From assembly GCF_027474845.2 (NCBI RefSeq), contig NZ_CP107031.2:1006501-1070500 (forward strand): a stretch of 64,000 nucleotides of DNA, read 5' to 3'. Below the pieces are notes generated by a model. The model saw nothing but the letters and a program-made list of their open reading frames with translations, was not told the origin of the DNA and did no database searches. Both the position numbers and the translations under genes were made by a program. The first letter of the stretch is position 1; each line of letters begins with the position of its first letter. This DNA is from Maribacter aestuarii (GTDB taxonomy: Bacteria > Bacteroidota > Bacteroidia > Flavobacteriales > Flavobacteriaceae). Positions 1 through 64,000 of the stretch are shown here, one piece after another.

Positions 1-208
1 CAAAGCCTGGCGCTGCCAGCTCTATTTCAAAGTTGTCATCCGTTTCCTTGATATTAAGTGCAGGTTCTACGGTCTTACCGTTCCAAAAACGGCTGGGGAC
101 CATATCTCTTACCCATCCGCGATTGTCGAAAAAATCGTCCATATCAAAGAAATCTTGTGGAATTAGGCTACTAAAAGGTCTTCTTCTTCTAAATTTTACT
201 AGTGACAT
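1..208 (-). CDS. Hsp20/alpha-crystallin small heat-shock protein (5' part)
   Basis: Only the first 69 codons are in the window; the gene runs off the left edge. The N-terminus (MSLVKFRRRRPF, then a Phe/Asp-rich stretch ending in DMDDFFDNRGW) followed by a region reading EPALNIKETDDNFEIELAAPG is typical of bacterial Hsp20 proteins, the latter being the beginning of the alpha-crystallin domain. These are ATP-independent holdases that keep unfolding proteins soluble. The ATG at 208 is 76 nt from a TGAY-N4-RTCA box shared divergently with the P-type ATPase, so it probably belongs to the same stress regulon as the USP genes. The family is secure; the precise paralogue is not. Confidence 0.85.
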   Translation of the reverse strand, partial: MSLVKFRRRRPFSSLIPQDFFDMDDFFDNRGWVRDMVPSRFWNGKTVEPALNIKETDDNFEIELAAPGF

Positions 209-284
209 AATGTATCTGTTTTAGGGTTAACAATTGTTTTTATTCGTATAGCCCGAAAGTACGCTCAGTTGCCATTATTTAAAA

Positions 285-296
285 TGATTTAAGTCA
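285..296. promoter_or_regulatory. TGAY-N4-RTCA box, divergent (hsp20 / P-type ATPase)
   Basis: TGATTTAAGTCA. A -7-like element lies exactly 23 nt away on both sides: TATTTTTG at 320-327 for the ATPase and TACTTTCG (minus, 261-254) for hsp20. One operator apparently activates both genes. Confidence 0.75.
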
Positions 297-374
297 GTCC
301 CGTACAATTTCTTTCGTTTTATTTTTGGATAACTTTACAGGAAGCATCTTTCCATATAATCCGACCAGAACTAG

Positions 375-2879
375 ATGATAAACCCGACCAATTTTGGAAT
401 TCATGGCCTAACCGATGCGGAGGTATTACATTCCCGTAAGACCCACGGCAGAAATACCTTGGATTACAAAAAGAAGAATAATTTTTTGGATGCTTTAAAA
501 AGCATCGTCCAGGAACCAATGGTTATTCTATTGGCGGTTGCATCCGCTATCTACTTTATAAGCGGAAATATTGGGGATGGTATTTTTTTGGCCGCGGCAA
601 TCGTTTTGGTCGGCTCTATTTCATTGTATCAAGATTCCAAAAGCCGAATGGCTTTGGAGAAATTAAAAACCATTACACAACCCAATAGCAAGGTCATTCG
701 TAATGGCCAGATTTTAGACGTTAAAAGCGATGAAATTGTAGTTGGTGATAGTTTAATTGTTGAAGAAGGCAATATTATTCCTGCAGACGGTACGATCATA
801 CATTCTAATGATTTCTCGGTCAATGAATCATTGTTAACGGGAGAATCCCTTTCTGTTTTTAAGGATATTACAAATTTGGACAACAAGGTATTTACCGGTA
901 CCACGGTAGCTAGCGGCTTAGCAATTGCTACGGTTACCCAAATAGGCAACCATACGGAGTTAGGGAAAATTGGAAAAAGCCTAGAATCCATTCAAGAAGA
1001 AAAAACACCCTTGGAAAGGCAGATTGCCAACTTCGTGAAGAACATGTCCATCTGGGGTGGGATTGCTTTTTTGTTGGTCTGGAGCATCAATTTTTTTAAA
1101 TCATATGACGTACTGGATAGCCTTTTGAAAGCACTAACGCTTGCTATGAGCATATTACCCGAAGAAATTCCTGTGGCATTTACCACATTCATGGCTTTAG
1201 GAGCATGGCGTTTGATGAAAATGGGAATAATTGTAAAGCAAATGAAAACGGTAGAATCCCTTGGTAGTGCTACGGTTATCTGTGTTGACAAAACTGGAAC
1301 CATTACAGAAAACAGGATGGCGCTGGTTAAACTTTTCAGCCTAAAATCTGGAAAGATTCTCTCTATGGATGAAGTACTGACCGAGAATGAAAAAGAACTC
1401 ATAACTAATGCCATGTGGGCCAGCGAACCCATTCCATTTGACCCCATGGAGATTGCACTGCACGAGGCCTATATAAAATTATCGCCATTGGATGAGCGTC
1501 CCGATTACGAAATAATACACGAGTATCCTCTTGGTGGTAAACCACCAATGATGACACATCTTTTTGAAAACGATAACGGCCATCGTATCATAAGCGCAAA
1601 GGGGGCACCTGAGGCATTTCTGGAAATTTCCAACTTGTCTAATACTGAAAAAACAAAGATTAAGGAGACGATAGAACTATTGGGAAAAGACGGCTATAGA
1701 CTTTTAGGCGTTGGTAAAACCAATTTTAATGGAAGCCAATTTCACCTAAGACAACAGGATTTTCAATTCGACTTTTTAGGTATTGTGGCTTTTTACGATC
1801 CTCCAAAAGAAAATATCCCAGAAGTATTACAAGCCTTTGATAAAGCGGGAATCAATGTAAAATTGGTTACTGGGGACAATTCGGCAACGGCAACCGCCAT
1901 TGCAAGACAAGTTGATTTTATTGGTTATGAAAAATGTATCTCGGGAAAAGAACTGATGCAATTAAACAATTTTGAATTACAGGAAAAAGTAAAGTCCACC
2001 CAAGTCTTTACCCGTATGTTCCCCGATGCCAAATTACGAATCATCAACGCCCTAAAAGCCAATAATGAGGTAGTGGCCATGATCGGCGATGGCGTTAATG
2101 ATGGCCCTGCGCTAAAAGCCTCCCATTTTGGGATAGCTATGGGAAAAAAGGGAACGGAAATCGCCAAGGAAGCGGCTTCCCTGATTTTGGTGGATGACGA
2201 CTTATCTAAAATGATTGATGCCATTGCCATGGGTAGAAAAATCTACACCAATCTTAAAAAGGCGGTTCAATATATTATTTCAATCCATATTCCCATTATT
2301 CTAACAGTCTTCATTCCTTTGGCACTGGGTTGGTTGTACCCCACTATATTTTCTCCCTCGCACGTGATCTTACTGGAATTGATTATGGGGCCTACATGCT
2401 CAATAATCTATGAAAATGAGCCTATGGAAAGAAATACCATGGTTCAAAAACCTAGACCCTTTACCACTACCTTTTTCAATTTCAGGGAATTGGTCACAAG
2501 TATCGTTCAAGGGCTCGTGATTACCCTAGGAGCATTATCCGTCTACCATTACGCAGTAGCACAAGGCTTTGATGAAGCAATTACACGCACCATGGTTTTC
2601 ATGGTATTGATTTTTGCCAATATTTTTCTAACCTTGGTAAATAGGTCCTTTTACTTTTCTTTATGGACCACATTAAAATATAGGAACAGGCTAATACCTT
2701 TAATAATCGGTATTACTTTGACACTCTCGGCCTTGCTACTAATGGCGCCTCCATTTACCGCATTTTTTGAGTTTAAGACGCTGACTGCAGGACAACTTGC
2801 GATTTCTTTTTTAGCAGGATTAATTTCTGTAGTATGGTTTGAATTCGTGAAATGGGGAAAGCGTATTAGGTCTAATTAA
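375..2879 (+). CDS. P-type cation-transporting ATPase
   Basis: The 834-aa protein has the full P-type ATPase plan: N-terminal cytosolic domain, paired membrane helices near residues 50-90, actuator motif (NESLLTGES), helix 4 with PEEIP, the phosphorylation motif DKTGT (Asp about 305), a nucleotide-binding domain, the hinge GDGVND, and C-terminal helices. PEEIP in place of the PEGLP of Ca2+ pumps leaves the ion uncertain; Ca2+/Mn2+-like or H+ transport are both possible. Transcription probably starts just after the TATTTTTG element at 320-327, under the divergent box at 285-296, giving a leader of about 40 nt. P-type ATPases are also frequent members of hypoxia regulons in other bacteria. Confidence 0.9.
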   Translation: MINPTNFGIHGLTDAEVLHSRKTHGRNTLDYKKKNNFLDALKSIVQEPMVILLAVASAIYFISGNIGDGIFLAAAIVLVGSISLYQDSKSRMALEKLKTITQPNSKVIRNGQILDVKSDEIVVGDSLIVEEGNIIPADGTIIHSNDFSVNESLLTGESLSVFKDITNLDNKVFTGTTVASGLAIATVTQIGNHTELGKIGKSLESIQEEKTPLERQIANFVKNMSIWGGIAFLLVWSINFFKSYDVLDSLLKALTLAMSILPEEIPVAFTTFMALGAWRLMKMGIIVKQMKTVESLGSATVICVDKTGTITENRMALVKLFSLKSGKILSMDEVLTENEKELITNAMWASEPIPFDPMEIALHEAYIKLSPLDERPDYEIIHEYPLGGKPPMMTHLFENDNGHRIISAKGAPEAFLEISNLSNTEKTKIKETIELLGKDGYRLLGVGKTNFNGSQFHLRQQDFQFDFLGIVAFYDPPKENIPEVLQAFDKAGINVKLVTGDNSATATAIARQVDFIGYEKCISGKELMQLNNFELQEKVKSTQVFTRMFPDAKLRIINALKANNEVVAMIGDGVNDGPALKASHFGIAMGKKGTEIAKEAASLILVDDDLSKMIDAIAMGRKIYTNLKKAVQYIISIHIPIILTVFIPLALGWLYPTIFSPSHVILLELIMGPTCSIIYENEPMERNTMVQKPRPFTTTFFNFRELVTSIVQGLVITLGALSVYHYAVAQGFDEAITRTMVFMVLIFANIFLTLVNRSFYFSLWTTLKYRNRLIPLIIGITLTLSALLLMAPPFTAFFEFKTLTAGQLAISFLAGLISVVWFEFVKWGKRIRSN

Positions 2880-3000
2880 ACGGGCTTCTTTGATACCTAT
2901 AATTAATAAGGCCTCAGTAATACAATTGTTTTTTTGTTAAAATTGCAGGATAGTGTGGTCGAATCATTCAGCCCAAGACCTTATCACACTCTTGAACCAA

Positions 3001-3468
3001 TCAATAATAGGGATAGTAATCCGTTGCCGGTGATACTATTTCATATTCCGACTGAAGAAATGAAACCAAATCAATGAGTTCTTGAACGGTCATGATCTCA
3101 TTGTAATTTACCATCTTCGAAAGACCCTCATGGGTAGTGCCTTGCCTTTTATAACCTTGCGCAATTTTGTGCGAAGGATTGATAATCGAAGTGACCAATT
3201 CCCTGTAAGTTTTTTTTCTAGTTACGACTCCCCCAAGATGTACTTTGAGACTATCCGTTCCGCCCTTCCACTCTATCCCGGCGATACTATGACAGGTATT
3301 ACAATCCAACGTTTTATAGATTTTTTTGCCTTCTTCAATGTCGCCCGCTGGTAATGCAAATCCACGTGCTTCCTCGTTACAACTACTTAAAAATACGCCT
3401 CCAAAGAATAAGATGAACATCAAGATAAAATTTGATGGATTGCATCGATTTATACTTGTACTACACAT
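3001..3468 (-). CDS. Cytochrome c lipoprotein, monohaem
   Basis: 155 aa. An N-terminal hydrophobic segment ends in the lipobox-like LSSC, giving a predicted lipoprotein outside the inner membrane. A single haem c motif CNTCH sits near residue 57, after the EEGKKIYKTLDC segment typical of class I cytochromes, and a Met-containing C-terminal half could supply the sixth ligand. It probably carries electrons in the periplasm for a nearby oxidoreductase such as the sulfide oxidation system, but the partner is an inference. It is transcribed alone and preceded by a TGAC-N4-GTCA box. Confidence 0.85.
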   Translation of the reverse strand: MCSTSINRCNPSNFILMFILFFGGVFLSSCNEEARGFALPAGDIEEGKKIYKTLDCNTCHSIAGIEWKGGTDSLKVHLGGVVTRKKTYRELVTSIINPSHKIAQGYKRQGTTHEGLSKMVNYNEIMTVQELIDLVSFLQSEYEIVSPATDYYPYY

Positions 3469-3552
3469 AATTTTTTATTTTAAATTAAGGATTTGATGTA
3501 TTACCCTAATAATTGATAAAAACAATATAATGACTAAGGGAAAGAAAGAAAA

Positions 3553-3564
3553 TGACTTACGTCA
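3553..3564 (-). promoter_or_regulatory. TGAY-N4-RTCA box before cytochrome c
   Basis: TGACTTACGTCA. On the minus strand TATATTGT (3529-3522) follows after 23 nt; it matches TAnnTTTG imperfectly, but the spacing is the one seen at the other copies. Confidence 0.65.
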
Positions 3565-3622
3565 GCATGGTTAGAAAACTATAATATGGAGCGCACTTCT
3601 CCAAAAGAGCAGCAGTTTAGTT

Positions 3623-3638
3623 TAACTTTCGAAAGTTA
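3623..3638. repeat. Perfect 16-bp palindrome
   Basis: TAACTTTCGAAAGTTA is self-complementary over all 16 bases. It lies in the 267-nt gap between the cytochrome c gene and the end of the small YeeE/YedE gene. It differs from both recurrent operators of the window and could be a binding site or a short hairpin; no function can be assigned. Confidence 0.4.
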
Positions 3639-3735
3639 TAAATAGCATTACAAAATGTAACTTTTTAAAATCCATTTTGCAGTAAAATTAAAGGCCATAA
3701 AAATTAAGCTACAAGATGGTCATTTTACGCAAAAC

Positions 3736-4149
3736 CTAATGTGGTAGCCTATTTTTCAAGAGGCCGTATAGGAAGGTTCCAAGAATTGAAAATAATATGA
3801 CCACTAAAATGGGCACATATCCCGCTCCGACCAAGGTAAACATTGGTCCAGGGCAAGCACCGGCCAAAGCCCAGCCCAAACCAAATATAATTCCGCCGTA
3901 CATATAGCGGCTAAAGCTTTTAGTTTTGGGGTGGAACATTATTCTTTCGCCATAGAAAGATTTAAGCGGTAACCGCTTTATAAGTTGTACCATAATCACC
4001 CCCATAAATAAGGCCGAACCAATGATACCGTACATATGAAAAGAATCGAACTTGAACATCTCATATATCCTGAACCATGAAGCAGCTTCAGATTTGAACA
4101 TGGTTATTCCGAAAATAACGCCAATAACTAAATAAGAAAGAAATCTCAT
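3736..4149 (-). CDS. YeeE/YedE-like transporter subunit, short form (DUF6691)
   Basis: 137 aa, nearly all hydrophobic. It contains the YeeE/YedE signature around residues 85-105 (FGLGWALAGACPGPMF), in which the Cys is the sulfur-relay residue type described for thiosulfate carriers of this family. It starts 4 nt after the companion gene at 4154-4711, so the two are one transcription unit and probably form a two-piece transporter, each contributing half of the usual YeeE fold. The cargo is likely thiosulfate or a persulfide-type sulfur compound, in line with the surrounding sulfur genes. Confidence 0.88.
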   Translation of the reverse strand: MRFLSYLVIGVIFGITMFKSEAASWFRIYEMFKFDSFHMYGIIGSALFMGVIMVQLIKRLPLKSFYGERIMFHPKTKSFSRYMYGGIIFGLGWALAGACPGPMFTLVGAGYVPILVVILFSILGTFLYGLLKNRLPH

Positions 4150-4153
4150 GTGA

Positions 4154-4711
4154 TTAAAATATTAAAGGGAACAAAATATGTATCATAAACAGTCCTCCTA
4201 TAAAAAAACCGACAACTGCGATTAAAGAGGGTAATTGAAAATAGCTTAGACCAGAGATAGCATGACCGGAAGTACAACCTCCAGCATAACGGGCACCAAA
4301 ACCTACCAGCAGGCCACCTAGGGCTAACACAAGTACACTTTTTACGTTACTTAACGCATTAAAATCAAAGAGCTCCGATGGAAGGTACTTTTTACCCGCA
4401 CTTTCAAATCCTAAGGATTGTAAATCACTTACAGTTTCCGGTTCAATGGCTACTAAAGTATCAGCAGAAAGAAAATGTGACCCAATGAATCCGCCGATTA
4501 CAGCCCCGACTACTACAACAAGGTTCCAGCGTTGGGCTTTCCAATCAAATTTAAAGAAATCCGCTTTTTTCCCTGCACCACAAATGGTACACATTGTACG
4601 TAGATTCGCGGACATTCCAAAATTCTTACCGACCATCAATAACAAGAACATGACCAGGGCAATCATTGGGCCTGAAATATACCAAGGCCAAGGTTCATAA
4701 ATCCAATTCAT
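4154..4711 (-). CDS. YeeE/YedE thiosulfate-type transporter subunit
   Basis: 185 aa with about five membrane segments. The motif GFGARYAGGCTSGHAISGLS near residues 137-156 is the conserved YeeE/YedE sulfur-transport motif, including its Cys. A second Cys pair (MCTICG, about 40-45) faces the loop after the first helix. It is the first gene of a two-gene operon with the short YeeE-like partner. A GTAAC-N4-GTTAC operator lies 47 nt upstream of the start with a correctly placed TTTCTTTG element, so control by the CRP/FNR protein at 11423-12055 is likely. Confidence 0.9.
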   Translation of the reverse strand: MNWIYEPWPWYISGPMIALVMFLLLMVGKNFGMSANLRTMCTICGAGKKADFFKFDWKAQRWNLVVVVGAVIGGFIGSHFLSADTLVAIEPETVSDLQSLGFESAGKKYLPSELFDFNALSNVKSVLVLALGGLLVGFGARYAGGCTSGHAISGLSYFQLPSLIAVVGFFIGGLFMIHILFPLIF

Positions 4712-4758
4712 AGCATAATTTTAAGACGCAAAGAAACATAAGCTATGTAAGGGGGTCA

Positions 4759-4772
4759 GTAACCTATGTTAC
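4759..4772 (-). promoter_or_regulatory. GTAAC-N4-GTTAC operator before yeeE-like operon
   Basis: GTAACCTATGTTAC, perfect 5-bp arms. TTTCTTTG (minus, 4736-4729) follows with the palindrome centre 29.5 nt from the first base of the element, as at the three other copies. Confidence 0.72.
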
Positions 4773-4861
4773 AGAAGAAATTAAAGAATCTTTGTAACAT
4801 AATTCACCCCATCAACAAGTAAAAAAAAGTTCATCTCCCTTTCCTCCGGTCATGAATACAC

Positions 4862-5079
4862 CTATTTCTTTGAGGATTTTATAAACATATTGAAAAATAA
4901 TCCACCCATAACCGCCCCATACAATGTACTATTCACGGGTTTTGATGTTATCATACAGGTACCACTAATACAACCAATTTGAGCGTAATATATATAACCG
5001 CCCAAGGCGCCTACTAAAACACCTATTGCCGTTAAAAGAAATGCTTTCTTTGTTATTTCAAAAAGATTTTAAATTTCAC
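4862..5079 (-). pseudogene. DUF6132-like small membrane protein, frameshifted near its start
   Basis: Reading backwards from the TAG at 4862-4864, the frame is open for about 66 codons (KKAFLLTAIGVLVGALGGY, then IGCISGTCMITSKPVNSTLY and a second hydrophobic segment). This two-helix protein with a CxxGTC motif resembles small YtxH/DUF6132-type proteins that accompany rhodanese and YeeE genes in Bacteroidota. No in-frame ATG, GTG or TTG precedes it, because a TAA lies just upstream. Adding one T to the T5 run at about 5061-5065 joins it to a GTG at 5079 and gives a 72-aa protein. It is either a young pseudogene or a homopolymer sequencing error. Confidence 0.6.
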
Positions 5080-5186
5080 ATCAAATTTGATTGACGGCCT
5101 TAAGTTAATAATGCATTGCTAAATGAAACCCAAAAATAGGAAAGACTAATGCGCACATGGTCAATTTGGTATCGCAAAACCTTAAA

Positions 5187-6518
5187 CTAATCTCTAAATT
5201 GAGTTACCTCATCGCTCAAATCGTATACCTCAACTCCGCTAAGTTGATTTGAGAGAATACTACTACCTGCAGCACTGCGATAACCGCCTGCACAGTGTAC
5301 AACGATTGGTTTATTCGTTGGAATGTTGTCTGCCGTATGGCGTAAATTGTTCAATGGGTGCGAAAGCGCACTTTCGAAAAACTTTCCTTCTTCTACTTCG
5401 CTTTTGTTTCTTATATCTATGATGGTGAAATTATCGGGATGGTCTTTAAATTCTTGAAGATCCAGTTGCTCACTTGCCACCAAATTTTCCTCTCCTAAAG
5501 TAAAAACCGACTGTAATTGTTTTTCATAGCCTATTTTTCCAACCCGATTCAATATTCTTTCCAAATCTCCGGGATTTTCGATTACCAAATGAAACTTTTC
5601 ATTGGGTTCTATGATGGACCCCAACCAAGTCTCGAACTTATCGTCCTCAGAGGTAGCCTGAATGTTGATGCTTCCCTTAAGGTGTTCTTTTTTAAAATTT
5701 TGCTCACTACGCGTATCTACTACAATACCCTTTTGGGACGTATTCATTCTAAAGGGTACCTCAGCAAGGGAGTTCCTTAGGATTTCTGCCCCACTCTTAT
5801 TGATATCCACATTAAACCCAAAATAGGAAGGGATAAACGGTTGACTATCTAGCAAAGTTGATACGAATTCCTCTTTGGTTTGCTTCTTAAAGGCCCAATT
5901 CCCCATACGTTCATTCCCTAGAGTGCTACTATTCTCACTACTTAAATTTTTTCCGCACAGCGATCCGGCACCATGTGCGGGATAGACCAAAGCATCGTCC
6001 GGTAAGTCCGTAAATTTATTTTGGATGGTATCATACATCATCTCGGCCAACTCCTGGCGTTTCACTTGCATATTCCCAGCCTTTTCTCGCAAATCGGGAC
6101 GACCTACGTCACCTATGAACAATGTATCACCCGTAAATAGAACAGTTTTCCCATCACCTTCCGCAGCTATGCTAATACTATCCGGGGAGTGCCCGGGTGT
6201 ATTTAGAGCTTTTAACGTGGCATTACCCACTTTCAAAGTATCGCCCTCATCAAAAGATTCATATGGATAGTCCGCACCTAGTTTTTCACTATTGTAGATT
6301 GTTGCCCCTGTTTCCTTTTGTATCTGTACATGGGAACTTACAAAATCGGCATGCGGATGGGTTTCTATAACCGCAATGATGCGTGCGTTATGCTCCTTCG
6401 CAAGCCTATAGTATTGCATTGGGTCCCGTTCAGGATCTATAATGGCCATCTCTCCATCACTTATTAAAGCGTAGGAATAATGTGCTAAAGGTTTGTATTC
6501 AAATTGTTTAATTTTCAT
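5187..6518 (-). CDS. ETHE1-like metallo-beta-lactamase with rhodanese domains
   Basis: 443 aa from the ATG at 6518; an upstream ATG at 6539 would add seven residues that look unlike the family. Residues 1-250 form a metallo-beta-lactamase domain with metal ligands in THPHADF, TPGHSPDS and FTGDTLFIGDVGRPDL, as in persulfide dioxygenase ETHE1, which oxidises glutathione persulfide to sulfite. Two rhodanese-like domains follow; the last has an active-site-like HCAGGYRS loop, while the first lacks the Cys. Probably it oxidises or transfers sulfane sulfur made by SQR. It is transcribed alone behind a GTAAC-N4-GTTAC operator. A paralogue lies at 7915-9336. Confidence 0.9.
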   Translation of the reverse strand: MKIKQFEYKPLAHYSYALISDGEMAIIDPERDPMQYYRLAKEHNARIIAVIETHPHADFVSSHVQIQKETGATIYNSEKLGADYPYESFDEGDTLKVGNATLKALNTPGHSPDSISIAAEGDGKTVLFTGDTLFIGDVGRPDLREKAGNMQVKRQELAEMMYDTIQNKFTDLPDDALVYPAHGAGSLCGKNLSSENSSTLGNERMGNWAFKKQTKEEFVSTLLDSQPFIPSYFGFNVDINKSGAEILRNSLAEVPFRMNTSQKGIVVDTRSEQNFKKEHLKGSINIQATSEDDKFETWLGSIIEPNEKFHLVIENPGDLERILNRVGKIGYEKQLQSVFTLGEENLVASEQLDLQEFKDHPDNFTIIDIRNKSEVEEGKFFESALSHPLNNLRHTADNIPTNKPIVVHCAGGYRSAAGSSILSNQLSGVEVYDLSDEVTQFRD

Positions 6519-6566
6519 ATCGTCATTTAAGTAATACAAAAATATAGCTCACAGGTTAAGTACAAA

Positions 6567-6580
6567 GTAACATTGGTTAC
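6567..6580 (-). promoter_or_regulatory. GTAAC-N4-GTTAC operator before MBL-rhodanese gene
   Basis: GTAACATTGGTTAC, followed on the minus strand by a perfect TATTTTTG element (6544-6537) at the standard centre-to-element distance of 29.5 nt. The gene start is 48 nt from the palindrome. Confidence 0.78.
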
Positions 6581-6651
6581 AATTCATAGAATTTAAAAGA
6601 AAAATGAAATCAATATGATTTCATTTTCTAATCTCTAAATTTAAATGCCCA

Positions 6652-7899
6652 CTAAACTTCTTTGCCCTTTAGCATTTTATTCCAGTATAGATAGGGAAGA
6701 ATATACTTTTTGAGTATCCACAACCGCCAATGTTCTTTAGAGGAATCCTTTATAAGCATTCGTTTTAATTTGGGATCTGGAGTGAATTTTTTGGTATAAT
6801 CGAATTCTGCCAATACCATCTTGCCGTACCCAGTTACAAACGGACAGGAAGAATAGCCGTCATATTTCTTGCCACTCAATTGACTCAAACGAATCATATC
6901 CAAAATATTTTCGACCACAACAGGAGCTTGTTTACGTATTGCTGCACCTGTCTTTGAAGTAGGCAGGTTTGTAACATCGCCAACACCAAAAATATTTTGA
7001 TATTTAGTATGCTGTAAGCTGTAAGGGTCCACATCCAACCAACCGGAGGAATCAGCTAGTGTAGAATTTTTGATGAAGTCGGGCGCGGTGTTCGGTGGCA
7101 CCAAGTGGAGCATATCATATTTAATGCCCCTAAGTCCTTTTTCTTTTAAAACCTCTAAAGTTATAGGATTATGTTCTTTGGCCTCCGGGCTCACCTGAAA
7201 CCAAGCGACCTGTTTCTCACTATCGATTTTCTTAAGCTCCCAATTGAACTTTAAGTTAATTCCTTTTCTATTGACCACACTCATCAAAGTTTCCGCTATT
7301 TCAGGGACTGAAAAAATGGCATTGCCGGAGGTAGCATATACAACCTTTGTTTTTTTCTTAACTCCAGATTTCTTAAAATAGTCATCCGCCAAATACATAA
7401 TCTTTTGCGGTGCCCCGCCACACTTATAAGGCTTAGGAGGCTGTGTAAACAATGCAGTGCCGCCTTTAAAGTTTTTAATTACCTGCCACGTGTGATTAGG
7501 ATTGGAATAGTTGCTACAGACCACCCCTTTATCAATGGCTTCGGTCAAACCTTCTACCAAGCTAGGGTCCAATTTTAGTCCCGGGGCAATAATCAGATAT
7601 TCGTAATGGAGTTTTCGATTATTTTCAAGCGAAACAGTATTGTTTTCTGCATCAATGGAGTGAACACTGTTCTTGATCCAATCGGCATTTTTAGGAATCA
7701 CTGATTCCATCTTACGTTTTGTCTTTTTATAATCATAGGTGCCCGCACCTACCAATGTCCAAGCAGGTTGGTACCAATGATCATTCGAAGGCTCTATAAT
7801 CCCCAAATGAAGTTTAGGGTTTTTACGGAGTAGGCTACTGGCGGTCATAATTCCGCCAGTCCCTCCGCCTATTACAAGTATTTGATATCTCGATTTCAT
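6652..7899 (-). CDS. sqr: Sulfide:quinone oxidoreductase, type II (SQOR-like)
   Basis: 415 aa. It opens with an FAD-binding Rossmann motif (VIGGGTGGIMTA). Both redox cysteines of the mitochondrial-type SQR are recognisable: KCGGAPQKIMYL near residue 160 and CPFVTGYGKMVLAEFDY near 350, the second flanked by the family's quinone-side sequence. The enzyme oxidises sulfide at the membrane, reduces the quinone pool and releases a persulfide. It starts 15 nt after the MBL-rhodanese gene at 7915-9336, so persulfide producer and consumer share one transcript driven by the dual operators near 9400-9450. Confidence 0.92.
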   Translation of the reverse strand: MKSRYQILVIGGGTGGIMTASSLLRKNPKLHLGIIEPSNDHWYQPAWTLVGAGTYDYKKTKRKMESVIPKNADWIKNSVHSIDAENNTVSLENNRKLHYEYLIIAPGLKLDPSLVEGLTEAIDKGVVCSNYSNPNHTWQVIKNFKGGTALFTQPPKPYKCGGAPQKIMYLADDYFKKSGVKKKTKVVYATSGNAIFSVPEIAETLMSVVNRKGINLKFNWELKKIDSEKQVAWFQVSPEAKEHNPITLEVLKEKGLRGIKYDMLHLVPPNTAPDFIKNSTLADSSGWLDVDPYSLQHTKYQNIFGVGDVTNLPTSKTGAAIRKQAPVVVENILDMIRLSQLSGKKYDGYSSCPFVTGYGKMVLAEFDYTKKFTPDPKLKRMLIKDSSKEHWRLWILKKYILPYLYWNKMLKGKEV

Positions 7900-7914
7900 T
7901 TTCCTTCCCTTAAA

Positions 7915-9336
7915 TTAAAGCATCGTCGTAGCTTCCCGATATTCGGAAAATTTGAATTTGCCCAAATCCTTCATGGCATTCATCCCTCCATTGATATCCA
8001 CCAGGTTTTCGTAACCCATAGATTTTAAAATGGATACAAACACCATGGAACGATATCCGCTACGGCAATGCACATAGTAGTTTTTGTTCTTATCCACCTT
8101 GGTCATACTATCCTTTAAATAATCCAACGGAGCATTGATAGCATTCTCTATGTGCTCGCTGTTGTATTCGCTGGCCCGGCGCACGTCTAGAATATGTATA
8201 TCCTCATCTATCATTTTATGGGCCAGTTCCTTTACATTAATGGTAGGAACAGTATCGATTTCTTTTCCCGCTTTTTTCCAAGCATCGAAACCTCCTTTTA
8301 AGTAACCCAAGGTATTGTCAAAACCAATTCGCGCTAATCTGGTAGCGACCTCTTCTTCCCTACCCTTCTCAGCAACTATAAGAATTGGTGTTTTTACATC
8401 TACAATGGTGGTACCCACCCAATTCGCAAAACTACCATCGATGCCAATATTGTAGGAATCTGGAATAAAACCTTGAGCAAAGGTTTCGGCTTCCCGTGTA
8501 TCTATTATAATAGCGCAATTTTCTTCCAACAGAGTTTCGAATTTATCTGCGTTAAGCGGAGTCGTTCCTTTTTTTACTACCTCATCAATACTCTCATAGC
8601 CTTGTATGTTCAGCATTACGTTATGTGGAAAATAGCCAGGAGGAGGGGTTAAACCGGTAAGTATGGCATCGATAAACTCCTCTTTGCCCATATCCGGTCT
8701 TAATGCGTAATTCGTTTTCTTTTGATGGCCTAGGGTGTCCGTAGTTTCGTCACTCATCATCTTGCCACATGCACTACCCGCACCGTGACCAGGGTATACG
8801 ATTATGTCATCTGATAAGGGCATTATTTTATTTCTTAACGAATCGTACAGATTTCCGGCTAATATCTCTTGTGTAAGTTCTGCGATTACTTTTTGTGCCA
8901 AATCGGGTCTACCGACATCTCCAATGAACAATGTATCTCCCGTAAAAAGGGAAGTCTCTTTCCCATTTTCATCAATTAACAAATAGCAACTACTCTCCAT
9001 GGTATGTCCAGGAGTATGAATCAACCTAATTTTTGATGTGCCTAATGGAAATTCCTGTCCATCCTTACCTACTATGATATTGTAGGTGGTTTTCATAGAA
9101 GTGGGCCCATAAACGATATCGGCTCCTGTCTTTTTTGCCAAATCGATATGGCCAGAAACAAAATCCGCATGAAAATGGGTTTCGAAGACATATTTGATTT
9201 TAGCATTTCGCTCCTTGGCCATTTGAATATAGGGCTCAACTTCGCGTAAGGGATCTATTATTGCAGCCTCGCCATTACTTTCAATGTAGTATGCGCCTTG
9301 TGCCAAACAACCTGTATAAATTTGTTCTACTTTCAT
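7915..9336 (-). CDS. ETHE1-like metallo-beta-lactamase with two rhodanese domains
   Basis: 473 aa from ATG 9336 (MKVEQIYTGCLAQGAYYIES); the ATG nine bases upstream is less likely. The metallo-beta-lactamase half carries ETHFHADF, TPGHTMES and FTGDTLFIGDVGRPDL. The C-terminal rhodanese has the catalytic loop HCRSGYRS, while the central rhodanese has no Cys and is probably structural. It is similar in plan to the gene at 5187-6518 but distinct in sequence. It is first in an operon with SQR. Its upstream region carries both recurrent operators, making it the point where the two regulatory networks meet. Confidence 0.9.
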   Translation of the reverse strand: MKVEQIYTGCLAQGAYYIESNGEAAIIDPLREVEPYIQMAKERNAKIKYVFETHFHADFVSGHIDLAKKTGADIVYGPTSMKTTYNIIVGKDGQEFPLGTSKIRLIHTPGHTMESSCYLLIDENGKETSLFTGDTLFIGDVGRPDLAQKVIAELTQEILAGNLYDSLRNKIMPLSDDIIVYPGHGAGSACGKMMSDETTDTLGHQKKTNYALRPDMGKEEFIDAILTGLTPPPGYFPHNVMLNIQGYESIDEVVKKGTTPLNADKFETLLEENCAIIIDTREAETFAQGFIPDSYNIGIDGSFANWVGTTIVDVKTPILIVAEKGREEEVATRLARIGFDNTLGYLKGGFDAWKKAGKEIDTVPTINVKELAHKMIDEDIHILDVRRASEYNSEHIENAINAPLDYLKDSMTKVDKNKNYYVHCRSGYRSMVFVSILKSMGYENLVDINGGMNAMKDLGKFKFSEYREATTML

Positions 9337-9394
9337 GATGTACAATTTTTAAATTTACTTACCATAAAGGTATCGTGCCATGAAGACGTGCACA

Positions 9395-9408
9395 GTATCC
9401 TAGGTTAC
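9395..9408 (-). promoter_or_regulatory. GTAAC-N4-GTTAC-type operator (one mismatch) before MBL-rhodanese/SQR
   Basis: GTATCCTAGGTTAC: the left arm has one change from GTAAC. TACCTTTA (minus, 9372-9365) follows at the standard distance. The palindrome touches the -7 element of the second promoter driven from 9439-9450. Confidence 0.65.
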
Positions 9409-9438
9409 AAAGGTGAAGAAGAGCATTCTCTTCAGAAA

Positions 9439-9450
9439 TGACCTACGTCA
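9439..9450 (-). promoter_or_regulatory. TGAY-N4-RTCA box upstream of MBL-rhodanese/SQR
   Basis: TGACCTACGTCA; CACCTTTG (minus, 9415-9408) follows after exactly 23 nt. This second promoter would place RNA polymerase over the GTATC-N4-GTTAC operator, so binding at the two could be competitive or sequential. Confidence 0.6.
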
Positions 9451-9489
9451 TTAGCAGAAGAAATATAGGGACGGCACAGAAGTTGACCG

Positions 9490-10482
9490 CTATTCTTGCG
9501 TTTCAAAATTGATACTCCATATACCACGGACTTCATTATCCTGATAGCCTATGGCCTTATCCTGAGGATATAGGGACTTTATGGTAAGTAATGTTTCCGG
9601 TGTTATCTGTTCTTGTGGATTACCATGACATTGTAGGCACATGGTATTGGTAGTAATCGGGTAATAAAAATCGACCTCGCCGTCCTCACTCTTAACAATG
9701 GGTTTAGGATCTTTTCCTGCAGCGACCAGTTTTTTAAAATAAGTTATGTAACCTAGTTCTTCCTCGTTGGCGGTGTTCTTTGGGTTACGAGGTTTGTCCG
9801 TTACCCTTCTGATTATAGCATTGTTCATAACGGAAACACTATCAGTTATTTCCAATGCCCTCGTACTACAGAATTCTATGGCACCTATAGTTCCCTTTTC
9901 ACCAATGGCTTGGACAAGATTTTTTCCCAAGACTGTTTTCGCCGCCATTGCATGTGCCATGCCCATGTTGGTATTTGCGTCCAGTATTTCTTTGGAAATA
10001 ATACTCCTTTTAAACATTTTGCTTTTTCCTTCTCCTTCTTTCAAGGCCTCATCGTACCAATTGGGACGTTCAATATCATAATCGTAAATGTACTCGGCAA
10101 TCTGGGCGATTACATCAGCGTGATAGGGGATGTAGGGCATACTTCCGAATTCGAACAGCGCATCGGGCATTTTGCTTTCCTGTTCGGGGTCGTTGACCCA
10201 TTTGATCAGGTCTTCGGTAAACTGCTCCTTAGTGGTGTTATCGCCAATGTAATAATCTTTGATAGCTATCATTGGAGGCGCAATCATGCTTTCTTGTGGA
10301 GCTTCGGGATTGTGACAGATATAACATTCCTGTTCCATTATGCGTTTACCAGGATGCTGCTTTGCTATATCTGTAGTTTTGTTGGCTGATGGAATTTTTA
10401 CGTATTCAGTTTTATCTTTGTTCTCCTCTTTACAGCTTAATAGTAAAAGACTACAGACCAGAAGCATTACATATTTCTTCAT
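9490..10482 (-). CDS. Dihaem c lipoprotein with DUF3365 (Tll0287-like) domain
   Basis: 330 aa. The N-terminus is a lipoprotein signal (MKKYVMLLVCSLLLLSC). A first haem c motif, CYICH, lies near residue 53 in a cytochrome-like segment. The C-terminal part has the DUF3365 haem-sensor fold signature and a second motif CLQCH near residue 284. DUF3365 proteins are extracytoplasmic redox or ligand sensors; here the domain is fused to an electron-carrier module, so redox coupling outside the membrane is a reasonable inference. It is likely monocistronic, with a TGATTTTTGTCA box 50 nt upstream of the start. Confidence 0.85.
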   Translation of the reverse strand: MKKYVMLLVCSLLLLSCKEENKDKTEYVKIPSANKTTDIAKQHPGKRIMEQECYICHNPEAPQESMIAPPMIAIKDYYIGDNTTKEQFTEDLIKWVNDPEQESKMPDALFEFGSMPYIPYHADVIAQIAEYIYDYDIERPNWYDEALKEGEGKSKMFKRSIISKEILDANTNMGMAHAMAAKTVLGKNLVQAIGEKGTIGAIEFCSTRALEITDSVSVMNNAIIRRVTDKPRNPKNTANEEELGYITYFKKLVAAGKDPKPIVKSEDGEVDFYYPITTNTMCLQCHGNPQEQITPETLLTIKSLYPQDKAIGYQDNEVRGIWSINFETQE

Positions 10483-10532
10483 TTCATTTGGTTTTGAAAC
10501 AGCAAGCTCCGAATCTTTGTGTACCTAGAGAA

Positions 10533-10544
10533 TGATTTTTGTCA
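10533..10544 (-). promoter_or_regulatory. TGAY-N4-RTCA box before DUF3365 cytochrome
   Basis: TGATTTTTGTCA. The spacing to the start (50 nt) fits the group, but the sequence 23 nt downstream (GAGCTTGC) is not a recognisable -7 element, so this copy is the least certain promoter. Confidence 0.5.
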
Positions 10545-10555
10545 GTTTACTTCGT

Positions 10556-11356
10556 TTACAGCAACTCTTTAAAAAGGATGTAAATTCCCATTAAGAGTAC
10601 GAACCAACCGAAATATTTTTTGAGTTTTTCACCGGCAATGAATCTGTTCAACCAGATACCAATGAATATTCCTACTATGGAAAGAATGGTAAAGGTTACA
10701 AGAAAAGGCCAGTCGATATTAAGATTTTCTACGTCGCCAATAAATCCGATTACCGACTTTATAGCGATAATCAAGAGCGATGTGGCCACAGCCTTTTTCA
10801 TGGGGAGTTTGGCCAAAAGCACCAAAGCCGGAATAATTAAAAAACCCCCTCCGGCGCCAACGAGACCTGTTAAGAATCCCACTACGGAACCTTCCAGTAC
10901 GATTAAAGGATAATTATAAACAACCTTGGCGTTCTCGTCATAGTAGCCAATTACTTTGCGTCGTATCATGGAAATGGATGCTAACAACATAATCAGCGCA
11001 AAGAAAACCATGATACCAATATCCTTTGTTACCAGAAAATCATTAATAAAAAACAGGTTTTCTGGGATATAAGGAATAAGATACCTTCTAGTGGCATACA
11101 CTGCAACAAGGGCAGGCGCTGCAAAAACAAGCGCTGTTCTTACATCAACAAGCTTTTTACGCAGGTTCTGAATGGCTCCTACCACTGCGGTAACACCAAC
11201 AACAAACAGCGAATAGGCCGTAGCCGTTACAGGATTTAAGTAGAATAAATAAACAAAAACGGGAACCGTAAGGATAGAGCCACCTCCTCCAATAAGCCCT
11301 AATACTATTCCAATGATGACCGCTCCTAAGTAACCTAGAAAATGGGTAAACTCCAT
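10556..11356 (-). CDS. TSUP (TauE/SafE) family sulfite/organosulfur exporter
   Basis: 266 aa with about eight membrane segments arranged as two repeats. Each half holds the glycine-rich signature of the family (GLIGGGGSILTVPVFV near residue 20 and GLVGAGGGFLIIPALVLL near 163). TSUP proteins move sulfite, thiosulfate or sulfoacetate across the inner membrane. Sulfite is the product expected from the neighbouring persulfide dioxygenases, so export of sulfite is the simplest role. It follows the CRP/FNR gene but has its own promoter with a perfect GTAAC-N4-GTTAC operator. Confidence 0.9.
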   Translation of the reverse strand: MEFTHFLGYLGAVIIGIVLGLIGGGGSILTVPVFVYLFYLNPVTATAYSLFVVGVTAVVGAIQNLRKKLVDVRTALVFAAPALVAVYATRRYLIPYIPENLFFINDFLVTKDIGIMVFFALIMLLASISMIRRKVIGYYDENAKVVYNYPLIVLEGSVVGFLTGLVGAGGGFLIIPALVLLAKLPMKKAVATSLLIIAIKSVIGFIGDVENLNIDWPFLVTFTILSIVGIFIGIWLNRFIAGEKLKKYFGWFVLLMGIYILFKELL

Positions 11357-11401
11357 ATGTACTCTTTTTGGCGAAAGTACCCAGAGAACTATACCCTGGC
11401 A

Positions 11402-11415
11402 GTAACAAAGGTTAC
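11402..11415 (-). promoter_or_regulatory. GTAAC-N4-GTTAC operator before TSUP gene
   Basis: GTAACAAAGGTTAC with perfect arms. TACTTTCG (minus, 11379-11372) follows at the standard distance; the start codon is 45 nt from the palindrome. It lies directly after the stop of the putative regulator gene. Confidence 0.74.
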
Positions 11416-11422
11416 ACTAAAA

Positions 11423-12055
11423 TTATAGTGAAATGATCTCTATATGATTTCTATGAAGTTTTACTTTCCCCATGATTTCCAATTTTTTCAGCAATCGGGA
11501 AACCACTACCCTGGAAGTGTTTAGGTCGTAGGCAATTTCTTGATGGGTGCTATTGATTGTTTTATCTTTTAGGACTCTTACCTTGTCCTTTAAGTATTTA
11601 AGCAGTCGCTCATCCATTTTTAAAAAGGCGATACTATCCACGGTATCCAATAATTCATTTAATCTAGTGTGATAGGTATTCAGCACAAAATTTCTCCAAC
11701 TTTTGTAAGACGCCAACCAATCCTCCATTTTTCCAATAGGTATCATGAGGACTTCGGTGACGCTCTCCGCAACTACCCTGACCTCACTTTTTTTCCGACC
11801 TAGGCAACAAGTCATTGTCATAGCACATGTATCCCCATCCTGTAAAAAATAGAGTAACAACTCATTGCCATCGTTATCCTCTCGTAAGACCTTGATGACT
11901 CCTGAAACCAATAAGGGCATATATTTTATGTATTGCCCTATTTCCATTAACTTTTCACCTTCCTGAAAATTCCGTAGTGTACCAACTTCGTTTATTTCCT
12001 TTAGTAATTCTTCTTCAAAAACATGTCCATAATTCACCGTAAGTCCTTTAACCAT
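11423..12055 (-). CDS. CRP/FNR-family regulator of sulfur genes
   Basis: 210 aa: cyclic-nucleotide-binding-like beta-roll (about 15-130), dimer helix, then a winged helix whose recognition helix reads NTSRVVVSRLLKKLE. It lacks the Glu that CRP and FNR use to read the TGA core, so it should bind a different half-site. A Cys cluster (CAMTMTCCLG, about residues 79-88) in the roll could sense sulfane sulfur; this is an inference. It begins 3 nt after the S2P protease gene and is co-transcribed with it. The four GTAAC-type operators at 4759, 6567, 9395 and 11402 are its probable targets. Confidence 0.85.
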   Translation of the reverse strand: MVKGLTVNYGHVFEEELLKEINEVGTLRNFQEGEKLMEIGQYIKYMPLLVSGVIKVLREDNDGNELLLYFLQDGDTCAMTMTCCLGRKKSEVRVVAESVTEVLMIPIGKMEDWLASYKSWRNFVLNTYHTRLNELLDTVDSIAFLKMDERLLKYLKDKVRVLKDKTINSTHQEIAYDLNTSRVVVSRLLKKLEIMGKVKLHRNHIEIISL

Positions 12056-12058
12056 ATT

Positions 12059-13144
12059 TTATTTCTTTGCTGTCTTCAAAAGTATGAATTCGCTAATGTT
12101 ATTCATATCTATGGCTCCAACAAGTTCACCATTCTTAGTAACCGGAAAAAAGCTGGTCTTTTCAGTTCCAATAAGCTCTAGTACGTTGACCACTGCTGTA
12201 GTCGTCTCAATAGTTTTGAAATCGGTATGCATCACATCACCTATCAATTGGGTAGGCTTCGCGGCATTTTTTAAAATGTCCTTTTGGTAGAGTATTCCAA
12301 CAATTGCGTTATCGTCCGTAACCACAAAGTCCTTTTCTGAACCGGCCAACAAAGTATCGATGGCTTTCTGTATTGTATCCTCAGGATGAAGTCTTGTTAT
12401 GTAATACATCATTGCATCTTTCACAGTATGACCCGCCAAAATAGACTGCTGTTGTACCATTTGGTTCTCACCGTAGGCACCCATAAAAATGAACAGGGCT
12501 ATCAAAATGAGGAAAGGGTTAAAGAAAAGTCCAAGCACAAAAAACAGAATTGCTAACCCTTGACCGATTCCGGAAGCTATTTTTGTGGCATCAACGCGAC
12601 CTAATTTAAAGGATAACAAAGCCCTAAGCACACGACCACCATCCATAGGGAAAGCAGGAATCAGGTTGAAAAGAACCAGCATGACGTTGGCTATAAATAG
12701 ATAGAATAAAAAGTTTTGAAAGGTAGGTTCATACAAGATTTCCTCAAGCACCACGGCGTCAAAATTAAAGTAGCTTCTTAAAGGAATCGCAATGGCTAGT
12801 AGAATAGCTATTACAACATTCACGGCCGGCCCGGCAAAAGCAACCAGTAATTCTTGATGCGGCTTTTCTGGGATTTTTTCTAAAGTGGCCACCCCTCCAA
12901 TGGGTAATAACATTATTTTTTGGGTGTTTATCTTAAACCTTTTTGCTGTAAGCGCATGCCCTAATTCGTGTAATATTACGCAAACGAACAAGATTAAAAT
13001 CAATGCTTCATTGAGTATAATCCTGCCTAGATTGGCACCTTGCTGGACTTCTATTAAGGCTACCCAAAGCAATAAGAGCGTAAATGTCCAATGTACCTCG
13101 ATTTTTATTCCCGCAACGCTTCCTAGTTTAAGGACTCCTTTCAT
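12059..13144 (-). CDS. Site-2 protease-like M50 metalloprotease with CBS pair
   Basis: 361 aa. The zinc motif HELGH is at residues 59-63 inside a membrane helix, and the second motif (NLIPAFPMDGGRVLRAL) supplies the third ligand Asp near 169. Four to six membrane segments are followed by two CBS domains from about 235 to 355, which usually bind adenosine nucleotides and could gate proteolysis by energy state. The substrate is unknown; an anti-sigma factor or membrane regulator is typical. It is first in an operon with the CRP/FNR gene and faces the PfkB operon across a shared TGAC-N4-GTCA box. Confidence 0.9.
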   Translation of the reverse strand: MKGVLKLGSVAGIKIEVHWTFTLLLLWVALIEVQQGANLGRIILNEALILILFVCVILHELGHALTAKRFKINTQKIMLLPIGGVATLEKIPEKPHQELLVAFAGPAVNVVIAILLAIAIPLRSYFNFDAVVLEEILYEPTFQNFLFYLFIANVMLVLFNLIPAFPMDGGRVLRALLSFKLGRVDATKIASGIGQGLAILFFVLGLFFNPFLILIALFIFMGAYGENQMVQQQSILAGHTVKDAMMYYITRLHPEDTIQKAIDTLLAGSEKDFVVTDDNAIVGILYQKDILKNAAKPTQLIGDVMHTDFKTIETTTAVVNVLELIGTEKTSFFPVTKNGELVGAIDMNNISEFILLKTAKK

Positions 13145-13193
13145 AATGCTGCCATTTAAGGGCGAAGATATTTGGCTAGCACCCTATCAACAA

Positions 13194-13205
13194 TGACATT
13201 GGTCA
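13194..13205. promoter_or_regulatory. TGAY-N4-RTCA box, divergent (S2P-CRP / pfkB operon)
   Basis: TGACATTGGTCA. A perfect TAAATTTG (13229-13236) lies 23 nt to the right and TATCTTCG (minus, 13170-13163) 23 nt to the left, so both operons appear to be served by one central operator. Confidence 0.78.
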
Positions 13206-13257
13206 TATGTGCCCTCTAGCGTTACCGTTAAATTTGGATTAGAATTAAGCCATAAAA

Positions 13258-14223
13258 ATGAATAAGATAATTACGCTGACCGTAAACCCTGCCATTGATA
13301 AAAGCACCACGGTTGCAGGTATAAAACCAAACAGTAAATTACGATGTACCAAACCCATTTATGAGGCAGGCGGCGGCGGTATAAATGTTTCACGCGTATT
13401 GTATGAACTTGGAGGCTCCTCGCTTTGTATGTATATGGCGGGAGGTGCAACGGGTAACCATCTACAAAATCTATTGGATGACTTGGATATAAAACAACGT
13501 GTAATTTCCATTGCGGAAAGGGTACGTGAGAACCTCTCGGTTACCGATACTACAAATGGTCAACAATACCGATTTGGAATGCCGGGGCCTGTGGTAAACG
13601 AAAGCGAATGGAAAAACACTTTGGAGGAGTTGGAGTCCGTATTATCCGAAGGTGACATATTGGTAGCAAGTGGGAGTTTAAGTCCCGGCATACCTGTTGA
13701 TTTTTTTGCCAAAGTATCAACAATAGCTCAGCGGGCAAAGGCAAAGTTCATTCTGGATTCTTCTGGGGAAGCCCTGCTGAAAGGGGTACAGGCCGGTGTT
13801 TATATGCTGAAACCCAATCTGGGAGAACTTGCCGCCTTATGCGGAGTGGCGGCTATTAATTTCTCAGAATTAGAGTCACTTTCCAAAACATTTTTAGAGA
13901 AAAATCCATGTGAAATACTCGTAGTTTCCTTGGGTGCACAAGGTGCTAAAATGATTACCAAGGATATGGTAACACATATAGCGGCGCCCATCGTATATCA
14001 AAAGAGCACTATAGGTGCAGGGGACAGTATGGTTGCCGGAATGGTATTTGCGCTGGCTCAAGGAAAATCATTTTCAGAAATGGTACAGTACGGGGTGGCG
14101 TGCGGAACAGCGGCAACGATGACCCCAGGCACACAACTCTGTAAAAAGAAGGACGTAGAAGATTTGTACAAATGGATCAAAGAAAATTCAGAGTCCTCCG
14201 AAAAATTAAAAATTAATACCTGA
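13258..14223 (+). CDS. 1-phosphofructokinase/PfkB-family hexose kinase
   Basis: 321 aa, full length for the PfkB (ribokinase) fold. The N-terminus (LTVNPAIDKSTTV) and substrate motif GGGINVSRVL match the phosphofructokinase II and 1-phosphofructokinase branch. The ATP/anion-hole motif IGAGDSMVAGMV carries the catalytic Asp at about residue 256. It phosphorylates a sugar phosphate, most likely fructose 6-phosphate, in the cytosol; the exact substrate cannot be read from sequence. First gene of an apparent three-gene operon with the GCS2-CBS ligase (29-nt gap) and the aspartoacylase-like gene. Confidence 0.9.
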   Translation: MNKIITLTVNPAIDKSTTVAGIKPNSKLRCTKPIYEAGGGGINVSRVLYELGGSSLCMYMAGGATGNHLQNLLDDLDIKQRVISIAERVRENLSVTDTTNGQQYRFGMPGPVVNESEWKNTLEELESVLSEGDILVASGSLSPGIPVDFFAKVSTIAQRAKAKFILDSSGEALLKGVQAGVYMLKPNLGELAALCGVAAINFSELESLSKTFLEKNPCEILVVSLGAQGAKMITKDMVTHIAAPIVYQKSTIGAGDSMVAGMVFALAQGKSFSEMVQYGVACGTAATMTPGTQLCKKKDVEDLYKWIKENSESSEKLKINT

Positions 14224-14252
14224 GTAAATTATTACTTCAAACAAGCACTGAA

Positions 14253-16109
14253 ATGGGAAGAAACCAAGTAAGTAAAATAGATGAAATTTCTAGGTCGAGG
14301 TTCGTTAAACATTTACTGGACGATATTAGGGCCTTGGAAATACTTTTGCGAAAAGGAATGATCGAAAACGATATCATCCGTATTGGTGCCGAACAAGAAT
14401 TTTGTTTGGTCAATGCCAATTGGCGCCCATCCAAAAACGCTGCACAAGTATTATCCGCTGTTTCGGATAAGCATTTCACCCATGAAATAGCAAAGTTTAA
14501 TTTGGAAATAAATTTAGATCCTGAGGTATTGCAAGCAAATTGCTTTTCACTATTGGAAACAAAATTGAGACAATTCCTTAAAAAGGCGTCCTTAGCTGCT
14601 AACAAGTACGATACAAAGCTTTTATTGACGGGTATCCTACCCACAATTAGTCTAAACGAACTCTCACTGGAATTCATGACACCCAGCAGACGTTACGAAT
14701 TAATTAATGATGCCGTAAAAAACATAAGAAAGCAAAATCTTGAGCTCCATATCCGTGGTGTGGATGAGCTATCCGTGCATCACGATTCCGTATTGTTCGA
14801 AGCGTGCAACACAAGCTTTCAGTTACATCTCCAAATCCCTCCAGAGGATTTTGTAGCCAGTTATAATTGGGCACAAGCCATATCTGGGCCAATGTTAGGA
14901 ATCTGTGCCAATTCCCCTTTGTTGATGGGGAGGGAGCTATGGAATGAGACGCGCATAGCGTTATTCCAACAGAGCGTGGACACCAGGAGCTCATCTTACC
15001 ATCTAAAGGACAAACAACCACGGGTAACCTTTGGGAATAATTGGATATCGGAATCCATTGTTGATATTTATAAAGATGACATTGCCGAATATGAAGTCTT
15101 GTTGGCTACAGATATTGTCGAGAGTTCGCTTGATGCATTAGACAAAGGAAGGATTCCAAAATTGGAAGCTCTTGGTATTCATAATGGCACTATTTATCGT
15201 TGGAACCGACCATGCTATGGTACTGATGGAAAAACTGCGCACATCCGAATAGAAAATAGATATCTACCCTCTGGGCCTTCCGTTTTGGACCAAATGGCAA
15301 ATTTTGCCTTTTGGGTAGGGTTAATGATGGGAAGACCGTCTGAATTTGACAACATATCCAAAATCATGGATTTTAGGAATGCCAAGGACAACTTTATAAA
15401 AGCAGCTAGAAATGGAATCAACAGCGTGATGCATTGGAAAGACAAAACGTTTTCTACACGCGAGTTGATAGTCAATGAACTACTTCCAATAGCCTATAAA
15501 GGATTACAAAAGAGTGCTATTGAAAAGAAAGATATTGAAAAGTACCTAAAAATAATAGAGCAAAGAGCAAACGGAATGAACGGGGCAACTTGGACGATAA
15601 AGAACTATCGCAACCTCAAAAAGCATATGAAGAAAGACGATGCCCTAATTTCATTGACAAAGACTATTTACGAAAATCAGCAAACCTTATTACCAGTTTC
15701 TGAATGGTCCATGATTAAAGAAAAACGCAATATCCGCACAAACGCCTTATTAGCGGAACAGCTCATGTCCACCCATCTTTTTACCGTGAACGAAAATGAC
15801 TTGGCAGCTATGGCGACCAGTGTTATGAAATGGAAGAACATACATCATGTTCCGGTATTAAACGACGAACAACAACTATGTGGTCTATTAACCTGGAGTC
15901 ATATCACAGAACACTTGAGGGAAAATAAGGATTCTTCGGAATTAAAAGTACGAGAACTGATGGTTAAAGAAGTGATTACCATTACACCCGATACAGAAAT
16001 TGAAACTGTTTATCAAATACTAGAAAAACATCGCATCGGATGTCTTCCTGTAATTAAAGAGGGTAACTTAGTAGGTATCATTACCCGTAATGACATGAGT
16101 AACATCTAA
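14253..16109 (+). CDS. GCS2-type glutamate-cysteine ligase fused to CBS pair
   Basis: 618 aa. Residues 1 to about 480 resemble the GCS2 carboxylate-amine ligase family: an N-terminal GAEQEFCLV motif for metal and glutamate binding, then HIRIENRYLPSGPSVLDQ near residue 330. Residues about 500-618 form two CBS repeats (VPVLNDEQQLCGLLTW and CLPVIKEGNLVGIITRND). GCS2 enzymes make gamma-glutamylcysteine or related amides, so the CBS pair suggests control by adenine nucleotides. With the metalloacylase that follows after 1 nt it could build and trim a small thiol or amide. The product is not known. Confidence 0.82.
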   Translation: MGRNQVSKIDEISRSRFVKHLLDDIRALEILLRKGMIENDIIRIGAEQEFCLVNANWRPSKNAAQVLSAVSDKHFTHEIAKFNLEINLDPEVLQANCFSLLETKLRQFLKKASLAANKYDTKLLLTGILPTISLNELSLEFMTPSRRYELINDAVKNIRKQNLELHIRGVDELSVHHDSVLFEACNTSFQLHLQIPPEDFVASYNWAQAISGPMLGICANSPLLMGRELWNETRIALFQQSVDTRSSSYHLKDKQPRVTFGNNWISESIVDIYKDDIAEYEVLLATDIVESSLDALDKGRIPKLEALGIHNGTIYRWNRPCYGTDGKTAHIRIENRYLPSGPSVLDQMANFAFWVGLMMGRPSEFDNISKIMDFRNAKDNFIKAARNGINSVMHWKDKTFSTRELIVNELLPIAYKGLQKSAIEKKDIEKYLKIIEQRANGMNGATWTIKNYRNLKKHMKKDDALISLTKTIYENQQTLLPVSEWSMIKEKRNIRTNALLAEQLMSTHLFTVNENDLAAMATSVMKWKNIHHVPVLNDEQQLCGLLTWSHITEHLRENKDSSELKVRELMVKEVITITPDTEIETVYQILEKHRIGCLPVIKEGNLVGIITRNDMSNI

Positions 16110-16110
16110 A

Positions 16111-17310
16111 ATGGCCAGAATATTTAGCAAAGCCCTTAAACATTCCATTGAGACTGGTCGCATTATTGCTAAAATAAATGGTGGTCTACCGGGTCCAACA
16201 GTCATATTTATTGGAGGTGTACATGGAAATGAACCATCTGGGGTGTTTGCGCTTCACAAAGTGTTGAAAAACCTGAATGAAAAAAAGACTAAACTTAGCG
16301 GCACAATATATGCCCTAGCAGGCAATTTGCCCGCTTTAGAAAAAGGAATTCGTTATGAAAAAGAAGACCTGAACCGTATTTGGAGCACGGAGCGAATTGA
16401 AGCGTTCCATTCCAATAAAAATTCAGTGGTAAATTATGAAACAAAACAGGCATTAGAGCTTTTGGATTGTATAAATTCCATTCTAAGGGACGAAGCAGGG
16501 CCGTTTTACTTTATAGACCTGCATACAACTTCTAGTCCTACAGAACCCTTCATAACGGTTAATGATAATTTGTTGAACCGAAAATTTACACAGCAATATC
16601 CAGTTCCGTTATTGTTGGGTATTGAAGAATACCTAGAAGGTACTTTTTTAAATTACATCAATGATATGGGCTTTGTTGCCTTTGGTTTTGAATCCGGACA
16701 ACATGACGCTTTGGAATCCATAGATAATCATATGGCCTTTGTTAATCTCACACTAGTTTTTACCGGAAGCATACCAAGAAGTGAAATAGAGTTTGAGAAG
16801 CATTACAATTTATTAAATGAGCACACCAATCATTTAGCTATTTGCTATGAAATAATTTACCATTACAAAATAGAACAGAACGAACAGTTTAAAATGCTTC
16901 CGGGATTCAAGAATTTTGAACCTGTTCCTAGAGGTGTACCTATTGCCTTGAGTGATGAACGATCTGTTGAAGCCCCGCAAGCGGGAAACATTTTTATGCC
17001 CCTCTACCAAAAAAAGGGAAATGATGGTTTTTTTATTATAAAACCTGTACCTACTATTTTTTTAAGATTATCCACCATACTAAGAAAATTACACATAGAT
17101 TATCTTTTACCCTTTTTACCAGGAATATCTTGGGTCTCCAAAAAACGAGATGCTTTATTGGTAGACTTGAAAATTGCCCGATTCTTTGCCAAGAATTTTT
17201 TTCACCTGCTGGGTTACCGCAACAGAAGACTTGGGGACACCACAATGATAGTACGAAATAGGGAAGCAAACTCGTTAAAAGACGCATACAAAAAAGCTCC
17301 TTGGTATTAA
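16111..17310 (+). CDS. Succinylglutamate desuccinylase/aspartoacylase-family hydrolase
   Basis: 399 aa of the zinc carboxypeptidase-like M14 fold. Zinc ligands are visible as GGVHGNEPSG (His38, Glu41) and DLHTTSSP (His138); the catalytic Glu is probably in FGFESGQHD near residue 192. Family members cleave N-acyl amino acids such as N-acetylaspartate. The C-terminal tail after residue 300 is longer than usual. It is translationally linked to the GCS2-CBS gene, so its substrate may be related to the amide made there; that is inference. Confidence 0.82.
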   Translation: MARIFSKALKHSIETGRIIAKINGGLPGPTVIFIGGVHGNEPSGVFALHKVLKNLNEKKTKLSGTIYALAGNLPALEKGIRYEKEDLNRIWSTERIEAFHSNKNSVVNYETKQALELLDCINSILRDEAGPFYFIDLHTTSSPTEPFITVNDNLLNRKFTQQYPVPLLLGIEEYLEGTFLNYINDMGFVAFGFESGQHDALESIDNHMAFVNLTLVFTGSIPRSEIEFEKHYNLLNEHTNHLAICYEIIYHYKIEQNEQFKMLPGFKNFEPVPRGVPIALSDERSVEAPQAGNIFMPLYQKKGNDGFFIIKPVPTIFLRLSTILRKLHIDYLLPFLPGISWVSKKRDALLVDLKIARFFAKNFFHLLGYRNRRLGDTTMIVRNREANSLKDAYKKAPWY

Positions 17311-17362
17311 CGTTAAACACTAAGCTGAGCTTAAAATTTCTCCTTTTAATACGCTGATGTCA

Positions 17363-17374
17363 TGATAAATATCA
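17363..17374 (+). promoter_or_regulatory. TGAY-N4-RTCA box before DUF302 gene
   Basis: TGATAAATATCA, a perfect palindrome at the core. TATCTTGT (17398-17405) follows after 23 nt. Confidence 0.7.
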
Positions 17375-17437
17375 GTGCAATCCTAAAACGCCGTTCGTAT
17401 CTTGTTTGCATCACAAATATTAAAAACAATAACGGCT

Positions 17438-17833
17438 ATGAGCTACTATTTTTCAACGCAACTCAAGGACATAACTTTTGACCAAGCAGTATCCAAAACT
17501 ACAGAAGAACTTAAAAAAGAAGGTTTTGGAGTCTTAACGGAAATTGACATGAAAGCTACGCTTAAGAAGAAATTGGACGTAGACTTTCATAACTATAAGA
17601 TCTTGGGAGCGTGCAATCCGCCCCTAGCCTATAGAGCCCTTCAGAGCGAGGAGAAGATAGGAACTATGCTTCCTTGCAATGTCATTGTGCAAGAAAAAGT
17701 ACTTGGAACTGTGGAAATCGCCGCAGTGGACCCAGCAGCATCCATGCAAGCAGTGAAAAATGATGGACTCATAGCTATCGCGGAAAATGTAAGGGATAAG
17801 CTTAAAAAGGTCATCACAAATCTTGGCTCATGA
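17438..17833 (+). CDS. DUF302 domain protein
   Basis: 131 aa from the ATG at 17438, chosen because the family begins with MSYYFST-like sequence; an upstream ATG at 17402 would overlap the promoter. The DUF302 fold is seen in GVLTEIDMKATLKKKL and in the conserved segment LGACNPPLAYRALQSEEKIGTMLPCNV. DUF302 proteins are small cytosolic proteins, often near sulfur, haem or metal genes; the two Cys of the motif suggest redox or ligand binding, but the biochemical role is unknown. It is followed by the beta-barrel-like gene after 4 nt. Confidence 0.88.
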   Translation: MSYYFSTQLKDITFDQAVSKTTEELKKEGFGVLTEIDMKATLKKKLDVDFHNYKILGACNPPLAYRALQSEEKIGTMLPCNVIVQEKVLGTVEIAAVDPAASMQAVKNDGLIAIAENVRDKLKKVITNLGS

Positions 17834-17837
17834 CCCC

Positions 17838-18452
17838 ATGAAAAGATTTAGCGGCTATGTTTTCTTCTATTTTTTATGTTGCTTCGTTATCAATATCAAC
17901 CCAATGCACGCTCAAAATCCAAATGCGGCGCAAACCTATCAAAAAGGCGATAAACTTTTTACGCTAGGCCTAGAATATGTTGATAGCTTCTCTGCAGATA
18001 AAGATATCGACCTTTATTCCTTTCGATTGGGGTATGGTTCTTTGCTTTTTAAAAATGTAGTTTTTTTTGGCACCCTGAACATTTCCGGAACTAGTGGTCT
18101 GCTAAAAATTGAAAATGAGGATACTACGGAGATTCTTAATGCGGAAAGCTTCGGTTTTGGAACTTCGTTTCTATTCAGATGGTACTTTGTTCAGTTTAAA
18201 AACATCTCCCTATTTTTAGATGTAGGCGCAGGTTTGCTCTACAGTTTTCAAAGCTTTCCGCCAAAAGGGACTAAGCTAAATTTTACGACCCGTCCAGGTG
18301 GTGGACTGGCAATTAACATCAATTCAAGGACTCAACTCCTAGGTGGGATAAATCGTTTTCATCTTTCCAACGGACAAGGATATAACCATCCATTCAATCC
18401 GGCCTTTGACGGATTAGGATTTTTTGTAGGAATAATTCTTAGGATGAAATAG
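17838..18452 (+). CDS. Outer-membrane-like secreted protein, unknown function
   Basis: 204 aa from the ATG at 17838. A signal peptide is clear (KRFSGYVFFYFLCCFVININPMHA, cleaved around residue 26). The mature part alternates polar and aromatic residues and ends in ...GFFVGIILRMK, a pattern expected for strands of a small beta-barrel (porin- or OmpW-like). The gene starts 4 nt after the DUF302 stop and is presumably co-transcribed. No specific family was recognised. Confidence 0.75.
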   Translation: MKRFSGYVFFYFLCCFVININPMHAQNPNAAQTYQKGDKLFTLGLEYVDSFSADKDIDLYSFRLGYGSLLFKNVVFFGTLNISGTSGLLKIENEDTTEILNAESFGFGTSFLFRWYFVQFKNISLFLDVGAGLLYSFQSFPPKGTKLNFTTRPGGGLAININSRTQLLGGINRFHLSNGQGYNHPFNPAFDGLGFFVGIILRMK

Positions 18453-18458
18453 GCAAGG

Positions 18459-18470
18459 TGACTTAAATCA
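18459..18470 (+). promoter_or_regulatory. TGAY-N4-RTCA box before zinc-ribbon gene
   Basis: TGACTTAAATCA, the exact reverse complement of the copy at 285-296. TACCTTCT (18494-18501) follows after 23 nt. Confidence 0.68.
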
Positions 18471-18543
18471 TTTTTTCTTTTATTAACATCGGTTACCTTC
18501 TTAGTTCAAACGAGATTGACTAAAAATAATGGAACAATAGCTT

Positions 18544-18732
18544 ATGAAAACTTCAACTTATGCAAATTTTTGTGAACGTTGTGGAATGCCTATTCATAAA
18601 CTTGCCGATTTCGGTTCCAATTTAGATGGTACCGTTAATACGGAATATTGTCATGATTGTTATGTAAGAGGAGAATTTGTGGACCATGGAATAACACTGG
18701 AAGAAAGGGCTGAGCGACAACTTGGATCATAG
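18544..18732 (+). CDS. Small zinc-ribbon protein
   Basis: 62 aa with two Cys pairs: CERCGMP near residues 10-16 and CHDCY near 39-43, separated by LADFGSNLDGTVNTEY. This spacing is that of the putative zinc-ribbon domain PF12674. Such proteins are small cytosolic factors of unknown role, possibly binding nucleic acid or protein partners. It has its own TGAC-N4-ATCA promoter. A decayed second copy, still behind the same type of promoter, lies at 26932-27057. Confidence 0.85.
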   Translation: MKTSTYANFCERCGMPIHKLADFGSNLDGTVNTEYCHDCYVRGEFVDHGITLEERAERQLGS

Positions 18733-18958
18733 TTGTTATACTGTCATACATTGACTCCAAAAAGACACCCTAAATGGGCTGTTAACCCCATGACAATCGT
18801 TCAACAAAATGCAACTCTAATTATTGCTTTGCCTTATTTCTTTGCCGATACTGGTACCGACTGTTCTAGATGTTATAGCCCTTTTAAAATCAAAAAGATA
18901 TTTTGTGTTCTTTTGATACCATTTTCTGTATTTTTTTCAATGCATAAGGTTTAAGAAT
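18733..18958. other. Intergenic stretch without recognisable gene
   Basis: This 226-nt stretch and the flank up to 19198 hold no intact gene. Short open frames exist on the plus strand but show no family resemblance, no ribosome-binding context and odd composition. The adjoining 18959-19099 is a decayed DUF4386 fragment, so the whole gap is probably a gene graveyard. Confidence 0.5.
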
Positions 18959-19099
18959 GATTTGTAAAAGTCAGGTATTGCTTAATGCTGTATCTCCTGG
19001 CATTACAAAATTGGCCAAGAGAAAACCCTATACCATGATTACAATGTTAATCAATCTAATAAAAGCAATGCCTACAACTATTGCAGCTTTGCTTGATAA
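18959..19099 (-). pseudogene. Remnant of a DUF4386-family membrane gene
   Basis: On the minus strand 47 codons align with the start of the intact DUF4386 gene at 34741-35382. Matching segments are LSSKAAIVVGIAFI versus STSKAAMIVGIAFI, then GFLLANFVMPGDT versus DFLLANFVVPGDT, then LSN. Two in-frame stop codons interrupt it, after IVIMV and after ALSNT, and no start codon precedes it. The rest of the gene is missing. It shows that a paralogue once stood here and was lost. Confidence 0.8.
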
Positions 19100-19198
19100 T
19101 ATTATATGTAAATTTCTTTTGATTAAGGCGAAGACTCAAGAATATGAATTCCCTTATTTAAGGATTTTGTTATAGTCTTCTTTTAAAAATATAACGGG

Positions 19199-19648
19199 TT
19201 ATGAATATCCCTTGCCCATCTGTTTCTCCGGCATCGCGCTTTCTACAGCACTGGTAACGAATATTAAGGCCCAACCATCAGCCAGCATAGTGGTTAACTT
19301 TGAGGAAATAACGGCGTCATTAGCTGCAATATTTTGAAAACGAATTTCACCCACATTATAGAAGTTCAAAAGTTTTGTTTCTTCAAAATCCATAACGCGG
19401 ATATCCTGTCGTTTTGATTTGTTACGCGTATTATCTTCCTCCGTTTGCTCTGAAGAGAATTCTGAATAATCACGTTCTGCATTGTTTGAAATAAGTCTTG
19501 AACGCCCTAAACCAAGTGGCACAATTGACTCTACGCTAGTAATTACTTTTACTTCAAATCTTGGCTGTAATTCATCCGGTTCATTTTGTGCCAATGCACT
19601 AAACAAGGTTGCAATGGCTATTAAGCCCGATAAGATTAAGTTTTTCAA
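19199..19648 (-). CDS. Secreted protein of unknown function
   Basis: 149 aa. A signal peptide (MKNLILSGLIAIATLFSALAQ) indicates export to the periplasm. The mature protein starts with an acidic PDELQPRFEVKVITSVESIVP segment, has a charged middle, and ends in a small hydrophobic module (TTMLADGWALIFVTSAVES) that resembles the DUF4177-like fold end of some small secreted proteins. No family is claimed. It stands alone, with a TGATTTTAATCA box 58 nt upstream and a perfect TAATTTTG element. Confidence 0.78.
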   Translation of the reverse strand: MKNLILSGLIAIATLFSALAQNEPDELQPRFEVKVITSVESIVPLGLGRSRLISNNAERDYSEFSSEQTEEDNTRNKSKRQDIRVMDFEETKLLNFYNVGEIRFQNIAANDAVISSKLTTMLADGWALIFVTSAVESAMPEKQMGKGYS

Positions 19649-19706
19649 ACTATTTCAAATTTAGGTTAGAAGTATCAAAATTATGAGTGTTGGTTTTCGG
19701 TGGCAA

Positions 19707-19718
19707 TGATTTTAATCA
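19707..19718 (-). promoter_or_regulatory. TGAY-N4-RTCA box before secreted protein
   Basis: TGATTTTAATCA. A perfect TAATTTTG (minus, 19683-19676) follows after 23 nt. The plus-strand gene at 19916 is about 200 nt away and is less likely to be a target. Confidence 0.72.
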
Positions 19719-19915
19719 GTCATAAATGGAAAATTTTATGCTCATTATTATTATTACTTGATTTAAATTATTTTCGCAATGGCTTTTTTAATGTGGTCAA
19801 GTATGATATTAATCATCTCGAAAAACCACCATATACCTTAGTTTTGGTCAAAGATTTAATTCGTCAAACACGACTTATAAAGAACAATATGACCTCTTGA
19901 ATCTTAATAGGACCT

Positions 19916-20518
19916 ATGTGGACATTTAGAAATTTCAACATTGCCGACTGGTTTTCATTCTATCGTGTGGCTGCCGTACCCTTACTAGTGCTACTATTGT
20001 GGTTAGGTAAACGGGAAATGTTTACTTGGTTTTTACTTATAAGTTACAGCACCGATGCCATAGATGGATACTTGGCAAGGAGGCTCAAAGTAACAAGTGC
20101 CAGGGGTTCTCAGCTAGATTCTATTGGTGATCAGTTGACTTTTGTCATGGGCCTTGTTGGCCTCGTCGTCTTCGAGACCGCCTTCATCAAAGCGAATATA
20201 GTACTCATTCTTATTGCATTTGTGCCATATCTCGTTCAAATGATAATCGCATTCATCAAATATGGCAAGGCGACCTCTTTCCACACCTATCTGGCCAAAG
20301 CGTCTGCTGTTATTCAGGGAGTGTTCATTTTATGGCTCTTGTTTTTCGGTCCGGTATATTGGCTATTCTATTTTATGATCGTCATAGGGCTTTTGGAAAC
20401 TTTAGAGGAGATTACACTCATCTTTATGTATGATACTTGGGTGTCCGACGTAAAAGGGTTTTTTTTCGCACTAAAGGATAAAAGAAGAAGAAATGGCACC
20501 GATACCGTAAAGCAATAA
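19916..20518 (+). CDS. CDP-alcohol phosphatidyltransferase
   Basis: 200 aa, mostly hydrophobic. The diagnostic CDP-alcohol motif DG-x2-AR-x8-G-x3-D-x3-D is present as DAIDGYLARR...GSQLDSIGD near residues 43-70. Such enzymes exchange CMP for an alcohol on CDP-diacylglycerol and make phosphatidylglycerol-type or related lipids. The alcohol acceptor cannot be told from the sequence. The next gene, a membrane-anchored phosphoesterase, begins 8 nt downstream, so a lipid-metabolic operon is likely. Confidence 0.88.
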   Translation: MWTFRNFNIADWFSFYRVAAVPLLVLLLWLGKREMFTWFLLISYSTDAIDGYLARRLKVTSARGSQLDSIGDQLTFVMGLVGLVVFETAFIKANIVLILIAFVPYLVQMIIAFIKYGKATSFHTYLAKASAVIQGVFILWLLFFGPVYWLFYFMIVIGLLETLEEITLIFMYDTWVSDVKGFFFALKDKRRRNGTDTVKQ

Positions 20519-20526
20519 ACAAACCC

Positions 20527-21744
20527 ATGCGATCCTATTCCTTTTTCGCAATTTTTCTGTTATGTCTGGCATTATTGTTAATAGACATCTTGGCCTTTTA
20601 TTGGTTGTTATCCATAACCCAGCCCCTAACATCTACCTTACTTAAAACCAGTATTTATGCTGCTTTCTGGATTTTCACCATTGGCTTGATTACATCCATT
20701 TTAATTCTAAAAGTTAGAATGGAGCTGGTGGCCCCAGAACGTCAACAGCTTCTAATATCAAGACTTTACGGCCTTACCGTATCATCCTTTATTCCCAAAC
20801 TGATTTTTGTTGTGGTCATCAGTATCCTCTACTTTACCAATTTTGCGTTTTCAGAGAAGGAGTCCGTAATCGTAATACCCCTCATCGGAGTTTTCTCAGG
20901 TTTTCTCCCCTTTTTTGTTATTCTCTATGCGGTATTTAGTGCAGTATACCGGTTTAAGGTGTACCATATCAAATTGAAATGTGATGTTTTACCAGAAAAT
21001 TTCAAAGGCCTGCGCATTGTACATATATCCGACCTTCATTTGGGCAGTTTTAATTTCAAGTATCATATTCTAGAGCGTGCCATCAAAAAAATAAATCATT
21101 TAAAGCCGGATTTTATATTTTTTACGGGAGATTTGGTAAACAATTTTGCGTGGGAGCTAAGAGGTTGGGATTCCGTTTTAAGCCAGTTATCCGCCAAGCA
21201 GGGAAAATATGCCGTTTTGGGAAACCATGATTATGGAGACTACAGCCAATGGCCCACTAAAGATGAAAAAAGAATCAACTTCGAAAATATTCAGGATTTT
21301 TATCAAAAAATTGATTTTAAACTATTGATGAACGAAGCAGAGCGGTTTCAATATACAAACGAACACATGGCTATCATAGGCGTAGAAAACTGGGGGAATC
21401 CACCTTTTAAGCAATATGGGGATTTACAGAAGGCTTTAGAAAACGTCCATGATATTTCCTTCAAAATTTTGCTTTCGCACGACCCTTCACATTGGCGCGA
21501 AGAAGTAGTACACCATACCAACATAGCATTGACCCTTTCCGGCCATACCCATGGCATGCAGGCGGGTATTAACTTTAAAACCAAAAAGTGGAGCCCTATA
21601 AAGTATAAATACGAACATTGGGCAGGTCTATATAAGGAAGCCAACCAATATCTGTATGTAACCCGGGGGTTGGGTTGGATGGGCTTTCCAGGTAGATTGG
21701 GCATGCGACCAGAGATTACCTTTATAGAGCTTTCAAAAAAATAG
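20527..21744 (+). CDS. Membrane-anchored metallophosphoesterase
   Basis: 405 aa. Four membrane helices occupy residues 1-145, then a calcineurin-like phosphoesterase domain. Metal-binding motifs are all visible: HISDLHLGS, TGDLVNN, GNHDYG, LSHDP and SGHTHGMQ. The layout is that of the YkuE-like family, whose members act on lipid or nucleotide phosphates at the membrane surface. Its position behind a CDP-alcohol phosphatidyltransferase favours a phospholipid intermediate as substrate. Confidence 0.9.
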   Translation: MRSYSFFAIFLLCLALLLIDILAFYWLLSITQPLTSTLLKTSIYAAFWIFTIGLITSILILKVRMELVAPERQQLLISRLYGLTVSSFIPKLIFVVVISILYFTNFAFSEKESVIVIPLIGVFSGFLPFFVILYAVFSAVYRFKVYHIKLKCDVLPENFKGLRIVHISDLHLGSFNFKYHILERAIKKINHLKPDFIFFTGDLVNNFAWELRGWDSVLSQLSAKQGKYAVLGNHDYGDYSQWPTKDEKRINFENIQDFYQKIDFKLLMNEAERFQYTNEHMAIIGVENWGNPPFKQYGDLQKALENVHDISFKILLSHDPSHWREEVVHHTNIALTLSGHTHGMQAGINFKTKKWSPIKYKYEHWAGLYKEANQYLYVTRGLGWMGFPGRLGMRPEITFIELSKK

Positions 21745-21822
21745 ATTTGACAATATTTTTGTTCGACAAAACACTTACGGAAGAAATCATGGAATAAATA
21801 ACAAAATAAAGAAGGTATGTTT

Positions 21823-22724
21823 ATGAGAAAGACTCTTTTTAATCCAGTCGGAAACTTGTTTTTATTGTGTGTAATTACTTTGGGCTGTACTTCAACAAAA
21901 AATATCGAGGAGCAAACAAGAAATCTCAATACTACTCAAAAATCAGAAATGTCCAGCACTAGTGAGGGCACCACAGAAGAATACGGTTTGCATGCTCATT
22001 ACCAGATTTTGAGAGAGTCCGATGTCAATATGTCCCAAAAATCAGTTTCGGGCGATTCATTGCTACAAAAGGTTAGAACGAACGGAGAAAACAAAATTGC
22101 ATCAAAAGATAATTCTCGCAAAGAACTTGGAATACTTGATTTTTCAGCGATAAAAAGCGCTGTCTCGGATAAAATTGTAGAAAATTATCGCAATAGTCAA
22201 AAAAAACACCTGGTGGCCATTGTCTTACCGTAAGCAAAACACGTTTTGAAAAAGCTTATAAACAAGTTCATGGCCATTCGCTGTATCAAGATTTACCGGA
22301 TAGCATAGCCACAAAATCCTTCACTCCCAAACAGGTGTTCAATATGCTTTACGCATCTGCTTCGGCGCCACAACAAGGATGGCGAAGCCTTCCAGAAAAA
22401 TATAGGGGTAAGGGCAATGCTGGTGCTATTGCTTATGCAGGAATGGGTACGTTAGTTGATTCATCAGGAATTTGGAGTGGTCAATTAAGACCTGGAGCAC
22501 TCATGCAAGTTTGGCGGTTAAAAGAAGACTATGAATTGGTAGTGCAAGGCGTAGATGTTAAAAAACTTGATCCTTATGGACATTCGTTCATTTTCATGGA
22601 TTATGTATATGACAAGGATAATGTCATTGTCGGCATAAAAATTGCCGACCAAGGATTTCAGAGTTATCGTCCATTAGTACCTAGCGACTATGAAGTCTGG
22701 TGGGCCGTTAATCTTAGTATCTAA
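21823..22724 (+). pseudogene. Lipoprotein with cysteine-hydrolase-like domain, split by a frameshift
   Basis: Two frames belong to one gene. The first (21823-22233) starts with a lipoprotein signal ending LGC and continues through a Ser/Thr-rich linker. The second resumes at about 22206 and ends at 22724. Joining them needs one more base in the A8 run at 22199-22206 and yields about 300 aa. The join exposes GGHCLTVSKTRF and later DPYGHSFIFMDYVYD, a Cys-then-His pattern like NlpC/P60 or CHAP hydrolases that cut peptidoglycan. The run forms A AAA AAA in frame, so -1 slippage could also express it. Sequencing error is equally possible. Confidence 0.65.
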
Positions 22725-22836
22725 TGTAGGTACTAGCTAGGAAATACATGAAAAATTAACGTTCCTTTTGAAATTCGTTTAAGAATAAACCGTTAGATTT
22801 ATGGAGGTTCATCTTAACTATTTATAAAAAATAAAC

Positions 22837-23610
22837 ATGTTATTTTTTTCCTTTTTACTACTGTTAGGTTTCGATGTCAACATGCCACCTATAATAGAAT
22901 CAGCTATTGAGCATAGCATCGATGATACAAGACCTGTACCAAATTTTGACACAATAGTATTCAACGACACATTGAAATCGAATGTAGAAACGAATCTGGA
23001 TACCCTATCCTACAAGGATACCAAAGCAGGAATTGACCAATTGCGAAAACGCTTGGGAGAAGCGCGGCGCTTAGGGAAAATTTCTCTTGACAGCATTAAA
23101 TCAGAGTTCACGACTCAATTAGTAGATAGGATCATTCCCCATTGGTATGGCACTCCTTGGAGTTTTGGGGGACATACTGCTGTGCCAAACCAAGGCGAGA
23201 TTGCATGTGGTTATTTCATCTCCACCACGCTACGGGATATGGGCATACAACTTAACCGTTTTAAATTAGCGCAAAAATCCCCAATAGACGAGGCTAAAGT
23301 TATAAGTTGCGGCTCAGAAATTTATAGTGTTGCACAGGATAGTCCTGAAAAAGCGTTTGCGGAAATTGATCGCATAACCCAGGAAGGAATCCACTTTATT
23401 GGCTTTGACGTGGGACATGTGGGCTATCTTCTAAAAAGCGAAGGCGAATTGTTTCTGATACATTCCAATTACCTTTCCCCAGGATCAGTTTGCATAGAAC
23501 CTCTCAAGGAATCAAGGGTTTTTAAAAGCTTTTCCAAATTCCACCTTGTGGATATTTCCAATAACGATACTCTCATTCAACTTTGGCTGGATAATGGAAT
23601 TGTCTTGTAA
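22837..23610 (+). CDS. Secreted NlpC/P60-like cysteine hydrolase
   Basis: 257 aa. A short N-terminal hydrophobic segment (MLFFSFLLLLGF) may be a signal sequence or anchor. The catalytic Cys is likely in GEIACGYFISTTL (about residue 130) and the His in GHVGYLLKSEGELFLIHSN (about 190-205). This order matches NlpC/P60-type papain-fold enzymes, which usually hydrolyse peptidoglycan stem peptides. It follows the frameshifted hydrolase-like gene by 112 nt, and the two may have related jobs. The exact family is uncertain. Confidence 0.72.
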   Translation: MLFFSFLLLLGFDVNMPPIIESAIEHSIDDTRPVPNFDTIVFNDTLKSNVETNLDTLSYKDTKAGIDQLRKRLGEARRLGKISLDSIKSEFTTQLVDRIIPHWYGTPWSFGGHTAVPNQGEIACGYFISTTLRDMGIQLNRFKLAQKSPIDEAKVISCGSEIYSVAQDSPEKAFAEIDRITQEGIHFIGFDVGHVGYLLKSEGELFLIHSNYLSPGSVCIEPLKESRVFKSFSKFHLVDISNNDTLIQLWLDNGIVL

Positions 23611-23657
23611 TAGGTATAAGGCTAGTATTCGGTTTCTATTCTTTGAGAATACCTATT
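23609..23657 (+). terminator. Inverted repeat after hydrolase gene, possible terminator
   Basis: AATAGGTAT (23609-23617) pairs perfectly with ATACCTATT (23649-23657) across a 31-nt loop that itself contains GTATTC/GAATAC. It overlaps the stop codon. No T-tract of note follows, so factor-independent termination is weakly supported. Confidence 0.3.
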
Positions 23658-24049
23658 AATTGTTGACTTTGGCCAATTCCCAAATTATTAAGATGATAGG
23701 GCGGGTTGTTTGTATAAAAACTTCTGTTTCTGATTATGTATTCCTTTGTATCAAAACCAATACTGTTATCCTCTTTTACTATCCGTTCAAGAGAGATTTC
23801 CTTTCCTCATCCATTAATAGTTGCTGCAATCAATTCTATACCTTAGTTTGGAAGTAATGTAAATGATATTTCATTAAGCATGATTTTTTAACCCTAAATG
23901 CAATGGAAAATCATCTATAAATAAGTCCCGTTTTAAACAGGATAATCCCCATTAAACAACAAACAATATTTTTAGAGATACAATTTAAAGTGGGCCCGTA
24001 AAAAGTTAGCTTTATCGGACTTTTTTAAAAAACAAGATTTCGGTGACCT
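23658..24049. other. Intergenic gap between convergent genes, nothing recognised
   Basis: About 390 nt between the convergent hydrolase and symporter genes. It is AT-rich, carries one 65-codon open frame without family resemblance, and shows no RNA gene, box or remnant that I could recognise. Confidence 0.5.
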
Positions 24050-25402
24050 TTACGAACTATTTTTCAATGCAGTTTGGTTATTGTCCGCTAATATATCAGC
24101 ATTCGATTTGGCTTCAATAAGTTTTTCAAATACTAAGCATGCCGTCAAATCTCCCGTTACATTCACTGCGGTTCTAAACATACCCAGAATCCGGTCTATT
24201 CCAATAATAATGAGTAGACCATCAACCGGAATTCCTGCACTTTGCAATACTGAAGCAAGTATAATAACTCCACCTCCAGGAATTGCCGGTGTTCCTATAG
24301 AGGCGGCCACAACGGTAAAAGTAATTAACAGAAGGCTCATTATTGTCAATTCAATGCCATAGGCCTGAGCCAGAAATAAAGTTGTTACGCATTGGAACAA
24401 TGCCGTTCCATCCATGTTAATGGTGGCGCCGACCGGGATGACGAAATCACTGATATTAGAGGAAACCCCCAATTTTTCATCTGCTGTTTTCATGGAAAGA
24501 GGCATAACGGCTGCTGAACTGGCAGTGGAGAATGCCAATAGTAGTGGTTCCCTTATCGCCTTCAAGAACTTGAGGGGGTTTTTCCTGGTAACGACCAAGG
24601 CAACCAACAAATAGAATACCAATAATATCATCAGACCCAGCACAACTACGATAATATAATATCCCAAACCAAGGAATATTTGAACACTTGTCCTGGATAG
24701 TAAGGCTGCCATCAAGCCAAATACAGCATAGGGCACCAGCAGCATGGCCCACGATACTATAATCATACAGATTTTCTGAATGGCCTCCGAGAAACGAATG
24801 ATAGGGCTTGCTGTTTCCTGACGGAGTTGGGTAATGGCTACACCAATAATAATCGTAAAAATTACAACGCCCAACATTTCACCAGTCAAGATGGACTCTA
24901 GGGGATTACTTGGGATAAGGTTTGATATCGCATTTGGGATATCCTCAATAAGGTTGGTTTTATCAGCGGGTGTTATTTGACTTTCGCCACTATTTGGAAA
25001 TCCACCTAGCTTAAAAATATACTGGCCAGGTTTAAAAATAAATGTTACGACCAGGCCTATCATGATGGCAATAGCAGTAGTTAAAATGAAATATAGCGAT
25101 AGTCGAAGACCAAAGGTTTTAAGATTATCTGAACTGTTACTCACAATTCCTGTAATAATTGATGTAAATATCAATGGAATCATGATCATTTGAACCAAAC
25201 GCATAAAAATTTGACCTGGCAGGTCGAGCCAATCGGCAAGGCGCAAACTAACAGTCTCTGAAAGCAACCCTACAGATGGATTGAGTAGCACTCCGATTCC
25301 CGCTCCTACAACTAGGCCAATAATTACCTTGAGCCATAAGCGGCCTTTTATAAGATGATCTAAATGAACCGACAAATTATTGAGCGGTCTGAAATCAATC
25401 AT
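24050..25402 (-). CDS. Dicarboxylate/amino acid:cation symporter (DAACS family)
   Basis: 450 aa with eight membrane helices and two re-entrant hairpins. The hairpin serine motif appears as AFSTASSAAVMP, followed by the NMDGT motif (INMDGTALFQ) that binds Na+ and substrate in GltPh-type transporters; the second hairpin has IGTPAIPGGG. It imports glutamate, aspartate or C4-dicarboxylates with Na+ or H+. It lies 16 nt after the VIT1/CCC1 gene and is probably in the same transcript. Substrate choice among family members is not determined. Confidence 0.92.
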   Translation of the reverse strand: MIDFRPLNNLSVHLDHLIKGRLWLKVIIGLVVGAGIGVLLNPSVGLLSETVSLRLADWLDLPGQIFMRLVQMIMIPLIFTSIITGIVSNSSDNLKTFGLRLSLYFILTTAIAIMIGLVVTFIFKPGQYIFKLGGFPNSGESQITPADKTNLIEDIPNAISNLIPSNPLESILTGEMLGVVIFTIIIGVAITQLRQETASPIIRFSEAIQKICMIIVSWAMLLVPYAVFGLMAALLSRTSVQIFLGLGYYIIVVVLGLMILLVFYLLVALVVTRKNPLKFLKAIREPLLLAFSTASSAAVMPLSMKTADEKLGVSSNISDFVIPVGATINMDGTALFQCVTTLFLAQAYGIELTIMSLLLITFTVVAASIGTPAIPGGGVIILASVLQSAGIPVDGLLIIIGIDRILGMFRTAVNVTGDLTACLVFEKLIEAKSNADILADNNQTALKNSS

Positions 25403-25418
25403 GGTATTATTTGGTTAT

Positions 25419-26144
25419 TTATACGACATTCACATTAAACAGATAGCCAACCAATGCCGTTAACCCCATAGCCACAGTTCCCCAAAACGTAATCCGAGCG
25501 ACTGCTTTACCTACACTGGAACCTCCAGTTTTAGCGGCAAGTGCCCCTAATAAAATCAAAAAGAAAAGGGCAAAACCATAAAGCGTATACTCTATGCTTT
25601 CTAATGACAAAAAAAGTACAACTAGTAATGGTAATAGTCCACCAACGGTAAATGCCGCACCTGAAGCAAAAGCAGCCTGTATGGGGTTAGCCTGACTTAT
25701 TTCGTTGATACCCAATTCGTCTCGAATATGTGCCCCAAGGGCATCGTGCTCTGTTAGTTCTTTTGCAACGTTTTGGGCAGTTTTCTTTTTTAGGCCTCTT
25801 TTTTCATAAATCTGCGCTAGTATTTGCAACTCAACTTCCGGCGTTTCTTCCAATTCCTGTTTTTCGCGTTCAATATCTGCCTTTTCAACATCTGTTTGAG
25901 AACTGACCGAAACATATTCCCCAGCGGCCATCGATAATGCACCGGCAACCAGCCCCGCTAAGGTTGCCAATAAAATAGTCTCCCTACTATCACTTGCTGC
26001 GGCGACCCCGATTGCTATACTTGCAGTTGATAAGATACCATCATTTGCGCCTAAAACTGCTGCTCTTAGCCAATTACTACGATGGATGTAGTGACTGTCT
26101 AAATAATTGTCGATGGTCTTTGTATTTTCCACTTCCTTTCCCAT
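25419..26144 (-). CDS. VIT1/CCC1-family Fe2+/Mn2+ transporter
   Basis: 241 aa. The family signature is plain: an N-terminal helix ANDGILSTASIAIGVAAAS, then MAAGEYVSVSSQTDVEKADIEREK, a charged cytosolic metal-binding segment (EREKQELEETPEVE...) and three C-terminal helices. Homologues move Fe2+ or Mn2+ out of the cytosol in exchange for protons. It leads a two-gene unit with the DAACS symporter. No TGAY-N4-RTCA box was found in front. Confidence 0.9.
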   Translation of the reverse strand: MGKEVENTKTIDNYLDSHYIHRSNWLRAAVLGANDGILSTASIAIGVAAASDSRETILLATLAGLVAGALSMAAGEYVSVSSQTDVEKADIEREKQELEETPEVELQILAQIYEKRGLKKKTAQNVAKELTEHDALGAHIRDELGINEISQANPIQAAFASGAAFTVGGLLPLLVVLFLSLESIEYTLYGFALFFLILLGALAAKTGGSSVGKAVARITFWGTVAMGLTALVGYLFNVNVV

Positions 26145-26300
26145 TTTTTTAATTTATGAACTGATCAGAACTATCTTATTACTGAACCAAAAGCCATTTT
26201 ACTCATTAATCGAAATTTAAATATCCCGACACTTGCGTCCAAATCTAAGTTGAATTTTCATTTTAATGCCTCCCGGGCTTGCCCCAAGGGGCATTACCGA

Positions 26301-26756
26301 TTAAACTCCATATTTAATAATAATCGCCATTTGCCCTGCATGATGGTTGGTGTGCGATACGATTCTTCCAAATGCCTGGGCCTTGGTTTTAGTACCGAAT
26401 TCCTTTGTTGTGATAGTTGTTTCCCAATCCGTGTCTGTTTGTTCCTTTACAATGGATTTTAGGGTTTGGGCTGCACGGTTTACATATTCCCTTAACTCGT
26501 CCAAGTTTGTCCATTCGCCTGTATCTTTCTGGGCAATCACAGTTTTCGCAGTAACCCTAACTTCCTTGGCACCAAAGACGTTTTTTGCAAAGAGCAATTC
26601 GACGTCCCCAATATGTCGAATTAGAAATCCGACACTATTCACTGATGGCGGGAGTTTCCTTTTCAGGTCATCTTGGGAAAGTTTTACAAGTTGATTTGAA
26701 AACCGTGTTCGGGCTTCCTGCCACAATTCTAAAAATAGTTCTGTTTTGGTTTTCAT
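26301..26756 (-). CDS. DinB/DUF1572-family protein
   Basis: 151 aa from ATG 26756 (MKTKTELFLELWQEART). A four-helix DinB-like bundle is predicted, with metal ligand candidates in FLIRHIGDVELLF (His) and the C-terminal SHTNHHAGQMAII (three His), the usual trio of the YfiT/DinB superfamily. Members are metal-dependent transferases that use small thiols, or stress-induced proteins of unknown function. It is transcribed away from the box at 26817-26828, but the -7 element there is a poor match (TACTTGCA at 24 nt). Confidence 0.82.
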   Translation of the reverse strand: MKTKTELFLELWQEARTRFSNQLVKLSQDDLKRKLPPSVNSVGFLIRHIGDVELLFAKNVFGAKEVRVTAKTVIAQKDTGEWTNLDELREYVNRAAQTLKSIVKEQTDTDWETTITTKEFGTKTKAQAFGRIVSHTNHHAGQMAIIIKYGV

Positions 26757-26816
26757 TGGCCCACATGTCATCGTTTAATAAACCTGCAAGTAATCAATAA
26801 TGTATTTGTCAAGTTA

Positions 26817-26828
26817 TGATTTAGGTCA
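26817..26828. promoter_or_regulatory. TGAY-N4-RTCA box between DinB gene and zinc-ribbon remnant
   Basis: TGATTTAGGTCA. To the right TATATTTA (26852-26859) follows at exactly 23 nt and points at the decayed zinc-ribbon copy. To the left a weak TACTTGCA (minus) lies at 24 nt for the DinB gene. Confidence 0.65.
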
Positions 26829-26931
26829 TATAGAATAATCGCAAAGAATTCTATATTTAGCCTTCATATTTTTCGGATTTCCACTAAAATCTTAAGCGAA
26901 ATCTAGTGGCAGGAAATAATATTAAAAACAA

Positions 26932-27057
26932 TGTAGTGGACCCAATTACCAACTTGCCGATTTCGGCTACAATTTGGGTGAAACCATCGATACAAAAATC
27001 CGTCGTCATTGTTTTCTGAAAGGAAAGTTTGTATATCGTAGTTTCGGCCTTGAATAG
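26932..27057 (+). pseudogene. Decayed copy of the zinc-ribbon gene
   Basis: The plus strand reads CSGPNYQLADFGYNLGETID, then HCFLKGKFV, ending in TAG at 27055-27057. It aligns with the intact zinc-ribbon protein at 18544-18732 (CGMPIHKLADFGSNLDGTVN, HDCYVRGEFV). The first Cys pair is half lost, the CHDC motif has become RRHC, the C-terminal tail is shortened, and a stop codon (TAA) lies two codons upstream. The promoter box and -7 element are nevertheless intact, so a useless or RNA-only transcript may still be made. Confidence 0.75.
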
Positions 27058-27117
27058 CGTATTGGGAAGAATATTGATACTGTAAATTATATGGACTTTT
27101 AGCTCTAGTATTTCACT

Positions 27118-27828
27118 ATGAAAAAAGATAATCCCCGATTTACTTTTGCTCAAATACTTGAAGGCCTAGAAGGCGTTGCCATTATCATCGCCTGTTACCT
27201 TACATTTTTTCTGAAACCCCTGCGAGCACGATGGGGACTCAGCAAAGAAGAAGCTAAACGACCGCTTCCAGGTGATGGAATCATTAAATCGCCAAAATCG
27301 AAATTCACCCATGCAATCAATATTAATGCCCCTACAGAATATGTATGGCCTTGGATAGCGCAAATCGGTCAAGGAAAAGGCGGGTTTTATTCGTACGAAG
27401 CTTTGGAGAATTTAATCGGTTTACAAATTTATAATTCGGACGTAGTGCTGCCCAAATTTCAAAATCCCACCATCGACGATAGCGTTGCCTTCGCCCCCGG
27501 AGATTGCACACCTATCGTCATTTGCGAACCTGGGCACGCCATGGCAATAGAGAATTCACTTGACATGGATAGTAACCAAAAGTATGACCCTAAGGGACCT
27601 GCCCCAAAAAACTATTTGCACCTTACCTGGCTTTGGTTTGTTGAAGCGATAGACGAGAACCACTCCCGATTAATTTCCAGAAACAGGGTAGATTATGCCC
27701 CAAACATCAAAAACAAGTTAATGTTTGGACCGTTAACGGAGCCGGTAGTTTTTGCCATGGACCGGAAAATGTGTTTTGGAATAAAAAAGCGGGCGGAACT
27801 TTTATACCACGACTCCCATGCAAAATAG
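27118..27828 (+). CDS. SRPBCC-family protein
   Basis: 236 aa. After an N-terminal hydrophobic helix (residues 14-33, EGVAIIIACYLTFFL) the protein contains a START/SRPBCC fold: FTHAININAPTEYVWPWIAQIGQGKGGFY is the characteristic first strand and helix. It should sit on the inner membrane and bind a hydrophobic ligand in the cavity. The ligand is unknown. It stands between the zinc-ribbon remnant and a convergent membrane-protein gene and lacks a recognisable operator. Confidence 0.8.
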   Translation: MKKDNPRFTFAQILEGLEGVAIIIACYLTFFLKPLRARWGLSKEEAKRPLPGDGIIKSPKSKFTHAININAPTEYVWPWIAQIGQGKGGFYSYEALENLIGLQIYNSDVVLPKFQNPTIDDSVAFAPGDCTPIVICEPGHAMAIENSLDMDSNQKYDPKGPAPKNYLHLTWLWFVEAIDENHSRLISRNRVDYAPNIKNKLMFGPLTEPVVFAMDRKMCFGIKKRAELLYHDSHAK

Positions 27829-27889
27829 CTTTCCCAGCATCTCCTGATTCCAGTTAAATTATCTAAAATAAGTCGTGAAATCTTGTAAA

Positions 27890-28597
27890 TTAAAACAAGA
27901 GTTCCAGGCGCAATACGCCCCATACGACATGCCAAATCAAATAATAAAGCAGCCTAAGGGCATACATGCTGATGAAACCATATCTCTTGAATGTTAAAAG
28001 TTGGGTTATGTTAAAGAAAAAAAGGTTGACCCAAACAGAACCTGTTGCCCAGGTGGTGTAGCTCTCCATAAAAACAACCTGATATGTTGGCTCAACGAGC
28101 GCCACAATCAAAATGTAGGGTAAAACAATCCTATCATAGACGGACCTTTTAAAAATGAAAGTTGATGTGACCAAGGGCAATGTCATAGGCACCACATGGA
28201 AAATAATCTCCACCAAAAAAGCGATGATTGGATAAAACAGTAACGATTCAGGAAATGGGATATTCATATCCGCTGGGTACACAATATTAATATCTATAAG
28301 TATAGCCACCAATGCAAAGAACACGGTAAGCCCAGCATAGGGAAATACTTTTTTAATCGGATACTTTTTATGAATGGTGAACCATTTCTTGGACAGCAGA
28401 AAGGATAGCGATATAAAACCCAGAATAACACTTGACCCCATAGCTATGAGCGGATGAATTTCGCCAATAAAACGCTGAAAGTGGGAACCCTTCGAATACA
28501 ATAACAAACCCAAACCAGATAAAACTAGAACCATTAGTATTCCAAGGGTTCCAAATTGTTTCAGATGATTGATAATCAATTTTTTAAGACCACCCAT
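27890..28597 (-). CDS. Integral membrane protein, unknown function
   Basis: 235 aa with about seven predicted membrane helices. A conserved-looking polar patch EIIFHVVPM lies within the fourth or fifth helix and could bind a metal, as in some intramembrane proteases or quinone-binding proteins, but no family was recognised. It is transcribed alone. The box at 28691-28702 with TACCTTCT at 23 nt is upstream, which places it in the FNR-like regulon. Confidence 0.75.
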   Translation of the reverse strand: MGGLKKLIINHLKQFGTLGILMVLVLSGLGLLLYSKGSHFQRFIGEIHPLIAMGSSVILGFISLSFLLSKKWFTIHKKYPIKKVFPYAGLTVFFALVAILIDINIVYPADMNIPFPESLLFYPIIAFLVEIIFHVVPMTLPLVTSTFIFKRSVYDRIVLPYILIVALVEPTYQVVFMESYTTWATGSVWVNLFFFNITQLLTFKRYGFISMYALRLLYYLIWHVVWGVLRLELLF

Positions 28598-28936
28598 GAT
28601 TTAGTTGCGCAAGGTTAACATCAAATTATTTTAAGCCAAATAGTCTTCATCCCTAATTCAGAAGGTATTTAATGCATCTACGCTAGTAAATGACTGTAGT
28701 CAGTCAACACAAATAATTCTAGGAGGATTACTAATTGACATCCAAATAATTTCTAAGCACCAAAAATTAACTGGACTGATTTTCATCATATTAGAATTGA
28801 CTTTCCGGTAGTATTTTCAACCTATCATTTGCATATCTGTAGAAAGTTTATCCCATTCTTTCTTGTTCTCCCAGTGGATATCTGCAAGTATCGTACGCTT
28901 GGCCTACGACGGTGGATTTGTAATAAATAAACGACC
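28598..28936. other. Upstream gap between divergent genes, one regulatory box
   Basis: About 340 nt with no gene. It holds the box at 28691-28702, used by the minus-strand gene. The right-hand part up to 28936 shows short open frames without family resemblance. Confidence 0.5.
28691..28702 (-). promoter_or_regulatory. TGAY-N4-RTCA box before membrane protein
   Basis: TGACTGTAGTCA; TACCTTCT (minus, 28667-28660) follows at 23 nt, the same element as at the zinc-ribbon gene. The start is 93 nt away, a longer leader than elsewhere. Confidence 0.65.
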
Positions 28937-28969
28937 ATGAAATACAACACTATTATTATAAGTGGAGGT
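28937..28969 (+). repeat. Partial duplicate of the oxidoreductase 5' end
   Basis: The sequence starting ATGAAATACAA, encoding MKYNTIIISGG, repeats the first bases of the gene at 29519 (MKYNTIIIGGG) with 22 of its first 23 bases identical. The similarity then ends; the frame runs on to a stop after about 23 codons. It lies immediately before the DUF6326 gene, which itself precedes the full oxidoreductase. A duplication or recombination scar is the simplest reading. Confidence 0.6.
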
Positions 28970-28982
28970 TCGTCAAGGCAGA

Positions 28983-29522
28983 ATGACAAAATTTCAAAAT
29001 ATGCCTGACGAAAAAGTAAACGACCCCGGGGCAAGCCCGCGAGGCGTTCCAAAAGGAAAAGACCCGAGTTTTGCGAGGAAAGCCTTGGAACATTCAAATC
29101 TCGATTATCGAGTAAATGTGAAAGTCAAGCTCGCTCTGTTCTGGATAGCCTTGATGTTCTTATATATCTACAATGATATTTTGTCACTGTATCAGCCTGG
29201 TCATGTCGCAGAACTTACAGAAGGCCACTCGCAAGGGATGTACTTTACACAGCCAATTTTATTTGGCGCGGCTGTGCTTATGGCACTTCCAGGGCTTATG
29301 GTTCTGCTTTCGGCAACCTTAAAGGTACGGTCAAACCGCTGGGCGAATATCATTGCAGGTATATTCCACATTCTTGTGCTTATCGGTACCCAATTTATAG
29401 GCGAGGGAGATACTTGGCTTTATTGGCGGTTTTATGAGCTATTGGAATTGATTTTACTGTTGCAGATTATCAGATTGGCATGGAGGTGGCCACAACATAG
29501 AATTTTAATGATGTCAAAATGA
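28983..29522 (+). CDS. DUF6326-family membrane protein
   Basis: 179 aa from the ATG at 28983 (MTKFQNMPDEKVND). The first 45 residues are polar, followed by four membrane helices. The segment IALMFLYIYNDILSLYQPG, with the later ILFGAAVLMALPGLMVLLS, matches the DUF6326 family, small four-helix proteins of unknown function. The stop codon TGA overlaps the ATG of the oxidoreductase at 29519, so translation is coupled. Confidence 0.8.
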   Translation: MTKFQNMPDEKVNDPGASPRGVPKGKDPSFARKALEHSNLDYRVNVKVKLALFWIALMFLYIYNDILSLYQPGHVAELTEGHSQGMYFTQPILFGAAVLMALPGLMVLLSATLKVRSNRWANIIAGIFHILVLIGTQFIGEGDTWLYWRFYELLELILLLQIIRLAWRWPQHRILMMSK

Positions 29523-31354
29523 AATACAATACTATTATTATCGGAGGTGGGTTGGCAGGGCTTACTGCTGGAGCTACCCTTTCAAAATTTGGAAAGAAAG
29601 TGCTGTTATTAGAGCAACACCACAAGCCCGGTGGGTGTGCCACCACCTTTAAACGAGGCGATTTCATTATTGAAGTCGGCCTGCACGAAATGAGCGGCAT
29701 CGTAGAGAATGGTACAATTCCACAAATTTTCGAAATGCTTGATGTCGATCAAGAGGTCGACCTACTGAAAGTACCCGAATTCTATGCTGCCTATTCAGAT
29801 CGGGGGAAATTCGTTTTCCCGCACGGCTATGATGCAGTGACCAAGGCCTTGATCGACAGATACCCAGAGGATGCAAGAGGCATCAAGCGCTTCTTAAAAG
29901 TGCTCGCAGGAATCAGAAAAGAAGGGACTAGTCAACCGCGTTCGCGATGGGTAAAAAAGCTCATCTATCCGTTGATGCCCCTGCTCTACCCGAATCTTGT
30001 GGAAGCCGATAGACATACGGTAGGATCCTGGTTGGATAAGTACATCACCAATGAAAATGCAAAGATCGATCTGGTGGCACACCTTGCGTATTGGGGCGAT
30101 GATCCCTATTCCCTATCGATGTTCTACTATGGGTTGCCTTTCTCTGGCTTTATCCAAAATGGTGGTCACTTTATAAAAGGGGGGTCCCAACAGCTGTCCA
30201 ATCATCTCGCCACATTCATTGAAAAGCAGGGTGGCACTGTGCTACTTGGTAAAAAGGCAGAGAAAATCGTTACTGAGAACGGCCGAGTGACGGGAGTCAC
30301 CTTCCGTGATCGATTTAACGACCATTTGGAACCCGTTACTATTTCCTGTGATAATGCAATCGCCAATTGCGCCATTCCCTTGGTACCAGCTCTGCTGGAT
30401 GAGCCCTTTGCCAGTTCTTTGAAGCAACGTATCGGTGACAAAATCAATTCTTGCTCGCTATTGTGCATGTACCTCGGTTTCAGCAAGGATCTGGAGGAAT
30501 TCGGAGTGAAACATTACTCGAATGTCATTGAGGGTGAGGATGTCAAATCCTTAAAGGACGTCAAGCCCAACCATCAGGGCGATTGGTCGAAGCGCAGATT
30601 CATTTTTGTAGACTATGGTAAGGTAGATGCCCAACTGGCACCACCTGACAAAACGGAAGGAGTAATCTGTACGGTCGATTACTTGCAAGACTGGGAAGGT
30701 TTGAACGAGGAAGACTACAAGGTGAAGAAGGAAGAAGTGGCCCAGATACTATTACAACGATTGGAGAAACAGTTTCCTGGAATTCGGGCAAGTATAGAAT
30801 ACTACGAGGTTTCTACATCAAAAACAATTCAACGATATACTTTGAATCCCGGTGGGTCGGTGTATGGTTTTGCCCAAACCAAAAAACAAACAGGGGACAA
30901 GCGATTCAGAAACAATTTCCTGATACCCAATTTGTATTTCGCATCGGCATGGGCCTTTCCAGGTGGAGGATTCGAAGGAAGCATCACGGGAGGATTCTTA
31001 GCTGCTTTGCAAATGAACAAGGACAAAATATGGTCAGCATGCGATGATTCAACCTATGTTGATGAGAGAATGGTTTCTCTCTTGGAACGTAAACCAATCA
31101 ATGATAAAACTATGGAATTACGCTTTGAAAAACCGACCAAATTCCAAAACCAAAAAGGGCAGCACGCCATTCTTAATTTGTTACAGCCCAAAGTAACCGA
31201 GTTGGATATACCCTATCGCTGGCTTCCTGTTGTTTCCTCTCCAGAGGAAGATAGCATACGGTTTCATATTGAACTTGATGGCAGCAGCTTTTCCAAAAGC
31301 TGTGAGTTTATGGCTAAGGGGGATGAGGCCATAATATTTGGACCTATGGTTTAG
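29519..31354 (+). CDS. Phytoene desaturase/retinol-reductase-like flavoprotein with partial FR-type domain
   Basis: 611 aa. The first 500 residues belong to the CrtI/all-trans-retinol 13,14-reductase class: GXGXXG motif (IIIGGGLAGLTAGATL), GCATTFKRGDFIIEVGLHEM, and a C-terminal FAD motif (ASAWAFPGGGFEGSITGG). Residues about 520-611 resemble the FAD-binding beta-barrel of ferredoxin:NADP reductases (GQHAILNL...PYRWLPVVSSPEED...GDEAIIFGPM), but the protein stops where the NAD(P)H domain should begin. Either the barrel works with a separate partner or the gene is shortened. It is translationally coupled to the DUF6326 gene. Confidence 0.8.
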   Translation: MKYNTIIIGGGLAGLTAGATLSKFGKKVLLLEQHHKPGGCATTFKRGDFIIEVGLHEMSGIVENGTIPQIFEMLDVDQEVDLLKVPEFYAAYSDRGKFVFPHGYDAVTKALIDRYPEDARGIKRFLKVLAGIRKEGTSQPRSRWVKKLIYPLMPLLYPNLVEADRHTVGSWLDKYITNENAKIDLVAHLAYWGDDPYSLSMFYYGLPFSGFIQNGGHFIKGGSQQLSNHLATFIEKQGGTVLLGKKAEKIVTENGRVTGVTFRDRFNDHLEPVTISCDNAIANCAIPLVPALLDEPFASSLKQRIGDKINSCSLLCMYLGFSKDLEEFGVKHYSNVIEGEDVKSLKDVKPNHQGDWSKRRFIFVDYGKVDAQLAPPDKTEGVICTVDYLQDWEGLNEEDYKVKKEEVAQILLQRLEKQFPGIRASIEYYEVSTSKTIQRYTLNPGGSVYGFAQTKKQTGDKRFRNNFLIPNLYFASAWAFPGGGFEGSITGGFLAALQMNKDKIWSACDDSTYVDERMVSLLERKPINDKTMELRFEKPTKFQNQKGQHAILNLLQPKVTELDIPYRWLPVVSSPEEDSIRFHIELDGSSFSKSCEFMAKGDEAIIFGPMV

Positions 31355-31501
31355 TTCAGAATAAAACAAGCAAGTAAGCACTATAATGTATATATGTTCT
31401 ATCTCCTTTCATTAACAACATTACGTACACCAATTGATGTGTGCCATGGAATCGAGATGTATTTAGACAATTTTAATATGTAGATAATCAAAATTGCAAT
31501 T

Positions 31502-32182
31502 ATGAAAACATATAAGAAAAATGCAATCAGTATTGGAGTATTGTTTATCGCCACTATGCTAGTTGGAATGATAGATGCTTATTTCGTTGAACCAGAATTA
31601 AAAAGCCCAATTATCAATATTTTACATGTGGAACGTAAACTTTTAACAGGGGTATTTTCAATATTAATAATGGCTATCGGAATAGTTTTCATTGCAATAG
31701 CATTCTATCCAGTTATTAAGAAACAAAATGAATCTATCGCCATTACTTATTTAGTTTTTAGAGTCATAGAATGTGTACTCCTTATAATTGGGCCTATTTG
31801 CTATCTTTATTTAATTGCTTTAGAAGGAGAAGCAATAATTGAATCAGGTTCTTCCAATTTTGTGACTGCTACCATATTAGCTTTGAAAGTCAAAAATTAT
31901 GGTTTTCAAATAGCTATGATCTTATTGGGGATTGGCAGTTTATTTCTGTGTTACGCACTTTATACATCAAGACTTGTCCCAAGATTTTTATCGATTTGGG
32001 GTGGAATCGGATACCTATTACTACTAGTGAGTGCTGTGCTTGATATTGCTGGATTGATAGATACAGCTGATGGATTAGGAGCAATTTTATATGTTCCAGG
32101 GGGATTATGGGAGATTCTTGTTTTTCCTCTGTGGTTATTTGTAAAAGGATTCCATATTCCAGAAAAGAATAATACGAGTTGA
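31502..32182 (+). CDS. DUF4386-family membrane protein
   Basis: 226 aa, six predicted membrane helices. The opening KKNAISIGVLFIATMLVGMIDAYFVEPELK and the later IWGGIGYLLLLVSAVLDIAG match the DUF4386 family. Function is unknown. A second intact member lies at 34741-35382 and a broken one at 18959-19099. It appears monocistronic; about 110 nt separate it from the next gene. Confidence 0.85.
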   Translation: MKTYKKNAISIGVLFIATMLVGMIDAYFVEPELKSPIINILHVERKLLTGVFSILIMAIGIVFIAIAFYPVIKKQNESIAITYLVFRVIECVLLIIGPICYLYLIALEGEAIIESGSSNFVTATILALKVKNYGFQIAMILLGIGSLFLCYALYTSRLVPRFLSIWGGIGYLLLLVSAVLDIAGLIDTADGLGAILYVPGGLWEILVFPLWLFVKGFHIPEKNNTS

Positions 32183-32290
32183 TTGATGATTAATTACGCC
32201 CCGCTTGGTCGTATCGATTCATATACTCAGGGTTGGTGATATTTAACTTTATAAATAAAAAATCTAAGGATTTAGATAACAGAAAATCAT

Positions 32291-33307
32291 ATGCAAAAAA
32301 TAAGGATTCCAGAAACGATGACCGTGGCCGTTCTTAATGACTACTCCGGTGTCGATGCCATAAGTATCGAACAAAGACCGGTACCAACACCAGGTAGGAA
32401 CGAAGTGTTGGTTAAAGTTGCCTTCGCACCGATAAATCCATCCGATCTGGCCACGCTAGAAGGTAATTATGGTTTTAACGATCCTACTCCCATAGTTCCG
32501 GGTGGAGAAGGTTCCGGAGAGGTTATTGCTGCCGGACCGGGAGTAATGGCGCGCTATTTCCTTGGGAAAAGGGTTGCCTGTACAGGTTGGGGAACAGGCG
32601 GAGGTGTTTGGTCGGAGTATGTGGTTAAAAGCGTAAAGGGAGGTGTTTTGTCTTTGAACAAATCATTGAGCTTAGAGCAAGGAGCAATGTCCTTTATTAA
32701 CCCTCTTACGGCCAGTGCCTTCATAGACATTTCAAAAAAAGGTGGACATAAGGCAATAGTATTGACAGCTGCAGCGAGTTCATTGGGCCAAAAGGTGAAC
32801 CGTCTGGGGCGAAACGAAGGAATACAAATCGTAAATGTTGTTCGAAGGGATGCACAAGTAGAACTTCTCAAAGCTCAAGGTGCCGACATTGTTTTAAATA
32901 GTTCTAATGAAGGATTTCAACAACAACTATATGATGTCTGTAATCAAACCAATGCGCATCTAGCATTTGATGCGGTGGCTGGTCCGTTAACGAATCAGCT
33001 ATTACAAGCGATGCCTCAAAACAGCAAGGTCACCGTGTTCAGCGCACTTTCCCGTCAAGCTATTCAAGCAAGTCCGGGTGTTTTAATATTCGAAAATAAG
33101 AGCATTGATAGTTTCTGGCTCGGTCCGTGGATCAGCGAACAAGGTATATTTAAAACAATGCAATTGTGGAAACGCGCACAGAAACAAATAGCAACACATC
33201 TCAAAAGTGACATCAGAAAAATCTATCCGCTACAAGATGTGAAGGAAGCCATCCGAGATTATAAAAATCAAATGACCGGGGGGAAAATTTTATTGAGAAT
33301 GTCATGA
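32291..33307 (+). CDS. MDR-superfamily oxidoreductase (quinone reductase-like)
   Basis: 338 aa of the medium-chain dehydrogenase/reductase fold. Typical parts are AFAPINPSDLATLEGNYG, VPGGEGSGEVIAAGPGV, and the nucleotide-binding segment AIVLTAAASSLGQKVNRLG. The structural and catalytic Zn ligands of alcohol dehydrogenases are not evident, favouring the zinc-independent enoyl/quinone-reductase branch that uses NAD(P)H. It starts a run of four genes; the next ATG overlaps its stop. Confidence 0.85.
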   Translation: MQKIRIPETMTVAVLNDYSGVDAISIEQRPVPTPGRNEVLVKVAFAPINPSDLATLEGNYGFNDPTPIVPGGEGSGEVIAAGPGVMARYFLGKRVACTGWGTGGGVWSEYVVKSVKGGVLSLNKSLSLEQGAMSFINPLTASAFIDISKKGGHKAIVLTAAASSLGQKVNRLGRNEGIQIVNVVRRDAQVELLKAQGADIVLNSSNEGFQQQLYDVCNQTNAHLAFDAVAGPLTNQLLQAMPQNSKVTVFSALSRQAIQASPGVLIFENKSIDSFWLGPWISEQGIFKTMQLWKRAQKQIATHLKSDIRKIYPLQDVKEAIRDYKNQMTGGKILLRMS

Positions 33308-34167
33308 AAAAATACACGAATTGGAGAGAAGTTTTTGCATCTGCAAAGCCGATGGAATTCAACGCATTCAATACTGGTCGAATTACTGGAAAAATCAAAA
33401 CATATGCTGACACAACATCCTTTCCCGAAAATTTTGATATGAATACGGCTTTGGATTGTGATATGATGGCTTTTAGTTTCGAACATCCTGAAAAAGGAGA
33501 TATTCTAATAGATTGTGGTTTTAGCAGATCTTTTACCGATAATCCACCCTATGGGAATTTACCGGTTATAATGAAGATTTTTCAAAAACTGAACAGTATA
33601 AGATACTCTCAGCTGTCTGGTGAGGATTTTGAAAATCATATGAAAAGATTGGGTATCGAACCCACTCATGTATTCCTTACTCATGTGCATCCCGACCATA
33701 CATCAGGGTTGACTTCTTTAAACTCAAACTGTACCGTTTATTTTGGAAAAAAAGAAAATACCTTTTACTATAGTTTGATTGCAGGTAGGCATTTGAAAGG
33801 AAAGAAAATCAAGCTTTTGGATTTTGATAAGAAAGGATGCGCTCTTGAACCTTTTGAAAAAGTCTTGGATGTTTTTGAAGATGCAAGTTTTTTTGCCATC
33901 TCAACACCCGGGCATACAAAAGACCATATTGCATACCTGATCAATAATCAGCCAACGCCCAATTTCATCGTTGGAGATGCCGAATTGAACCGTTGGGCGG
34001 TTGAAAATGGAATAAAAGTCAATACCGATTACGGAAAACAAGGGTTGAAAGACGTCTATAAATCATCTAAAGCGATACAACAGTTCTTAAAATTATATCC
34101 GAATATCCATGTGCACTATTCGCATAATAAGGAAGATTTGCGAACAGAGACAACAATAAGCGGGTGA
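33304..34167 (+). CDS. Metallo-beta-lactamase-fold hydrolase (AHL lactonase-like)
   Basis: 287 aa. The HxHxDH motif is THVHPDHTSGL (about residues 120-130). Further ligands are in STPGHTKDH (His near 204) and VGDAEL. The N-terminal domain and spacing resemble the N-acyl homoserine lactonase family, but the natural substrate cannot be read from sequence. Its ATG overlaps the stop of the MDR oxidoreductase, so the two are made together. Confidence 0.82.
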   Translation: MKKYTNWREVFASAKPMEFNAFNTGRITGKIKTYADTTSFPENFDMNTALDCDMMAFSFEHPEKGDILIDCGFSRSFTDNPPYGNLPVIMKIFQKLNSIRYSQLSGEDFENHMKRLGIEPTHVFLTHVHPDHTSGLTSLNSNCTVYFGKKENTFYYSLIAGRHLKGKKIKLLDFDKKGCALEPFEKVLDVFEDASFFAISTPGHTKDHIAYLINNQPTPNFIVGDAELNRWAVENGIKVNTDYGKQGLKDVYKSSKAIQQFLKLYPNIHVHYSHNKEDLRTETTISG

Positions 34168-34201
34168 AATATTGAAAAATTAACGACAAAAACAAAGTAG
34201 T

Positions 34202-34717
34202 ATGAAAGGTGCCATTTTCTTCTCAGGTAAGTACGGAAGTACGGAACAATACGCCAACTGGATTGGCGAAGCCACTGGCTTACCAGTATTCGATATCAAA
34301 GATGCCGATGCAGATCCCTCCAAATTTGATTTTATAATATTGGGTAGTTCAATTATCTATTTTAAGCTTACTATCCGAAAATGGGCCAAGGCAAATTTAT
34401 CTAAGCTCAAGGGACGTTCAAGAATTTTATTCTCGGTCTCCGGTGCTGGGCCTAGCGACAAACTCGAAAGATGGGTTGCCGCTTCCTTTCCTAGTCTATT
34501 ATTAAAGCAAATGGAACATGTAGCCCTTGGCGGTAGGTTAGACCACACCAAAGTCAGTTGGACGATCCGACTGAGTCTGTATATCGGCTCCCTAATCAAT
34601 CCTGATCCAGCGGCTAGTAAAGAAGAGCGCTATGGTTTCGACCATGTCGATAAAGCCAGTATTGAATCTATAGTTCAAATGATTCAAAGGTTCCAGGCAA
34701 CACAGGAGACTGCTTAA
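34202..34717 (+). CDS. Flavodoxin-domain protein (HemG-like)
   Basis: 171 aa. FSGKYGSTEQYANWIGEATG at residues 6-25 is a flavodoxin phosphate-binding loop, and GSSIIYFKLTIRKWAKANL resembles protoporphyrinogen oxidase HemG. An FMN-dependent electron carrier or oxidase is likely. It lies 34 nt after the hydrolase gene and 23 nt before a DUF4386 gene, in one apparent transcript. Confidence 0.82.
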   Translation: MKGAIFFSGKYGSTEQYANWIGEATGLPVFDIKDADADPSKFDFIILGSSIIYFKLTIRKWAKANLSKLKGRSRILFSVSGAGPSDKLERWVAASFPSLLLKQMEHVALGGRLDHTKVSWTIRLSLYIGSLINPDPAASKEERYGFDHVDKASIESIVQMIQRFQATQETA

Positions 34718-34740
34718 CTCATACCCGCAACAGTGACGAT

Positions 34741-35382
34741 ATGAATAACCTCATCACTAATTTATCGACCAGCAAAGCGGCAATGATTGTCGGGATTGCA
34801 TTTATCACCTCGGTTCTCATCGTAACCATAGTTGATGATTTTCTTTTGGCCAATTTTGTAGTACCGGGCGATACAAAAGTTTTGTCGAACGATATTCAGG
34901 CTAACGAGAGACTTTTCGGTTATGCTGTTGTGGGTTATCTACTTGTACTGGTCCTTGATGCGATTATTGCTATCGCCCTTTATGTAGTTTTAAAACCTGC
35001 GAATAAGCATCTTGCATCGTTAACCACGGTTCTTAGGTTGTTATACGCTTTAACTTTGATAATGGGAGTGCTCGCTTTAGCATTCAAAAGTATCGATGCT
35101 TACGGCTATGCATCTATAAAACTCCTTGGATACGTATTTTTTGCCTTGCACATCTTTATACTTGGATATTCGGTCTTCAAGTCAGCTTATATCCCTAAAA
35201 TCCTCGGTGTTTTGTTGGTGGTTGCATCTTTTACCTATATCATATTCTTTGTGGATTTTCAGCTGCCTGAAGCTCTTAATGTTATTACAATGTTAACAAT
35301 GGCCGTTGCGGAACTTTCACTGAGTATCTGGTTGCTCGTTCAAAGAAAAAGACTCCCTGCCCAAACAGATTCTACTCCTTGA
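34741..35382 (+). CDS. DUF4386-family membrane protein
   Basis: 213 aa with six hydrophobic segments. The N-terminal stretch SKAAMIVGIAFITSVLIVTIVDDFLLANFVVPGDT is the part conserved in the broken copy at 18959-19099. Function is not known. It closes the apparent operon that starts with the MDR oxidoreductase. No operator was found. Confidence 0.85.
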   Translation: MNNLITNLSTSKAAMIVGIAFITSVLIVTIVDDFLLANFVVPGDTKVLSNDIQANERLFGYAVVGYLLVLVLDAIIAIALYVVLKPANKHLASLTTVLRLLYALTLIMGVLALAFKSIDAYGYASIKLLGYVFFALHIFILGYSVFKSAYIPKILGVLLVVASFTYIIFFVDFQLPEALNVITMLTMAVAELSLSIWLLVQRKRLPAQTDSTP

Positions 35383-35616
35383 TGGTCATTATTTTGTTGT
35401 CATATTCTTTGGTCTTATAAAGAATTCCATCAAGTATACCCGTAACTGACTTCATATTTCGAACGGCCCAAACACTATTAGACGATAGACTCTAGATTGG
35501 TAATTATAGTACTCTCGAACTCTGGCTGCACGTACTCACTTTCGATTTGCCACAAACATTAAAATCTAATTGTAGGGAAAGCATGTATTTCAATAGTGTG
35601 TTATTCATCATTTTAG

Positions 35617-36608
35617 TCAGGATAGTTTTGAAGAAAAAGTAGGATGAGTTATGGAAATGACCACATTACCTTTTTTGTGTCCCTTTTCAACATAGCGATG
35701 TGCTTCTGCCGCCTGCTCCAAAGAGTAAATCCGGTCTATGACCGGTTTCAGCATATTTTGCGCAACAAGCTCACCAAGAAAAATCAGGTCTTCCGTGTTT
35801 TCGCTTGCGACCCCACCTATCACCTTCTTGTCGCTCGTTATATTCGTCCATAATCCTAAAAGGATAGGTTTTAGTGACATATGAACCGATCTCAGATAGA
35901 CCCCTCTTTTTTTGAGTGCCCTTACACATCCTAAAAACGGGCTCTTACCCACGGTATCAAATATGACATCGTATATCTCTCCGTTTTTGGTAAAATCTTC
36001 TCTAGTGTAATCAACTACCTTGTCGGCACCTAAAGATTTTACCATTTCAAGATTTGCAGTGCTGCATACTCCCGTAACTTCCGCGCCATAGTACTTAGCA
36101 AGCTGCACCGCATACGTGCCGAGACTACCCGAAGCTCCATAAATCAAGACCTTTTGTCCACTCTGAATATTTGCCTTTCTTAGGAAATACAATGCGGTAT
36201 TTCCTCCAAAATAAATAGCAGCGGCCTCTTGGAAACTTACATTAGCCGGCTTTATAGCCAGCACGCGATCTTCAGGTACACAGGCGTACTCGGCATAGGT
36301 ACCTGAATTACCACCGTAGACCGACCCAAAAACAGCGTCCCCTTTTCTAAACTTCATCACATCCTTACCAACCTCTTCAACCACACCAGCAATATCAACT
36401 CCCAAAATCTTTTTTTAGGCCTAAAGATTCCAGCGAATAATCTCACCAATATGGCTGGATCCGGCTTTCGCATGCGCACATCACCAGAAGTAACCGTAGT
36501 GGCTTTTATTTGAATGAGCACTTCATCGTTCTTGGGATTAGGTTTTGCAATATCCTTAAGTTGCAAAACCTCTGGAGGACCATAATTTTCGTATAAAATT
36601 GCCTTCAT
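35617..36608 (-). pseudogene. NAD(P)-dependent alcohol dehydrogenase, frameshifted
   Basis: The protein is split. Residues 1-66 ([19 protein letters not shown] through AGIFRPKK) are in one frame and the rest ([18 protein letters not shown] onward to 35617) in another. Adding one base to the A7 run at 36410-36416 restores a normal MDR enzyme of about 330 aa with [28 protein letters not shown] and nucleotide-binding [20 protein letters not shown]. As in two other genes here, one base is missing from an A/T homopolymer. It is likely a zinc-type or quinone-type oxidoreductase; whether it is dead or only misread is open. Confidence 0.75.
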
Positions 36609-36765
36609 GAGCTTTATTTTGGAATACTCTTAGTAGTGCATTCCGACTGGTTTGCAAAATTGAAAAGATAGGCATAAGAATTTCTTGAGTACATTGTATT
36701 ACCAAACCCGGATAAATGGTCAAATGATTCAATTAAAAAATTGGTTTGGAGAAGCTTATAAGATT

Positions 36766-36945
36766 TTAAAGTTCCGTTCTTCTCGACATCAAGGATGCGA
36801 TTAGAAGCCCCAAACCTAAACCAACCAGCACCGAAGCCACCAATAGCAATGGTGATGTCTGAAGAAATATCATTCCGACACCAATGCCAATTAGGGTCAT
36901 TCCACCAATGGCCCAGCTACTTTTGTCCTCTTTTTTGTTTGTCAT
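36766..36945 (-). CDS. Small membrane protein, unknown function
   Basis: 59 aa: a polar start (MTNKKEDKSSWAIG) followed by two hydrophobic helices (MTLIGIGVGMIFL and LLLVASVLVGLGLGLLIASLM) and a basic tail (SRRTEL). The ATG at 36945 is the only good start. Helical hairpins of this size are often membrane-stress peptides or subunits. No family was recognised. It lies 64 nt after the toroid-like gene and could be the last member of that operon. Confidence 0.6.
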   Translation of the reverse strand: MTNKKEDKSSWAIGGMTLIGIGVGMIFLQTSPLLLVASVLVGLGLGLLIASLMSRRTEL

Positions 36946-37009
36946 AGTATTGTAATTTCAGTTCATATGGCAATATCGGAACGAATAGAAAAGCATCCTA
37001 TGACAAAAA

Positions 37010-37957
37010 TCAGACAAAAGAAAATTGTGGTTCCTCAATGCCAAAATGTTTCAATACCCTTAGTGCCCTCAGAGTATTCCACCGGCTGCGTTTCCCAGCT
37101 TTTTCCATATCAAAATGTGTTCGCCCGGGATGTTTGGCCTGTACGTTCCATGTGCCATCTTTGTTTCTCTTTTGTAAGAGCACCTCAATGGCGGGTTGCA
37201 TGCGTTTGTCCCACGGAAGTTTTGCAGATTGAAAATAATCCAAAGCACTTAAAATGTCGTACCTCCAACGTCTAGGATAAGATAGCTGTAAAAAGTCTTT
37301 ATTGATGATTTTTCCGGTTCTGTCCGATTTATAAAGCTGATGTAGTAAAATAAATTCTTGGGATAATCGAATCGCTTTTTGCACCTCATCCAACCGATAC
37401 TTATATCCGTTATTTACATATTCCGTAAGACCTTCCAATACAGATAACGTTGTATGTAGCGAACTATGCCTTGCACCGGAACGGTTTAATCGGCAATTAA
37501 AGCCTCCATCGGGCATTATTTGGGTCAACATGCAATCAACAACAGATTTTAATTCTTTTTCATTGGTTTTGAAATAAGAAGCATAGTTTAAGAACATTCC
37601 GTTAATGCATTGATCACTCAATTGCTTTGCGCCTGTTGGTAAAATACCCCCATCATTTGCTTTCTCATTTTTCAGGATTATAGCAATGGATTCTCTAATG
37701 AGTGAATTATCCGGCGCCATACAAAGGCTGCGTAAGTCGATCAGGGTATAATGGGTGGATGTCCATTTGGGTTGATAGAACTTTTGGCCCCAATTTCCAT
37801 CTGGTTTACGTTTTGAGAGGAATTGGGCCGCCCAGCCTTCAGAGGCAATTCGTTTTCTTAAATCATCGCGCTCTGTTAACAGCAGATCACGGTATACTTG
37901 ATATCGAATGGAAATATCTCCTGATAAAAGCCACTGTATTCTATTTTTAGAATTCAT
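37010..37957 (-). CDS. Alpha/alpha-toroid (prenyltransferase/squalene-oxidase-repeat-like) protein
   Basis: 315 aa. Repeats of the GNWGQ / DGGILPTG / DGGFNCRLNRSGARHSSLHTTL / KRNKDGTWNV type, spread along the chain, are characteristic of the alpha/alpha toroid of terpene cyclases and prenyltransferases. The catalytic Asp motif DxDD is not evident, so cyclase activity is not claimed. It is presumably cytosolic. It starts 29 nt after the gene at 37987-38511, in the downstream part of a long minus-strand operon. Confidence 0.72.
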   Translation of the reverse strand: MNSKNRIQWLLSGDISIRYQVYRDLLLTERDDLRKRIASEGWAAQFLSKRKPDGNWGQKFYQPKWTSTHYTLIDLRSLCMAPDNSLIRESIAIILKNEKANDGGILPTGAKQLSDQCINGMFLNYASYFKTNEKELKSVVDCMLTQIMPDGGFNCRLNRSGARHSSLHTTLSVLEGLTEYVNNGYKYRLDEVQKAIRLSQEFILLHQLYKSDRTGKIINKDFLQLSYPRRWRYDILSALDYFQSAKLPWDKRMQPAIEVLLQKRNKDGTWNVQAKHPGRTHFDMEKAGKRSRWNTLRALRVLKHFGIEEPQFSFV

Positions 37958-37986
37958 ATGCTTTTATGATGTTTTCAATACTATAT

Positions 37987-38511
37987 TTACCCCTCCAATT
38001 CTGCAAACAATACCATATAATTATGCCCTTCTTTTTTGGCACATTTTGGGCAATAGGCGTAGTGCACATAATAATTTTTAGCCTTTTGTTTCTGCTTATC
38101 CAAATAAGCATTCATCTGTTTGATGAATTTTGGAACCGCTTTAAAGGCCCCATCAAAAACCTTGCTAACGAAAGTGCCCGAAAGATTGATATTTTCTGCC
38201 TCCATTATAAAATTTTCCACAGACAAAAATAAGTCCGTTTTAAAGGCACTTGGATCCGAGAACAATAAGAGAACATCCTCTTTATTGGCAGCAAGACTAT
38301 TAGAATCTTCCGCTAGCCTCATCATTTTTGTTACCTTATTACCAATCATGGGAGGCAAGGGAATATGAAAAAGTGTAGGCACCGATGCTTTGATAAATTT
38401 CTTACGGTCCCAATGATAGGTTTTTTTATCCCATTTTTCAGGATGAAAGGTCGCACAACATTCTTCATTTCTTTTCACGATAACCGTACTATCTTCGTTT
38501 CGTTTTTTCAT
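37987..38511 (-). CDS. Conserved-looking protein of unknown function
   Basis: 174 aa, soluble. A region ATFHPEKWDKKTYHWDRKKFIK is followed by LFHIPLPPMIGNKVTKMMRLAE, and near the C-terminus YCPKCAKKEGH provides a single Cys pair. I do not recognise a family. Together with the acetyltransferase, FMN-binding and GyrI-like genes upstream it belongs to the operon that begins at the box 42119-42130. Confidence 0.65.
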   Translation of the reverse strand: MKKRNEDSTVIVKRNEECCATFHPEKWDKKTYHWDRKKFIKASVPTLFHIPLPPMIGNKVTKMMRLAEDSNSLAANKEDVLLLFSDPSAFKTDLFLSVENFIMEAENINLSGTFVSKVFDGAFKAVPKFIKQMNAYLDKQKQKAKNYYVHYAYCPKCAKKEGHNYMVLFAELEG

Positions 38512-38562
38512 GACCCTATAATTAATTTCATGACCCCCTATACTGCATAAAGTACCAATCGC

Positions 38563-39345
38563 TTACATTCTAATTTTCTCTTTTGTTGAAAGTTCTTTTT
38601 TGAGAATATTTCTGAATCGGGTAGCGCTTATATAATGGTCTTCCAACAACTTTCCATTATGTAAAAGGTTAAAAACCCCATAGCCCGAAGGCGCATGCTT
38701 GGCTTCTTTCGCCGTTTTTATTTTCTCTACTTTGAGATCAATATCATGGTCCATGGCTACATTCAAAATAGCTTCAACCGATTTTTCTTGCCAAGGACAT
38801 TGATCAGCATATAGCAAATGCCAGCCTTGATATTTTTCTTGTTCTGCGGTCCAGTCTATAAGGGTAGGATTTGACGCTGTGGTATTCCATTTTTTTGACA
38901 ACAATTCAAACCTTCCTCTGCGGTCAACTTCAATGAACCCGTTGTTTTCAAAAATACTTTTGTTGGCAATCCAAACACCTGTACTGGTCATCACACAAAC
39001 CCCATCCATATTGTTAGACTTGGCCTCCCTTTCAGCTTCATTTATGAGCAGGGTGCCGTAGCCTTTGTTCCGGTCTTTTTTGGAGTAAACATACATGCAA
39101 TGAATGAACATATAATTATCGGCATCAACAGGTCTCCACGCATATTTGGCAGGAACGTATTCTATAAAGCCGATCATTTTGTCATCGGCATTTTTAAGAA
39201 TTTTCAGCTGTAATCCCTCCTTATATCTTTTTTCAAACCATTTCCGTTTGTTCTCAAAACCCGGATTGGTAATATCTTTGACACAAAAAAGGGTTTCTTG
39301 CTTTACATTTTCAGGGGTGACCGTTATAATTTTTTTCGGAATCAT
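38563..39345 (-). CDS. GNAT acetyltransferase with YoaP-like C-terminal domain
   Basis: 260 aa. The N-terminal half is a GNAT fold with the acetyl-CoA loop DRNKGYGTLLINEAEREA near residues 92-110. The C-terminal half (about 165-260) resembles the YoaP domain: YQGWHLLYADQCPWQEKSVEAILNVAMDHDI, a thioredoxin-like segment that contains a Cys-Pro-Trp motif. Such proteins are annotated as N-acetyltransferases with an unknown acceptor. It lies 18 nt after the FMN-binding gene. Confidence 0.82.
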   Translation of the reverse strand: MIPKKIITVTPENVKQETLFCVKDITNPGFENKRKWFEKRYKEGLQLKILKNADDKMIGFIEYVPAKYAWRPVDADNYMFIHCMYVYSKKDRNKGYGTLLINEAEREAKSNNMDGVCVMTSTGVWIANKSIFENNGFIEVDRRGRFELLSKKWNTTASNPTLIDWTAEQEKYQGWHLLYADQCPWQEKSVEAILNVAMDHDIDLKVEKIKTAKEAKHAPSGYGVFNLLHNGKLLEDHYISATRFRNILKKELSTKEKIRM

Positions 39346-39363
39346 TTTTTCAAAACTTAAAAC

Positions 39364-40038
39364 TCATACTCCTTCTAAATAGTTGCGATATTTTCGCAAG
39401 CCTTCATTCATCATTTCAACAGCCCCTTTACTGGTCATCGTCGCTCCTGAAATACCTTCCACGATAATACCATCATCAGCTCTCTTTTCAATTGCTTTTT
39501 GAAGATTAAAGATTTTCTGCTCAAAATTTATTTTTGTGTCAATGAATTGATTTTCAAACGACGATTGGGTCATTGCGGCACCATACCCTTCTGATTCTGC
39601 TTTGTGTTCAAAAGCTACTTTTTTGATTTCTAAAGACTTTCGGTCAACCAGCACATTGGCCCAGATGGCCCCTCCAAATCCCTTACCTTGAACGGGTAGA
39701 ATTGAAGTATCCGTGTTTTTAATTTCAAATATCGGCATCACAGTTACTTGTCCTGGTCTCATCATAGCCTTGTAAAGGCCTATTGCCCTTGTCATGTCTA
39801 TTGGGTTAACCGTTCCGGTTGCATCAAGTTCTTTGAAAATCATCAATGAATCAATATTGGTGGAATCGGAGAAAGTTGGTTCGGCAAATTTTGCTAGTTC
39901 CCTTATGACAGCAGGCACCTTTGTCACTGCTACGGGTTGCTGCGTTACTTCGTCGATTTGCGGTTGTGCCGTTTCCTTATTTTCTTTACAGTTCCAAATT
40001 AGTGGAACAATAAGTAACACTAGTAGTTTTGCTTTCAT
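39364..40038 (-). CDS. FMN-binding domain lipoprotein
   Basis: 224 aa. The signal MKAKLLVLLIVPLIWNC is a lipobox. Near the C-terminus VEGISGATMTSKGAVEMM is the FMN-binding motif (S-G-A-T-x-T), in which FMN is attached covalently through phosphodiester to the Thr, as in NqrC. A role in electron transfer outside the inner membrane follows. The transcript continues to the acetyltransferase gene. Confidence 0.82.
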   Translation of the reverse strand: MKAKLLVLLIVPLIWNCKENKETAQPQIDEVTQQPVAVTKVPAVIRELAKFAEPTFSDSTNIDSLMIFKELDATGTVNPIDMTRAIGLYKAMMRPGQVTVMPIFEIKNTDTSILPVQGKGFGGAIWANVLVDRKSLEIKKVAFEHKAESEGYGAAMTQSSFENQFIDTKINFEQKIFNLQKAIEKRADDGIIVEGISGATMTSKGAVEMMNEGLRKYRNYLEGV

Positions 40039-40060
40039 CGTATCAATTTTTTTAGATGAT

Positions 40061-40618
40061 TCAGCCTCTTTTTATCAATTGTTTTCTGTACGTTATTTTT
40101 TTATTTGGAACGTCCCAAATCTCCATGACGGGTGTATCAGATTCATATCCATTTTCTTCTACATATCTTTCCAACGCGGGATAAACTTTGATTATACCAA
40201 GTATCACGGAAGACATTCCCCTATTGGGAAACTCGGCTACAAGGTATTCTCCGAGAGGATATTCGGAAACTTCAAAATCAGCCCTTATGGCATCCAACTT
40301 ATCAAAATCAGTTTCTAGAATGCATCCTACATCAGATCGTAATGTGCTTTTTTCTTTAGTCTTCGGGTTATCGTAATAAATGCCAAAACCTTTTGTGGTT
40401 TCAATACCGTGGTCATCGATTAAATTTTGGTACACCCGATCCGAAACGATAGCGCTCTGAGCGTAATCTCCGGTCATTTTTTCATAGACCAAAGTCTCGC
40501 CTCCACATTGGATAATTTCAGGAGATATTTTTGTAAAACCACCGTAATAGGCAAAGGCACCTATCATTGCTACTAGGATTAAGCCAAGGATGCCAAGAAA
40601 TATGGTTTTACCTTTCAT
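40061..40618 (-). CDS. Membrane-anchored GyrI-like ligand-binding protein
   Basis: 185 aa. One N-terminal helix (residues 5-27) is followed by a GyrI-like small-molecule-binding domain (GIETTKGFGIYYDNPKTKEKSTLRSDVGC and KVYPALERYVEENGYESDTPVMEIWD). The anchored form would sample the extracytoplasmic side. Ligand unknown. It lies 11 nt after the SDR gene and 22 nt before the FMN-binding gene. Confidence 0.8.
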   Translation of the reverse strand: MKGKTIFLGILGLILVAMIGAFAYYGGFTKISPEIIQCGGETLVYEKMTGDYAQSAIVSDRVYQNLIDDHGIETTKGFGIYYDNPKTKEKSTLRSDVGCILETDFDKLDAIRADFEVSEYPLGEYLVAEFPNRGMSSVILGIIKVYPALERYVEENGYESDTPVMEIWDVPNKKITYRKQLIKRG

Positions 40619-40629
40619 TTTTTAGGTTT

Positions 40630-41394
40630 TTATGAAGTCAACATTCCCCCATCAACCACATGGGTACAACCCGTAATGAACTTACTTTCATCAGAAGCCA
40701 AAAACAAGGCCATATCGGCAATTTCGCTAGACTCTATATACCTTCCAAATGGCACGGTAGCCTCAAATCCTTTCATAACTTGATCTGGGTTTTCAGGATC
40801 CATTTCCTTTTCAATACGCCGCATCATATCGTTGTTGACGGGACCTGGATGAATACTGTTTACGCGTATTTTTCGTTCTGCGTTCTCTAGGGCCGCTACA
40901 CGCATGAGGCCGATAACACCATGTTTGCTGGCCACATAAGCACCGAGACCTGCAAAACCCTTAAGACCTGCTACGGAAGAAGTAATCATAACACTGCCGC
41001 CTTCTCCCATTTTGGGAATAACATGCTTACAACCCAACCACACCCCCTTAAGGTTAATAGCTATGACCTTATCGAACATTTCATCGGGATATTCGGCTAT
41101 AGGCTTTGACGTACCTTCTATACCGGCATTGGCAAAAAAGATGTCGATTTTATCGTATACTTCCAGCGTGTGTTCCACAAACTTTTTTGTATCGGTAGCT
41201 TTAGAAACATCGGCAACACAATACGATAGGTTCTCATGGTCTAATTCTAAACTGGCCTTTTCCAATACATCTTTATTTAGATCTACAATGACCACTTTAG
41301 CGCCCTCATGCAAGAAAAGCTTTGCTGTTGCTTTTCCTATTCCACCTGCCCCACCTGTAATGATGGCAACTTTACCTCTTAATCGTTCCATCAT
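40630..41394 (-). CDS. SDR-family oxidoreductase
   Basis: 254 aa from ATG 41394 or the adjoining ATG at 41391, which follows the WG-repeat stop by 2-5 nt. TGGAGGIGKATA is the NAD(P)-binding motif, NAGIEG follows, the catalytic Tyr and Lys are in GAYVASKHG, and Ser in MITSSVAGL. Classic short-chain dehydrogenase with a 250-aa length, usually NAD(P)H-dependent. Substrate unknown. It is the second gene of the operon. Confidence 0.9.
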   Translation of the reverse strand: MMERLRGKVAIITGGAGGIGKATAKLFLHEGAKVVIVDLNKDVLEKASLELDHENLSYCVADVSKATDTKKFVEHTLEVYDKIDIFFANAGIEGTSKPIAEYPDEMFDKVIAINLKGVWLGCKHVIPKMGEGGSVMITSSVAGLKGFAGLGAYVASKHGVIGLMRVAALENAERKIRVNSIHPGPVNNDMMRRIEKEMDPENPDQVMKGFEATVPFGRYIESSEIADMALFLASDESKFITGCTHVVDGGMLTS

Positions 41395-41396
41395 CC

Positions 41397-42065
41397 TTAA
41401 TTTTGTTGATTCAAATCTATTTTGCGTACCTCCCATTTACCTTCTTCATTTTTTACCCTAAGTAAATTCTCAGAAAGTAATTTTGCCCTTATATCCGGGG
41501 TTTGGTAGCGTTTTTTGGACATCAGGATATTCTGCCTTTCGGCAATGGGCCAAAGCATTTCCCCTTTGGCATTCAACAAAACTTCAGTAAAGGTGTAATC
41601 GTAGATATTCAATTGAAACTTATTTTTTCCCCTAAAGTCTTTTCTGCCATATATACCAATTGCCTTACCATCATCGAACTCGGTAACATTCAAATAGTCG
41701 GGCTCTATGACAACTTTTCCGCTGGTATCCATGAAGCCATAATAGGGTATATCTTCTTCCTTCATTTCTTGGATGATACATAGTCCCTCTTTAAATTTTG
41801 GATATTCGACACCTTCAACACCAGGCTTGGTAGTATTGACGTTGGCGTTCCAGACGATATCACTCCTAAAGTCTATGACCAATTTTCCAGTTTTATCAAT
41901 AAAACCCCATTGATTTCCCTTTCTAACGGCGGCCAGGCCTTCGCTAAAGGGCGCTACCCAGTCGAGACCATCTAATGTGGGCTTGTTCATACTCTCAACT
42001 GTTTGTGAAATACCGAAAAAAGGTGCTGTAATAAGCAAAGCGAGTACTAGTACTATATCTTTCAT
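41397..42065 (-). CDS. Secreted WG-repeat protein
   Basis: 222 aa from ATG 42065 (MKDIVLVLALLITAPFFGISQ), a clear signal peptide; a longer frame upstream would bury the signal. Tandem WG repeats are visible: KGNQWGFIDKTGKLVIDF and IPYYGFMDTSGKVVIEPDY. WG repeats form propeller-like extracytoplasmic modules. It is the first gene of a seven-gene run (WG, SDR, GyrI-like, FMN-binding, GNAT-YoaP, unknown, toroid) with gaps of 2-51 nt and a box with a TACCTTCG element in front. Confidence 0.82.
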   Translation of the reverse strand: MKDIVLVLALLITAPFFGISQTVESMNKPTLDGLDWVAPFSEGLAAVRKGNQWGFIDKTGKLVIDFRSDIVWNANVNTTKPGVEGVEYPKFKEGLCIIQEMKEEDIPYYGFMDTSGKVVIEPDYLNVTEFDDGKAIGIYGRKDFRGKNKFQLNIYDYTFTEVLLNAKGEMLWPIAERQNILMSKKRYQTPDIRAKLLSENLLRVKNEEGKWEVRKIDLNQQN

Positions 42066-42118
42066 CTTGTTATGTTTTTTGTTTGTTCGAAGGTAGTATC
42101 GCAGTTCTTTTCTTAAAA

Positions 42119-42130
42119 TGATATTTGTCA
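42119..42130 (-). promoter_or_regulatory. TGAY-N4-RTCA box before WG-repeat operon
   Basis: TGATATTTGTCA; TACCTTCG (minus, 42095-42088) follows at 23 nt. This is the first box after a 13-kb stretch without any. Confidence 0.7.
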
Positions 42131-42294
42131 GTCTTACCGCATCTAAAAGAGGTTGCTTAATTGTCAATACCTAAAGCTGAATTACCTATTGCTCGAAGTA
42201 TATGATGACCATTGCGCAAGATTTCCTTTCTGCCGTAAAGCCAGGTCGGTTTTAACACTGTCAACAAAAAAGATAAGTTGCTCCTTTTGTTTAA

Positions 42295-42747
42295 TTAGAA
42301 CATCAAATTCGAATAGATCATGCTTTTCAAATCTTTGGGAAGACTGTCCCGAATGTCCTCCATCTCACCAAGTGAAACATACTTTCTTAGATAAATAAAA
42401 GTCGTATCCACATAGCGCTCTGCCACCTCATCGCTATATTCAAAGTCATTGACTTCAGCCGGCCAATCATGGGCACGGACCAAATCCAAAAACTCCGCCA
42501 TTTTTCTTACTTTGGGTTTTTTCTTTTTGATATTCCATCCGTTTACGTAGATCGCTTTTAAGAACATGGGTAGTTGGGCAATGAATTGGAGCGATTCTTC
42601 CGGTGGAATAATATCCCTTAGAGCGTGCATGATGGCGGTAAAAATGCGCCCCGCCTTGTCGCGGTCATTAGCCATATTCATTTCCTTTGCATAGTCCTTT
42701 ATAAAGGTATTTCCTTCTGTTGCATATTGATTAAAGTTGAGAGCCAT
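42295..42747 (-). CDS. DUF2267 protein
   Basis: 150 aa from ATG 42747 (MALNFNQYATEGNTFIKDY). It consists of an all-helical DUF2267 domain with AGRIFTAIMHALRDIIPPEESLQFIAQLPMFLKAIYVNGW. DUF2267 proteins are small cytosolic proteins that often occur with stress and hypoxia genes; function unknown. It shares a divergent operator with the hibernation factor gene, 55 nt away on each side. Confidence 0.88.
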   Translation of the reverse strand: MALNFNQYATEGNTFIKDYAKEMNMANDRDKAGRIFTAIMHALRDIIPPEESLQFIAQLPMFLKAIYVNGWNIKKKKPKVRKMAEFLDLVRAHDWPAEVNDFEYSDEVAERYVDTTFIYLRKYVSLGEMEDIRDSLPKDLKSMIYSNLMF

Positions 42748-42802
42748 GATTTCCATTTTTAAAGTGAGATGTGAAATTTAGAATTAACGGCAACTTTTGA
42801 AA

Positions 42803-42814
42803 TGATATAAATCA
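42803..42814. promoter_or_regulatory. TGAY-N4-RTCA box, divergent (DUF2267 / hpf)
   Basis: TGATATAAATCA. A perfect TACTTTTG (42838-42845) lies 23 nt to the right. To the left TAAATTTC (minus, 42780-42773) lies at 22 nt. The start codons are 55 nt from the box on both sides. Confidence 0.78.
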
Positions 42815-42869
42815 TTTTATGAAAAGAATAGCATAGATACTTTTGGATGGAAACATTAAAGAACATATC

Positions 42870-43181
42870 ATGACCATACACATCCAATATGTACAGATGC
42901 CAGAAAGCGAATCGCTGAGCAAGATTGTAACCCGTAACCTACAAAAAATGGCACATAAGTATCAATTCGTTATCCGTGCCGATGTTTTTTTTAAACTAGG
43001 GCAAGGCAAGGACGGAAAAGATAAAATCTGTGAAATAAAACTAAGCGCTCCCGGTCCACAGCTATTTGCCAAATCCACCGAAGATAATTTTGAAAAGGCA
43101 GCCGCGGAAACGATTAGCGATTTAGACCGACAGTTAAGAAAGCGAAAAGAAAAATTCGCTAGACGTAAAAAAGCCATTTAA
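42870..43181 (+). CDS. hpf: Ribosome hibernation promoting factor (HPF/RaiA-like)
   Basis: 103 aa from ATG 42870. The fold beta-alpha-beta3-alpha is suggested by TIHIQYVQMPESESLSKIVTRNLQKMA and the later CEIKLSAPGPQLFAKSTEDNFEKAAAETISDLDRQLRK, the typical end of a short HPF. It binds the 30S decoding region, pairs or silences 70S ribosomes and protects them in stationary or low-oxygen phases. The next gene, the first USP, begins 1 nt later, so both are produced together on a box-dependent promoter. Confidence 0.88.
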   Translation: MTIHIQYVQMPESESLSKIVTRNLQKMAHKYQFVIRADVFFKLGQGKDGKDKICEIKLSAPGPQLFAKSTEDNFEKAAAETISDLDRQLRKRKEKFARRKKAI

Positions 43182-43182
43182 A

Positions 43183-44013
43183 ATGAAGAAAATACTCGTA
43201 CCCGTTGATTTTTCCGAACCCTCAGCTTATGCTTTGGAGGTCGCAGCAAAAATAGCCGAATTACAGAAGGCCGAAATTGTTGTACTACATATGTTAGGAC
43301 TCTCGGAAGCGGTACTAACCAAAGACGAGACCCAAGAATATGAAGAGGCAAAATATTATATGGAGCTGGCCAGAAAGCGGTTCAAAAGTTTTTTGAACAA
43401 ACCGTACTTAAAGGATATTAAAATAAAACAAATCGTCCAGAATTATAAAATATTCAAAGAGTTGAACAAAGTAGCACAAGAACAACATATTGATTTGATT
43501 GTCATGGGCTCCCACGGAACAAGTGGGATAAGCGAGATTTTTGTAGGCTCCAATACCGAAAAAGTGGTACGGACCTCAGATGTGCCAGTCCTTGTAGTAA
43601 AAGAACAAAACCAAGACTTCCAAATCAAAAAAATCCTGTTCGCCTGTGATTTTACCGATGATACGATTTTAGCCTTTAAAAATGTTATCGCCTTTGCAGC
43701 CGCTTTTTCAGCTAAGTTGAAACTGGTTTATATCAATACTCCATATGATCGCTTTCTAAGTACTACTGAAATAGAGGAACGTATCTCAAAATTCTTTTAT
43801 AAAGCCGGTGATGCTCAACAAGAGGTCGTGATCCATAATGATTACAATGTAGAGCAGGGACTAATGAACTATTCCAAAAAGGGGAATTTTGATGTACTGG
43901 CAATGCCTACGCGTGGTAAAAAACCCTTTTTACATTTCCTTCTTGGTAGCCGAAGTATTGGTGAAGACGTCGTTAACCATGCAAACCTTCCTGTACTTAC
44001 GTTTAAAATCTAA
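43183..44013 (+). CDS. Tandem-domain universal stress protein (USP 1)
   Basis: 276 aa with two UspA domains. The first carries the ATP-binding motif G-2x-G-9x-GS (VMGSHGTSGISEIFVGSNT, about residues 107-125). The second ends in AMPTRGKKPFLHFLLGSRSIGEDV, closer to a true motif than in the other copies. USPs bind ATP or nucleotides and support survival under arrest. Together with hpf it forms a two-gene unit. Confidence 0.9.
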   Translation: MKKILVPVDFSEPSAYALEVAAKIAELQKAEIVVLHMLGLSEAVLTKDETQEYEEAKYYMELARKRFKSFLNKPYLKDIKIKQIVQNYKIFKELNKVAQEQHIDLIVMGSHGTSGISEIFVGSNTEKVVRTSDVPVLVVKEQNQDFQIKKILFACDFTDDTILAFKNVIAFAAAFSAKLKLVYINTPYDRFLSTTEIEERISKFFYKAGDAQQEVVIHNDYNVEQGLMNYSKKGNFDVLAMPTRGKKPFLHFLLGSRSIGEDVVNHANLPVLTFKI

Positions 44014-44054
44014 GCATAAAAGCAAGTTGATCGAACCATCGAAGAAAAATAGGC

Positions 44055-44456
44055 CTACTTCAACAACAATTCAATCTTAGCTAAAATTACCAGTTCAGAT
44101 TTGTTCTTTCCTGCAAAGGAATTGGCAATGGCACCAGCTGTCTTTTTGGTCAAGGATTTTATTTCTTCTGAAAACGCGTGTGGATGTTCGTTATAAAAAT
44201 CCTTGAATTCCTCATAACAGTCTTCGCTGCTCCGGCCGTATTCCATAAGTCCATCGAAAACGATTTCAATCTGGTTTGCGGCATCCGTACCGTAACGATC
44301 TGTAAAATCATCCACATATAGCCAATCTTCCTTGACGATTTCCTTCACTTTGGTCCATTCTTTATCATGTACACTACCATCACTTATGGCCACGGCATAA
44401 AACAGTTTACCTAAGCTTTCGTAGAGCATGTTCATAGTTCTAGCTGTATTTTTCAT
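44055..44456 (-). CDS. TerB-like helical protein
   Basis: 133 aa. The segment AVAISDGSVHDKEWTKVKEIVKEDW is the TerB-type helix with acidic residues that bind metal, followed by further helices. TerB-like proteins are cytosolic scaffolds of metal/phage stress systems. There is no other ter gene in sight. It has its own promoter (TATTTTTA, 23 nt from the box at 44514). Confidence 0.75.
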   Translation of the reverse strand: MKNTARTMNMLYESLGKLFYAVAISDGSVHDKEWTKVKEIVKEDWLYVDDFTDRYGTDAANQIEIVFDGLMEYGRSSEDCYEEFKDFYNEHPHAFSEEIKSLTKKTAGAIANSFAGKNKSELVILAKIELLLK

Positions 44457-44513
44457 CCTCTCTGATTTAATTACTACTGCTTTAAAAATAGAATACCCAT
44501 AGCTGCCTTTATA

Positions 44514-44525
44514 TGATAAAAATCA
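44514..44525. promoter_or_regulatory. TGAY-N4-RTCA box between TerB-like gene and histidine kinase
   Basis: TGATAAAAATCA. On the minus strand TATTTTTA (44490-44483) follows at 23 nt, serving the TerB-like gene. Toward the kinase a perfect TATATTTG (44538-44545) lies only 12 nt away and 4 nt before the kinase ATG, so the box might repress the kinase instead (autoregulation) or be irrelevant to it. Confidence 0.68.
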
Positions 44526-44549
44526 GTATGGAATCTTTATATTTGATTT

Positions 44550-46064
44550 ATGCGGGTTTTTCAGAAAAACAGTAACATATTTAATCTTCTTTCTGAGGGT
44601 GTTTCCGAAGGTATTATAGTAGTGAACACAGAACAGGTAATCGTGGCCACCAATACTTCAGCAGAAGAAATGTTCGGGTATAAAAAAGATGAGCTCATGG
44701 GAAAACCCTTGGATACGCTCATCCCGAAAAGATATCACAAAAAGCACGACACCCATGTGGAACATTTTATTGCAAAAAGTGGGAAAAGACAAATGGGGCA
44801 TGGTCGCGATTTGTATGGCGTTCGCAAAAACGGTCACGAATTTCCGGTTGAAGCAGGTCTGAATCCTTTTGAACTTTACGGGGCAACTTATGTAATGGCT
44901 TTAATAATAGACATTACGGAGCGTAAAATAAAGGAAAAAGAACTCAGTCACTGGGCTCGAATTTTTGACGACTCATTGAATGAAATCTATGTGTTTGATG
45001 CAAAAACTTTCAAATTCACCCATGTAAACAAAGAAGCGCAAAGAAACATAGGGTTTACTATTGACGAATTGGTGATGATGACCCCAGTAGATATCAAACC
45101 GGAATTTAACGAACCTAAATTTCAGGAATTACTAATGCCCATATTAGAAGAAAAGACCGGCAAAGTAAAATTTGAGACAACACACGGTAGAAAAGATGGA
45201 TCTTCTTATCCCGTAGAAGTACATTTACAACTATCGGCCATGGGAGAAAAGGAGGTTTTTGTTGCTATAATATTAGATATAACAGAACGAAAAAATTACA
45301 CCGAAAAACTTGAAAAAACGGTACTCGAGCGTACCAAACAATTGACAGATGCATTAGCAAAGGAAAAAGAATTGAACGAATTGAAGACTCGTTTCCTTTC
45401 CTTAGTATCGCACGAGTTCAAAACACCTTTAAGTAGTATTCTAACATCTATAACCTTACTTGGAAAATATACGCAGACGGAACAACAAGAAAAGCGGGAC
45501 AAACATGTAACTACAATTAAAAATAAAGTCAAATATCTAGATGCAATTCTTAACGATTTTCTTTCGGTAGAACGTTTGGAGTCCGGTAAGGTACAGTATA
45601 AGATAGAACATTTTCCACTTAGTAAAGTCATTAACGAAGTAGTTTACGATGCCAATATGCTGCTTAAAGAAGGACAGAAAATCCAGTATCCTGAGAATAT
45701 AGATGATATAATTTTAGAGTTTGATGAAAAAACCTTGGAATTGGCGCTGTCCAACCTGGTACACAACGCTATTAAATATTCCCCTGAAGATTCGATAATC
45801 GATTTACAGGTAGAAACAGGAGATGACGGATTACTTTTGAAAATAATAGATACGGGAATGGGCATCCCCAAACAGGAACAGAAACATATTTTCAATCGCT
45901 ATTTCAGGGCCAAGAATGCCTTATTGACCCAAGGGACGGGTATTGGCCTTAATATTGCGAAGCAACACCTAGAGAACTTAGGCGCCAGTCTTAACTTCTC
46001 TAGCATAGAGAACAAAGGGTCCACATTTACCGTACTAATTCCAAAAAAAATTAATATCACCTAG
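44550..46064 (+). CDS. Soluble FixL-like PAS-PAS histidine kinase
   Basis: 504 aa without membrane segments. PAS 1 (about 10-130) has the FixL-type signature: LIPKRYHKKHDTHVEHF with His66 aligned to the haem-ligating His of FixL, and GHGRD aligned to its distal Arg region. PAS 2 spans about 135-245, then a coiled coil, HisKA with SHEFKTP (phospho-acceptor His288), and an ATPase domain with N-box (LVHNAIKY), DTGMGIP and GTGIGLNIA. It is a cytosolic sensor, plausibly of oxygen or redox. The receiver-CRP fusion gene follows after 91 nt and is the likely partner. Haem binding is inferred. Confidence 0.85.
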   Translation: MRVFQKNSNIFNLLSEGVSEGIIVVNTEQVIVATNTSAEEMFGYKKDELMGKPLDTLIPKRYHKKHDTHVEHFIAKSGKRQMGHGRDLYGVRKNGHEFPVEAGLNPFELYGATYVMALIIDITERKIKEKELSHWARIFDDSLNEIYVFDAKTFKFTHVNKEAQRNIGFTIDELVMMTPVDIKPEFNEPKFQELLMPILEEKTGKVKFETTHGRKDGSSYPVEVHLQLSAMGEKEVFVAIILDITERKNYTEKLEKTVLERTKQLTDALAKEKELNELKTRFLSLVSHEFKTPLSSILTSITLLGKYTQTEQQEKRDKHVTTIKNKVKYLDAILNDFLSVERLESGKVQYKIEHFPLSKVINEVVYDANMLLKEGQKIQYPENIDDIILEFDEKTLELALSNLVHNAIKYSPEDSIIDLQVETGDDGLLLKIIDTGMGIPKQEQKHIFNRYFRAKNALLTQGTGIGLNIAKQHLENLGASLNFSSIENKGSTFTVLIPKKINIT

Positions 46065-46155
46065 AAATGAAAGGAGCCATTACGATATTTATAACTTACT
46101 TAACTATTCAATGGCGAATTACATCTGACACCAAAGAAATAATTAAAGCCAGCAG

Positions 46156-47208
46156 ATGAAAACAATTTTATTAATCGAAGACGATAAAGCTTTACGCGAG
46201 AATACCGAGGAGCTTCTGGAACTTTCAGGTTATTCTGTTCTAACCGCGCCTAATGGTAAAATTGGTATAGAATTGGTCAAACAAAATTTACCGGATATTA
46301 TCGTTTGTGACATTATGATGCCGGTTATAGATGGATACGGAGTTTTAGAAAACCTATCCGCCGACGAAAAAACAAAACAAATTCCATTTATCTTCCTATC
46401 CGCGAAAACGGAGCATAAAGAAATACGAAAAGGCATGGACTTGGGTGCGGACGATTACCTAACCAAACCTTTTGAAGAAGAAGACCTTATTAGTGCCATA
46501 GAAAGCCGTTTGGCAAAGGCGGAACTTATGAACCGTATGCTCGATAAAACGTCAAGCGACCATGGTGTTTCACAGGATGAGATGCGCACTTTACACGAAT
46601 TAAAGAATTTTTTTGACGATAACGGCGAAGTTGTTCATTTTGACCAAGGGGAACTAATTTACCAAGAAGGTTCGCGCTCCAATCAAATTTATCTCATTCT
46701 AAAGGGACTTGTAAAGTGCCATAGTATGGATGCGGATGGTAAGGAACTGATTACCTCATTATTCCGAGCGGATGATTTTTTAGGTTTTACTTCTTTTTTA
46801 AATAATATTCCCTACCAAGAATCTGCAACGGCGATGGAACCAGTGGACTTAGCCGGTATTTCCAAAGAGCGTCTAACGGAAATCTTAAAAAAAAATAAGA
46901 ATATCTCCTTGGAACTCATGGAACTATTAACAGAGAATATAAGTGTTATCAAAGCACAGCTACTCCAAATGGCTTATAGCTCTGTCCGTAAGAAAACGGC
47001 ACAAACACTATTGCAGTTTGCCGAGATAATGAATACCAATCCAGAAGAACCCATCAAGATATCACGCAATGACTTAGCAAGTGTTGCCGGTATTGCTACG
47101 GAAAGTCTCATACGCACCCTTTCTGGTTTTAAAAAGGAAGGGCTCATAGCCATCGAAGGCCGAAATATTCGGATTAAGGAATTAAAAGCATTACAGTATG
47201 TAAATTAA
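46156..47208 (+). CDS. Receiver-CRP/FNR fusion response regulator
   Basis: 350 aa: receiver domain (1-120, phospho-Asp52 in VCDIMMP, Lys near 104 in YLTKPF), linker, a cyclic-nucleotide-binding-like beta-roll (about 150-255) and a CRP-type winged helix (about 280-340). The recognition helix ATESLIRTLSGFKK aligns with TVETISRLLGRFQK of FNR, keeping the Glu and Arg that read TGA. Single-protein fusion of FixJ-like and FixK-like functions. It is the best candidate for binding TGAY-N4-RTCA. No box was seen in its own upstream region. Confidence 0.88.
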   Translation: MKTILLIEDDKALRENTEELLELSGYSVLTAPNGKIGIELVKQNLPDIIVCDIMMPVIDGYGVLENLSADEKTKQIPFIFLSAKTEHKEIRKGMDLGADDYLTKPFEEEDLISAIESRLAKAELMNRMLDKTSSDHGVSQDEMRTLHELKNFFDDNGEVVHFDQGELIYQEGSRSNQIYLILKGLVKCHSMDADGKELITSLFRADDFLGFTSFLNNIPYQESATAMEPVDLAGISKERLTEILKKNKNISLELMELLTENISVIKAQLLQMAYSSVRKKTAQTLLQFAEIMNTNPEEPIKISRNDLASVAGIATESLIRTLSGFKKEGLIAIEGRNIRIKELKALQYVN

Positions 47209-47244
47209 GTGCTTTGATTCCTCCAAAAGAAAAAAGGACCGAAC

Positions 47245-47256
47245 TGATATTTATCA
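47245..47256 (+). promoter_or_regulatory. TGAY-N4-RTCA box before USP 2
   Basis: TGATATTTATCA; perfect TACATTTG (47280-47287) at 23 nt. It lies 36 nt after the stop of the receiver-CRP regulator gene. Confidence 0.78.
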
Positions 47257-47304
47257 TGTATTGAAGTTATTCACAACCCTACATTTGCGTACCAAGCCAT
47301 GTGA

Positions 47305-48141
47305 ATGAAGCACATATTAATACCCACAGATTTTTCAGATAATTCCTGGAATGCGTTAGCATATGCCATCGAGTTATTTAAGAAAGAGTCATGTTCCTTC
47401 TATATTTTGCATATTGGCGATTTAAAAGAATCTGAAGTGGAAAGTAATTCTTTTGCATTTCCCGTTAAAAAAATAAATGCTTCTATAAGAGAAAGATTGA
47501 CCTTGCTTTCCAAACGAATTAAAGAATTGCCTGTAAAGGAAAACCATCATTTTATTGCGCTCCAGGAATACGGTAATTTTATCTCTATTATTCGTAAAAC
47601 CGTAGAAGAGAAAAAAATAGATCTCATAGTAATGGGAACCAAAGGCGCATCGGGCCTTAAGGCGGTAATTGTGGGTAGTAATACTGGGGATGTTATTACC
47701 AAAGTTCTCTGCAATGTTTTGGTAATACCTGAAAACGCAACGATTAAAACGCCTCAAAAAATTGCCTTTCCAACAGATTATAACCTGTTTTACACGTATC
47801 CAATTTTAAAAACCTTAACTGAACTAATACGGATTTCACATGCCGATTTACAGGTCTTGAACGTAACGCAAGGTACAACGTCGCTTACTGCGGCCCAAGC
47901 AACAAATAGGACCTATTTGAAAGATTATTTGGAGGAAACCTTGCCTAATTCCCACAGTTTCCATAGTGTAGCAGACGGAAATATTAAGTCGGCTATCGTG
48001 AATTTTGTAGCAGATAACCGCATTGAAATGCTAACCATGGTAGCTAAGAACCTTAATTTTTTTCAACAGCTGCTGTTCGATACTTCAATCGAAAAATTAA
48101 GCTTTCATACCACCGTTCCGCTGTTAGTACTTCATGAATAA
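47305..48141 (+). CDS. Tandem-domain universal stress protein (USP 2)
   Basis: 278 aa. The N-terminal UspA domain starts ILIPTDFSDNSWNALAYA and has the motif VMGTKGASGLKAVIVGSNT (ATP-binding type). The C-terminal domain is degenerate and ends in TTVPLLVLHE. Its own promoter follows a box. It is the closest USP to the regulator gene. Confidence 0.9.
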   Translation: MKHILIPTDFSDNSWNALAYAIELFKKESCSFYILHIGDLKESEVESNSFAFPVKKINASIRERLTLLSKRIKELPVKENHHFIALQEYGNFISIIRKTVEEKKIDLIVMGTKGASGLKAVIVGSNTGDVITKVLCNVLVIPENATIKTPQKIAFPTDYNLFYTYPILKTLTELIRISHADLQVLNVTQGTTSLTAAQATNRTYLKDYLEETLPNSHSFHSVADGNIKSAIVNFVADNRIEMLTMVAKNLNFFQQLLFDTSIEKLSFHTTVPLLVLHE

Positions 48142-48157
48142 CCGAGTATCATTGAAC

Positions 48158-48169
48158 TGACCAAAATCA
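48158..48169 (+). promoter_or_regulatory. TGAY-N4-RTCA box before USP 3
   Basis: TGACCAAAATCA; TACTTTTA (48193-48200) at 23 nt. Confidence 0.75.
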
Positions 48170-48223
48170 TAGTTTATATGTCCTCTCGCGGCTACTTTTA
48201 CAGAAATAGTAAAAGCAAGACCG

Positions 48224-49075
48224 ATGAAAAGAATCTTGATTCCCACTGATTTCTCTCCAAACTCAAAAAATGCAATTCGGTATGCGCTGGACCTATTTCA
48301 AGATACTTCTTGTCAATTTTATATCCTTCACGTTAATGTAGAAGGTTCGGATTTTGTAGAAAAACCGGCTTATGAGCTCGGAACCAATGTATTGGTAAAA
48401 AAAGAACACAAGTCCATCAATAAAAAGATCAAGGATCTGGAAAAATTTATATCGTCGATTTCATCAAAAAGAAAGCATCATAATTTTACGACGATTCGTG
48501 AATACGGCACCTTTCTAAACTCAATTCGAAAACAAATTCTAGAAAAGCAAATAGACCTCATCGTCATGGGGACGCATGGCGCATCGGAATTGAAAGAGTT
48601 TTTTACGGGAACCCGCTCCGGGGATGTAATAACTAAAGTAGAGGCCGATGTCTTGGTCATTCCGGACAAAGCAAAGTATGAAGGATTTGAAAAATTGGTA
48701 TTCCCTATTGACTTTGAAATTACCTACAACGATACCATCTTAAAAAAAGCAGCAAACTTGATAAGCTCGCAAAAAACCCAGATTAAGCTTTTATATGTAA
48801 CCAAGTCACATATCCCACTTTTCGAGGAAATTGAGCAGCGGCAAAAGTCATTGGTAGAGCGACTATCAAAACTTTTGCCAAACCCCATTAGCTTTCAAAG
48901 GGTCGCATCCAGAAAAATAGAAGATGGGGTTCGGATTTTTGCCGAAAGTATAAATGCAGATCTAATCATAATGATATCAAAGGACTATGGTCTTTTTCAA
49001 AAGTGGTTCTTGGACACCGCTGTAGAAGAAGTAAGTTTTGAAACGAGCATTCCACTTTTATCGCTTCAAGGATGA
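48224..49075 (+). CDS. Tandem-domain universal stress protein (USP 3)
   Basis: 283 aa. The first domain has ILIPTDFSPNSKNAIRYA and the motif VMGTHGASELKEFFTGTRSGDVI, in which GTRS replaces GSNT. The C-terminal domain lacks a nucleotide motif and ends in TSIPLLSLQ. Monocistronic, with its own box. Confidence 0.9.
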   Translation: MKRILIPTDFSPNSKNAIRYALDLFQDTSCQFYILHVNVEGSDFVEKPAYELGTNVLVKKEHKSINKKIKDLEKFISSISSKRKHHNFTTIREYGTFLNSIRKQILEKQIDLIVMGTHGASELKEFFTGTRSGDVITKVEADVLVIPDKAKYEGFEKLVFPIDFEITYNDTILKKAANLISSQKTQIKLLYVTKSHIPLFEEIEQRQKSLVERLSKLLPNPISFQRVASRKIEDGVRIFAESINADLIIMISKDYGLFQKWFLDTAVEEVSFETSIPLLSLQG

Positions 49076-49111
49076 CAAAAATTTATTCAACCACATATAC
49101 GCCACACCTGA

Positions 49112-49123
49112 TGATATATATCA
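49112..49123 (+). promoter_or_regulatory. TGAY-N4-RTCA box before USP 4-7 operon
   Basis: TGATATATATCA; TATTTTTA (49147-49154) at 23 nt. It drives an operon of four USP genes. Confidence 0.76.
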
Positions 49124-49174
49124 TAGCTAATAACATCTAATGGCGATATTTTTAATACGTCACAAACGCATACT

Positions 49175-50020
49175 ATGAAAAACATACTAATTCCAACAGA
49201 TTTTTCACCTAACGCTATGCATGCCATTGCATATGCATTACAACTCTATAAATGTGAACGGGCTACCATTTATTTTTTACATGCATATGCCGATGAGGTC
49301 TACGGACCATTCAAGAAAAACGGAGGAAAATCTTTTGAAGAGCAAAAAGTAAACATTAAAAAAAATGTAGATGAATCTCTAAAAAAGTTGGTAGATAAAC
49401 TTACCAAAAAGTACCACAACCCAAAACATAAATTTGAAACTATTAGCGCTTTTGAGTCCTTAGTAGATGCAGTAAACGATTTTTCTAACCAGATTAATGT
49501 GGATCTTATCATTATGGGTACCCAGGGTCAAACTGCGAATAAGAAAATCACATTTGGCAGTCATACCGTACAAGTTTTTAAATATGTGTCTTGCCCAGTA
49601 TTGGCCATTCCAGAGGATTATGAATACCAACAACCAAAAAAGATTGTTTTTCCAACAGACTACTTATTGCCTTATAAAAGAAGGGAATTAAAACTTTTAA
49701 ACACCCTGGCAGCTGAATTCAAATCAGAGATTCACTGCCTTTATATTTCAGATTTTGAGAACCTTAGTCATAGACAATTGGACAATAAACGTTTCTTACA
49801 GGAATCATTGCCAGACGCCTACCTGTATTTTAAACGGACCCCTGTAAAGAATAAAGGAGAGGCCATTACGGAATTTATTACTGAAAACGATATGGACCTT
49901 CTTGTAATGGTTAATGCAAGACATTCCTTCCTGGAGGACATGTTGTACCGGTCAACGGTAGATGAAATAGGATTACACCCTAAAATTCCATTTTTGGTAA
50001 TGCAGAACCTTCCCAGATAA
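49175..50020 (+). CDS. Tandem-domain universal stress protein (USP 4)
   Basis: 281 aa. ILIPTDFSPNAMHAIAYA opens the first domain; its ATP-type motif is IMGTQGQTANKKITFGSHT. The second domain is degenerate, ending HPKIPFLVMQN. First gene of a four-USP operon with gaps of 10 nt, an overlap, and 30 nt. Confidence 0.9.
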   Translation: MKNILIPTDFSPNAMHAIAYALQLYKCERATIYFLHAYADEVYGPFKKNGGKSFEEQKVNIKKNVDESLKKLVDKLTKKYHNPKHKFETISAFESLVDAVNDFSNQINVDLIIMGTQGQTANKKITFGSHTVQVFKYVSCPVLAIPEDYEYQQPKKIVFPTDYLLPYKRRELKLLNTLAAEFKSEIHCLYISDFENLSHRQLDNKRFLQESLPDAYLYFKRTPVKNKGEAITEFITENDMDLLVMVNARHSFLEDMLYRSTVDEIGLHPKIPFLVMQNLPR

Positions 50021-50030
50021 TTATAACGCG

Positions 50031-50900
50031 ATGAAAACGAAAAAGATATTACTACCCACAGATTTTTCAGATAATGCCTGGAACGCAATTACATATGCCT
50101 TAGAATTTTTTAAAAGTGAAGTATGTAAATTTTATGTACTACATACCTACACGCCTACTTTTTACCGCTTGGATTATATGTTGGGTGGCCCAACCTACAG
50201 TGCCCTTCCAGATATGGGCGTAGATGTTGCACAGGCAGGTCTGGAAAAAACCATGATCAATATCAACCTGAAATTTAAAAATCCTAAACATAAATTCGAG
50301 ACCCTTTCAGCTTTTAACACCTTAACCAATGAAGTCATGGAGCTTACCGCAACCAAGGATTTTGACATGATCGTTATGGGAACCCAAGGTGCTACGGGTG
50401 CCAAAGAAATATTTTTAGGTACAAATACCGTTCATATCATCAGAAAATCCAAAATCCCCGTGTTGGCCGTTCCTGCCGGGTCTAAATTCCGTGGAATCAA
50501 GTCTGTTGTATTTGCTACGGACTATGCTAAATCCTATAAAGAGAAGGACCTGCAAGTTTTATCCAATCTTCTTAGCGCCCAAAAAGCAAAATTGACCGTT
50601 TTGTACATAAAGGAAGACTATGATTTAGCCGATGAACAGCAGATGAATAAAGAGATGCTGGTTCGTTATTTTAAAAAATTCAAACCCCTGTTTGTGGAGG
50701 AAAGGGGGAAATTGATGCCCCATGCCGTCCACGAATATATAGCGGAACATGAAAATGAACTTTTAGTGATGATGAAAAGAAAGCATAGTTTTTTTGAGCG
50801 ACTGCTGATTCAACAGAATACAGACGCCATAGGTTTTCACACTACTGTTCCCTTTTTGGCCATCCCGGAAATGCTTGATACTAAAACTACCAAACCATGA
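50031..50900 (+). CDS. Tandem-domain universal stress protein (USP 5)
   Basis: 289 aa. ILLPTDFSDNAWNAITYA, then the motif VMGTQGATGAKEIFLGTNTVHII, and a degenerate second domain ending TTVPFLAIPE. The first domain resembles USP 9 more than its operon neighbours, including the insertion YTPTFYRLDYMLGGPTY matched by YTPPIYHTEYLVGSPGQ, which suggests that these two are sister copies. Confidence 0.9.
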   Translation: MKTKKILLPTDFSDNAWNAITYALEFFKSEVCKFYVLHTYTPTFYRLDYMLGGPTYSALPDMGVDVAQAGLEKTMININLKFKNPKHKFETLSAFNTLTNEVMELTATKDFDMIVMGTQGATGAKEIFLGTNTVHIIRKSKIPVLAVPAGSKFRGIKSVVFATDYAKSYKEKDLQVLSNLLSAQKAKLTVLYIKEDYDLADEQQMNKEMLVRYFKKFKPLFVEERGKLMPHAVHEYIAEHENELLVMMKRKHSFFERLLIQQNTDAIGFHTTVPFLAIPEMLDTKTTKP

Positions 50901-51739
50901 AAAATATCGTAGTCCCAATTGATTTTTCCGACAACGCTTGGAATGCCATTTTTACGGCGGTAAAATTGTATGCCGATGTAGAATGCAAATTTTATCTCTT
51001 GCACGCGTACACACCAAAAACCTTAAACCTGTTGAGTAGTAAAAGCCAACAAAGACTGGGAGTAATCTATAATTCTTTGTCAGAATACTCTACACAGGAA
51101 CTTCAGAAGGTGATGGACTATATGAGGGAGCATCATCAAAACCCAAAGCATAGTTTTGAGCCTGTTTCAAAATCGGATACCGTAGAAGAAGCGGTAGCAC
51201 AATTTATTGCGGAAAAAGATATTCATTTAGTCTGTATGGGCACTAAAGGAGCAACTGGATCTAACCAGGTTTTTATGGGAAGTAATACAGTAAAGGTGTT
51301 GAAAAAAATAAAGGACTGTCCCATTTTGGCCGTACCGGACGACTATAATTTTCAATCGCTAAAATCATTGGCTTTCCCGACCGATTTTTCAAAAAAATAC
51401 GAAAAACACCAACTACTGCCTTTGATAGAATTGGCATCGCTCTGGAAAACCAAAATTCAAATCGTTCACGTAGCAGTAGAGTTTGCGTTGAACGATCAAC
51501 AAATCATTCATCAGAATCTATTAAAAGGGCGTTTGGCGGATTTGGAAGTAACCTTCGTTAATATCGACTTTGAGGCTAACATAGCCCATACCCTTGAAAA
51601 GTTCATAGAAAAAACAGAGGTACAAATGATGGTCATGATACGATACCATCATACATTCTGGGAAAAATTTATAGGAGAACCAGTGGTCAAAAAAATGACA
51701 TTTCATACCGAGGTACCTTTATTGGTTTTACCCGAATAA
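50897..51739 (+). CDS. Tandem-domain universal stress protein (USP 6)
   Basis: 280 aa. The ATG overlaps the stop of USP 5, so translation is coupled. First domain IVVPIDFSDNAWNAIFTA with CMGTKGATGSNQVFMGSNTVKVL; second domain degenerate, ending TEVPLLVLPE. Role as for the family: nucleotide-binding stress protein in the cytosol. Confidence 0.9.
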   Translation: MKNIVVPIDFSDNAWNAIFTAVKLYADVECKFYLLHAYTPKTLNLLSSKSQQRLGVIYNSLSEYSTQELQKVMDYMREHHQNPKHSFEPVSKSDTVEEAVAQFIAEKDIHLVCMGTKGATGSNQVFMGSNTVKVLKKIKDCPILAVPDDYNFQSLKSLAFPTDFSKKYEKHQLLPLIELASLWKTKIQIVHVAVEFALNDQQIIHQNLLKGRLADLEVTFVNIDFEANIAHTLEKFIEKTEVQMMVMIRYHHTFWEKFIGEPVVKKMTFHTEVPLLVLPE

Positions 51740-51769
51740 TAGGATTAATTAAATTTAATTTTAGAAATC

Positions 51770-52630
51770 ATGAAATCGAAGCATATACTTTTACCTACAG
51801 ATTTTTCGGTAAACGCGAAAAATGCCATTGATTATGCCACACATCTCTTTGAGAAGGAAGAATGTATTTTTTATGTCTTAAATTCCTTTGAAGTTGGAGC
51901 ATCGGGGTTGAGTAGCACCATGGGTAAGGCAAAGAACACACGTTTGTACCGTGCTGTAAAAGAGGAATCCGAACGAAGCCTCAAGAGGTTGTTGAAAGAA
52001 TTAAAATCCGAAAACAAGAATCGCTTGCACGAATTTAAAGGCCTGAGCATTGGAGACTCCTTATTAAATGCGTTGGGAAAAACTTTTATCGACAATAACG
52101 GGAACTATATTTTTATGGGCACCAAGGGTTCATCAGCGGTAAAAGAGGTTTTCATGGGAAGTAATACGGTAAGCGTCATAAAAAATCTCGATTTCTGCCC
52201 CATTGTGGCCGTTCCCGAGAATTACCATTTTGAAATTCCAGAAGAGCTAGTTTTTGCAACTAATTTTGAACATGTATACGCGGAGGCAGAACTAAATCCG
52301 CTGATAGATTTAGCGAAATTATGGGATTGTGAAATTATCATTCTTCATGTGGATATGGGCAAAAAGTTGTCACAACAACAAGAGACCAGTAAGAATATTT
52401 TGACCAAACGTTTGGAAGGTATACCGTACCAGTTTGTAGAGGTCAAAGGAGAATCAAAGATTTCGAATGCCATCCAATCCTATACGGCTAAAAATGAGAA
52501 AGTTCATTTGATAGCCATGGTGAACTATTGGCACAGCTTTTTTGAGCGATTAACCAGGGAGAACGTGATTAATAGAATTGCCTTTTCTACTGAAGTTCCT
52601 TTCCTGGTAATTCCCCTTATTGACCGCTAA
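51770..52630 (+). CDS. Tandem-domain universal stress protein (USP 7)
   Basis: 286 aa. ILLPTDFSVNAKNAIDYA, then FMGTKGSSAVKEVFMGSNTVSVI and a degenerate second domain ending TEVPFLVIP. Last USP of the operon. The 3' end overlaps in antisense with the small HMA-like gene at 52550-52924 by about 80 nt. Confidence 0.9.
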   Translation: MKSKHILLPTDFSVNAKNAIDYATHLFEKEECIFYVLNSFEVGASGLSSTMGKAKNTRLYRAVKEESERSLKRLLKELKSENKNRLHEFKGLSIGDSLLNALGKTFIDNNGNYIFMGTKGSSAVKEVFMGSNTVSVIKNLDFCPIVAVPENYHFEIPEELVFATNFEHVYAEAELNPLIDLAKLWDCEIIILHVDMGKKLSQQQETSKNILTKRLEGIPYQFVEVKGESKISNAIQSYTAKNEKVHLIAMVNYWHSFFERLTRENVINRIAFSTEVPFLVIPLIDR

Positions 52631-52924
52631 AGAAATAAGGCTTCCTTTCTTTACCGATAAAAAAAAGATAGTGGGAGGGTTACCTGCTCTATGTACAGCA
52701 TTGTTAGTTGTTTCATCATCACACTGCTGTACAGGGAATCCAATGCGAGACAGTTCCTTTTTTACCTTATCCAAGGCCAACTGACCGTTACAAAGAAAAT
52801 GAAGAATACCGCGTTCCACATCAATATCAAGAATCCGAATATCCAAAATACGATTCAGGTTTCTAATAATTACGGGCTTACAGGATTCGGAGTCTAAATT
52901 TTTAAGAGTGGCGTGGGCTTTCAT
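52550..52924 (-). CDS. Small HMA-like (heavy-metal-associated fold) protein
   Basis: 124 aa from ATG 52924 (MKAHATLKNLDSESCKPVIIRNL). Residues 1-75 suggest a ferredoxin-like HMA fold with a single Cys (SESCKP) and LALDKVKKELSRIGFPV, the usual last helix. The final 50 residues look unlike the family and run antisense into USP 7. A real end near residue 80 would need a frameshift, or the tail may be unselected read-through. Promoter TATTTTGC, 23 nt from the box at 52980, supports expression. Confidence 0.6.
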   Translation of the reverse strand: MKAHATLKNLDSESCKPVIIRNLNRILDIRILDIDVERGILHFLCNGQLALDKVKKELSRIGFPVQQCDDETTNNAVHRAGNPPTIFFLSVKKGSLISLAVNKGNYQERNFSRKGNSINHVLPG

Positions 52925-52979
52925 AGTGTATATCTTTTGGGTTAACATGCAAAATAATAACAGGTACTAACATCTAAAA

Positions 52980-52991
52980 TGATATTAATCA
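52980..52991. promoter_or_regulatory. TGAY-N4-RTCA box, divergent (HMA-like / ROK kinase)
   Basis: TGATATTAATCA. TTTATTTG (53015-53022) lies 23 nt to the right and TATTTTGC (minus, 52956-52949) 23 nt to the left. Confidence 0.74.
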
Positions 52992-53041
52992 GTTGAAAGA
53001 AACTTTATGTTTTTTTTATTTGTACATGAATGTAAAAAGTT

Positions 53042-54013
53042 ATGGTACAAGAGGTAGTATTAGGCATAGATATCGGCGGAAGCCTTACAAAAATAGGGCT
53101 GGTAACACAGGCAGGAACCATAGTTACAAAGACAGTCTTTAAAACCGAGGCCCAGAAACCATTTCCGGACTTTATGAAAAAATTGAAATTAGAGGTAGAC
53201 AACCTTATTTCAAATTCAGGTCCGGATATCAAAATACTATCCGTTGGTGTTGGTGCGCCAAATGCTAATCCGTACACAGGTCAAATTGAAAACCCACCTA
53301 ACCTCAAATGGGGTCCGGCCACCCCGATATCTAAATCTATAGAACAAGCGTTTGAATTTCACGTCTCTTTGGCAAACGATGCAAATGCTGCGGCTTTGGG
53401 TGAAATGCTTTATGGTGCTGCAAAAGGCATGAAAAATTTTGTTACGCTTACATTGGGAACAGGACTCGGCAGTGGTTTAATCGTGGATGGCAAATTGGTA
53501 ATAGGCCAACATGGTGTGGCAGGAGAACTTGGGCACGTAAATGTAGACCCTTATGGGCGTAAATGCAACTGTGGTCTACACGGTTGTCTAGAGACCTATG
53601 CATCCGTAACCGGGATTAAAAGAACTGTTTTTGAGTTGATATCGAACATGCGGGAAGATTCACCCTTGCGCAGCCTTAGCTTTGAGGAATTGACCGGAAC
53701 AGCAATTTCAGATGCCGCCCTAAGCGGCGATGTTATCGCTTTAAGAGCTTTTGAAAGAACCGGGGAAATATTGGGAAGTAAAATGGCGGATACCGTTGCC
53801 CATTTAGACCCTGAAGCATTTATACTATCAGGAGGTTTGAGCAAAGCAGGTGAAATACTTCTAAATCCTGTAAAGACCAGTATGGAAAATCATCTTTTCA
53901 ACGCTTATAAAGGCAAAATAAGTGTACTGTTATCGAAAGCCACCAGTGCTGATGCAGTTTTGGGTCCGGCAGCTTTGGCTTGGACAGCGTTGGAGAGGAC
54001 AACGGTTATATGA
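53042..54013 (+). CDS. ROK-family sugar kinase (glucokinase-like)
   Basis: 323 aa. ATP-binding GIDIGGSLTKIGLV at residues 7-20; the catalytic Asp in ANDANAAALGE; the ROK zinc motif CNCGLHGCLE near residues 177-186. Most ROK kinases phosphorylate glucose or N-acetylated hexosamines. Its location among USPs under the shared regulator suggests increased glycolytic flux in the induced state. The stop codon overlaps the next box (54011-54022). Confidence 0.9.
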   Translation: MVQEVVLGIDIGGSLTKIGLVTQAGTIVTKTVFKTEAQKPFPDFMKKLKLEVDNLISNSGPDIKILSVGVGAPNANPYTGQIENPPNLKWGPATPISKSIEQAFEFHVSLANDANAAALGEMLYGAAKGMKNFVTLTLGTGLGSGLIVDGKLVIGQHGVAGELGHVNVDPYGRKCNCGLHGCLETYASVTGIKRTVFELISNMREDSPLRSLSFEELTGTAISDAALSGDVIALRAFERTGEILGSKMADTVAHLDPEAFILSGGLSKAGEILLNPVKTSMENHLFNAYKGKISVLLSKATSADAVLGPAALAWTALERTTVI

Positions 54014-54022
54014 CGATTGTCA
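54011..54022 (+). promoter_or_regulatory. TGAY-N4-RTCA box before USP 8
   Basis: TGACGATTGTCA, overlapping the stop of the ROK kinase gene (TGA 54011-54013). TACATTTA (54046-54053) at 23 nt. Confidence 0.74.
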
Positions 54023-54072
54023 TTTGTAAGTTTCAAAAACACCGATACATTTAAGTTCAAACGCTACCAAAG

Positions 54073-54912
54073 ATGAAGAATATACTTATACCGACCGATT
54101 TCTCAGAAAATGCTTGGAATGCCATTACTTATGGAATTTCATTTTACGAAAAAACGCAATGCATCTTTTATCTTGTAAATGTTCATCCCGTTACGGCACA
54201 TTCAGGTGGGGAAGCTACTATGTTCGTTGCTCCGGAAATACTAGAGGAAAGTATTCTAAGCGAGAACAAGGAAAAAATGAATAAATTATTGCAGCGGATA
54301 GAACGTTTGCCCGTAAACCCAAAGCATACTTTTCAAACTGAAGTTTTGTACGGGTTTTTTACCGATTATATTAAAGAAGAGGTTAAAAGCAAGGACATTG
54401 GCCTGATAATTATGGGTACAAAAGGTGCAACGGGCCTTAAGGCTATTTCCATGGGTAGTAATACGGGAAATGTAATCACCAAAGTGCCCTGTGCGGTTTT
54501 GGCCGTTCCGGAAAACGCCGTCTTCAGCAGGCCAAAAGAAGTAGGATTTCCAACTGACTATATATTGGGCTACGGTACTAAAGTAATGGAAAATATTAAG
54601 GAATTGGTAATGCTCTATAAATCGGCACTAAGGGTTTTGTACGTTACTTCCAAAGATGTTAACCTTACCCGTACCCAGATTACGAATCAAGAGTTCTTAA
54701 AGGAATATCTATCTGGCACGGAATGCTCTTTTCATACCCTAACGGGTAAAAAATTGGACGTGGCCGTCCAACATTTTGTTGAAAGTCGCGAATTAGATAT
54801 GATCGTAATGGTAGCCAAAAATCTCAATTTTATAGAACGTATTCTTTTTAGGCCCACAGTTGAAAAAATTAGCTACCATACTACGGTTCCTTTCCTCGTA
54901 GTTCATGAGTGA
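54073..54912 (+). CDS. Tandem-domain universal stress protein (USP 8)
   Basis: 279 aa. ILIPTDFSENAWNAITYG, motif IMGTKGATGLKAISMGSNTGNVI, degenerate second domain ending TTVPFLVVHE. It resembles USP 2 in the GSNTG variant and in the C-terminal VAKNLNF segment, so USP 2 and USP 8 are probably sister copies. The ClbS-like gene follows in the same transcript. Confidence 0.9.
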   Translation: MKNILIPTDFSENAWNAITYGISFYEKTQCIFYLVNVHPVTAHSGGEATMFVAPEILEESILSENKEKMNKLLQRIERLPVNPKHTFQTEVLYGFFTDYIKEEVKSKDIGLIIMGTKGATGLKAISMGSNTGNVITKVPCAVLAVPENAVFSRPKEVGFPTDYILGYGTKVMENIKELVMLYKSALRVLYVTSKDVNLTRTQITNQEFLKEYLSGTECSFHTLTGKKLDVAVQHFVESRELDMIVMVAKNLNFIERILFRPTVEKISYHTTVPFLVVHE

Positions 54913-54946
54913 ATTCTGGAACAGCCTAGTATATGTCTATAAGATC

Positions 54947-55465
54947 ATGCCAAGACCCAAGACTAAAAAAGAACTACTAGCTTTAAGCCAAGCGAACTAT
55001 AAGAAACTTTTAAAATATGTTGAATCGTTTGCAGAAATAAAGCGCAAAGAAGAATTCCCGAAAGGCTATTTGAACCGTAATATTACAGATGTTCTTGCCC
55101 ACCTACACCACTGGCATCTGCTTCTATTGGAATGGTACAAAACGGGAATGGCAGGTGAAAAACCTGATATACCTTCTTTGGGATACACTTGGAAAACTTT
55201 ACCCGACCTAAATCGAGCTATTCAGAAAAAATATGAGAACGCTTCTTTTATGGAGGTGAGAAAACTGTTGGATGCTTCTTATAATTCCGTTCAAGAACTT
55301 ATTGAAAAACATTCAGACCAAGATTTATTCGAAAAGAAAAAGTACAAATGGACTGGTTCCACTTCGTTAGGCTCCTACCTAATTTCAGTAACTTCCAGCC
55401 ATTACGACTGGGCCTATAAACTTATTAGGAAAGCCTTAAAACAGAAGGAAAAGGGCCAAACTTAG
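54947..55465 (+). CDS. ClbS/DfsB-family four-helix protein
   Basis: 172 aa from ATG 54947 (MPRPKTKKELLALSQANYKKL). A DinB-like four-helix bundle: NRNITDVLAHLHHWHLLLLEWYKTGM holds His residues typical of the family, and SYLISVTSSHYDWAYKLIRKA closes the bundle. ClbS proteins are known as colibactin self-protection factors; here the role is likely general detoxification or unknown. It overlaps the thioredoxin gene tail-to-tail by 4 nt. Confidence 0.85.
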   Translation: MPRPKTKKELLALSQANYKKLLKYVESFAEIKRKEEFPKGYLNRNITDVLAHLHHWHLLLLEWYKTGMAGEKPDIPSLGYTWKTLPDLNRAIQKKYENASFMEVRKLLDASYNSVQELIEKHSDQDLFEKKKYKWTGSTSLGSYLISVTSSHYDWAYKLIRKALKQKEKGQT

Positions 55466-55761
55466 GAATGGGATTTAATAACCTGTACAATATCGTTCTT
55501 CTGCAAAACGCCGGACTGCCGCCACAATTGTTTTCCCTTTTTAAATAATAGCATAGTGGGTACTCCCCTTACGTTATATTTTGAGGCGATCGAACCATTC
55601 TTGTCCACATCTATTTTTACAATTTTGATAGCCTCCCCCATTTCGTCCTTAACCTGTTTTAAAATCGGGGCCAACATCTTGCAGGGTCCACACCAATCGG
55701 CATAAAAATCTATTAAAACGGGAGTCTCCGAATTAATGATTTTGGAAAAACTACTTTTCAT
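55462..55761 (-). CDS. trxA: Thioredoxin
   Basis: 99 aa from ATG 55761 (MKSSFSKIINSETPVLIDFYADWCGPCKM). WCGPCK is the classical redox motif and GVPTMLLFKKGK contains the cis-Pro. The protein reduces disulfides in the cytosol; other thioredoxins probably exist elsewhere. It has a promoter with TATTTTTA 23 nt from the box at 55812, shared divergently with USP 9. Confidence 0.92.
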   Translation of the reverse strand: MKSSFSKIINSETPVLIDFYADWCGPCKMLAPILKQVKDEMGEAIKIVKIDVDKNGSIASKYNVRGVPTMLLFKKGKQLWRQSGVLQKNDIVQVIKSHS

Positions 55762-55811
55762 GCATTTATATTTTAAACTATAAAAATACCAAAATTGACA
55801 ACTGCGCCAAC

Positions 55812-55823
55812 TGACCAATATCA
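55812..55823. promoter_or_regulatory. TGAY-N4-RTCA box, divergent (thioredoxin / USP 9)
   Basis: TGACCAATATCA. TAGTTTTA (55847-55854) at 23 nt on the right and TATTTTTA (minus, 55788-55781) at 23 nt on the left. Confidence 0.77.
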
Positions 55824-55878
55824 TGGTTTTTAGATTTCTTCTCCCCTAGTTTTATACCGTAATCATAAACTACGGGCT

Positions 55879-56715
55879 ATGAAACGAATTCTTTTACCAA
55901 CCGATTTTTCAGACAATGCATATGATGCCATAGTCTACGCCCTATCAACCTTTAAGGATGAAAAGTGTAAATTTTACTTATTGAATACCTACACGCCTCC
56001 TATTTATCACACGGAATATCTGGTTGGTAGTCCAGGTCAAATTGGATTGGGCGATGTAATGCAAGAAAATAGTATATCCCAATTGGAAGAATTAAAAGAC
56101 CAATTGGAAAAACAGTATAAAAATCAAAAGCATTCCATAATTGTCCATTCAGCCTTTAATACATTATTAGGTGAAATCTCCGATATGGTAAAGGCAGAAA
56201 GAATAGATTTGATTGTGATGGGTACCAAAGGAGCAACGGGGGCTAAGGAAATTCTGTTCGGTACTAATACGGTACACGTTATTAAGAAAGCTTATTCTCC
56301 AGTAATAGCCGTACCTCCAAAATTCAGTTTTGAAGCGCCAAAGGAAATTTTGTTTCCCACGGATTATGAAACAGCGTATGAAAAGAGCATGTTGGAACCT
56401 TTACTGTCGATTTCTTCTCTGCATAAATCCAGAATAAACGTAATGCATGTGCGCACAGGGTATGATTTAAATACGGCACAGTTAAGTCATAAAGATCAGC
56501 TTGAAAAATTCTTAGGTAATTATGCATTATTTCATGAAGTTCCCAATAATGGCGTAATAGCAGCAGTAAACGACTTTCAGGTGAAGTCAAAAATAAACCT
56601 ATTGGTCATGGTACAGAATAAGCACACTTTTATGGAACGATTGTTCATAGAGCCGGTAATCAAAAAAATTGGTTGTCACGTGACGGTGCCGTTTCTAGTC
56701 CTGCAACCCGAATAA
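55879..56715 (+). CDS. Tandem-domain universal stress protein (USP 9)
   Basis: 278 aa. ILLPTDFSDNAYDAIVYA, motif VMGTKGATGAKEILFGTNTVHVI, degenerate second domain ending VTVPFLVLQPE. Sister of USP 5 by the shared YTPPIYHTEYLVG insertion. USP 10 begins 10 nt downstream. Confidence 0.9.
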   Translation: MKRILLPTDFSDNAYDAIVYALSTFKDEKCKFYLLNTYTPPIYHTEYLVGSPGQIGLGDVMQENSISQLEELKDQLEKQYKNQKHSIIVHSAFNTLLGEISDMVKAERIDLIVMGTKGATGAKEILFGTNTVHVIKKAYSPVIAVPPKFSFEAPKEILFPTDYETAYEKSMLEPLLSISSLHKSRINVMHVRTGYDLNTAQLSHKDQLEKFLGNYALFHEVPNNGVIAAVNDFQVKSKINLLVMVQNKHTFMERLFIEPVIKKIGCHVTVPFLVLQPE

Positions 56716-56725
56716 AGAAAATAGT

Positions 56726-57574
56726 ATGAGAAACATTCTCGTGGCAACCGATTTTTCGAACAATGCGTATTGTGCACTGTTTTATGCAGCTAAATTGTTG
56801 GCAGCCGAACCTTGCACTTTTCATATACTAAATGTATATAATGAAAATACTCCTCTACAAGGCAAGAAGCCGAAATTATTCAGTACCAAGAAACATATGG
56901 AACATCTGCGAATAGAGTCCAAGGAAAAATTGACGAGCACCCTTCATAGAATAGTGACGGACGATGAGAACTCTAAACATAATTTTAAAATACTATCAAA
57001 AAAAGGGATCATATCAAAAGTAATCGCCAAAACCATTGATGAAAAATATATAGACTTGGTGGTTATGGGCAACAAGGGACTAACCGAAGCTGCGGACATC
57101 TTTTTTGGGAGCAATACGATACGAACGGTAAAGCAAATAAACAAGTGTCCCGTTCTAGCCATTCCTGGAGAAATGGATTTTACTCCGCCAAAGGAAATTG
57201 CATTCATAACCGATTTTAAGAAGGGCTGTGACAAAGAGGCTATTGGTCCTTTACTGTTTTTAGCTTCACTCTCCAAGGCTTCGATCAGGGTGATGCACAT
57301 TACCGAGGAGAAAATTTTAAACAATGAACAGGAATCCCATAGAAAACTTTTGGAACTCTGTCTTAAGGGTTTTGACCACAGCTTTCACTGGATGCAAGCA
57401 TTCGATGATAAAGCCAAGGTTATAGATATTTTTTTGAAAAACCTAAAAGTAGATTTGTACGCCATGGTCAACCATAAGCACAAACTCTTTGAAAAATTGA
57501 CTCATGAACCGGTTATAAAAGATGTAAGTATGTATTCCGGTATTCCATTTTTGATTCTCCCTACGAATGAATAA
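56726..57574 (+). CDS. Tandem-domain universal stress protein (USP 10)
   Basis: 282 aa. ILVATDFSNNAYCALFYA (A instead of P in the first motif), motif VMGNKGLTEAADIFFGSNTIRTV, degenerate second domain ending SGIPFLILPT. Second gene of an operon with USP 9. Confidence 0.9.
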   Translation: MRNILVATDFSNNAYCALFYAAKLLAAEPCTFHILNVYNENTPLQGKKPKLFSTKKHMEHLRIESKEKLTSTLHRIVTDDENSKHNFKILSKKGIISKVIAKTIDEKYIDLVVMGNKGLTEAADIFFGSNTIRTVKQINKCPVLAIPGEMDFTPPKEIAFITDFKKGCDKEAIGPLLFLASLSKASIRVMHITEEKILNNEQESHRKLLELCLKGFDHSFHWMQAFDDKAKVIDIFLKNLKVDLYAMVNHKHKLFEKLTHEPVIKDVSMYSGIPFLILPTNE

Positions 57575-57704
57575 AGCTTATTGTTTGCTACACATTAAGT
57601 ACTTCCATTATAAACTAGAAATTAAACAGAATTTATAGGCTAAGGTGATACTATGACAGGCACTTCATTTCTTATAATTTTTCAAAATAAAATATACTTC
57701 TACA

Positions 57705-58550
57705 ATGAAAAAAATACTCCTTCCTACGGATTTTTCCAACAACGCTTTTCATGCCTTGACCTCCGCAAGTGAGCTTTTGAAAAATGAGGAATGTCAATTC
57801 TTTGTTTTAAATGTCTTTACGGAGAAGAAAGGCTTCAAAAGCGATAGTATTGAGGATGCAAAAGAGAGAAAATTACAGAATTGGAAGGAAGAAGCAACAA
57901 CCCGTCTAGAACGCTTCGTTAATCGAATAAAAAAGCAAGGGGAAAACCAAAAACATACTTATAAGCTACTCGCTAAACGTAAGGATTTGATTCACGCTAT
58001 AGATAAACTAGTTGATAAACTTGATATCGACTTAATTGTAATGGGTAACAAAGGGAAAAAGAGTAGTATCCCACTATTTTTAGGAAAAACAGCTACCCAG
58101 ACCTTACATCACGTAAACAAATGTGCGGTTCTGACCATTGCAAAAAATACCTCATATGCTGTACCAAAGCAAATTGCATTCGTTACCGATTTGAAAAAAT
58201 CCTTTACGGCAAATGACATGGAACCATTAAAACACATAGCCCTTCTTAATGGTACTCCCATACAAATAGTACATATTGATGAGAAGGAGCAAATGGATAA
58301 ATCCCAACAGTCTAATCTAGACGAACTTTTGTCCTACTTAAAACCCACGGAAACTGCTGTTCACCATATGCCCAATTTCATTAGCAAAGCAAAAATAATT
58401 GAGGTTTTTATAAAAGAAACAGGTATAGATATGTTGGTCATGGTAAACAACAAGCATGGATTTTTAGAAAAAATGTTGCGTGAACCCATTATAGAGAAAA
58501 TGGTTTTTAATATTGATATTCCTTTTCTAGTAATACCGGAAAAATCCTAA
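57705..58550 (+). CDS. Tandem-domain universal stress protein with degenerate ATP motif (USP 11)
   Basis: 281 aa. Opens ILLPTDFSNNAFHALTSA like its relatives, but the nucleotide loop reads VMGNKGKKSSIPLFLGKTATQTL: the second Gly-Ser/Thr is changed to Gly-Lys. ATP binding is therefore doubtful. No good TGAY-N4-RTCA box is present; TGATACTATGACA at 57646 is asymmetric and not spaced to an element. It may be differently regulated. Confidence 0.88.
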   Translation: MKKILLPTDFSNNAFHALTSASELLKNEECQFFVLNVFTEKKGFKSDSIEDAKERKLQNWKEEATTRLERFVNRIKKQGENQKHTYKLLAKRKDLIHAIDKLVDKLDIDLIVMGNKGKKSSIPLFLGKTATQTLHHVNKCAVLTIAKNTSYAVPKQIAFVTDLKKSFTANDMEPLKHIALLNGTPIQIVHIDEKEQMDKSQQSNLDELLSYLKPTETAVHHMPNFISKAKIIEVFIKETGIDMLVMVNNKHGFLEKMLREPIIEKMVFNIDIPFLVIPEKS

Positions 58551-58608
58551 CGGCCCAATGGCACCATGTGGCTTCAGCATATAATGCTTTCCAATTCTAA
58601 ATAGCAAC

Positions 58609-58620
58609 TGATAATCGTCA
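58609..58620 (+). promoter_or_regulatory. TGAY-N4-RTCA box before USP 12 operon
   Basis: TGATAATCGTCA; TACATTTA (58644-58651) at 23 nt. It precedes a five-gene unit reaching to 63125. Confidence 0.75.
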
Positions 58621-58674
58621 TAGGCAGACTTAAAATGTGCCTTTACATTTACCCTATATAAAATGTAAAAAATT

Positions 58675-59514
58675 ATGGATAAAAGAATATTAGTGCCTAC
58701 GGATTTCTCTAAAAATGCGCTCAACGCAATAAGGTACGCCCTTGACCTTTACTCAAAATTGAACTGTGAGTTCTATTTTCTGAACGTTTTCCGTTTGGAC
58801 AATTATACGACTAGTACATTGATGATACCAGAACCTGGAAGCGCAGCATATGAGTCCGCAAAATTAGAATCCAAAAAAGGATTTGAAAAACTATTGGATA
58901 TCCTAGAACTTCATCATGACAACCCTAAACATTCCTACCATACGATATCTACTTTCAACTTTCTCTCCGAGGCATTGAAGCAGACTATAGCAGAAAAAGA
59001 TATTGATTTACTGGTCATGGGAACTCAAGGTGCCACGGGGGCGAAAGGTGTAATTTTTGGAAGCAATACGGTTCTGGCCATGGAGCGGATAAGGGAATGT
59101 CCAGTTCTTGCCGTGCCTGAAGATGTACGATTTTCGGCACCCAATGAAATCGTGTTTCCAACAAACTACAAGTCCGATTTTAAACGTAAGGAACTAAGAT
59201 ACCTTATCGAGATTGCGAAAATGCACGAAGCATCCATAAGAATACTTTATGTATCCAAGAAGGATACCCTGACGACGTTGCAGGAAAACAATAAACTCTT
59301 ATTGGCACAGATACTAGATACCGTAGACCATAGTTTCCACACCCTGTCCAAAAAAGACGTTTCGGACGGTATCATGACGTTTGTGGAAAGCAGGGATAGT
59401 GACATGGTGGCCTTCATTAACCATAAGCACTTTTTCTTTGGGAGCGTATTTTCCAAGCCCTTGGTCAAAGAAATTGGCTATGATGCCACCGTTCCCATTT
59501 TAGCATTACATTAA
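58675..59514 (+). CDS. Tandem-domain universal stress protein (USP 12)
   Basis: 279 aa. ILVPTDFSKNALNAIRYA, motif VMGTQGATGAKGVIFGSNTVLAM, degenerate second domain ending ATVPILALH. First gene of the unit that continues with the eRF1-like, MscS, ATP-cone and beta-CASP genes. Confidence 0.9.
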   Translation: MDKRILVPTDFSKNALNAIRYALDLYSKLNCEFYFLNVFRLDNYTTSTLMIPEPGSAAYESAKLESKKGFEKLLDILELHHDNPKHSYHTISTFNFLSEALKQTIAEKDIDLLVMGTQGATGAKGVIFGSNTVLAMERIRECPVLAVPEDVRFSAPNEIVFPTNYKSDFKRKELRYLIEIAKMHEASIRILYVSKKDTLTTLQENNKLLLAQILDTVDHSFHTLSKKDVSDGIMTFVESRDSDMVAFINHKHFFFGSVFSKPLVKEIGYDATVPILALH

Positions 59515-59524
59515 AATAAAAGTT

Positions 59525-59938
59525 ATGAAGAATATTGGTATTTGGATGGATAAGGAAAAGGCCCACGTTATAAGTCTCGATGGCGAACAGGAAACATTTA
59601 ATACGATTCTGTCGGAAATGGACTTTTTTAAACCCTCAGGTGGATCGCGAACAAAATCGGCAAAATGGGGCCCACAAGATGTAGTCCAGGACAGTAAGTA
59701 TTTGGAGAGGGAAAAGCATCAATTAAAAAATTACTTCAGCAAATTGGTGGATGCTATTGGGGATGCAGATGCTATTGCCCTTTTCGGACCGGCGGATACA
59801 AATGAGAAGTTCCGAAAAGAATTGACAAGCAATCATAAGGACTTAGCGGCCAAATTGAAAAGCGTGGAAAAAGTGGATAGTATGACCGAAAATCAAATAA
59901 AAGCTTTAGTCAGAGACTATTATAGACAGCAAAGGTAA
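59525..59938 (+). CDS. eRF1-domain-2-like (BaeRF-type) translational machinery protein
   Basis: 137 aa. GIWMDKEKAHVISLDGEQETFNTI and the later DADAIALFGPADTNEKFRKELTSNHKDLAAKLKSV resemble the bacterial release-factor-like domain proteins annotated as translational machinery or host attachment proteins. These may act on stalled ribosomes, though functional data are sparse. Linked by 10 nt to USP 12 and located in a regulon that already includes HPF, so a ribosome-related role is plausible. Confidence 0.72.
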   Translation: MKNIGIWMDKEKAHVISLDGEQETFNTILSEMDFFKPSGGSRTKSAKWGPQDVVQDSKYLEREKHQLKNYFSKLVDAIGDADAIALFGPADTNEKFRKELTSNHKDLAAKLKSVEKVDSMTENQIKALVRDYYRQQR

Positions 59939-60004
59939 TTCTTTATTGTCTTTACAAGGACCGGTACAGCCTAATCGTTTTGGCGGCTTAACAAATTAAT
60001 AGCT

Positions 60005-60913
60005 ATGAATGAGCTTTTAGATTTTTTTGAAAACCCTGTCATTGTCAAAGCAACAAAACTAATACTTTGGGTGCTGTTCATTGTATTGGCCATAGGATTT
60101 CTCAGGAAGCTACTAAAACGAAAAATCAATGACGCTGCTATCCGATACAAGGCCCAAAAAGGGGTTGAAGTATTTGGATATGTACTAATTGGACTATTGA
60201 TCCTTATATCGTTTACGGTACAAAACTTTGAGGACTACACTATAATAATAGGCCTGTTCACGGCTGGTATTACATTTACGCTACAAGAATTAATCTTAAG
60301 TATAGCAGGTTCTTTTTACATCTTTTTCGTTCGTGTCTACAAACCTGGAGATCGAATAGAACTAAATGGAATTAAAGGGGACGTCATTGACATAGATAGT
60401 ATTTACACAACGATGATGGAAATGGGCGAATGGGTAAGCAGCGATAATTACTCTGGTAGAATCGTAAAAATCAGCAATGCCTTTGTTTTTAAAGGCCCTA
60501 TAAAAAACTATTCCATGGATTTCCCTTTTGTTTGGGATGAGTTGAATATTCTATTTACATACGATTCCGATTTAGAAGCAGGAAAGCAAATCGTATTGAA
60601 CAGTGCGTTGGAACTACTTTCTGATTACACCAAAAATTCCCAGACTAAATGGGAGGATATGGTAGAACGGTACTATATAGAAAACGCAACATTAGAGCCA
60701 ACCTTGGCCGTGAGTCTTACCGATAATTGGATAGCAGTTAACCTAAGGTATATTACAGACTATAAATTGAGAAGAGCTACTAAACACAAATTGTTTCAGC
60801 ACATTGTAAATGCTGTATCTGAAACAAACGGTAAAGTCACCTTGGCATCCACCACCTTACAATTACTGAAAATACCGGAGTTAGAAGTGAATCTAAAAAA
60901 ACAAAATGTATAA
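60005..60913 (+). CDS. MscS-family mechanosensitive channel
   Basis: 302 aa. Three N-terminal hydrophobic segments (about 15-37, 57-75, 80-105), the last with a glycine/alanine-rich pore helix (ITFTLQELILSIAGSFYIFFV), then the beta domain (VYKPGDRIELNGIKGDVIDIDSIYTTMM) and a cytosolic vestibule. It releases osmolytes when tension rises. It overlaps the next gene by 8 nt. Confidence 0.9.
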   Translation: MNELLDFFENPVIVKATKLILWVLFIVLAIGFLRKLLKRKINDAAIRYKAQKGVEVFGYVLIGLLILISFTVQNFEDYTIIIGLFTAGITFTLQELILSIAGSFYIFFVRVYKPGDRIELNGIKGDVIDIDSIYTTMMEMGEWVSSDNYSGRIVKISNAFVFKGPIKNYSMDFPFVWDELNILFTYDSDLEAGKQIVLNSALELLSDYTKNSQTKWEDMVERYYIENATLEPTLAVSLTDNWIAVNLRYITDYKLRRATKHKLFQHIVNAVSETNGKVTLASTTLQLLKIPELEVNLKKQNV

Positions 60914-61751
60914 GGATACCGAAATCGATATTATTAAATCATCTGGAGAAAAGGCTAAATTTTCTATGGATAAGCTTCGTAATTCATTAAAACATAGTGG
61001 AGCTGACCACAATTTGATAGAAGAAATTGTTGACAAGGTATGTGATGAACTTTACGAAGGTATCTCTACCAATGAGATTTATAATAGGGCTTATGCCCTA
61101 CTTAAAAAGAAGAAGTCGGTATTTGCTTCCAAATACAAATTGAAAAAAGCGATTTACGAACTTGGTCCCACAGGTTTTCCTTTTGAACGCTTTGTAGGAG
61201 CACTGCTGGAATATTCCGGCTATTCCACTCAAGTGGACGTTATTATGAACGGAATTTGTGTAACCCATGAAATAGATGTGGTTGCAGAAAAAAATGGACA
61301 AACCACTATCATTGAATGTAAATTTCATGGTGAAGAAGGCCGTAACTGCAACGTAAAAGTGCCACTTTACATACATTCCCGATACAAAGATGTAAAAGCT
61401 CATTGGACTGCTAAAAAAAACGAAACAAGAGCACTGGACAGGGGTTGGGTCGTGACCAACACGCGCTTTACAGAACACGCCATAGAATATGGGAAATGTG
61501 CCCGACTGTATCTCCTTAGTTGGGACTATCCCAAAAACGATGGATTAAAAGATAGAATAGACAGGTTGGGCCTATATCCAATTACGGTTTCTACCCTGTT
61601 GACTAATAGAGAAAAACAATTTTTATTGAGCAGGGATGTAGTGTTATGCCGTCAACTGTGGAAGGACAAATTCTTTTTAGATCATTTAGGAATATCCAAA
61701 CCCAGAAAAGAAAAGATTCTTGAAGAAATAAAACAACTCTGTAGTTCTTAG
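60906..61751 (+). CDS. ATP-cone protein with Mrr-like restriction endonuclease domain
   Basis: 281 aa. Residues 5-90 match an ATP-cone (IIKSSGEKAKFSMDKLRNSLKHSGA, EGISTNEIYNRAYALLKKKK), the nucleotide-sensing module of ribonucleotide reductase. Residues about 95-190 are a PD-(D/E)xK nuclease: FERFVGALLEYSGY, then HEIDVVAEKNGQTTIIECKFH, in which Asp, Glu and Lys form the active site. ATP/dATP could gate nuclease action. Such fusions are known but their biological role is unclear. It is in an operon with MscS and a beta-CASP protein. Confidence 0.8.
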   Translation: MYKDTEIDIIKSSGEKAKFSMDKLRNSLKHSGADHNLIEEIVDKVCDELYEGISTNEIYNRAYALLKKKKSVFASKYKLKKAIYELGPTGFPFERFVGALLEYSGYSTQVDVIMNGICVTHEIDVVAEKNGQTTIIECKFHGEEGRNCNVKVPLYIHSRYKDVKAHWTAKKNETRALDRGWVVTNTRFTEHAIEYGKCARLYLLSWDYPKNDGLKDRIDRLGLYPITVSTLLTNREKQFLLSRDVVLCRQLWKDKFFLDHLGISKPRKEKILEEIKQLCSS

Positions 61752-61754
61752 AAT

Positions 61755-63125
61755 ATGAATTCGATAAAAATCCATTTTTTAGGAGCTTCCGGAACCGTAA
61801 CAGGCTCCAAATTTTATATGGAAACACCCGAGCTGAACCTAATGATAGATTGTGGGATGTTTCAAGGGCTAAAAGAACTTCGGCAAATGAATTGGGAACC
61901 CTTGCCCATCGATACTTCAAAAATCGATTTTGTATTGTTAACACATGGTCATCTAGACCATACGGGGTATCTTCCCCGCTTGGTCCAGGAAGGTTTTAAA
62001 GGCAAAATCATTGGAACAGCACCTACCCTAGCAATAACGCGAATCATTCTTTTGGATAGTGCCAAAATCCATGAGGAGGAAGCCGAACGGGCTAACGAAG
62101 AAGGATATAGCAGTCATCATCCGGCGTTACCTTTTTATACAGTAAAGGAGGCAGAAAGAGCTATTGCCCTATTTCGCTTTGAAGAAAAAGAAGAATGGAC
62201 CTCGATATCCGAACACATCCGTTTCAAATTCAGGTATAATGGCCATATTATTGGTGCAACTTTTATAGAACTAGAGGCTTTTGGAAAAGTATTTGTGTTT
62301 TCAGGAGATATAGGGAGAGAGAAAGATTTTTTATTAGCGCCTCCAGAACGTCCTAAATGGGCAGATTATCTTTTTGTGGAAAGCACCTATGGCAATAAGC
62401 TGCATCCCGAAGAAAATGTGGAAGAAATAATGATAGCACTGGTCAATGAAACTATTACCCAAAGGGGAAATCTTATTATTCCCTCTTTTGCGGTGGAGCG
62501 CTTACAATCCTTAATGTACCTGCTTTGGCAATTATACAAGAAGAACAAAATTCCCAATATTCCAATTTTCATCGATAGTCCTATGGGGAACAATGTACTA
62601 TCCGTTTTTGAACAATTCCCAGACTGGCATAAACTTTCCATGACCACGTATCAATCCATGTGCAATCATTTTAACATTATAAGCTCTTATGGCGATACTT
62701 GGAAAACTATTGATGACCCTAGACCAAAAATCGTGATAGCGGGTAGCGGTATGGTCACTGGTGGCAGGGTGCTGACCTATTTAAAGCAACTCATAGATAT
62801 ATCTACCACTACAGTATTGTTAGTGGGCTACCAAGCTGAGGGAACTCGGGGTAGACAACTTTTAGATGGTGCCCACGAAATTAAATTATTTGGCAAATAC
62901 TATCCTGTTAAGGCAAAAATTAGACATGTGGAAAGCTTATCCGCCCATGCGGACCAACAAGGATTATTACAATGGATGGAAAATATTAGAAATATGCCAG
63001 AAGAAGTTTTTCTTGTTCATGGCGAGCCTACCGCTCTGGATGCCTTTAGGTCAAAAATCCGTGATGTAAAAGGTTGGACAGCACATATTCCAAAATTGAA
63101 GGAGACAAAAGAGTTTCTCGTGTAA
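61755..63125 (+). CDS. Beta-CASP metallo-beta-lactamase RNase-like protein
   Basis: 456 aa. Metal ligands LTHGHLDHTGYLPRL (HxHxDH, about residues 61-70) and FSGDIGRE, then the beta-CASP insert with IPSFAVERLQSLMYLLW, and motifs near GSGMVTGGRVLTYL and SLSAHADQQGLLQWM. It is in the CPSF/Ysh1-like class and likely processes or degrades RNA in the cytosol. It begins 3 nt after the ATP-cone nuclease gene. Confidence 0.9.
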   Translation: MNSIKIHFLGASGTVTGSKFYMETPELNLMIDCGMFQGLKELRQMNWEPLPIDTSKIDFVLLTHGHLDHTGYLPRLVQEGFKGKIIGTAPTLAITRIILLDSAKIHEEEAERANEEGYSSHHPALPFYTVKEAERAIALFRFEEKEEWTSISEHIRFKFRYNGHIIGATFIELEAFGKVFVFSGDIGREKDFLLAPPERPKWADYLFVESTYGNKLHPEENVEEIMIALVNETITQRGNLIIPSFAVERLQSLMYLLWQLYKKNKIPNIPIFIDSPMGNNVLSVFEQFPDWHKLSMTTYQSMCNHFNIISSYGDTWKTIDDPRPKIVIAGSGMVTGGRVLTYLKQLIDISTTTVLLVGYQAEGTRGRQLLDGAHEIKLFGKYYPVKAKIRHVESLSAHADQQGLLQWMENIRNMPEEVFLVHGEPTALDAFRSKIRDVKGWTAHIPKLKETKEFLV

Positions 63126-63137
63126 AGTGTACTTTTC

Positions 63138-63149
63138 TGACTTAGGTCA
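63138..63149 (+). promoter_or_regulatory. TGAY-N4-RTCA box before coiled-coil gene
   Basis: TGACTTAGGTCA; TAGATTTA (63173-63180) at 23 nt. It starts 12 nt after the beta-CASP stop codon. Confidence 0.75.
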
Positions 63150-63200
63150 TTGTATGCTTTTATAGGGGAAAGTAGATTTAAGAAATTACCCCATTAAACT

Positions 63201-63620
63201 ATGGAAAAGGAACACATAAGTACAGGTCAAGAGAAAAAAGTAGAGGAACTTCACTGGGAAATTCAACGTTGGAAATCGAACTTTCAATTTATGGACGATG
63301 AGCTACTTTTTATAGGCCGTCTTATGGACAGTTATATTTTTGAACCGAACACGCCCAATCTTTTTGAGCGACTTCAGAATTACAAAACACGTATCAAGAA
63401 AATCGATACCTCAAAGAAAAAGGTGCGAGACGAAATTTCAAAACACGAAAACACTTTAGGCGGCATGTTAGAATGTACCGATAGTGCTTGCGATTTAACC
63501 TATTATCGCAAGCATGACAAATTACAGTCCCAAGTGGACGCTTGTTTTGAAGATTTCCGAAAATTGAAATCAGAAATTTTTAATTATGCGGGCGGTATTT
63601 TAAAAAGACGTAAACCATAG
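63201..63620 (+). CDS. Predicted coiled-coil protein, unknown function
   Basis: 139 aa, soluble and highly charged. It has KVEELHWEIQRWKSNFQFMDDELLFIGRLMDSYIF, then NLFERLQNYKTRIKKI and a basic coil. It shares a pattern with the partial gene at 63735 (W-x-S-x3-F-x2-DE-x2-F-x3-L then N-L-F-E/K), so the two look like tandem paralogues. Function not recognised. Confidence 0.72.
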   Translation: MEKEHISTGQEKKVEELHWEIQRWKSNFQFMDDELLFIGRLMDSYIFEPNTPNLFERLQNYKTRIKKIDTSKKKVRDEISKHENTLGGMLECTDSACDLTYYRKHDKLQSQVDACFEDFRKLKSEIFNYAGGILKRRKP

Positions 63621-63653
63621 ACATCCGTAGGGCAGTCCTTCCCTTTTAAAAAC

Positions 63654-63665
63654 TGATTATTGTCA
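63654..63665 (+). promoter_or_regulatory. TGAY-N4-RTCA box before right-edge gene
   Basis: TGATTATTGTCA; TACCTTTA (63689-63696) at 23 nt. The start codon at 63735 lies 69 nt from the box. Confidence 0.72.
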
Positions 63666-63734
63666 TTTTTATTCATTACGGGTTGCGATACCTTTAATCT
63701 ATTGAAATATCTAAATAATTAAAATGCATCCATA

Positions 63735-64000
63735 ATGAGCACCAAGCAAACGGCAAAGAGTTACATAGAGTGGTTTAGTGCAGGTGAAATGCATGAACAT
63801 TCCAAAAAGTGGTTGTCAGAGCTATCCTTTATTAAGGATGAACAGGAATTTTTGAAGAACCTAATTCAATCTTTTGCAATAAAACCACTGGACAAAAAAG
63901 AGTTTGGTAGAATCAACGATTTCAAAAATGCATTGGCAGAAAATAAACGAAGATTGAACCTCATTTTCAAACAGGTGCAAAAACATATGGGCCAATTGGA
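63735..64000 (+). CDS. Coiled-coil protein, 5' part (window edge)
   Basis: The first 88 codons are in the window; the gene continues past the edge. It reads MSTKQTAKSYIEWFSAGEMHEH, then KKWLSELSFIKDEQEFLKNLI and a lysine-rich coil, similar in layout to the protein at 63201-63620. The ATG at 63724 is followed at once by a stop, so 63735 is the better start. Function unknown. Confidence 0.65.
   Translation, partial: MSTKQTAKSYIEWFSAGEMHEHSKKWLSELSFIKDEQEFLKNLIQSFAIKPLDKKEFGRINDFKNALAENKRRLNLIFKQVQKHMGQL

What the first reader, a model, noticed from the sequence alone, without database searches (positions are those of the whole stretch)
285..63665. A window-wide FNR/FixK-like regulon defined by 22 TGAY-N4-RTCA palindromes at class II activator spacing
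Seen: 22 intergenic palindromes TGAY-N4-RTCA at 285, 3553, 9439, 10533, 13194, 17363, 18459, 19707, 26817, 28691, 42119, 42803, 44514, 47245, 48158, 49112, 52980, 54011, 55812, 58609, 63138 and 63654. In 25 promoter directions a TAnnTTTG-like -7 element begins exactly 23 nt after the palindrome; DUF2267 (22 nt) and DinB (24 nt, weak) are near misses, and 10533 lacks an element. Six boxes lie between divergent genes; three of these (285, 13194, 52980) plus 55812 have exact elements both ways. If the first T of the element is at about -12 the palindrome centre is near -41.5, where class II CRP/FNR activators sit. At equal base frequencies roughly four occurrences would be expected in 64 kb by chance anywhere, not 22 in gaps with one spacing. 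The set links hsp20, P-type ATPase, cytochromes, PfkB, HPF, USPs, ROK kinase, thioredoxin and others.
Basis: partly seen in the sequence, partly recalled or inferred. Interest (0 to 1): 0.95.

Follow-up and report, generated by a model that had tools for sequence, protein, structure and literature searches.

The report
One DNA switch, interchangeable oxygen sensors
This flavobacterial genome holds 48 exact copies of one DNA motif set 23 bases before predicted promoter elements, 45 of them in two islands rich in stress and respiration genes, and the motif is likely a shared switch worked by interchangeable regulators predicted to sense oxygen and perhaps light.

Summary
All 22 boxes exist; the window has 30 against 3.9 expected. 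The 23-nt step to TAnnTTTR is real: 398 composites from 527 boxes in 80 related loci, none from reversed boxes. The genome has 48 exact composites, 45 in two islands covering 6.9% of it.

'FNR/FixK-like' is partly right. Two regulator types go with the box: an FNR-like protein with four invariant cysteines, beside cbb3 oxidase genes, and an in-window receiver-CRP fusion (REC-CRP) beside a kinase with a FixL/DosP-like PAS domain. Over 149 family genomes the median composite count is 27 with both, 15 with REC-CRP only, 9 with FNR-like only, 1 with neither. The cbb3 promoter keeps the composite in FNR-only (7 of 7) and REC-CRP-only (5 of 6) genomes. The other in-window CRP protein is excluded. 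A second REC-CRP adjoins a LOV (blue-light) kinase in 7 of 11 loci. Binding, phosphorylation and sensing are predicted, not tested.

The parts
46156..47208 (+). REC-CRP: receiver + cNMP-type + Crp HTH fusion, predicted reader of the boxes
   Evidence: Pfam; 109 relatives aligned, HTH Glu316 and Arg320 in 109/109 (the script's filter asked for CDIMMP and E-x3-R, 109 of 110 loci passed it)
44550..46064 (+). Histidine kinase with FixL/DosP-like first PAS domain, predicted O2 sensor
   Evidence: Pfam; PDB best rows DosP/FixL; H66 64/64, R86 59/64
44483..44525 (-). Box 44514 with exact element towards the 133-aa gene; towards the kinase an element starts 12 nt after the box
   Evidence: box before 70 of 70 relatives of the 133-aa gene, strict composite 60 of 70
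44055..44456 (-). 133-aa conserved gene divergent from the kinase, predicted activated target
   Evidence: no Pfam or NCBIfam hit
285..327 (+). Composite, exact, to P-type ATPase (375-2879)
254..296 (-). Composite, one mismatch, leftward
3522..3564 (-). Box 3553 with a two-mismatch element, to cytochrome c gene
9408..9450 (-). Composite, one mismatch, to MBL-rhodanese gene
10533..10544 (.). Box without element (3 or more mismatches both ways)
13194..13236 (+). Composite, exact, to PfkB-type kinase
13163..13205 (-). Composite, one mismatch, to M50-CBS gene, after which P0001 follows
17332..17374 (-). Box 17363 leftward, one mismatch; no gene starts nearby on this strand
17363..17405 (+). Box 17363 rightward, two-mismatch element, to DUF302 gene
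18459..18501 (+). Box with two-mismatch element
19676..19718 (-). Composite, exact, to 149-aa ORF
19804..19846 (+).
26817..26859 (+). Composite, exact; next plus-strand ORF starts about 295 nt away
28660..28702 (-). Box with two-mismatch element
28777..28819 (+).
42088..42130 (-). Composite, one mismatch, to WG-repeat gene
42803..42845 (+). Composite, exact, to HPF/YfiA gene; a one-mismatch element at 22 nt towards DUF2267
   Evidence: HPF 20 of 24 strict in relatives
47245..47287 (+). Composite, exact, to USP gene
   Evidence: 42 of 46 strict
48158..48200 (+). Composite, exact, to USP gene
49112..49154 (+). Composite, exact, to USP gene
   Evidence: 26 of 27 strict
52980..53022 (+). Composite, one mismatch, to ROK kinase
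   Evidence: relatives 0 of 5 strict, 4 of 5 relaxed
52949..52991 (-). Box 52980 leftward, two mismatches at 23 nt, one at 22 nt
54011..54053 (+). Composite, exact, to USP gene
   Evidence: 39 of 47 strict
55812..55854 (+). Composite, exact, to USP gene
   Evidence: 20 of 25 strict
55781..55823 (-). Composite, exact, to thioredoxin gene
   Evidence: but only 1 of 46 relatives strict
58609..58651 (+). Composite, exact, to USP-like gene (58675-59514; not itself scanned)
   Evidence: 21 of 31 strict
63138..63180 (+). Composite, exact, to 139-aa gene
63654..63696 (+). Composite, exact, to a gene cut by the window end
11423..12055 (-). P0001, second CRP-family protein in the window; excluded as main reader

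Best explanation
The TGAY-N4-RTCA boxes 23 nt before TAnnTTTR elements are likely one shared class II operator that two different regulators, an FNR-like protein and a receiver-CRP fusion (REC-CRP), would each bind, centred at -41.5, to switch on low-oxygen respiration and stress genes. Shown by sequence: the box, its fixed step, its conservation at related promoters, its grouping in islands, and the fall of its genome count when both regulators are missing. Inferred: the PAS kinase (44550-46064) would sense falling O2 with heme and phosphorylate REC-CRP (46156-47208), which then binds directly; this would fold the FixL-FixJ-FixK relay of rhizobia into one step. The FNR-like protein is predicted to hold an Fe-S cluster with C5, C8, C54 and C107. 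REC-CRP would also repress its own operon, because the box before the kinase gene lies about -30.
For: Step: 398 composites at 23 nt, 0 at 22, 16 at 24, reversed control 0. Genome: 48 exact composites, 45 in two islands. Counts over 149 genomes: medians 27 (both, 36 genomes), 15 (REC-CRP only, 30), 9 (FNR-like only, 55), 1 (neither, 28); total 2163 composites against 79 for the reversed pattern; Mann-Whitney p 3e-8 and 5e-8 for neither against FNR-like-only and REC-CRP-only in genomes at least 90% complete, not corrected for descent. Nearly equal box logos in FNR-only (92 sites, 8 genomes) and REC-CRP-only genomes (114 sites, 7 genomes). cbb3 promoter composite in 13 of 14 genomes with CcoNO: FNR-only 7 of 7, REC-CRP-only 5 of 6, own 1. 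In REC-CRP-only G078 all 7 composites lie within 30 kb of REC-CRP (0.14 expected); G113 9 of 18, G118 5 of 10, G056 9 of 34. Kinase PAS: 13 of 15 PDB rows are FixL, DosP, heme PAS or YddU (that YddU is Dos is recalled); H66 64/64, R86 59/64. Four cysteines 30/30 in the 30 best of 91 FNR-like proteins.
Against: No binding data. G048 (29 composites, 82% complete), G147 (16, 73%) and G138 (10, control 3, 99%) have composites but neither regulator by my thresholds. G010 has an HTH with the same Glu/Arg spacing (TAKESLVR) but 1 composite. REC-CRP-only G040 has no box at cbb3. Two REC-CRP-only genomes with the cbb3 composite, G075 and G113, also have a distant FNR-like hit (E 5e-29, 4e-30), below my cut; G056 and G118 have only REC-CRP hits. 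FNR-only genomes G026, G045, G100, G123 and G136 have just 1-3 composites. Several USP genes lack a composite in relatives (USP5 1 of 16, USP6 1 of 22, USP7 0 of 14, USP10 0 of 16; perhaps inside operons) and thioredoxin has it in 1 of 46. In this genome the FNR-like gene ends early. In FNR-only genomes clustering near the FNR gene is weak (1-4 sites per genome).
Confidence: 0.7

Rival explanations
1. A single classical FNR/FixK-type regulator reads all boxes; REC-CRP is a bystander or just another target.
For: The FNR-like gene lies beside cbb3 genes and has an exact composite before it; 55 FNR-only genomes have a median of 9 composites.
Against: 30 genomes without it (by E-value cut) but with REC-CRP have a median of 15; G078 has all 7 composites around REC-CRP; G056 and G118 keep the cbb3 composite with only REC-CRP hits.
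Confidence: 0.13
2. P0001 (11423-12055), the other CRP-family protein in the window, is the reader.
For: It lies in the island and belongs to the CRP family.
Against: Present (E below 1e-64) in G039, G064, G073, G087, G092, G099 and G137, all with 0 composites; not found in G088 (29 composites), G066 (12), G140 (9). Its helix TSRVVVSR lacks the Glu of the other readers.
Confidence: 0.02
3. A regulator not recognised here, perhaps another CRP subfamily or a different fold, reads the box, and REC-CRP and FNR-like proteins merely live in the same genomes (for example with cbb3 oxidase).
For: G048, G138 and G147 have composites without either regulator; of eleven genomes with neither regulator nine have no CcoNO match and two only distant ones, so the regulators travel with cbb3.
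Against: This genome has only four Crp-type HTH proteins by Pfam, three with the same Glu/Arg helix; boxes crowd around REC-CRP. G048 and G147 are incomplete.
Confidence: 0.1
4. The boxes at -41.5 act mainly as repressor sites.
For: The kinase promoter has the box near -30.
Against: Exact -41.5 spacing is the class II activator place, and cbb3, which is induced at low O2 in F. psychrophilum (PMC9723704, passages), has it.
Confidence: 0.05

Closest known systems
hFixL-FxkR-FixK and FnrN of Rhizobium leguminosarum (PMC7888657; passages read)
   Same: A FixL-type kinase branch and an FNR-type protein meet on one palindrome (TTGAT-N4-ATCAA) and activate the cbb3 oxidase; feedback through boxes near the regulator promoters.
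   Different: There FixK is a separate protein made after a two-step relay; here receiver and CRP are one protein next to the kinase gene. The box lacks the outer TT/AA; the element is Bacteroidota TAnnTTTG; either reader may be missing; the targets include a USP/HPF island.
E. coli FNR (NCBIfam PRK11161; residue roles recalled)
   Same: Best NCBIfam hit of the FNR-like protein (92.5 bits); residues 4-204 align to 19-221, so C5 and C8 fall on model positions 20 and 23.
   Different: Below the family cut-off of 228 bits; C29 has no counterpart by eye, C54 is invariant instead.
FixL and DosP heme-PAS sensors (PDB)
   Same: Best matches of the kinase's first PAS; His66 and Arg86 line up with the FixL His and Arg (alignment; roles recalled).
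   Different: Kinase output goes to a REC-CRP fusion; heme binding untested.
DosRS-DosT dormancy regulon of Mycobacterium (recalled, no call)
   Same: Heme-linked kinases and a regulon rich in universal stress proteins.
   Different: DosR is a LuxR-type regulator with another box.

Membership tests
Class II CRP/FNR-dependent promoter | Palindromic CRP/FNR-like box at one fixed distance before the core element, centre near -41.5 | tested here: met
   Peak at 23 nt: 398, neighbours 0 and 16; -41.5 follows from the element place -12 to -5 in F. psychrophilum
Class II CRP/FNR-dependent promoter | Activation by the bound regulator touching RNA polymerase | not testable with these tools
   Needs transcription assays
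FNR (Fe-S oxygen sensor) | Score above NCBIfam Fnr cut-off | tested here: not met
   92.5 bits against 228; the query ends early. Hence FNR-like, not FNR
FNR (Fe-S oxygen sensor) | Four conserved cysteines able to hold a cluster | tested here: met
   C5, C8, C54, C107 in 30/30; spacing differs from E. coli FNR (recalled)
FNR (Fe-S oxygen sensor) | O2-labile cluster | not testable with these tools
   Needs anoxic protein work
FixL-type heme-PAS kinase | PAS close to FixL/DosP with the heme His | tested here: met
   13 of 15 PDB rows; H66 64/64, R86 59/64
FixL-type heme-PAS kinase | Heme binding and O2-switched kinase | not testable with these tools
   Spectra and phosphorylation assays needed
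FixJ/FixK relay | Separate FixJ (receiver + LuxR HTH) that induces fixK | tested here: not met
   The partner gene is a receiver-CRP fusion; works like, is not, FixLJ-K
Phosphorylated response regulator | Acidic pair, phosphoacceptor Asp and Lys | tested here: met
   D9 107, D10 106, D52 107, K104 109 of 109 (CDIMMP was part of the filter, 109 of 110 loci passed)
LOV blue-light kinase (second system) | NCRFLQ motif and LOV relatives | tested here: met
   GKNCRFLQ; PDB rows LOV proteins; 7 of 11 adjoining kinases in relatives

The most novel reading that the evidence does not exclude
One operator with one fixed geometry is an interchangeable socket for three sensing chemistries: an Fe-S FNR-like protein (O2), a heme-PAS kinase driving a REC-CRP (O2), and a LOV blue-light kinase driving a second REC-CRP with the same recognition helix, so that oxygen and light add up at the same promoters. 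Flavobacteria lose or swap the readers while promoters such as that of the cbb3 oxidase stay as they are. This genome encodes all three, though its FNR-like gene ends early and its second REC-CRP is split over two frames.
Probability: 0.42. Interest if true: 0.86.

Novelty: new variant of a known kind. Interest (0 to 1): 0.7.

Why it matters
If right, a regulatory code of a large bacterial family can be read from sequence: box, step and element name the genes, and the regulator set names the signal. It also offers a natural experiment in regulator replacement: the cbb3 promoter keeps its box in FNR-only and in REC-CRP-only genera, so how a regulon survives a change of regulator could be tested by swapping the two proteins. 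The kinase plus REC-CRP pair would shorten the FixL-to-FixK route to one step, and the LOV pair would tie light to the same genes. In ten paper searches, seen as listings, I saw no account of this system; most subscription papers are not held.

Tried and rejected
P0001 as reader: rejected. FNR-like protein as sole reader: disfavoured. Different boxes for the two readers: the logos differ little (T at position 13 in 80 and 94%, G at 15 in 9 and 24%, C at 14 in 20 and 2%). Chance or base composition: 2163 composites against 79 reversed over 149 genomes. Loss of the O2 sensor in distant kinases (one search aligned only the kinase core for G113, G056, G118): the sequences show the same PAS motif, with one PAS instead of two; G078 has two. 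My pattern for that motif found 50 of 64 kinases although the aligned H66 is 64/64. cAMP binding by REC-CRP: judged unlikely by eye only. My label 'USP13' (60906-61751) is an ATP-cone/Mrr protein. The CRP of G048 on contig 107 was not resolved. No structure prediction, fold search or large protein search was run. Rows left out: one search used 8 FNR-only and 7 REC-CRP-only genomes whose sites were fully listed; G107's 8 listed sites and genomes with both regulators were left out. Classes rest on E-value gaps (REC-CRP at most 1e-80, FNR-like at most 1e-39); G001, G025, G119 and G146 count as REC-CRP by a 41-45% paralogue and are all FNR-like positive. Searches saw the best-scoring 30 FNR-like and 109 REC-CRP proteins only.

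Full report
OBSERVATION. With TANNTTTG and up to two mismatches the composite occurs 29 times against 3.2 expected. Of the 44 directions of the 22 boxes, 15 have an exact TAnnTTTR at 23 nt, 6 one mismatch, 6 two and 17 three or more; the background rate of an exact element is 0.13%. Two good sites were missed (19804, 28777). In 80 named loci around relatives of the in-window regulator (the best 80 of 418 relatives), the 23-nt step takes 398 composites, 22 nt none, 24 nt 16, and reversed boxes none; 78 of 80 loci have at least one. TAnnTTTG is the sigma-A element, placed at -12 to -5, in Flavobacterium psychrophilum (PMC9723704, passages read), so the palindrome would be centred at -41.5. That paper reports strong cbb3 induction at oxygen limitation; 'fnr' and 'crp' do not occur in its main text.

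THE WHOLE GENOME. The window is C1:1006501-1070500 of a single 3.86-Mb contig. The genome holds 48 exact composites: 25 at 966-1076 kb, 20 at 2222-2378 kb, 3 elsewhere; the two islands are 6.9% of the genome. With up to one mismatch there are 99 matches against 23 for the reversed pattern. One search lists 29 genes outside the window behind exact composites; I scanned 20 of them with Pfam (4 of the 20 without a family) and one more, ccoS, with NCBIfam. They include hemN, PEP carboxykinase, four BON proteins, a USP, two alcohol dehydrogenases and a CheB-CheR-PAS protein. Behind ccoS lie CcoNO, CcoP, CcoG and FixH genes. One box (2280110) lies between the FNR-like gene (exact element) and a P-type ATPase gene beside the cco genes (one mismatch).

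CANDIDATE REGULATORS. Pfam's Crp HTH finds four proteins in this genome. P0001 (11423-12055) has the helix TSRVVVSR. REC-CRP (46156-47208) has ATESLIR. The FNR-like protein (C1:2280180, 205 aa, ends early) has TATESCIR. A 228-aa CRP beside a receiver ORF and a LOV kinase (C1:1001192-1002987) has TATETAIR. In 109 REC-CRPs the receiver residues and the HTH Glu and Arg are nearly invariant (part of this was asked for by the filter, which 109 of 110 loci passed). The 30 best FNR-like proteins all have C5, C8, C54 and C107.

NATURAL DELETION TEST. The same 149 genomes of the family (148 genera) were searched for the exact composite, REC-CRP, FNR-like and P0001. Median composites: both 27 (36 genomes), REC-CRP only 15 (30), FNR-like only 9 (55), neither 1 (28). 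Among genomes at least 90% complete, 'neither' has 17 genomes with median 1, range 0-10. Exceptions: G048 (29) and G147 (16), incomplete, and G138 (10, control 3). On the other side FNR-only G020, G026, G043, G045, G100, G123 and G136 have 1-3. G010 has one composite though one of its HTHs keeps the Glu/Arg spacing. P0001 is present in many genomes with no composite and missing in some with many. The test is not corrected for shared descent.

ONE BOX, TWO READERS. Box logos from FNR-only and REC-CRP-only genomes are almost alike. CcoNO was found in 14 of 15 genomes searched (not in G078), and 13 of the 14 have the exact composite 257-348 bp before it: 7 of 7 FNR-only, 5 of 6 REC-CRP-only and the window's own. 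G075 and G113 among the five also have a distant FNR-like hit; G056 and G118 have only REC-CRP hits. Of five further FNR-only genomes with few composites, G026 has no CcoNO match, three keep the composite exactly and G123 with one mismatch. Of eleven genomes with neither regulator, nine have no CcoNO match and two only 32-33% ones. In G078 all 7 composites lie within 30 kb of REC-CRP, with 0.14 expected.

LOCAL CIRCUIT. tblastn found a relative of the kinase in 78 of 80 loci; by motif it directly precedes REC-CRP in 63 of 79. Its first PAS domain matches DosP and FixL best in the PDB (13 of 15 rows are FixL, DosP, heme PAS or YddU), with H66 in 64/64 and R86 in 59/64. Related promoters with a strict composite: the 133-aa gene divergent from the kinase 60 of 70 (box 70 of 70), HPF 20 of 24, USP1 31 of 48, USP2 42 of 46, USP4 26 of 27, USP8 39 of 47, USP9 20 of 25, USP12 21 of 31. 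Without or nearly without: USP5 1 of 16, USP6 1 of 22, USP7 0 of 14, USP10 0 of 16, MscS 0 of 15, thioredoxin 1 of 46, M50-CBS 1 of 20 (all 20 with a box), REC-CRP itself 0 of 80. The kinase gene has a box in 54 of 78 loci but no strict composite; in 29 of 50 boxes examined the element starts 11-12 nt after the box, which would centre the box near -30, so repression is likely. I read the shared intergenic box as activating one side and repressing the other; this is inferred.

SECOND REC-CRP AND LIGHT. The second kinase of this genome has a LOV domain (GKNCRFLQ; PDB rows are LOV sensory-box proteins, YtvA-type photoreceptors and phototropins). For the 14 genomes in which one search lists a 41-45% identical REC-CRP I fetched 15 stretches; 11 gave an intact REC-CRP by my pattern, and in 7 of the 11 the adjoining kinase carries NCRFLQ; of the other four, one (G022) has the heme-PAS-like motif and three neither motif. 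The 15 stretches (about 192 kb) hold 39 exact composites. The recognition helix is the same in most (TATETAIR; G054 AAKETAIR). These genomes also have other readers, so the sites may not belong to this one. That light feeds the same operator is the boldest reading, neither excluded nor shown.

WHAT IS KNOWN. In Rhizobium leguminosarum hFixL-FxkR-FixK and FnrN meet on the anaerobox TTGAT-N4-ATCAA and activate fixNOQP (PMC7888657, passages read). The logic is the same; the build differs: here receiver and CRP are one protein, the FNR-like protein has another cysteine layout, and either reader may be missing. Over the class, 165 of 198 genomes have at least one exact composite, often only a few (not summed), so FNR-like use of the box is probably old and ordinary; the fusion, the interchange and the islands are what seems new. 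Relatives of REC-CRP lie in Maribacter, Arenibacter, Aquimarina, Flagellimonas, Cellulophaga, Kriegella and Pricia; the window likely comes from a Maribacter-like organism.

LIMITS. No experiment; no tree; classes by E-value; two regulators of this genome lie in interrupted frames, which may be sequencing errors. Roles of single residues in FNR and FixL, DosR, and YddU as Dos are recalled.

Noticed in passing
own genome C1:1001192-1002987 (L001, L219), outside the window: Operon of a LOV kinase, a receiver ORF and a CRP ORF in different frames; in 11 relatives receiver and CRP are one ORF, in 7 of these beside a LOV kinase. Described only.
   Followed up: partly
own genome C1:2280180-2281900 (L003): The FNR-like ORF ends after a run of A within the HTH region, and the USP gene behind it is split over two frames. 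May be sequencing errors. Described only.
   Followed up: partly
window 3001-12055: Sulfur-type genes (MBL-rhodanese twice, flavoprotein reductase, YeeE-like, TauE) with cytochrome genes and P0001 in the boxed region.
   Followed up: no
window 30.3-42.1 kb: A stretch of about 12 kb with a single box (37001, no element) inside the island; ordinary enzyme genes.
   Followed up: no
window 44526-44550: The kinase's element ends about 6 nt before its ATG, so its transcript would be leaderless or nearly so; similar in many relatives.
   Followed up: partly
window 60906-61751: ATP-cone plus Mrr-type nuclease domain protein within the USP island.
   Followed up: no
G138, G048, G147: Genomes with 10, 29 and 16 composites but neither regulator by my thresholds; two are incomplete.
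   Followed up: partly
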